A stretch of 20,282 nucleotides of DNA from a virus (IMGVR_UViG_3300042691_049672:1-20282), one strand, 5' to 3'; counted from the first letter of the stretch, positions 1-20,282 are shown. Translations and numbers: made by a program. The notes: a model not told the origin generated them from the sequence alone.

Positions 1-2
1 AA

Positions 3-383
3 TTTAGAAAACCCCAAGATGATAGCTGGGATTGGTATTCTCCTTGGGATCACTTCACACAAGATATTTCTATACACCTCGGTAAACGTAGTATGGGTTG
101 GAAATTCTGCTGGAATTTTCACGAGAATAAATACTACTCCAATAAAGAAGAACTTCTAGAATTTATTAGAGGTGGAAGAGTTGTTGATGAATACGGGGAA
201 GAACAAGAGGTAGAAGAATTTATTTCTATGGCTCTTGAATGGGGACAACCGGACGGTCTAGTCGTGAATGAGGAGTATGAATTAGAAGAACAGAAAAAAG
301 GGAGAAGAATTTTCTACGGAGAAAAATACTGGGATAGAATTGTAGATGGTCTTAGGGTTTCTTCCTCGACTGAATTTTCTTAA
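3..383 (+). CDS. 5'-truncated conserved phage protein of unknown function
   Basis: The reading frame is open from the window edge (first full codon at 3) to the TAA at 381-383, so the true start lies outside the window; the ATG at 93 is internal. The visible 126 residues include a Trp-rich stretch (DDSWDWYSPWD) and then HLGKRSMGWKF, followed by an acidic C-terminal half rich in Glu. The 'HxGKxxxGWxF' core resembles a small family common in phages with no known role, recalled from general knowledge and not searched. No catalytic motif, signal peptide or membrane segment is seen. It ends 36 nt before the next gene, and a promoter-like motif fills that gap, so it probably belongs to an upstream transcription unit. 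Confidence 0.75.
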   Translation, partial: FRKPQDDSWDWYSPWDHFTQDISIHLGKRSMGWKFCWNFHENKYYSNKEELLEFIRGGRVVDEYGEEQEVEEFISMALEWGQPDGLVVNEEYELEEQKKGRRIFYGEKYWDRIVDGLRVSSSTEFS

Positions 384-384
384 T

Positions 385-413
385 TTTTATTTCCGAAAAA
401 ATTTTTATATTTA
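385..413 (+). promoter_or_regulatory. Class A promoter-like motif upstream of the metallophosphoesterase operon
   Basis: A T-rich stretch is followed by CG at 394-395, exactly 10 nt, then TATATTTA at 406-413. The same arrangement with the same 10-nt spacing occurs before 1862 and 4547 and, on the minus strand, before 12782 and 13951. The downstream box resembles the Bacteroidetes -7 element TAnnTTTG, but the usual TTTG at -33 is absent. Only 6 nt separate the box from the ATG at 420, which implies a very short leader. Confidence 0.6.
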
Positions 414-419
414 TCCTGT

Positions 420-941
420 ATGTGTACAGTAAGATTCATAGCAGATTTACATCTGGGTCATGTTAATATGGCCAAGCATCGGGGATTTCAAGACGAATTC
501 TACCATGATGAACATATAGTGGATCAGTGGAATTCGGTAGTAGATAAAAGAGATCTTACCTATATTCTAGGTGATGTTACTATGGAAAATTCTAAAAATT
601 ATTATAGATTAGATTCCATGAACGGAAGAAAAATAGTCGTACTAGGAAATCACGATAGACCACAAGACATTCCGGAGCTATTAAAATCTGTAGATAAAGT
701 TAGTGGAATGGTTAACTATAAAGGAATATGGCTTACCCACTGTCCAGTACACGAATCTGAACTTGAATATCGAGTAAATAAGAATATTCACGGGCACATC
801 CACGAAAAGGTAGTTATGAAAAATGTTTATGAATGGGGATATAAAAAAGATCCAATTCCGGACGAACGATATATTTGTGTTTCTTGCGAACATGTAGGCT
901 ATAAACCAAAGACTTTAGAAGAATTAGGAATAACAAGATGA
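420..941 (+). CDS. Calcineurin-like metallophosphoesterase (phage/YfcE-like)
   Basis: A 173-residue single-domain enzyme with the full metallophosphoesterase signature: D9-x-H11, G51-D52, G76-N-H-D79, H107 and G125-H-I-H128. These residues bind two metal ions and would hydrolyse a phosphomonoester or phosphodiester in the cytoplasm. The substrate cannot be read from the sequence. The WN..V...D.xYxLGD spacing is typical of the compact phosphoesterases found in phages and prophages. No signal peptide is present. It is the first gene after a promoter-like motif and overlaps the next gene by 4 nt (ATGA), so the two are probably translationally coupled. A second, unrelated-looking member of the superfamily is encoded at 9368-10036. 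Confidence 0.88.
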   Translation: MCTVRFIADLHLGHVNMAKHRGFQDEFYHDEHIVDQWNSVVDKRDLTYILGDVTMENSKNYYRLDSMNGRKIVVLGNHDRPQDIPELLKSVDKVSGMVNYKGIWLTHCPVHESELEYRVNKNIHGHIHEKVVMKNVYEWGYKKDPIPDERYICVSCEHVGYKPKTLEELGITR

Positions 942-1165
942 AAGATCGATATTGCGAAAATATAAGGGAAATGTACGAGGGGAAAAGATTTAGATATAAT
1001 TCTAAATATGGAGGTTTTACGGATAATATACTTTGTTATCGAGTTGTTATTTGCGAAACAATGAAATTAGTGAAAAAAGATTGGGTTCCTGTTCCTGCTG
1101 AGATTATTATAGTTTCAGATAAAGGAAACTCTTATCCATTAGAAGAAGTAGAATTTTATAATTAA
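938..1165 (+). CDS. Small protein of unknown function, possibly a small beta-barrel
   Basis: A 75-residue protein that starts inside the stop of the phosphoesterase gene (ATGA overlap at 938-941). The sequence has many aromatic and charged residues (GKRFRYNSKYGG, IIIVSDKGNSYPLEEVEF) and alternating hydrophobic positions that suggest beta strands. Its C-terminal part could form an SH3-like small barrel of the kind also suspected in the next gene, but this is inference. No catalytic motif, membrane segment or Cys cluster is present. It lies between the phosphoesterase and the Lys/Pro-rich gene in one apparent operon (gap of 4 nt to the next start). Confidence 0.75.
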   Translation: MKDRYCENIREMYEGKRFRYNSKYGGFTDNILCYRVVICETMKLVKKDWVPVPAEIIIVSDKGNSYPLEEVEFYN

Positions 1166-1169
1166 TTAG

Positions 1170-1778
1170 ATGCCAAGGAAAAAAATTCAGCCTCTTTTCG
1201 AAGAGCCAGCTAAAATCAATAAAGTTGTTTCTCCTAAGAAAGAAACCACCGCAAGAAAAGCTACGACTTCTAAAAAAGAAGAACCGGTTAAACCTCTTCC
1301 GAAGAAGAAAATTTCTACACTAGAAGTCAAAAAACCTCCTATTAAACCTTCTCCTAAAAAAGAGACTCCTAAGCCTACGGAAAAGAAGGAGTCAAAAAAG
1401 GTTTCTCCTAAGACAGTTTCTCCTCCGGTTAAAAAGACTCCAATACCTAGAGTTAAAGAGGTTAAAATAGAAGAACCGGAAGAGGAGAAAATAGAATCAC
1501 AAGAGGAGAAAAAACCCTCTTATATAAAAGAATCTAAGAGAAAACCTAAGGTGGATAAGAATGCTCCCCCGGTAAAGATAAAACATAAATTAAAAGTAGG
1601 TACTAAAGTTATAGTAACATTCCTGGGTCAGCCTAGACCCGGTGTTATTACGGAGTTAAGCCAGGAAGGTATGTATAAGGTTAAAACCGATCAAGGGCTA
1701 ACTCTTCCACGAGCTAAACACGAAGAAGGAGAGATACCGGATCGAAATTATCCAAGCTATATAATAAAAGTTCTTTAA
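1170..1778 (+). CDS. Lys/Pro-rich disordered protein with C-terminal SH3/KOW-like small barrel
   Basis: A 202-residue protein in two parts. Residues 1 to about 135 are low-complexity and dominated by Lys, Pro, Glu, Ser and Thr, with repeated PKK, KKE and SPK blocks that recall the tail of histone H1. Residues from about 138 onward form a compact region (LKVGTKVIVTFLGQPRPGVI...YKVKTDQG...YIIKVL) that reads like a KOW/Tudor/SH3-type small barrel. A basic disordered arm on a small barrel suggests nucleic-acid or nucleoid binding, but the sequence does not prove it. It is the last gene of the operon starting at 420. The 3' side carries the promoter-like motif of metK rather than a clear terminator. 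Confidence 0.8.
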   Translation: MPRKKIQPLFEEPAKINKVVSPKKETTARKATTSKKEEPVKPLPKKKISTLEVKKPPIKPSPKKETPKPTEKKESKKVSPKTVSPPVKKTPIPRVKEVKIEEPEEEKIESQEEKKPSYIKESKRKPKVDKNAPPVKIKHKLKVGTKVIVTFLGQPRPGVITELSQEGMYKVKTDQGLTLPRAKHEEGEIPDRNYPSYIIKVL

Positions 1779-1808
1779 TTTTTTTCTACGAAAAAATTAT
1801 TAAATTTG
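1779..1808 (+). promoter_or_regulatory. Class A promoter-like motif upstream of metK
   Basis: A T-tract, then CTACG with CG at 1789-1790, a 10-nt spacer and TAAATTTG at 1801-1808, an exact match to TAnnTTTG. The 53 nt between the box and the metK ATG at 1862 form the longest leader in the window. It is A-rich (ending AAAAAATAAAAAT) and has no clear Shine-Dalgarno pairing at a useful distance. The T-tract and A-tract around CTACG are themselves an imperfect inverted repeat (AATTTTTT/AAAAAATT). Confidence 0.62.
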
Positions 1809-1861
1809 ATCTAGAAAGGAACAATTTAATAAGTATTCACTAAAACATAAAAAATAAAAAT

Positions 1862-3013
1862 ATGAAGAGATTAATAACAACAGAAAGTGTTTCTATCGGA
1901 CATCCCGATAAAGTTGCGGATCAGATATCTGATGCCATTTTAGATGCCTATTTGGCTAATGATCCTAATGCAAAAGTTGCTGTGGAAACAATGGTAAAAG
2001 ATAACTGTGTAGTTTTAGGAGGAGAAATATCAAGTACTTTCAGAGCGGATTACGAAAAAATAGTTAAGGATACCATAAAAGATATCGGATACATCGATCC
2101 AGACCATGGGTTCTATTATAAAAACGTAACCATTATTAATCTCATAGGACTTCAGAGTCCTGAAATAAATTCAGCGGTTTTAAAGAATAGCGAAGAAGAT
2201 CTCGGAGCAGGGGATCAAGGATTTATGACAGGGTATGCTACTAATGAAACTGATACATATATGCCAATTGGAATGTACATATCTAAAAAATTAGTAGATT
2301 ATGTTTATTCTCTAAATAGTTCTTTTGGGCCAGATATAAAAACCCAAACCACAATAGAATATGGGGAAGATTCTAATAGAATACACACATTATTAGTATC
2401 TACCATGCACAAAAAAGATATTTCTTTAGATGAAGTTAAAGACGCTATAACTTTAGCGATAAAACAAAACTATATAGGATTATCGAAAGAAGTATTTGAT
2501 CTGATGGATGAAAATACTAAAATTATAGTAAATCCAGCAGGATCGTGGAATGTAGGGGGACCGGTTTCCGATTGTGGGGTAACAGGAAGAAAGATAGTAG
2601 TAGATCAATATGGTCCATACTGTGCAGTCGGGGGAGGAGCATTTAGTGGAAAAGATCCTAGTAAAGTGGACAGAAGCGGTGCATATCTAGCAAGATACAT
2701 AGCAAAAAATGTAGTTGCTTCTGGGATTTCTGAAAAATGCAGTGTAGAGATAGCTTACATGATTGGGATAGACAAACCAGCGTCTTTGAATATAAACACA
2801 TATGGTAAATTCGACGATAGCCGATTGGTGGAAATTGTAATGGAAAATTTCCCAATGACTCCTTCTGAGATAATAAACCATTTTAATCTTAGAACTCCCA
2901 TATATAATGAATCTGCTAAAGGACATTTCGGAAATGATTCTATGCCTTGGGAAAAATTGGATAAAGTGGAAATTTTATCATCAAAACTTTCTATTCAGGA
3001 ACAAATCTTTTAA
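1862..3013 (+). CDS. metK: S-adenosylmethionine synthetase
   Basis: A 383-residue protein, essentially the same length as bacterial MetK, that makes S-adenosylmethionine from methionine and ATP. Visible signatures are GHPDK at 13-17 with the ATP-site His14, GAGDQG at 115-120, NPAGSWNVGGPVSDCGVTGR at about 224-243, the P-loop-like GGGAFSGKD at 257-265 followed by PSKVDRSGAY, and the C-terminal HFG...MPWEK. Nothing is missing, so an active enzyme is likely. It has its own promoter-like motif and a 53-nt leader. It is probably a phage auxiliary metabolic gene that supplies SAM for methylation or other SAM use in the infected cell. The consumer is not in this window. Codon use is as AT-rich as its neighbours, so there is no sign of very recent transfer. 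Confidence 0.97.
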   Translation: MKRLITTESVSIGHPDKVADQISDAILDAYLANDPNAKVAVETMVKDNCVVLGGEISSTFRADYEKIVKDTIKDIGYIDPDHGFYYKNVTIINLIGLQSPEINSAVLKNSEEDLGAGDQGFMTGYATNETDTYMPIGMYISKKLVDYVYSLNSSFGPDIKTQTTIEYGEDSNRIHTLLVSTMHKKDISLDEVKDAITLAIKQNYIGLSKEVFDLMDENTKIIVNPAGSWNVGGPVSDCGVTGRKIVVDQYGPYCAVGGGAFSGKDPSKVDRSGAYLARYIAKNVVASGISEKCSVEIAYMIGIDKPASLNINTYGKFDDSRLVEIVMENFPMTPSEIINHFNLRTPIYNESAKGHFGNDSMPWEKLDKVEILSSKLSIQEQIF

Positions 3014-3020
3014 TCGAATA

Positions 3021-3031
3021 AATATATAGAT
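3021..3031 (+). promoter_or_regulatory. Class B ATATATA box upstream of the DUF3293-like gene
   Basis: AATATATAGAT lies 14 nt before the ATG at 3046. The same 11-mer occurs before 12833 and, on the minus strand, before 16113. It may be a late-promoter element or part of the initiation region. Confidence 0.45.
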
Positions 3032-3045
3032 AAAAATTTAAAACT

Positions 3046-3708
3046 ATGAAATTTATAACTTTATTCGAATCTTTTAAATCATTTGAAGATAATCGTATTT
3101 TATCGGAATTTTTGGATAAGGATTCTATGGTATATGAAAGTTCTTTATCTAGAATATGGCAACACATTGAAGGGGATAAATCCTTCGGGGTAATTTCCCC
3201 TTTCAGAAAATACTATTCAGAAAAAGAGAATCTGGAAAGATACAATGAGCTTAAAAAAATAATAAGAGATAGACTAAAATTAGGTTTTATCGAGATGGAA
3301 GGGGGATTTAAAGAGGAAGGAGAATGGGTTCACGAAAAGAGCCTATTTATACCAAATATTAAAAAAGAAGATTTAATAGAGATAGGAGAAAAATTTGATC
3401 AGTATTCTGTTATCTATAAAGACAAAAATGAATTTATTGAAATAGGTACCAATGATTTTTCGGTAAAAGGTCAAGTTCTATCTGATTTTATAAAAAAAGG
3501 ATGGAACAAAAATACTCAAATAAATTCCGAATTAACTAAAGAATTATTTTCAAAATTAGTTAAAGGAAGTCATAAAGATAGAAAATTTCTTTTTAACTTA
3601 AAAGAATCCTATCTGCTAGAGATAAATCCAAAATCTTTTAATGAGTCTTATGCCGAAGCTTCTTCGGGCAGAAAGGGATCACAAAGAAAATACATTAGGC
3701 TTCTATAG
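3046..3708 (+). CDS. DUF3293-like protein with capsid-targeting-like N-terminus
   Basis: A 220-residue protein. The core (SFGVISPFR, then SEKENLERYNELKKIIRD, GFIEMEGGF, EKSLFIPNI and a distal FDQYSVIYKD) matches the pattern I know for DUF3293-type proteins, which have no established activity. The first residues, MKFITLFE, end in L-F-E and resemble a T4-like capsid-targeting peptide with a potential cut after Glu8. If that is right, the protein is packaged in the head. Length beyond the core is a basic tail of about 70 residues. It converges on the minus-strand gene at 3703-4467, and the two share the palindrome CTATAG as stop codons on opposite strands (6-nt overlap). The domain name is from memory and was not searched. 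Confidence 0.75.
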   Translation: MKFITLFESFKSFEDNRILSEFLDKDSMVYESSLSRIWQHIEGDKSFGVISPFRKYYSEKENLERYNELKKIIRDRLKLGFIEMEGGFKEEGEWVHEKSLFIPNIKKEDLIEIGEKFDQYSVIYKDKNEFIEIGTNDFSVKGQVLSDFIKKGWNKNTQINSELTKELFSKLVKGSHKDRKFLFNLKESYLLEINPKSFNESYAEASSGRKGSQRKYIRLL

Positions 3709-4467
3709 AAATATTCTAGATTCGTATATCTTATCCACAGCCCTATAATTTCTTCCGGATATATCTACAGTCTCAATTTTTCCTACCAAATTCTCCGGAA
3801 CCCCAGGGGATCTAAGTAATTCATATGTTATTTTATTACCTTCTTTGGAAATAAATTTTGCTCTTTGTCCGTATACCGAAATTAGATCACCAGGTTTCAT
3901 CTCATCTCTAGGATTCATTTCTATGTTTTCCTTTTCGGGAATTAAAGGAATAGTCGTTTGTCCCCTCAACTCTCCACCTCTCCATTCGCTTACTATCATT
4001 TTAAATCCATTCTCGTTTGCTACCTTAGATATCCATGCTGCTTGGAAATTAGGAGAAAATGCCATAGGATATTCTCCAAAATGTTTTGTGAATCTTTCTT
4101 TAGCCTCATCATAGAAATTTAAAGCATCTTGATTAAAATAATAAACCTCATCTTTTGGAACTAATATTGTATGTTGTACGTTTCCTACCCCACTTTCTAC
4201 TTGTCCTTCCATTGTGTAGTATTGAGCAACTCCCCCTACACTACCTAATGCGGATGCTTCCGCTCTGTTAACGATAAGACTTCCTACACCAGAAGTCGGT
4301 TTTATAAAATCTCTTTTTTGTCCGGAGTAATGGTGAAAAACATAATTACCTTTACCGTCTTCAGTTAATCTCGATTTAACTTTCTCTGGTAAAACGTAAT
4401 GATTCGATTCATTTTCCATGATCGAATAAGATGATTTGATGAAATCGTTAAATTTTTTTATCCCCAT
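3703..4467 (-). CDS. Possible ADP-ribosyltransferase-fold protein with capsid-targeting-like N-terminus
   Basis: A 254-residue protein. The N-terminus MGIKKFNDFIKSSYSIME ends in I-M-E and fits a prohead-protease cut after Glu18. The central part has HHYSG at 45-49, then IKPTSGVG, then GGVAQYYT, an order that resembles the H/R...S...Y pattern of small ADP-ribosyltransferase (ART) domains in phage and polyvalent proteins. E161-W-R could supply an acidic residue. T4 packages the ADP-ribosyltransferase Alt in its head, so an ejected ART would be a close parallel. The fold call is tentative; an unrelated papain-like or binding domain is possible. The C-terminal 70 residues look like a small beta barrel (MKPGDLISVYGQRAKFIS). 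Confidence 0.7.
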   Translation of the reverse strand: MGIKKFNDFIKSSYSIMENESNHYVLPEKVKSRLTEDGKGNYVFHHYSGQKRDFIKPTSGVGSLIVNRAEASALGSVGGVAQYYTMEGQVESGVGNVQHTILVPKDEVYYFNQDALNFYDEAKERFTKHFGEYPMAFSPNFQAAWISKVANENGFKMIVSEWRGGELRGQTTIPLIPEKENIEMNPRDEMKPGDLISVYGQRAKFISKEGNKITYELLRSPGVPENLVGKIETVDISGRNYRAVDKIYESRIFL

Positions 4468-4468
4468 A

Positions 4469-4479
4469 ATTTATATATC
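4469..4479 (-). promoter_or_regulatory. Class B ATATATA box upstream of the ART-like gene
   Basis: On the minus strand GATATATAA is followed directly by ATT and the ATG at 4467, a gap of 3 nt. It shares a 79-bp divergent region with a class A motif facing the other way (4494-4523). Confidence 0.45.
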
Positions 4480-4493
4480 TTTTTCCTAATAAT

Positions 4494-4523
4494 TTTTTCT
4501 CTACGGATTAAATCTTATATTTA
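4494..4523 (+). promoter_or_regulatory. Class A promoter-like motif upstream of the SPFH operon
   Basis: A T-tract, then CTACG with CG at 4504-4505, a 10-nt spacer and TATATTTA at 4516-4523. It lies 23 nt before the ATG at 4547. It has the same layout and spacing as the other four class A sites. Confidence 0.6.
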
Positions 4524-4546
4524 TTTTAAATAATTAAAAATAATTA

Positions 4547-4735
4547 ATGAAGTATTTTAAAGTGTTTCTGATGTGGATGGGATTTATTGTCATTGCATCT
4601 TTATGTGGAGAGTATGCCATAAGTAGACCTGTAAACGGGTATGTTCAGCTTTTATGTGTCGTCGGGCTGGTCGGACTCTTAATTTATCTAGTAGACGAGA
4701 CAGTAACTATAATTAAAAATAAACAAGAAAAATGA
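4547..4735 (+). CDS. Small two-TM membrane protein, first gene of the SPFH operon
   Basis: A 62-residue protein with two hydrophobic segments, residues about 4-24 (VFLMWMGFIVIASLCGEYAI) and about 33-48 (VQLLCVVGLVGLLIYLV), and a short basic tail (IIKNKQEK). It is predicted to sit in the inner membrane as a hairpin. I do not recognise a family. It overlaps the SPFH gene by 4 nt (ATGA at 4732-4735), so the two are probably produced together and may form one membrane assembly. The ATG is preceded by an A/T-rich leader without Shine-Dalgarno pairing. Confidence 0.8.
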   Translation: MKYFKVFLMWMGFIVIASLCGEYAISRPVNGYVQLLCVVGLVGLLIYLVDETVTIIKNKQEK

Positions 4736-5679
4736 TTATTTCAATTTTAATTTTCGTATCATCTCTGGTCTTCGGAGTAATTTCAATTCTACGTGGGATC
4801 TCTATGAGATCTAACGCATCCTACAACGACTCTGCAGCTAAGAATGCAGGAAGTAAAAAAATAACCATCGGTATTGCTTCTGCTATCATTGGTTTGGTCC
4901 TTTCTTTTATCCAGCCGTTTTCTTTAGAAAGAATCGATGCAGGTAACAAAGGACTAAAAGTTAATTTAACCGGTTCTGATAGAGGTGTTAGCTCTTATCA
5001 ATATAAAACCGGTTGGGTATTCTATAACTCATGGACCGAGCAGGTTAAAGAATTTCCTTTATTCCAGCAACATATAGAATATGATGCCCAGCAAGTAATC
5101 ACGAAAGGAGGATTTGCAGCTACCATTAAGCCTTCATTTAATTACTCATTACGTGAAGATGCTATCGGAGAAATGTTTGTTAATCTTCGTCTGGAAATTA
5201 AAGAAGTTGAGCAAGGATGGTTGAAGAATGCTATCGTTTCTTCGGTAAATGATGTTGCTAACCGATGGGAAGTAGATGCAATCTTTAATAAAAGAGAGGA
5301 ATTTGAAGCTGCAATCATCGTAGAATGTAATAAGAGAGTTTCTAAGTGGTTCACAGTATCCCAGTTAAGAACTAACATTATTCCTCCAACATCATTACAA
5401 CAAGCTATCGAAGGTAAAACTAAAGCAGTTCAAGAAGCACAAGCGGCTCAGCAAAGAACTTTGGTCGCCCAGGCAGAGGCATTAGAGAAGATGGCAATTG
5501 CAAGAGGAGATTCTGCTAAGACAATCATTAATGCAAATGCAGCTGCATTGGCAATGAGGATCAAGCAGAAAGAATTAACCCCTCTTTATGTAGAGTTTGT
5601 TAAAGCATCTGCATGGGATGGAAAATTACCTACCACTATGGCAGGAAGTTCAGGGACATTCTTGAATATTAAAAACTAG
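4732..5679 (+). CDS. SPFH/Band 7 (prohibitin-like) membrane protein
   Basis: A 315-residue protein. Two hydrophobic segments (about 1-20 and 44-62) anchor it, followed by an SPFH/prohibitin domain from about 65 to 215 that includes QVITKGGFAATIKPSFNYSL. A long Ala/Gln-rich coiled-coil-type helix at about 220-285 (KAVQEAQAAQQRTLVAQAEA) is typical of prohibitin, HflK/C and flotillin oligomers. Such proteins form ring-shaped membrane cages that organise proteases or membrane domains. It lies between two small two-TM genes, and an AAA+ ATPase gene follows at 5931. By eye, codon use is less ATA-biased than in neighbours, which would fit high expression or separate ancestry. The family call is firm; its role in infection is unknown. 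Confidence 0.92.
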   Translation: MIISILIFVSSLVFGVISILRGISMRSNASYNDSAAKNAGSKKITIGIASAIIGLVLSFIQPFSLERIDAGNKGLKVNLTGSDRGVSSYQYKTGWVFYNSWTEQVKEFPLFQQHIEYDAQQVITKGGFAATIKPSFNYSLREDAIGEMFVNLRLEIKEVEQGWLKNAIVSSVNDVANRWEVDAIFNKREEFEAAIIVECNKRVSKWFTVSQLRTNIIPPTSLQQAIEGKTKAVQEAQAAQQRTLVAQAEALEKMAIARGDSAKTIINANAAALAMRIKQKELTPLYVEFVKASAWDGKLPTTMAGSSGTFLNIKN

Positions 5680-5680
5680 A

Positions 5681-5890
5681 ATGAAAGATCTTTTAATAAA
5701 ATCACTAATAACCGTCACAACACTGGCGGTTATTAGTCTTGTTTTCATATTTGCAGAGACTTTACCTCTTTTATCTTTTATCATTGTCGTTTTACTTAGT
5801 CTTTTTGTTATTTTCGGTATAGTTTATAGATTAATGAACTTTATCGAGGATAGAGAAAGAAAAGATGAGGATAAAGATTTAATATCATAA
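5681..5890 (+). CDS. Small two-TM membrane protein downstream of the SPFH gene
   Basis: A 69-residue protein with two hydrophobic segments, residues about 7-25 (KSLITVTTLAVISLVFIFAE) and about 29-48 (LLSFIIVVLLSLFVIFGIVY), and a highly charged C-terminus (EDRERKDEDKD). It starts 1 nt after the stop of the SPFH gene, so it belongs to the same operon. Its coding start contains a perfect 11-bp inverted repeat (5704-5737) that could fold in the mRNA. No family is recognised. With the 62-aa gene at 4547 it makes a symmetric small-membrane / SPFH / small-membrane arrangement. Confidence 0.8.
   Translation: MKDLLIKSLITVTTLAVISLVFIFAETLPLLSFIIVVLLSLFVIFGIVYRLMNFIEDRERKDEDKDLIS
5704..5737 (+). repeat. 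Perfect 11-bp inverted repeat inside a coding start
   Basis: ACTAATAACCG (5704-5714) and its exact reverse complement CGGTTATTAGT (5727-5737) flank a 12-nt loop. It begins 23 nt after the ATG at 5681 and lies entirely within the coding sequence. No T-tract follows directly, so it is not a standard terminator. It could reduce translation or protect the upstream SPFH message. Confidence 0.7.
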
Positions 5891-5930
5891 AGAAACTTAA
5901 TGGAAAATATAATCTAAAAAAATAAAAAAT

Positions 5931-6914
5931 ATGAGGAAAAAACATTACGGAGTAGAAGAGATCGAAAATCTTATAGCAGAAAGAAGAGTTTCTAATGAAT
6001 ATGCATCACCTGAATTAGAAAATTCCGGGAATAAAACTAGAAAAGGTAAAAAGTTTTCCTGCTGGGCTGTATTAGAAAATGATGAATTTCTTCCTTCTTA
6101 CCATACTATAGACGGGGTTCCTCCTGGGGTTTATGAAATATCTTATAATCCTAAACTTTCTACCGAGACATTAAAAAAGCAACCATTTAGAACTGATGAG
6201 CTTTATTCTCTTCCTTCTGATGAGATTATTGATATTCTTAAAGATATAGATAATTTTTGGAATATGAGAGATCAATACGAGAAATATAAATTTATCCACA
6301 AAAGAGGAATTTTAATGTTCGGAGAGCCTGGATGTGGTAAATCTGGTATTATCCAAATGGTTTCTAAAAATATTATAGAAAAAGGAGGAATAGTAATCAA
6401 CATTAAAGATGAGGATGACGTTGAAAGATTCTCTTCATTTATTCCTTCCTTCAGAGAAATAGAACCTAACCGTCCTTTAATAGTTATTCTAGAAGATATA
6501 GATTCTATAGCAGGTGAACATAGTTATTCCATAAGTAGGCTTTTGAATATTCTCGACGGGGTAAAGCAGATAGAAAATGTAGTTTATATCGCAACCACTA
6601 ATTACCCAGAAAAACTTCAGGAAAGAATAACTAATCGTCCTTCTAGGTTCGATCGAAGATATAAAGTGGAGCTTCCTAATGAGGATATCCGAAGATGTTT
6701 CATTGAGAATAAATTAAGTAAAGACGATCTTGAAAAAATAGATATAGAAGAATGGCTAAAGAGAACAGAAGGAATGTCTCTTTCACACCTAAAAGAAGTT
6801 GTTATCTCCGTAATTATAATGGGGAGAGGATTTGAAGAAACCCTAGATAATCTAGAAGGTCTTAAAAAAGCTCCAAGTGTTAGAGGAACAGGTAAGATGG
6901 GATTCGGGAAATAA
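5931..6914 (+). CDS. AAA+ ATPase (BCS1/FtsH-like AAA class)
   Basis: A 327-residue ATPase. Walker A is GEPGCGKS at 131-138, Walker B is LIVILEDID at 183-191, sensor 1 is ATTN at 221-224, and RPSRFDRR at 236-243 supplies the arginine-finger region of classical AAA proteins. About 110 N-terminal residues precede the ATPase core and show no membrane segment or protease domain, so it is a stand-alone remodelling ATPase. HflK/C and prohibitins are known partners of the AAA protease FtsH, so the nearby SPFH operon is suggestive, though 40 nt separate them and no peptidase is present. The leader is A-rich (AAAAAAATAAAAAAT) with no clear promoter box. Confidence 0.93.
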   Translation: MRKKHYGVEEIENLIAERRVSNEYASPELENSGNKTRKGKKFSCWAVLENDEFLPSYHTIDGVPPGVYEISYNPKLSTETLKKQPFRTDELYSLPSDEIIDILKDIDNFWNMRDQYEKYKFIHKRGILMFGEPGCGKSGIIQMVSKNIIEKGGIVINIKDEDDVERFSSFIPSFREIEPNRPLIVILEDIDSIAGEHSYSISRLLNILDGVKQIENVVYIATTNYPEKLQERITNRPSRFDRRYKVELPNEDIRRCFIENKLSKDDLEKIDIEEWLKRTEGMSLSHLKEVVISVIIMGRGFEETLDNLEGLKKAPSVRGTGKMGFGK

Positions 6915-6925
6915 AAATTAATTAA

Positions 6926-7315
6926 ATGAATAATAATTATATTTCAGACGAAGAATTTAAATCCTTTCTAGAATCTATAGGAGGTCTAGAAAATGGATTT
7001 TACGAGGATAGAGAACCGATAAAAGATTCAGGATTTTTCTGTATTGGAAACGGATGGCTAGGATTAGTAAAAACTCTAATAGAAGATTTGATCCAATTAG
7101 GATGGAATAAACAGATCTGCCAGGTTAAACAAAAATTTGGGGGGTTGAGATTTTATATCAATGAAGGAAGTAAAGAGATATTCGAAAAAATAACAGAAGC
7201 AGAAAATAGGTCTTACGAGATATGTGAAAAATGTGGCGAACCGGGTAAACCTACTAAAGGTGGATGGATAACGACATTGTGTGATTTTCACTTATACGAA
7301 AAAATAAACAGATAA
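6926..7315 (+). CDS. Conserved phage protein with C-terminal zinc-ribbon-like motif
   Basis: A 129-residue protein. The middle has GFFCIGNGWLGLVKTLIEDL and QVKQKFGGLRFYI, a combination I recognise from a widespread but uncharacterised phage/bacterial family. The C-terminus holds C-x2-C (CEKCG) and a distal C-x2-H (LCDFH), a probable single zinc site. No enzyme motif is seen. It starts 11 nt after the AAA+ gene and ends 1 nt before the next start, so it is part of a continuous plus-strand operon. Confidence 0.82.
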   Translation: MNNNYISDEEFKSFLESIGGLENGFYEDREPIKDSGFFCIGNGWLGLVKTLIEDLIQLGWNKQICQVKQKFGGLRFYINEGSKEIFEKITEAENRSYEICEKCGEPGKPTKGGWITTLCDFHLYEKINR

Positions 7316-7316
7316 A

Positions 7317-7706
7317 ATGGAAAATTGGCTATTAAATTGGACTGGATGGATATTAAGAAATACACATGCCCATCAGGAGGATCCTAATTCTGAAACCCCC
7401 TTGACATACGAATCCAATCCAACAGAATGGATACAGAAATCATATGAAATGTGGGAAAATAACTCAGATCACGGATGGAAAAGAAAGGAGGAGAAAGAAG
7501 AAAAGAAGAATATCATTACCTATACATTAGATCAAGAAGAATCTAAGAAATTAAAGGAATGGCAGGAACACATAAAAGCTATATATGGATCTTATGGAGA
7601 TTACATCTATAGTTTTGAAAGCGGAGGAGGAATAGGAACTATTAAAAAGGTTTGGAGTAAATTGGCTAATACGGAATTGGATTTAACAGATATAGATAAA
7701 TGGTAA
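7317..7706 (+). CDS. Conserved phage protein of unknown function
   Basis: A 129-residue protein rich in Trp and Glu. The C-terminal half (YTLDQEESKKLKEWQEHIKA, then YSFESGGGIGTIKKVWSK and LDLTDIDKW) follows a pattern common among small phage proteins of unknown function: a helix that binds or packs, a Gly-rich turn (GGGIGT) and a closing LDLTD..W. No signal peptide or metal site is visible. It ends 2 nt before the most likely start of the lipoprotein gene. Confidence 0.78.
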   Translation: MENWLLNWTGWILRNTHAHQEDPNSETPLTYESNPTEWIQKSYEMWENNSDHGWKRKEEKEEKKNIITYTLDQEESKKLKEWQEHIKAIYGSYGDYIYSFESGGGIGTIKKVWSKLANTELDLTDIDKW

Positions 7707-7708
7707 AT

Positions 7709-7966
7709 ATGAAAAAAATAATTTTGGCCTCTTTGATCTTAGGATCTTTATTTTCTTGCAAATCATCAAAAAATGCAGATTGCGATGCTTATGGTAAAAC
7801 GGAAACCCCAAAATCGCATCCTTTGGATTATGATTATGTAATGATAGATACACTTTATTTAGAAGAAGAACATTTACATATAGAAGAGGAAAGCCTATGT
7901 TTTTGGTTTCCAGCAGAAAAATACATTATTATTGACACATTTAAAGTTAGAGTATGGGTAAAATAA
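7709..7966 (+). CDS. Small lipoprotein of Bacteroidetes type
   Basis: An 85-residue protein starting MKKIILASLILGSLFSC: two Lys, a short hydrophobic core and the lipobox LFSC with the modified Cys at residue 17. Processing would leave a mature lipoprotein of about 69 residues, beginning CKSSKNADCDAYG, a start much like Bacteroidetes cellular and phage lipoproteins. An in-frame ATG at 7700 would add three residues before the Lys pair and overlap the previous stop; 7709 gives the cleaner signal peptide and is chosen. The mature part is acidic with aromatic beta-like strands. A phage lipoprotein could block superinfection or alter the envelope, but nothing here proves it. Confidence 0.83.
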   Translation: MKKIILASLILGSLFSCKSSKNADCDAYGKTETPKSHPLDYDYVMIDTLYLEEEHLHIEEESLCFWFPAEKYIIIDTFKVRVWVK

Positions 7967-8109
7967 GAGTAAAAATATTACAATTTTTGGCGGATTTAAT
8001 TATTAAATCTTTAGAAAAAGAAAAAAATGAAATGGCTTTCGAAAGATTGCTAACTATGGGAATTTATCTAGACTACTACGCTACAAGTAAAGGAATCTAT
8101 TTAAATTAA
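7954..8109 (+). CDS. 51-residue protein of unknown function
   Basis: A short gene filling what would otherwise be a 147-nt gap. The ATG at 7954 overlaps the lipoprotein end by 13 nt, and the frame stays open to the TAA at 8107-8109, 4 nt before the next ATG. The protein begins MGKIRVKILQFLADLIIKSL, forms an apparent amphipathic helix, and ends YLDYYATSKGIYLN, a Tyr-rich ending seen in other small phage proteins. No family is known to me. Tight fit between neighbours and phage-like composition are the main support. Confidence 0.68.
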   Translation: MGKIRVKILQFLADLIIKSLEKEKNEMAFERLLTMGIYLDYYATSKGIYLN

Positions 8110-8113
8110 TTTA

Positions 8114-8398
8114 ATGATATCAGATAAAAAAACTGTTCTTCAGAATTTTCTAGATTGGTTAAGACTTAACCAGGAGGAAAATTCTGATGCAATAGGAAAA
8201 GTATTATCGATGATAGAATTAGAAAGATCCCAGATAGAAGATTCTTTTCACCAAGCACAGCTAGAAATGATAAGACTCGTGGAACAATATATTGGAATTA
8301 AATCGGAAGCGGATTCAGAGGATAAAGAAGATGCACAGGAATATTACAGAACTAGATATATGTTTAATGATAATATAATAGGGGAAAGTAAAAACTAA
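8114..8398 (+). CDS. Small acidic helical protein of unknown function
   Basis: A 94-residue protein with long predicted helices (residues about 5-20 and 28-64, including IELERSQIEDSFHQAQLEMI) and an acidic tail. No motif is recognised. It shares one base with the next gene (TAATG at 8396-8400), a strong sign of translational coupling, so the two products may act together. Confidence 0.78.
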   Translation: MISDKKTVLQNFLDWLRLNQEENSDAIGKVLSMIELERSQIEDSFHQAQLEMIRLVEQYIGIKSEADSEDKEDAQEYYRTRYMFNDNIIGESKN

Positions 8399-8988
8399 TG
8401 AAAAATTATAAAAAATTAATAGTACCCGAGGATTCTGCATGGAATAGGAAAACTTTATCTGCTAGGGTATGGAGAAATACCAACTGGAGAATAAGAGATT
8501 TTTTAACCAGCTGCAATAATATAATAAAGTGGGCTCCGACTATTTGGAAAGATAGGGATTGGGATGATGGTTTTATCTTCGATATACTACAAAAGAAAAT
8601 AGAATTCCAAAGAAAAGAAATCATCTATGCAAATAGACATACCCGGGTTGATAGAGATAATCGTGACATGACGATTGTTTTAAATCTAATAGAGAGGGTT
8701 AAAGAAGAATACTATAATACCGAATATCTCGATTACGAAGAATCTAAATTTAGATTTGAAGATGTAGAAGAGAGAGAAGATCTAAAGAGATTAGAAATTG
8801 ATGTCTTAAGTGAAAGATATGATGAATTTTTAATGAAATACCCATCAAGTGTTCGTAAGGTATTAAAAGAAAAACCCGATTTAGATAAAAGAGATTTGTG
8901 TTTTTACGTTTCTTACTACAACCAAGAAAAAGCACACGATTTATTATTTAGGGTTTTAAGAGAAAGAATGAGGTGGTGGTGGGATTAA
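8398..8988 (+). CDS. Conserved phage protein of unknown function
   Basis: A 196-residue protein with many Trp, Arg and Asp residues. The segment NIIKWAPTIWKDRDWDDGFIFDILQKKIEFQ is typical of a protein family present in many unrelated phages with no assigned activity. A second block (ANRHTRVDRDNRDMTIVLNLIERVKEEYY) and the Trp run at the C-terminus (RMRWWWD) complete it. No metal-binding or nucleotide-binding motif is clear. The start overlaps the preceding stop by one base. It is the last gene before an ATATATA box and the HAD gene. Confidence 0.82.
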   Translation: MKNYKKLIVPEDSAWNRKTLSARVWRNTNWRIRDFLTSCNNIIKWAPTIWKDRDWDDGFIFDILQKKIEFQRKEIIYANRHTRVDRDNRDMTIVLNLIERVKEEYYNTEYLDYEESKFRFEDVEEREDLKRLEIDVLSERYDEFLMKYPSSVRKVLKEKPDLDKRDLCFYVSYYNQEKAHDLLFRVLRERMRWWWD

Positions 8989-8996
8989 TATATAAA
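8987..8996 (+). promoter_or_regulatory. Class B-like ATATATA box upstream of the HAD gene
   Basis: AATATATAAA spans the stop codon of the previous gene and lies 7 nt before the ATG at 9004. It matches the box next to the candidate virion genes but is here within a run of plus-strand genes. Confidence 0.35.
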
Positions 8997-9003
8997 ATAA
9001 AAA

Positions 9004-9366
9004 ATGGTAATAGCGGTAGATTTTGATGGAACGTGTGTAACCCACGATTATCCTAGAGTAGGTAAAGACATAGGTGCAGTTCCTATACTTAAAAGATTAA
9101 TAAAAGAAGGGCATCAGTTAATTCTATGGACCATGAGAAGTGGAAAAGAATTAAATGATGCTATCGAATGGTTTAAAGACAACGGCATTGAATTGTACGG
9201 AATACAGGAAAACCCAAATCAAAAATCTTGGACAGCTTCTCCTAAAGCTTATGCCCAATTATACATTGACGATGCAGCACTAGGAGCACCTTTATTAATG
9301 GATTCTTCTATGTCAAATAGGGAATTTATCAATTGGAAAGTAGTAGAACAAATGTTTTTTGGATAG
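9004..9366 (+). CDS. HAD-superfamily phosphatase, BT0820-like
   Basis: A 120-residue protein with the HAD nucleophile motif DFDGT (Asp6 and Asp8), motif II in LWTMRSG, and the acidic motif YIDDAALG near residue 89-96. Small HAD proteins of this type are known from Bacteroides (BT0820 family), where only the fold is established. They are capless and would act on phosphate esters of small molecules or ends. It is followed after 1 nt by a metallophosphoesterase gene, which suggests two linked dephosphorylation steps. No polynucleotide-kinase domain is present. Confidence 0.88.
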   Translation: MVIAVDFDGTCVTHDYPRVGKDIGAVPILKRLIKEGHQLILWTMRSGKELNDAIEWFKDNGIELYGIQENPNQKSWTASPKAYAQLYIDDAALGAPLLMDSSMSNREFINWKVVEQMFFG

Positions 9367-9367
9367 T

Positions 9368-10036
9368 ATGAAAGTAGTTTTTATATCGGATACCCATACC
9401 TTACATGGACAAATGATAAATGACATTCCCGATGGGGATATTTTAGTTCACTGTGGAGATGTTTCTTCAAGAGGTGTAGGTAGTGAAATAGATGATTTTC
9501 TTTTTTGGTTTTCTTCTCTCCCTCATAAAAATAAAATTTTTATAGCAGGTAATCATGATTTCGGGTTTGAATATAGAAATACCACTTTACAGAACACTTT
9601 AGAATCAATTAAAGAGAATGGAATCCACTATCTCCAGGATTCTGGAATAGAAATAGATGGGGTAAAATTTTGGGGAAGCCCCTGGACTCCTCCTTTCTAC
9701 AATTGGGCTTTTATGCTTGGGGAGGATGAGATAAAAGAGAAATGGGAGATGATTCCTAGAGACACTAATGTTCTTATAACTCACGGTCCTCCTTTAGGAG
9801 TTCTTGATCTTGTAGTTTATGGACAAGAAAATGTAGGATGTCCAGCTCTAATGGAAGAAGTTCTAAAGCTAAAAGATCTAAAAGTACATTCTTTTGGACA
9901 CATTCACGAAGAATATGGAACAAAGGTATTAGACGAGAATGGACCTATATTTGTTAACGCTTCTACTTGTACTCTTAGATATAAACCTTGGAATAAACCA
10001 ATTGTAATTGAAATTGGGGATGAAGAGCCTATTTAA
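9368..10036 (+). CDS. Metallophosphoesterase (class III / MPPED-like)
   Basis: A 222-residue enzyme with D8-x-H10, G30-D31, G61-N-H-D64, H139 and G177-H-I-H180, the complete set of metal ligands of calcineurin-like phosphoesterases. FWGSPWTPPF and THGPPLGVLDL are typical of the MPPED/239AB branch, which hydrolyses phosphodiesters in known members. The ATG at 9368 is chosen; an upstream TTG at 9359 would add three residues and overlap the HAD gene. No signal peptide is present. The 3' end overlaps the next gene by 17 nt. It differs clearly from the shorter enzyme at 420-941, so the phage carries two separate phosphoesterases. Confidence 0.9.
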   Translation: MKVVFISDTHTLHGQMINDIPDGDILVHCGDVSSRGVGSEIDDFLFWFSSLPHKNKIFIAGNHDFGFEYRNTTLQNTLESIKENGIHYLQDSGIEIDGVKFWGSPWTPPFYNWAFMLGEDEIKEKWEMIPRDTNVLITHGPPLGVLDLVVYGQENVGCPALMEEVLKLKDLKVHSFGHIHEEYGTKVLDENGPIFVNASTCTLRYKPWNKPIVIEIGDEEPI

Positions 10037-10385
10037 TTCTATAAATCAATTTTTTCTTCCCGATTTTAAAAAATACGGGATTGGAGTTATTTGCGGGGAA
10101 TTCAAGGAGATAAAGGAAGAGATTTTCATAGAATGTAAAAGCAAATGTGAAAGTCTATGGGTATTAGTTAAAGACGCTTCGGATGATAAAGAAATAACGG
10201 AAAGAGTAAGAACCTTATATAATACCCAAGGAGTTGATGGGGTTTTAATCTATAGTGGTGAGGATCAGCTTTTGCTTTACCTAAGAGATCTTTCTCCCGA
10301 TATAAGATTTCTCGAAAACAAATACAAAGGTAAGATATATCCTGGATTTGGTCTTAACTATCCAGTCTGTTATTTAGATTTTTAG
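10020..10385 (+). CDS. Hypothetical protein at the end of the plus-strand operon
   Basis: A 121-residue protein starting MKSLFNSINQFFLPDFKKYG. The start used is the ATG at 10020 inside the end of the phosphoesterase gene; a TTG at 10008 is less likely. Alternating hydrophobic strands (GIGVICGEF, SLWVLVKDA, GVLIYSGED) and helices suggest an alpha/beta fold, but I recognise no family. Its last 32 nt overlap the end of the minus-strand gene 10354-10557. Confidence 0.7.
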   Translation: MKSLFNSINQFFLPDFKKYGIGVICGEFKEIKEEIFIECKSKCESLWVLVKDASDDKEITERVRTLYNTQGVDGVLIYSGEDQLLLYLRDLSPDIRFLENKYKGKIYPGFGLNYPVCYLDF

Positions 10386-10557
10386 CCTCTTCTTCCTTTT
10401 TTCTATTTAGATAAGCCATTGCGGTTTGTCCCATTTGATCCATTATATTGGGAAGTTTATACTCTCCTTGTATCTCTCCAGGTCTAACAGGAGAACCTCC
10501 GTTCATCTTATCTAAACGGTCTGCTATCATCTTTAAATAATTTGGATCTACGCTCAT
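10354..10557 (-). CDS. Small hypothetical protein downstream of the DUF1566 array
   Basis: A 67-residue protein starting MSVDPNYLKMIADRLDKM, with a Pro/Gly-rich middle and a charged helix at the end (RKKEEEAKNLNNRL). It follows the DUF1566 array on the same strand after a 68-nt gap that holds a GATA tetranucleotide repeat. No family is known to me. Its 3' end overlaps the convergent plus-strand gene by 32 nt, which slightly lowers confidence. Confidence 0.65.
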   Translation of the reverse strand: MSVDPNYLKMIADRLDKMNGGSPVRPGEIQGEYKLPNIMDQMGQTAMAYLNRKKEEEAKNLNNRLDS

Positions 10558-10575
10558 TTTTATATTTTCTTAGGT

Positions 10576-10591
10576 TATCTATCTATCTATC
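10576..10591 (-). repeat. GATA tetranucleotide repeat, four units
   Basis: On the minus strand GATA occurs four times in a row (TATC on the plus strand), 18 nt before the ATG at 10557. Short tandem repeats in a leader can change length by slippage; no other function can be read. Confidence 0.7.
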
Positions 10592-10625
10592 GATAAAGTT
10601 CAGTACACGTAAAATAAATGGGATT

Positions 10626-11012
10626 TTATATGTCTTTTACGACTATTACATGAAGTTTTATTGACATCGTTCCTCTAATTATGCAAGGCATATAATCTGT
10701 ACGATTTCCGCTAGATCGGAAAGGAGAAAAAACGAAAACTAAACAAGAAGTAGGTTCCCCTGAATTTCCTGTTGTATAGACATTGGATGTCCAATATTCA
10801 CCTGATTTAATACCAGAAACCCCCAATTCAAAAATATCATATATGTAAGACATCTCGTTGGCAGAAGGAATCCTCCATCCTTTTTCTTTTAAACCTTTAT
10901 CGTATGTGTGGAATGTTTTTAAGTATTCCTGAATTTCCACCCAGTTCATTTTCAATGATGGATTCATTATCATAGCTTCGATATTACCGGCTCTATATTT
11001 ATATCTTTTCAT
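10626..11012 (-). CDS. DUF1566/Lcl-type domain protein, paralogue 1
   Basis: A 128-residue single-domain protein. The core GWRIPS at 45-50 followed by YWTS at 73-76 and a C-terminal IVVKDI is the signature of DUF1566/Lcl C-terminal domains, which belong to the C-type-lectin/FGE-like fold. It is most similar to its neighbour at 11009-11374: both end with GTMS(I/V)KL...VI(V/L)VKDI. No signal peptide is seen. It is the last of four head-to-tail paralogues, each joined to the next by the same ATATGA junction. A binding or structural role is likely from the fold; the partner is unknown. Confidence 0.85.
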   Translation of the reverse strand: MKRYKYRAGNIEAMIMNPSLKMNWVEIQEYLKTFHTYDKGLKEKGWRIPSANEMSYIYDIFELGVSGIKSGEYWTSNVYTTGNSGEPTSCLVFVFSPFRSSGNRTDYMPCIIRGTMSIKLHVIVVKDI

Positions 11013-11374
11013 ATGTCTTTTACGAGTATTACGGGAAGTTTTACTGACATAGTTCCCATAGGTTTTATCGGTAGATATCTTCTAATAGTAAATTTAGGTG
11101 ATGTAAAAGTATAAGTCAAATAATAACTAGGATCTTCTGCATCTTTGGGGTATGGCTCGGAAGTCCAATATTCCCCTTTTTGTATTTCTAAAATTTCTAG
11201 ATTATAAAGATCATTAATATAGAATAATTCAGGGGAGGTTGGAAGTCTCCACCCTTCTTCTTTTAGCTCTTTATGATATCTATTTAAGTAATCGTAAATT
11301 CCCCACCATGTTTTTTTATCCGACGGATCGATTACCATTACTCTAAATTTTCCAAGATTGTAGTAGGTTTTCAT
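11009..11374 (-). CDS. DUF1566/Lcl-type domain protein, paralogue 2
   Basis: A 121-residue protein with GWRLPT at 41-46, YWTS at 69-72 and the C-terminal ILVKDI. It pairs closely with paralogue 1 in its C-terminal block and in the start (MK-x-Y...LGKFRVM). Between the core motifs the two differ strongly, especially in the stretch after YWTS, where loop residues of this fold usually form the ligand surface. The start overlaps the previous paralogue by 4 nt (ATGA). Confidence 0.85.
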   Translation of the reverse strand: MKTYYNLGKFRVMVIDPSDKKTWWGIYDYLNRYHKELKEEGWRLPTSPELFYINDLYNLEILEIQKGEYWTSEPYPKDAEDPSYYLTYTFTSPKFTIRRYLPIKPMGTMSVKLPVILVKDI

Positions 11375-11763
11375 ATATCTCTTACTAATCTAATTAAACA
11401 AGGGCTAGCTATGTTATAACCATATGTTCTTCCGTGGTCTATATAAACTCCTGTCCTCAGTTGATCTGTACCCGAATTTTCGAAAGTAGTAGATTCTGTC
11501 CAATACCCTCTTCTATCTGAATTTCCGTATTTGTCGAAGTCCCCTATCCCTAATCCTTTAGAAAGATCTATAAAATATAAAGCTTCTTCTGGAGTTGGAA
11601 GTCTCCATCTATCCCCCATTTTTTCCACCATTAGTCTAGTATCCTCCCAATCTAATTTTGCAGGAAAATCTTCTCTTGTAGTCTCGATCCTTCCCATTAT
11701 AAAGGTAGGAATATTTTTATAATATTTTATAAAACCTTCAATTCTGTATCGGTCTTCTTTCAT
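11371..11763 (-). CDS. DUF1566/Lcl-type domain protein, paralogue 3
   Basis: A 130-residue protein with RWRLPT at 52-57, GYWTES at 86-91 and the ending CLIRLVRDI. It has the classical DUF1566 ending (RLVRDI), which links the more divergent pair 1/2 to the family. The N-terminus is longer and more basic and carries an extra strand (YKNIPTFIMGRI). The start overlaps paralogue 4 by 4 nt (ATGA), and the end overlaps paralogue 2 the same way. Confidence 0.87.
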   Translation of the reverse strand: MKEDRYRIEGFIKYYKNIPTFIMGRIETTREDFPAKLDWEDTRLMVEKMGDRWRLPTPEEALYFIDLSKGLGIGDFDKYGNSDRRGYWTESTTFENSGTDQLRTGVYIDHGRTYGYNIASPCLIRLVRDI

Positions 11764-12113
11764 ATTCTTCTAACTAATCTTAATCTTCCTTTGCTCCAAG
11801 CTTCCACGGATCCCCCAAGAAAATCAAATAGGATAAAAGAAATCTCGGAATTTGAGGATGCCCAATAAGAATTATCCCCGAAACGTCCTATAGAATACTT
11901 CTGAGAATTCCATTCTTGACGATTATATGATGCGCAGTTAACTAATTTGTAAAGATACCTTATTTCATCATAGGTAGGAAGTCTCCATCCTTCTTCTGAA
12001 TATTTACCAAGATCTAAATTTTCTATTTCTTCATAGGACATATTTAAAGAAAAATCCGGATAATCCGAATCTTCCCTCATTACCTCTAAATTACCAGCTC
12101 TGAATGTTCTCAT
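11760..12113 (-). CDS. DUF1566/Lcl-type domain protein, paralogue 4 (first of the array)
   Basis: A 117-residue protein with GWRLPT at 42-47, YWASS at 83-87 and the ending RLRLVRRI. The ATG at 12113 is chosen because the product then begins MRTFRAGNLEVM, matching paralogue 1 (YRAGNIEAM). A GTG at 12128 would lie across the ATATATA box at 12117-12126. It is the first gene of the array and lies just after the terminator of the upstream operon, so the box is probably where this transcription unit begins. Confidence 0.86.
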   Translation of the reverse strand: MRTFRAGNLEVMREDSDYPDFSLNMSYEEIENLDLGKYSEEGWRLPTYDEIRYLYKLVNCASYNRQEWNSQKYSIGRFGDNSYWASSNSEISFILFDFLGGSVEAWSKGRLRLVRRI

Positions 12114-12116
12114 CTC

Positions 12117-12126
12117 TTTATATATC
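12117..12126 (-). promoter_or_regulatory. Class B ATATATA box upstream of the DUF1566 array
   Basis: GATATATAAA on the minus strand, 3 nt before the ATG at 12113 and directly downstream of an intrinsic terminator. This position, after a terminator and before the first gene of an operon, is the best positional argument that the box has a promoter role. Confidence 0.5.
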
Positions 12127-12128
12127 AC

Positions 12129-12158
12129 AAAAAATCCCTAGATATTTTCTAGGGATTT
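12129..12158 (-). terminator. Intrinsic terminator of the Cys-rich operon
   Basis: A perfect 11-bp stem (12132-12142 with 12148-12158, AAATCCCTAGA and its complement) with a 5-nt loop, followed on the minus strand by six T (12134-12129). The stop codon of the gene at 12138-12332 lies inside the stem. Confidence 0.88.
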
Positions 12159-12332
12159 AGATTTTTTAGCTCCGTAGCATATAAGGGTTTCGTCTTTGAT
12201 TTCCCATAGATTTTTCTTTCCTTCCGTCATATGACAATTGTGAAGTCTTTTGGTTCTTCTGGAAAATTCTACTATCATATCATTGTGTCTATTCTTTACG
12301 AAATGAGGACATTCCTTACAAGGGGATTTCAT
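12138..12332 (-). CDS. Small Cys/His protein, DUF6283-like
   Basis: A 64-residue protein with C5-x2-C8-x-H near the N-terminus (SPCKECPHF), a central HNCHMT and a distal C-Y-G-A (LICYGAKKS). The order CxxCP...H-x-C-H...C.G resembles DUF6283-like phage proteins and probably binds one zinc ion. It overlaps the preceding gene by 4 nt and is the last gene of a three-gene Cys-rich operon; the stop codon is within the terminator stem. Function is unknown. Confidence 0.82.
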   Translation of the reverse strand: MKSPCKECPHFVKNRHNDMIVEFSRRTKRLHNCHMTEGKKNLWEIKDETLICYGAKKSKSLENI

Positions 12333-12523
12333 TTTACGAATTCCAAATTTTGATCTATTGTTTTTGAATCGTAATACCTAACTGTGGATTGACTTCCACA
12401 ATTACCGCATTCTGTTACTTGGGGTAAATTACATCCCATAGTTCCACATTCGAAACACTTAGTAAGGACACTATGGACATTTTTACCCTCTAAAAAAATT
12501 TCCCAAGAATTAATTTTATTCAT
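12329..12523 (-). CDS. Small zinc-ribbon protein
   Basis: A 64-residue protein with C-x2-C (CFECG), a further Cys at GC(N), and C-x2-C (CGNCG) about 16 residues later, the layout of a zinc ribbon. The rest is short and has no second domain. It overlaps the genes on both sides (8 nt and 4 nt), so it is cotranscribed with the other two Cys-rich genes. It may bind nucleic acid or a protein such as RNA polymerase, but that is inference from the fold alone. Confidence 0.82.
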   Translation of the reverse strand: MNKINSWEIFLEGKNVHSVLTKCFECGTMGCNLPQVTECGNCGSQSTVRYYDSKTIDQNLEFVK

Positions 12524-12782
12524 CTTCTTTTTTATTTACATTATTATCAAAAATTCTATCCCACAATTCATCAAAAACCTCTGAGATTTCCTCTTTGTAC
12601 TTAGGATCTTCCTCTACCATTCCCATTAGCTTATGGTACATAAGGTACCCAAATTTAAGTTCTTTTAGGTAGATTTCGCAGTATTTACCATCAGGATGCT
12701 GCTGGCAATTTGATGCTGGACAACAACCATCTTCTCCGCATCCGGTACAAATCTCACAATAAGGGCTATAAAAATTTTCCAT
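12516..12782 (-). CDS. Cys-rich conserved phage protein
   Basis: An 88-residue protein. The first 35 residues carry seven Cys (CEICTGCGEDGCCPASNCQQ, then KYC), followed by LKELKFGYLMYHKLM and an acidic tail. The Cys cluster probably binds zinc, and the combination 'CGEDGCC...FGYLMY' resembles an uncharacterised phage family that I recall without a name. It is the first gene of the operon and is preceded by a class A motif only 5 nt upstream of the ATG. It overlaps the zinc-ribbon gene by 8 nt. Confidence 0.83.
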   Translation of the reverse strand: MENFYSPYCEICTGCGEDGCCPASNCQQHPDGKYCEIYLKELKFGYLMYHKLMGMVEEDPKYKEEISEVFDELWDRIFDNNVNKKEDE

Positions 12783-12787
12783 TTTTA

Positions 12788-12819
12788 CAAATATAAATAA
12801 ATTCTCGTAAATAAAAAAT
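12788..12819 (-). promoter_or_regulatory. Class A promoter-like motif upstream of the Cys-rich operon
   Basis: On the minus strand: T-tract, TTTACG with CG at 12807-12806, a 10-nt spacer, then TATATTTG at 12795-12788, an exact TAnnTTTG. The gap to the ATG at 12782 is 5 nt. It shares the 50-bp divergent region with a class B box that faces the gene at 12833. Confidence 0.62.
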
Positions 12820-12820
12820 C

Positions 12821-12831
12821 AATATATAGAT
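12821..12831 (+). promoter_or_regulatory. Class B ATATATA box upstream of the ImmA/IrrE-like gene
   Basis: AATATATAGAT ends one base before the ATG at 12833. The 14-mer ATATATAGATTATG, start codon included, is also found at the minus-strand gene starting at 16113. Confidence 0.45.
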
Positions 12832-12832
12832 T

Positions 12833-13360
12833 ATGATAAAAAGCATTGAGGATTTTTTATTTGAGATAGGGATAGAAGAAAAATCTATTCCGGGGATATC
12901 CCGTTGGTGGAATGTAAATAGAAAAGAAATTTCTATATTTCATTTGGATTTTAAAACTCATAATCCTATAATTGGGATCTATGCGGGGGAAAATAAGATA
13001 TACATAAATAAAAAATCCACGGATCTTCCAGAGTTTAAATTATTTATAGCTATACATGAATCTTTTCATGATTCTCACGAAAAGAATGGGGAAATGGAAA
13101 GATGTTTTAACCTAACAAAACAGGGAAATCTTAAAGAATTTACCAGACTTTATAAAAAGTCCGAAAAAGAAGCAAACGATTTTGCAATTTCTTCTATGAT
13201 GGATCTTGGATTTTCCGAATTTATAGATTCTTCAGAAAGAAGGCTAAGAGGAAATGAGTTTGCTGGTCCTCAAGTATTTTCTATGATGAGAAGGGATATA
13301 GAAAAAACAGGATCAGAGAACTTTAAAGACCTTCTATTGAGCCAAATATCGGGACTTTAA
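12833..13360 (+). CDS. ImmA/IrrE-like HExxH metallopeptidase-fold protein
   Basis: A 175-residue protein with H75-E-S-F-H79 and, 32 residues later, E111-K-E-A-N-D-F-A. This HExxH...ExEANxFA order is the zinc-peptidase signature of the ImmA/IrrE family, whose members cleave repressors or act as regulators. The N-terminus MIKSIEDFLFE ends in L-F-E and could be a capsid-targeting-like peptide, though it fits less well than in other genes here. If packaged, it would be a protease delivered into the host. The usual ImmA partner (an XRE repressor) is not adjacent. It ends 21 nt from a convergent gene. Confidence 0.8.
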   Translation: MIKSIEDFLFEIGIEEKSIPGISRWWNVNRKEISIFHLDFKTHNPIIGIYAGENKIYINKKSTDLPEFKLFIAIHESFHDSHEKNGEMERCFNLTKQGNLKEFTRLYKKSEKEANDFAISSMMDLGFSEFIDSSERRLRGNEFAGPQVFSMMRRDIEKTGSENFKDLLLSQISGL

Positions 13361-13381
13361 AGCTCTCTATTCCATTTTTAA

Positions 13382-13951
13382 TTAGAAAATATCTGAACTA
13401 ATGATAACTTTTCGGGTAAAGAAAAATATCAGCCCAAAGGAGGAAAGAAATAAGATAAGAAATAATATATTATTAGGGTATCTGCTAAGTCCATCTGGAC
13501 ATGTTATAGATTCAGATCCTTTATCCCCGTGGTCTAAAAGAGTTTCTCTAAGCTTAATTAACATATTACTCTTCTCGAGAGGAGATGAATTCTTCGGAAG
13601 GGATTCAATTTCTTCTTTTGCAGATTTGATATTTTTATACCAAAATTCTATATCCTCATCTGGGGTTTGCCAAAAAATGGAGGTATACCCTTTCGTAAGA
13701 CCTTCTTTCTCTAAATATTCTATTGCAATAGAAAGTTCTTGGTCCGCAGTCTCTATACTCGAAGCATCTGCAGCTCTTTTAAGATGTCCGAGACAATTCT
13801 GGTTCATTTTTACGGACAAAATTCCTAAAGTAACTAGTATTCCTATAAGATAAAGTATAGAAGAAATAAGTCCTGCTATTACTAGCCTTTTATTCCTTTT
13901 CGTCTTCTCTCTTATAGCTATTTTTTCCGCAAATAATTGTGAATTTTTCAT
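13382..13951 (-). CDS. Two-TM membrane protein of a widespread uncharacterised family
   Basis: A 189-residue protein. TM1 is at about 24-46 (LVIAGLISSILYLIGILVTL) and TM2 at about 162-178 (ILFLILFLSSFGLIFFF). The roughly 115-residue domain between them (CLGHLKRAADASS, AIEYLEKEGL, YTSIFWQTPDEDIEFWY, MLIKLRETLLD) faces one side of the membrane. I recall the same block in conserved proteins of phages, plasmids and bacteria, with no known activity. It has its own class A motif and stands alone, so an early or middle membrane function is plausible. Cys residues at about 53 and 150 might be paired if the domain is periplasmic. Confidence 0.83.
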   Translation of the reverse strand: MKNSQLFAEKIAIREKTKRNKRLVIAGLISSILYLIGILVTLGILSVKMNQNCLGHLKRAADASSIETADQELSIAIEYLEKEGLTKGYTSIFWQTPDEDIEFWYKNIKSAKEEIESLPKNSSPLEKSNMLIKLRETLLDHGDKGSESITCPDGLSRYPNNILFLILFLSSFGLIFFFTRKVIISSDIF

Positions 13952-13974
13952 TTTCCAAGATTTAAATTTCCTGA

Positions 13975-14004
13975 CAAATATAAGAAAGATATCGAAATAA
14001 AAAA
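13975..14004 (-). promoter_or_regulatory. Class A promoter-like motif upstream of the two-TM gene
   Basis: On the minus strand: T-tract, TTTCG with CG at 13994-13993, a 10-nt spacer and TATATTTG at 13982-13975, an exact TAnnTTTG, 23 nt before the ATG at 13951. Confidence 0.62.
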
Positions 14005-14020
14005 ATAATAGGGGAAAAAA

Positions 14021-14458
14021 TTAGGGGTTTATATCTCTAATTAGGATATAGGAAAAAACATCTCCGTCATATTGTTCCCATTCTTCACTTTCCTGAACAT
14101 CCCATACGTAAATCTGATCCATTCCAGAATCATCAAAAGCAAAAGGATCTTCTGATAGGGTTTGCTGAATTTCATCGTCCCAGTCTCTTATTTTTTCGGG
14201 AATATAATCCTCACATGCCTCGGATGTTAAATAATAAAGTCCAGGAAAAGAAATAATTCCTAATGGTTCAAACCACGATAGAAATTTCCATTCTTTAATT
14301 GTTGGTAATCTCCATCCATCCTTATTTCCTTCTATAAGACCCAGGTTAAGAGCTTGGGTGTAGGTTAATTTACGATAAATATGTCCTGAATCTGATAATG
14401 GCTCATCTGAAACCTCTATTCCGGAATTTGGATAATTTATTCTTAGATTTTTTTCCAT
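14021..14458 (-). CDS. DUF1566/Lcl-type domain protein, paralogue 5 (separate locus)
   Basis: A 145-residue protein with GWRLPT at 48-53, YLTSE at 76-80 and the ending ILIRDINP, so it belongs with the tandem array at 10626-12113. It differs by an acidic insertion of about 40 residues after the YLTSE motif (DDEIQQTLSEDPFAFDDSG). The ATG at 14458 is chosen because it shares a base with the previous stop (TAATG); an in-frame ATG at 14506 would overlap that gene by 49 nt. It is the last gene of an operon that also encodes a SleB-like hydrolase and a beta-solenoid protein. Confidence 0.82.
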   Translation of the reverse strand: MEKNLRINYPNSGIEVSDEPLSDSGHIYRKLTYTQALNLGLIEGNKDGWRLPTIKEWKFLSWFEPLGIISFPGLYYLTSEACEDYIPEKIRDWDDEIQQTLSEDPFAFDDSGMDQIYVWDVQESEEWEQYDGDVFSYILIRDINP

Positions 14459-14871
14459 TATTTCATTTTTTTGAAATAAAAATACCCATATTCTTCTTGG
14501 GTCCAATCCAATACATCTGAGCTTTCTTTCGAAACTTCATGTTCTCCCCCGTTAGAATCGATTGCAACAGCATACTCTCCTGCCAAAAATCTATCTATTT
14601 CTTCAGGATCGTCTATGATAGCTGGAAATCCCCTGTAGTTTCCCTGTATTATAACATTGATTTCTGTAGTAATATTGTTTGAATATTTTTTGGAGATTGA
14701 ATTATAAATTCCTAGTTTATTCAAATCCTTAGCTATGTAGTTTCTTATTTTTAGAAGTTCTTTGGGGGAAATTCCTATCTTATTCATGAATGAATTTATA
14801 TCTCCTAATTCTTTCCATTCCTCCTTAGGAATTAATTTTATTCTATTTCCGATTATTAAATCCCCTTTCAT
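14458..14871 (-). CDS. Hypothetical protein between hydrolase and DUF1566 genes
   Basis: A 137-residue protein with an N-terminal basic region (IIGNRIKLIPKEEWKELGD), a helical middle and a C-terminal part (FLAGEYAVAIDSNGGEHEV). No family is recognised and no signal peptide or metal site is visible. It starts 1 nt after the SleB-like gene and its stop overlaps the next start by one base, so it is firmly part of the same operon. Confidence 0.77.
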   Translation of the reverse strand: MKGDLIIGNRIKLIPKEEWKELGDINSFMNKIGISPKELLKIRNYIAKDLNKLGIYNSISKKYSNNITTEINVIIQGNYRGFPAIIDDPEEIDRFLAGEYAVAIDSNGGEHEVSKESSDVLDWTQEEYGYFYFKKMK

Positions 14872-14872
14872 T

Positions 14873-15559
14873 CTAAGTTATATTAACAGATTGGGGTTTA
14901 GACTTAGGGGATAAATCTTTCTTGGCGTAAAAATTCTTTTTACCTGCATAGTTCCAAAAGAACGAATTGTGTTTTTCCTTAGCAGGTCTTTCCACTGGTT
15001 TAACTGCACCTCCTGAAGAAGGAGGAGAAGCTAAGAATTCTGTTCTAGACTGAACGTGTCTTCCTGCATTAGAGGAAAGGGTTGAATCTTTTTGAGCTTG
15101 TGTTGCAGTAACTATAGCTTCAGTAGCTTTTTTAACATCTACTCCTTTAGTTTTAGAATAAACATTAATAGCGTCTTTCATACTTTGAATATTATCCCAT
15201 TTAGCTCCTTTAGCTTTTCCCCTAGTTACAGGTTCATATTGGTTTTTTGAAAGTATTATCTCTTTTATTGTTTTACCGTAAGGCTTTCCGGGAACATTAA
15301 ATCTATTGTAAATGGATTGTGCTGTATCACTCATTCCCTGTTTTTCCGTAGAATAGTTTTCACAAGCTATAATAGTAATAAGGGTCCAGTAATCCTCTTT
15401 GCTAAAATTTGGATTAGCCTTAGCCTTAGCCTTAGCTGCTTTAGATAGAGATATCCCTGTAGTTCCCCATAAAGATTTCCATCCCTGCGTAAATTTAGAT
15501 ATAGCGTCGGTAAACCATCCTTCATTTATGAAATTTTCGTATTTTTCTATATTTTTCAT
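14873..15559 (-). CDS. SleB/Hydrolase_2-like cell-wall hydrolase with capsid-targeting-like N-terminus
   Basis: A 228-residue protein. Residues 58-110 (YWTLITIIACENYSTEKQG, then AQSIYNRFNVPG and TIKEIILSKNQYEPV) follow the SleB/Hydrolase_2 pattern of cortex-lytic enzymes: a catalytic Glu (E67), a YNR helix and a closing QY/QF. Such enzymes cleave glycan strands of peptidoglycan. The N-terminus MKNIEKYENFINE closely resembles the T4 capsid-targeting start MKTYQEFIAE, with a potential cut after Glu13. There is no export signal. Residues 42-48 are a short Lys-Ala repeat encoded by a TTAGCC hexamer repeat. The C-terminal 90 residues are low-complexity and basic. Confidence 0.8.
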   Translation of the reverse strand: MKNIEKYENFINEGWFTDAISKFTQGWKSLWGTTGISLSKAAKAKAKANPNFSKEDYWTLITIIACENYSTEKQGMSDTAQSIYNRFNVPGKPYGKTIKEIILSKNQYEPVTRGKAKGAKWDNIQSMKDAINVYSKTKGVDVKKATEAIVTATQAQKDSTLSSNAGRHVQSRTEFLASPPSSGGAVKPVERPAKEKHNSFFWNYAGKKNFYAKKDLSPKSKPQSVNIT

Positions 15560-15561
15560 TA

Positions 15562-16113
15562 CTATCCGTATATTTGTTTTATCATACAGTTTAAGATTCT
15601 ACTTTGCTTAATCCCTGGGATAAAGAAACTTTTTATGTTTTCGTCGTATACAGTTATACCTTTTCCATTTTCGAATCTTACGCCTTTAGAAAAATTAGGT
15701 AAACTTCCAGAAGAAAAAAATATAGATTCTCTATTTTGAAAAATTATAGGTCTATTAATATTATTTAGCAAATCAAATTTTAAATCCCCCGAATTTTTAA
15801 AAATTATATCTACATCGAAAGATCTTATGGATTCCATGTTAACATCTCCTCTGTTTCTGAATTTTATTCCTTCGGAAAGAGAAATAGCACCCTGGACGAA
15901 TACGTGGCCATCATTTTCAAATTCTGTACCTTTTGGAATAGAAGTAACATAATCCAAATAAACATCTCCTCCGTTTCTAAATATGACTCCTGGAGGTATA
16001 GAAGAAATATCAGCATCAAATAAAGAAGGTTCGTCAATTATTATCTTATTACCTTGCTCGGTAAAAGAGTATTCTTCCTTGTCCAGAAAATCCATGAATG
16101 TATCTCTCCTCAT
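15562..16113 (-). CDS. Beta-solenoid repeat protein 1
   Basis: A 183-residue protein made of about six imperfect 20-residue repeats with the pattern (I/L)xxGVxFxNxGxVYLxxxxS (for example IPPGVIFRNGGDVYLDYVTS at about 40-59). Regular hydrophobic positions and Asn/Gly turns suggest a right-handed beta-solenoid. A short N-terminal cap (YSFTEQGNKIIID) and the C-terminal helix RILNCMIKQIYG are shared with the paralogue at 16127-16621. It starts after a class B box and ends 2 nt before the SleB-like gene. Function is unknown; binding or structural roles suit the fold. Confidence 0.82.
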   Translation of the reverse strand: MRRDTFMDFLDKEEYSFTEQGNKIIIDEPSLFDADISSIPPGVIFRNGGDVYLDYVTSIPKGTEFENDGHVFVQGAISLSEGIKFRNRGDVNMESIRSFDVDIIFKNSGDLKFDLLNNINRPIIFQNRESIFFSSGSLPNFSKGVRFENGKGITVYDENIKSFFIPGIKQSRILNCMIKQIYG

Positions 16114-16114
16114 A

Positions 16115-16125
16115 ATCTATATATT
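16115..16125 (-). promoter_or_regulatory. Class B ATATATA box upstream of beta-solenoid gene 1
   Basis: AATATATAGAT on the minus strand, ending one base before the ATG at 16113. It occupies almost the whole 13-nt gap after the stop codon of the preceding gene. Confidence 0.45.
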
Positions 16126-16126
16126 T

Positions 16127-16621
16127 CTATTCCCCGTATAATTGTTTAATCATACAATTTAAAATTCTATTATTTGATATCCCACCGATAGAAATTTCAT
16201 CTAGCCCTTTTCCTCCTACAGCTCCCCCGTTATTAAATTTAACTCCTTTGCTTAAGCTCCCTATTTTTTCTCTAATGATAATATCTCCGGAATTTTGAAA
16301 AATCACATCTTCTTCTATTTTTTCTATTCCCCCATTGAAAACTAATCCGTGCCAATTTTTAAATATTGTTCCTTTGCCAATTTTATTTAGTCCTCCTTGG
16401 AAGTATATACTATTTCTACTTAAGAACAAAGTCCCCTCCGGAATTTCATTTAAAAAAGTAAATGAAATTCCTGCTGTATTATCAAACACTACTCCCTCTG
16501 GTATGGTTAAACATTCTAAACTTATATATTTAGAAGAATTTATAACTATCTTTCCGTCAATTTCTCTCCAGGAATATTTACCGGGATTTATGTGTTTATT
16601 TATGAATTCGGATCTATCCAC
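16127..16621 (-). CDS. Beta-solenoid repeat protein 2
   Basis: A 164-residue paralogue of the neighbouring gene, with about five 20-21-residue repeats such as LTIPEGVVFDNTAGISFTF and IEKIEEDVIFQNSGDIIIREK. It has the same N-cap (YSWREIDGKIVIN) and the same C-terminal helix RILNCMIKQLYG. The start is a GTG at 16621 that overlaps the end of the amidohydrolase gene by 8 nt; no ATG fits the conserved N-cap. The two solenoid genes are adjacent, so a tandem duplication is likely. Confidence 0.8.
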   Translation of the reverse strand: MDRSEFINKHINPGKYSWREIDGKIVINSSKYISLECLTIPEGVVFDNTAGISFTFLNEIPEGTLFLSRNSIYFQGGLNKIGKGTIFKNWHGLVFNGGIEKIEEDVIFQNSGDIIIREKIGSLSKGVKFNNGGAVGGKGLDEISIGGISNNRILNCMIKQLYGE

Positions 16622-17519
16622 CAGATTTATTTTTTAGATTAAATAGTCCCAGGATTTTTTTCTTTTTGGGCTCTTCTTTTGGAAGGTAATTCATTAATAA
16701 TTTATGGAGGTCTTCAGTACTTTTAGGGTTTAAAAGGTTAACCATTTCGGAAGAAGGCAATATTTTCATATCCAAAAGCTCATCATTTTTAATTACAATG
16801 GTAGGAATTTCCTCTTCTTTTTTAGTGGCATCCTCGTCATTAGATCCCATTGGAGTTGTTATAGGGTTTCCACCCCATCCGTCTAATATTTCACCCTTAT
16901 ACCTAAATGCAGCAGTTTGTAAAGGATTTTTCATTGCTACGGAATCCCAACTACTAATATCGTAATTTAATTCTATTTGTCCCTTTTTGTCCCCTGCAAA
17001 TCCACCTGAAGAATTTGATATTATTTTATTATCTTCTACCACAACCCCTACGTGTCCTGCTGATCTTCCTCTACTTGTGAGAATTATATCCCCTGGTTTT
17101 GATTCAGTTCTCCAACCCCTAATAATTTCCCATCTATCTTTGTCTGTTCCTGTGAAATAAGACCAAAGAGTGGAAGTTCCCAGTTCTATTGGATTTTTAT
17201 CTCTACCTTTTATTATAGGTAATCCTGTTGCTCTATAGAAAATTATAGATACTGCAGCAGCGCATCCCAAATTTCCTCCCTCTGTTGCAGGAATCCCTCT
17301 TGTCGGTACATTCAAATTCGCCCAAGCCGATTTTGCTATATCCCCGATTGGCTTATCCGCTGGTAAATTTAAATCTTCTATTTTATAATTTTTAGCATCT
17401 TTATCGTTAATCCCGATAGTTTCCCCGTATTTGTCAGGTTCTACTCCATATATTTCTGGAGGCATAATCACTGCTTCGGTTAGAGATACCCATTCTTTAA
17501 AACTTTTAATCTTATTCAT
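16614..17519 (-). CDS. NlpC/P60- or CHAP-like peptidoglycan amidohydrolase with capsid-targeting-like N-terminus
   Basis: A 301-residue protein. The catalytic core has Cys86 in NLGCAAAVSIIFYRATG and His156 in KPGDIILTSR...AGHVGVVVEDN, the Cys-His layout of papain-like NlpC/P60 and CHAP enzymes that cut peptide bonds in peptidoglycan. The N-terminus MNKIKSFKEWVSLTE ends in L-T-E, a possible cut after Glu15. No secretion signal is present. The C-terminal 75 residues are linker-like with a basic tail (KEEPKKKKILGLFNLKNK). Its start overlaps the 45-residue gene by 4 nt (ATGA), and that gene carries the same kind of N-terminus. Confidence 0.87.
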   Translation of the reverse strand: MNKIKSFKEWVSLTEAVIMPPEIYGVEPDKYGETIGINDKDAKNYKIEDLNLPADKPIGDIAKSAWANLNVPTRGIPATEGGNLGCAAAVSIIFYRATGLPIIKGRDKNPIELGTSTLWSYFTGTDKDRWEIIRGWRTESKPGDIILTSRGRSAGHVGVVVEDNKIISNSSGGFAGDKKGQIELNYDISSWDSVAMKNPLQTAAFRYKGEILDGWGGNPITTPMGSNDEDATKKEEEIPTIVIKNDELLDMKILPSSEMVNLLNPKSTEDLHKLLMNYLPKEEPKKKKILGLFNLKNKSGG

Positions 17520-17653
17520 CTATTTTTATTTTCTTTTACGCAATTAGGAACCATTTTACCTCTTTTGTTTTTCATACCGATCTGTTTATACCCTGGCCAG
17601 CAAGGTCCTTTCTTCTCGTTTATAAAATCTTCGAATTTAATTATATTTTTCAT
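17516..17653 (-). CDS. 45-residue protein: capsid-targeting-like start plus CWPGY...VPNC motif
   Basis: A very short gene from the ATG at 17653 to a TGA that overlaps the next start (ATGA). Residues 1-13, MKNIIKFEDFINE, are almost the same as the start of the SleB-like protein (MKNIEKYENFINE). Residues 16-39 contain GPCWPGYKQIGMK and MVPNCV, a short two-Cys motif that I know from the ends of several phage and bacterial proteins, of unknown role. Almost nothing else is encoded, so the product is a targeting peptide joined to this motif. It follows a terminator and a class B box and leads the operon with the amidohydrolase. Confidence 0.85.
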   Translation of the reverse strand: MKNIIKFEDFINEKKGPCWPGYKQIGMKNKRGKMVPNCVKENKNR

Positions 17654-17655
17654 CG

Positions 17656-17666
17656 ATGTATATATC
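17656..17666 (-). promoter_or_regulatory. Class B ATATATA box upstream of the 45-residue gene
   Basis: GATATATACAT on the minus strand, 2 nt before the ATG at 17653 and 4 nt after the T-tract of the terminator at 17671-17696. This is a second case of the box directly following a terminator. Confidence 0.48.
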
Positions 17667-17670
17667 CCTC

Positions 17671-17696
17671 AAAAAAATAGACCTTTCGGTCTATTT
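17671..17696 (-). terminator. Intrinsic terminator of the 17691-18233 gene
   Basis: A perfect 9-bp stem (17675-17683 with 17688-17696) closed on the minus strand by a GAAA tetraloop and followed by T's (seven-T run 17677-17671, partly in the stem). The stop codon of the upstream gene (17693-17691) lies inside the stem, as in the terminator at 12129-12158. Confidence 0.88.
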
Positions 17697-18233
17697 CTTA
17701 TTTCTTTTTCCTTTCTCCTCTTTTCTCTTTCCCCTATCGTAGAACCCGACTTCTATGTCTTCTGCCAAATTTTGAATCTGATCATCCCCCGATACCGAGA
17801 TTCTAAGATCATAATATTCCCATTTTGTTTTGAAGTCCCAGATCATAATCCCTTTAGTTAATCTCTTACTTAGATTATGTAGAGGAAAATTTCTAACCCT
17901 TACTATAGAATTATCGGATCCAAAAAGGTGTAGGAATCTAAGAAACCATCTCGGGCACCACTTCGGTCTTGCTTTATGATCCATAAATATGACTAAAGGC
18001 TCCATTGCCTTAAATATTTCTCCTTCTTCGATCCAGGGAATAGATCCAAGGTATCTATATTTCTCATAGAAATTTTTAGGGAAAAATACTTCTCGGATCT
18101 CACTCCACCCTATTCTACTAGTGGTTATTATCCCTTTCTTTCGGCTTCTCCAGAACAAAAGGGATTGAAAAAACCCCAGGGCTCTTTCTTTAAAAGGTTT
18201 AGGAGTGTAAAATTTACTTCTTTTGAACGGCAT
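17691..18233 (-). CDS. Conserved hypothetical protein, basic and aromatic
   Basis: A 180-residue protein, rich in Lys, Arg, Phe and Trp. The segment KARPKWCPRWFLRFLHLFGSDNSIVRVRN, followed by LTKGIMIWDFKTKWEYYDLRIS, looks like the conserved core of a phage-specific family; I do not know a function. The C-terminus is very basic (DRGKRKEEKGKRNKK) and could bind nucleic acid. No catalytic motif is clear. It is a single-gene unit: divergent from the gene at 18318 and closed by its own terminator. No class A or B motif is evident before its ATG. Confidence 0.78.
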   Translation of the reverse strand: MPFKRSKFYTPKPFKERALGFFQSLLFWRSRKKGIITTSRIGWSEIREVFFPKNFYEKYRYLGSIPWIEEGEIFKAMEPLVIFMDHKARPKWCPRWFLRFLHLFGSDNSIVRVRNFPLHNLSKRLTKGIMIWDFKTKWEYYDLRISVSGDDQIQNLAEDIEVGFYDRGKRKEEKGKRNKK

Positions 18234-18294
18234 TTTACTTTTTTATAGATGAAATTTTTAGTTTTATTTCTCTAAAAATAAGAAAATTAAAACA

Positions 18295-18306
18295 GATATA
18301 TAAAAT
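18295..18306 (+). promoter_or_regulatory. Class B ATATATA box upstream of the fusion enzyme
   Basis: GATATATAAAAT, 11 nt before the GTG at 18318, in the 84-bp divergent region. The leader is A-rich, with no clear Shine-Dalgarno sequence. Confidence 0.45.
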
Positions 18307-18317
18307 AAAAATACCTG

Positions 18318-19922
18318 GTGATACTTAAGTTTAGAGAATTTATAAACGAATCTTATATGTCCGAATCGGAATATGTGGTTCAGAAGGGGGATAACCTATC
18401 TGGGATTGCACAGGAATTAGGAATTGGCGATTGGAGAAAACTATATGATCTGAATAAAGATTCCATAGGGGAAAATCCAAGCAATCTAAAGGTGGGAATG
18501 AAATTAAAAACCCCGAAGGAATCCAAAGAGATAGAAGGAAAAAAGAAGGAGAAAAAGAAGGAGAAAAAAATAGAACCTTTAAAAGATCTTTTCCTTAACC
18601 CTTTGGATCTAGTTGCCCCCCTAACTCCTAAAGTTCTATTAAAAAATATAAAACCTATAAATTTCAAAACGGAATATAAGAATTGGGAAGATATCAAAAA
18701 AAGGATTAAGTCTGTAAATGCGATGGTTCCTTCTGAGATCATTAAAGAATACCACAAGGATACAAAAGATAAGTACCTAATTTTGGATAAGAAAAAAGGT
18801 CAGATGAAATTATATCAGGGTAATAAAGAGATTTCAACTTTTAGGGTGGGAATAGGACAAAATTTCGGGGATCATCAGACAAAAACAGTAGTAAAAGATG
18901 GAAAAGTCTACTGGGAAGAAGGAAATAGAATGACCGGAGCAGGAATTTATACTGTTTCAGCGGTAAACCCTAAAAATGAACACTATTCCGATGCACCAAG
19001 CTTTAACTTTAGAAATGAAGCAGGTATAGAAGTTCCCATGGCTATACACAGTTCATTTGGAAATAGAACAGGAAAATTAAAAGACGAGGATTTAAAAAAT
19101 AATAGACTTTCTAATGGGTGTATAAATGGAATTGCAGACGAGCTTAAAGTTCTATACAGCCAGGGATATGGTGAAGGGTCTTTACTTTACATACTTCCGG
19201 ACGAATCCGAAAATAAATTTCAAATAGTTAACGGTAAACTTGTATTTAGATCCAAAGATCCAGAAGTCAATCGAAGCACAAAAACCCTAAACTATAAACC
19301 AATAAAAGTTGTGATTGACGAAACTGCTTTCAAAGATGCGGTTTATCAAGCTCTAGATTTTAGCGACGACGAAGAATATAATAACACGACAAAACCTTTC
19401 GTTAAAGCTTTGGAAGATAACAAAAGAAAGGTCATGTTAGCAGCGAAAATAAATGGTGATGTCTATAATGATCTAGTTAAAGTTGCTTTTGGTATTTACG
19501 GAACCGAAAGTAATTTCGGGGATACCCATAGTGCGGTTGGAAATCTTTTCAGAGCAGGTAAAAAATTCTTATCACCTAGTTCTTCCAGTTCCCCTGATTA
19601 TATGAGTAAGGCAACCACCTACGGAGCTAATAAAGATAGTAACAGCGTTGGTCTAACCCAGATAAGATTTAACATGTTAGATCAATCAGAAAAAGATATA
19701 CTTAAGAAGCTAGGGATAACAAGCAATCAGCAGCTTCTTAAACCGGAGGGAGCAGCTTTAGCAACTCTAGGAATTTTGGCGGCAAGGTATAATAATCAGC
19801 TAACGGACGAAGAAAGAAAGGATCCTATGGCAAACCTCCCTAAGAAATGGAACGTAAGAAAAAATTATCCAGATAGGGTAAAATCAAATTCTAGATTTAT
19901 AACGGTAAAAGAAGAGGTTTAA
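18318..19922 (+). CDS. LysM + L,D-transpeptidase (YkuD) + lytic-transglycosylase-like fusion with capsid-targeting-like N-terminus
   Basis: A 534-residue protein. After MILKFREFINE (I-N-E, possible cut after Glu11) comes a LysM domain at about 19-63 (VQKGDNLSGIAQELG...LKVGMKL), a Lys-rich linker to about 85, and a YkuD domain at about 150-295 with His244 (AIHSSFGNR) and catalytic Cys268 (RLSNGCINGIADEL). The C-terminal domain from about 375 has GTESNFG with Glu397 and SVGLTQIR, the pattern of SLT/lysozyme-like transglycosylases. It could bind, cross-link or release, and cut peptidoglycan. Start: GTG at 18318 is the only credible one, because a stop lies four codons upstream in frame. There is no secretion signal. 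Its stop overlaps the convergent gene. Confidence 0.88.
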   Translation: MILKFREFINESYMSESEYVVQKGDNLSGIAQELGIGDWRKLYDLNKDSIGENPSNLKVGMKLKTPKESKEIEGKKKEKKKEKKIEPLKDLFLNPLDLVAPLTPKVLLKNIKPINFKTEYKNWEDIKKRIKSVNAMVPSEIIKEYHKDTKDKYLILDKKKGQMKLYQGNKEISTFRVGIGQNFGDHQTKTVVKDGKVYWEEGNRMTGAGIYTVSAVNPKNEHYSDAPSFNFRNEAGIEVPMAIHSSFGNRTGKLKDEDLKNNRLSNGCINGIADELKVLYSQGYGEGSLLYILPDESENKFQIVNGKLVFRSKDPEVNRSTKTLNYKPIKVVIDETAFKDAVYQALDFSDDEEYNNTTKPFVKALEDNKRKVMLAAKINGDVYNDLVKVAFGIYGTESNFGDTHSAVGNLFRAGKKFLSPSSSSSPDYMSKATTYGANKDSNSVGLTQIRFNMLDQSEKDILKKLGITSNQQLLKPEGAALATLGILAARYNNQLTDEERKDPMANLPKKWNVRKNYPDRVKSNSRFITVKEEV

Positions 19923-20282
19923 TTTCTATCAAATAACCCGTCTGATATCATCTTATTAAATAACTTCTTTGAGTCTATTCCTTCTATATTTCCAGGCCAA
20001 TTACCAAAAAATGGCCATCCTATTAGGCATTCTAAATACACGCTGTCCCCATTGTCGAAAATGACTCCGGGTGGGATCGTAGTTATAGATCTAAAATCAA
20101 CGTCTTTTTTATTCTCGAATTTTACCCCCGGAGGAATAGATTTTAGAGATCCGAAATAGATATTTTTTCCATTCTTAAATTCAACATCCGGCGAAAGATC
20201 AGTTAGAGAATGTAGATACACACTTCCTCTATTCATAAATATTATACCGGAAGGTAGGACATCTAATTGTCTTAAATGAACA
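19919..20282 (-). CDS. Beta-solenoid repeat protein 3, N-terminus beyond the window
   Basis: The frame is open from the stop at 19919-19921 to the window edge, so the start lies outside; the ATG at 20236 is internal to a repeat. The visible part has four clear 20-residue repeats, for example LTDLSPDVEFKNGKNIYFGS and ITTIPPGVIFDNGDSVYLEC, with the same pattern as the genes at 15562 and 16127. The ending differs: GWPFFGNWPGNIEGID then KKLFNKMISDGLFDRN, a possible capping helix related to RILNCMIKQ in the paralogues. Its stop shares bases with the stop of the fusion enzyme on the other strand (TTAA). Confidence 0.82.
   Translation of the reverse strand, partial: VHLRQLDVLPSGIIFMNRGSVYLHSLTDLSPDVEFKNGKNIYFGSLKSIPPGVKFENKKDVDFRSITTIPPGVIFDNGDSVYLECLIGWPFFGNWPGNIEGIDSKKLFNKMISDGLFDRN

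Follow-up and report, generated by a model that had tools for sequence, protein, structure and literature searches.

A shared N-terminus resembling T4 capsid-targeting sequences on unrelated proteins of a large T4-like phage lineage

The window analysed here is a complete 20,282-base IMG/VR fragment in which six genes, all found at the positions given by an initial annotation, begin with a similar short segment (the tag). The first gene (3046..3708, plus strand) encodes a DUF3293/SAM-lyase-like protein whose residues 1–8 form the tag (MKFITLFE, 3046–3069). On the minus strand, the gene at 3703..4467 (tag MGIKKFNDFIKSSYSIME, 4414–4467) encodes a domain shared with a podovirus “structural protein”, that of Flavobacterium phage elemo. 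Three further minus-strand genes encode a SleB-type cell wall hydrolase (14873..15559; tag MKNIEKYENFINE, 15521–15559; PF07486 at 1e-4, below cut-off), a CHAP amidase-like protein (16614..17519; tag MNKIKSFKEWVSLTE, 17475–17519; PF05257 at 6.9e-5, again below cut-off) and a 45-residue basic protein (17516..17653; tag MKNIIKFEDFINE, 17615–17653). The sixth gene (18318..19922, plus strand) starts with a GTG codon and encodes a LysM + YkuD (L,D-transpeptidase-like) protein with the tag MILKFREFINE (18318–18350); LysM starts at residue 19, PF01476 and PF03734 both score above cut-off, and no relatives of the protein were found in phage records or viral contigs. As the annotation had claimed, the proteins behind the six tags are unrelated. 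Its weaker seventh case (12833..13360, plus strand; MIKSIEDFLFE, 12833–12865) has a late-type promoter of its own and an HExxH metalloprotease motif (HESFH; phrog_87 metallo-protease, 9.6e-6). A 64-residue zinc-ribbon-like protein (12329..12523, minus strand; N-terminus MNKINSWEIFLE) is a weak eighth candidate, for which no promoter of its own was seen. Gene starts were assigned by first-ATG calling, used in place of a Shine–Dalgarno-based caller that picked wrong starts. Secretion signal peptides were rejected by eye, the segments being charged and without a hydrophobic core.

The protein encoded at 3046 matches PF11697 (E = 1.7e-8) and, below cut-off, PF23780 (3.8e-5). No match among solved structures was obtained by sequence; a Foldseek search placed phage SAM lyases at the top (6zm9, E = 1.9e-4; 6znb, 6.6e-4), using a model that is weak overall, with a mean pLDDT of 50 and a core of about 60–89, so that the PII-like fold of SAM lyases is only a tentative assignment. 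The Gly, Glu and Gln of the SAM-lyase pocket correspond by motif position, in a hand alignment, to G86, E97 and Q119, which are invariant in five homologues, while Tyr58 is Phe. The SAM synthetase gene of the phage (1862–3013) directly precedes this gene. We describe the product as SAM-lyase-like; a SAM-degrading activity is inferred. DUF3293 gave no match in 18 of the 19 relatives searched and is thus a sporadic cargo. The product of the neighbouring gene (3703..4467) shares 45% identity with residues 2001–2227 of the elemo “structural protein”, a giant of about 3,600 residues that also contains a DUF3293 domain (1254–1323). This similarity begins at query residue 12, within the tag region, which makes the tag appear to have been added on. 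The AlphaFold model of this protein is poor (pLDDT 40), and a sequence search against solved structures returned only a meaningless match. The domain pair recalls polyvalent proteins (Iyer et al. 2017, PMC5512222), being apparently virion-borne in elemo. There, however, a single chain carries the fused domains, whereas the window cargoes are separate genes with one tag each and do not fit the definition of a polyvalent protein, which requires that one polypeptide combine several effector domains.

The virus belongs to a lineage of large phages. A longer copy of it (L209) extends further upstream, into a gene that recurs in G001, a 250-kb contig whose CHAP and SleB-like proteins are 69% and 57% identical to those of the window; both G001 homologues are tagged, the CHAP protein beginning MKNLINFESWISLNE. 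The G001 capsid protein is in turn related to those of Prevotella Lak, Tenacibaculum PTm1, Sphingomonas PAU and Chryseobacterium MA9V-1 phages.

The likeness among the N-termini could be a chance or compositional effect in an A+T- and Lys-rich genome, the motif being short and degenerate and MK starts being frequent in AT-rich genomes. An a priori rule taken from the wording of the annotation matched 15 of 41 window ORFs, compared with 4.5 for internal segments and 5.0 for shuffled N-termini (maxima of 10 and 12 in 500 trials). A profile trained on only the six window N-termini (score threshold 5, internal protein segments as null), which the annotation had proposed as a check, gave a large excess in held-out relatives: 24 matches against 3.1 expected in G001, 34 against 4.9 in G002, 28 against 3.8 in G004 and 15 against 3.1 in G011. 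One G001 match, the CHAP protein, is a homologue of a training sequence. An excess was also seen in PAU (15 against 3.5) and the 400-kb Lak-A1 (12 against 4.9) and, in weaker form, in PTm1 (8 against 3.6); T4 had 4 matches against 1.9. The profile gave no excess in the AT-rich phage G (2 against 3.5) or in phiKZ (0 against 0.9). Independently of the profile, 21% of the N-terminal (LIV)xE sites that follow late promoters have an aromatic residue at −3 and another at −6, compared with only 1.4% of 4809 internal (LIV)xE sites (p = 5e-14). Given these nulls, the control genomes, the aromatic test and the promoter association described below, we attach next to no weight to chance. About one in seven profile matches is expected by chance.

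The consensus of the tag is M-K-N-I-K-x-F-x-x-F-(L/I)-N-E↓S, the arrow marking the predicted cut. It has the features of a capsid-targeting sequence (CTS), namely an N-terminus of about 10–18 residues with Lys and aromatics that ends in (L/I)xE and stands on unrelated proteins, and as far as sequence can establish them, both the tag and its modular use are firm. With a strict regular expression for the core, matches in PAU, PTm1, Lak and G011 hardly exceeded expectation, if at all; PAU uses the variant LYExKLNE, which makes the core lineage-specific. The N-terminus of the SAM-lyase-like protein is kept in near relatives (MK[FY]ITLFESF in 5/5), and the tag segment varies in its middle among relatives of the protein encoded at 3703..4467. 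Short early forms (MKxIxLFE) do not fix the cut position, which in some may lie at an NE further along.

Several tagged genes lie directly behind a late-promoter-like ATATATA box. On the plus strand, boxes are found at 3022..3028 (24 nt before the start at 3046), at 12822..12828 (11 nt upstream of 12833) and at 18296..18302 (upstream of 18318); on the minus strand, they are found at 4472..4478 (11 nt upstream of 4467) and at 17659..17665 (12 nt upstream of 17653). The gene starting at 17519 overlaps the one starting at 17653 and lies downstream of the box of the latter; the gene starting at 15559 comes after one starting at 16113 that itself has a box. Across four genomes, ATATATA occurs 8–30 nt upstream of 37 of 101 tagged genes, compared with 133 of 1404 others (p = 2.7e-12). 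In G001 this box also stands before the genes for sheath, portal, head closure, protease and an endolysin, and a gene for a gp55-type late sigma factor is present in 4/4 large relatives tested. Promoter enrichment and sigma factor together meet what late expression of the tagged genes would predict; transcription itself is inferred.

Other tagged proteins in the relatives include ClpP, a CCA/polyA polymerase, a phosphoribosyltransferase, SLT transglycosylases, CHAP and PG-binding proteins and a ClpB-like ATPase. On the evidence of N-terminal sequence, all four genomes have tagged versions of adenylate kinase and of RimK; these two, like ClpP, would be unexpected contents of a head.

The annotation had read the tag, by analogy with T4, as a capsid-targeting sequence cleaved by a gp21-like prohead protease, and had named the absence of such a protease or of HK97-type maturation as grounds for refutation. 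Looked for in the lineage, this condition was not fulfilled. Peptidase_S77 was found in G001 and all 14 further relatives (one of the 15 matches lying just under the family cut-off), as well as in T4, PAU, PTm1 and Lak-A1; it was not found in phage G or phiKZ. G001 also encodes a gp23-type capsid protein (PF07068, E = 2e-41). A search of the window with PF03420 gave no match, as expected for a 20-kb fragment, whose own protease is out of view; capsid genes are lacking from it too.

In G001 the gp21-type Peptidase_S77 is fused to a long scaffold-like region. This half of the fusion consists, in four relatives, of 13–14 tandem repeats with an exact period of 14 residues, YSxY(L/V)AENLDxxIx, whose core, (Y/F)xxY(L/V)AE↓N, is similar to that of the tag, FxxF(L/I)NE↓S; one G002 tag reads FSEFLAE where the scaffold has YSEYLAE. 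When internal sites were scored with the window-trained profile, the scaffold protein ranked first in four proteomes (5–7 sites against 0.7–0.8) and likewise in PTm1 (4 against 0.7). The four genomes are related and so do not amount to four independent results, and in neither PAU nor Lak did the scaffold come first. The same capsid propeptide site, CHYHSLNE↓SAGA, is shared by 78/78 relatives; it has LNE↓S like the tags, but no aromatics at −3 and −6. The promoters, the protease, capsid and scaffold genes and the sites they have in common are secure as features of the genomes themselves.

One detail concerns the T4 comparison. The annotation gave MKTYQEFIAE as the start of internal protein I; in T4 we found this N-terminus in ipII and ipIII. 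Scored blind with the window profile, these two were the best of 278 T4 ORFs. Capsid-targeting sequences were known already, as were T4 internal proteins that carry them, are packaged and injected, and block restriction. IPI–IPIII and Alt of T4 share with the present proteins an N-terminal Lys/aromatic segment ending in (L/I)xE in front of unrelated proteins, and this lineage likewise combines the gp21/gp23 system with gp55-type late transcription. The T4 sequence, at about 10 residues, serves about three or four cargoes, whereas this lineage has tens per genome, many of them enzymes; a further difference from T4 is that its scaffold forms one protein with the protease and is built of tandem repeats that resemble the tag. 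In PAU, four of five “internal capsid protein” genes begin MK[STG][IL]xxLYE, and three of those four read MK[STG][IL]xxLYExKLNE. The label comes from the depositors, and the record gives no evidence for it.

Tagged enzymes have been detected in purified particles, by mass spectrometry, in T4-like cyanophages only. Virions of S-CREM2 contain a SAM hydrolase, an APH-like kinase, a cytidylyltransferase and a Cas9-like nuclease (PMC10665884). We find that the first three begin MKDFDSFLEE, MKRFDAFLTE and MKNFSSFLTE, and the nuclease MTSRWSNWSTGSDKKPLRFASFMAE (...RFASFMAE). The SAM hydrolase is homologous to the SAM-lyase-like protein of the window (35% identity); the relative of that window protein detected in S-CREM2 virions is gp6. 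For the hydrolase, the stretch predicted to follow directly after the tag Glu is FDRDQESLEESS. The core motif occurs in 5 of 28 S-CREM2 virion proteins without structural assignment and in 2 of 176 undetected proteins (p = 6e-4), a count that misses the kinase owing to start choice. Similarly, the virion NMNAT of S-SCSM1 begins MKSFLQFLKE. The S-CREM2 authors made no remark on an N-terminal signal and thought carry-over possible (PMC10665884); according to their authors, cyanophage virion proteomes may contain abundant cytoplasmic proteins carried over. RegA, too, is labelled a virion protein in S-SCSM1, which makes carry-over a real concern. The enzymes of both cyanophages carry MKxFxxFLxE tags like those described here, although their host group differs from that of the window lineage.

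These particles bear on the possibility that the tag is a localisation or partner-binding signal within the infected cell, with neither packaging nor ejection. Many cargoes are soluble enzymes, and likeness to the scaffold repeat alone predicts only scaffold binding. Such a role is nevertheless quite improbable in our view, because packaging is established for T4 CTS proteins that share the motif, the virion enzymes detected in S-CREM2 and S-SCSM1 bear the motif, and the PAU internal capsid proteins have a version of it.

We favour reading the shared N-terminus as a T4-type capsid-targeting sequence, with late expression, prohead entry, probable release by the protease and exit with the DNA, and put the probability of this at roughly 0.83. 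The tagged proteins would be produced late from T4-type promoters and brought by the tag into the prohead core, where the gp21-type (S77) protease would cut after Glu at (L/I)-x-E↓(S/N/A), a site apparently common to tag, scaffold repeats and capsid propeptide, and so free the cargo to leave the head with the DNA upon infection. The tag would serve as a module on tens of mostly unrelated cargoes. The capsid-targeting claim of the annotation is in this way supported by the S77 and gp23 genes, T4 ipII and ipIII, PAU and the cyanophage virion enzymes. Packaging is well supported, but by inference: there is no virion proteomics for this lineage, and the case rests on analogy with cyanophages and PAU. 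Likewise inferred are cleavage after Glu, ejection, docking to the scaffold and any part that the cargo plays against host defences or in modifying the host.

How the tag might reach the prohead is less settled. Because its core is like the 14-residue scaffold repeat (YSxYLAEN), with (L/I)xE↓(S/N/A) inferred to be the protease site and the aromatics inferred to serve docking, the tag may pose as a single repeat. It would then be a detached unit of YSxYLAENLDxxIx by which cargo joins the repeat array, to be removed by the scaffold protease; we hold this as a tentative proposal, somewhat short of an even chance. Packaging may equally be real without mimicry, the likeness of tag and scaffold reflecting only the specificity of one maturation protease to which both must offer (L/I)-x-E; LNE↓S in the capsid propeptide fits this as well. 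Against it, the aromatics at −3 and −6 are common to tags and scaffold repeats, and are absent at the capsid HYHSLNES; of the remaining (LIV)xE sites, a mere 1.4% have both. We consider shared specificity alone a serious possibility that nonetheless falls a little below an even bet.

If scaffold mimicry is true, it would explain how short targeting sequences function and why any protein can become cargo, and the likeness of tag and repeat makes the capsid-targeting mechanism directly testable. More generally, the tag allows head-packaged proteins to be predicted from sequence in a widely distributed group of large T4-like phages (Lak, PAU and Tenacibaculum relatives), in which the role of most genes has yet to be assigned. 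Many candidates for injected effectors emerge from it, among them the SAM-lyase-like protein encoded beside the phage SAM synthetase, and wall hydrolases as well as host-modifying enzymes. The tag also offers an explanation for cyanophage virion enzymes previously suspected as carry-over. In a literature search that covered few subscription papers, nothing turned up that describes a genome with tens of tagged enzymes, notes the tag on enzymes of cyanophage virions or likens it to scaffold repeats. A large head-packaged set cleaved by a prohead protease is also seen in the ejection proteins of SPN3US and phiKZ, which differ in having another protease and capsid lineage and, in phiKZ, no tags by profile. 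A minor observation concerns the 45-residue basic protein: its tag is followed by the motif CWPGYKQIGMKNKRGKMVPNCV, which has matches in 343 phage records, mostly T4-like cyanophages.

The motif CHYHSLNESAGA in the capsid propeptide does not vary among the relatives (78 of 78; capsid loci L018–L097). Tag-like N-termini, that is, short Lys/aromatic segments ending in (L/I)xE, are found in different relatives on ClpP (G001, a 250-kb contig, 223727–224401) and on a ClpB-like ATPase (G011, 166327–168792); in the latter genome, the identical tag MKHLQSFSLFE starts three tandem paralogues (L137:7039–9936, equivalent to G011 147039–149936).

The motif CWxGYxxxGMKxKxGxxVPNCV of the tagged 45-aa basic protein (window 17516–17653) has matches in 343 phage records, the majority being T4-like cyanophages, in which it is part of longer proteins (e.g. 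T4-GC_119 of S-BM3). The tagged SAM-lyase-like gene is immediately preceded by a phage SAM synthetase gene (the pair spans 1862–3708), and these neighbors of opposing activities possibly deplete SAM upon entry and restore it later.

The phage encodes an SPFH/Band 7 membrane protein (PF01145, E = 8e-19) at 4732–5679; after it comes an AAA ATPase gene with a homologue in G001. Tandem paralogues sharing a WRLPT...E motif (10626–12128 and 14021–14506), one preceded by a late-type promoter (ATATATA box), appear DUF1566/Lcl-like by eye. FxNGGxVxLxxLxxIPxGxxF-like repeats build beta-helix-like proteins at 15562–16621 and 19919–20281; the one at 15562–16113 has the N-terminus MRRDTFMDFLDKEE and a late-type promoter.
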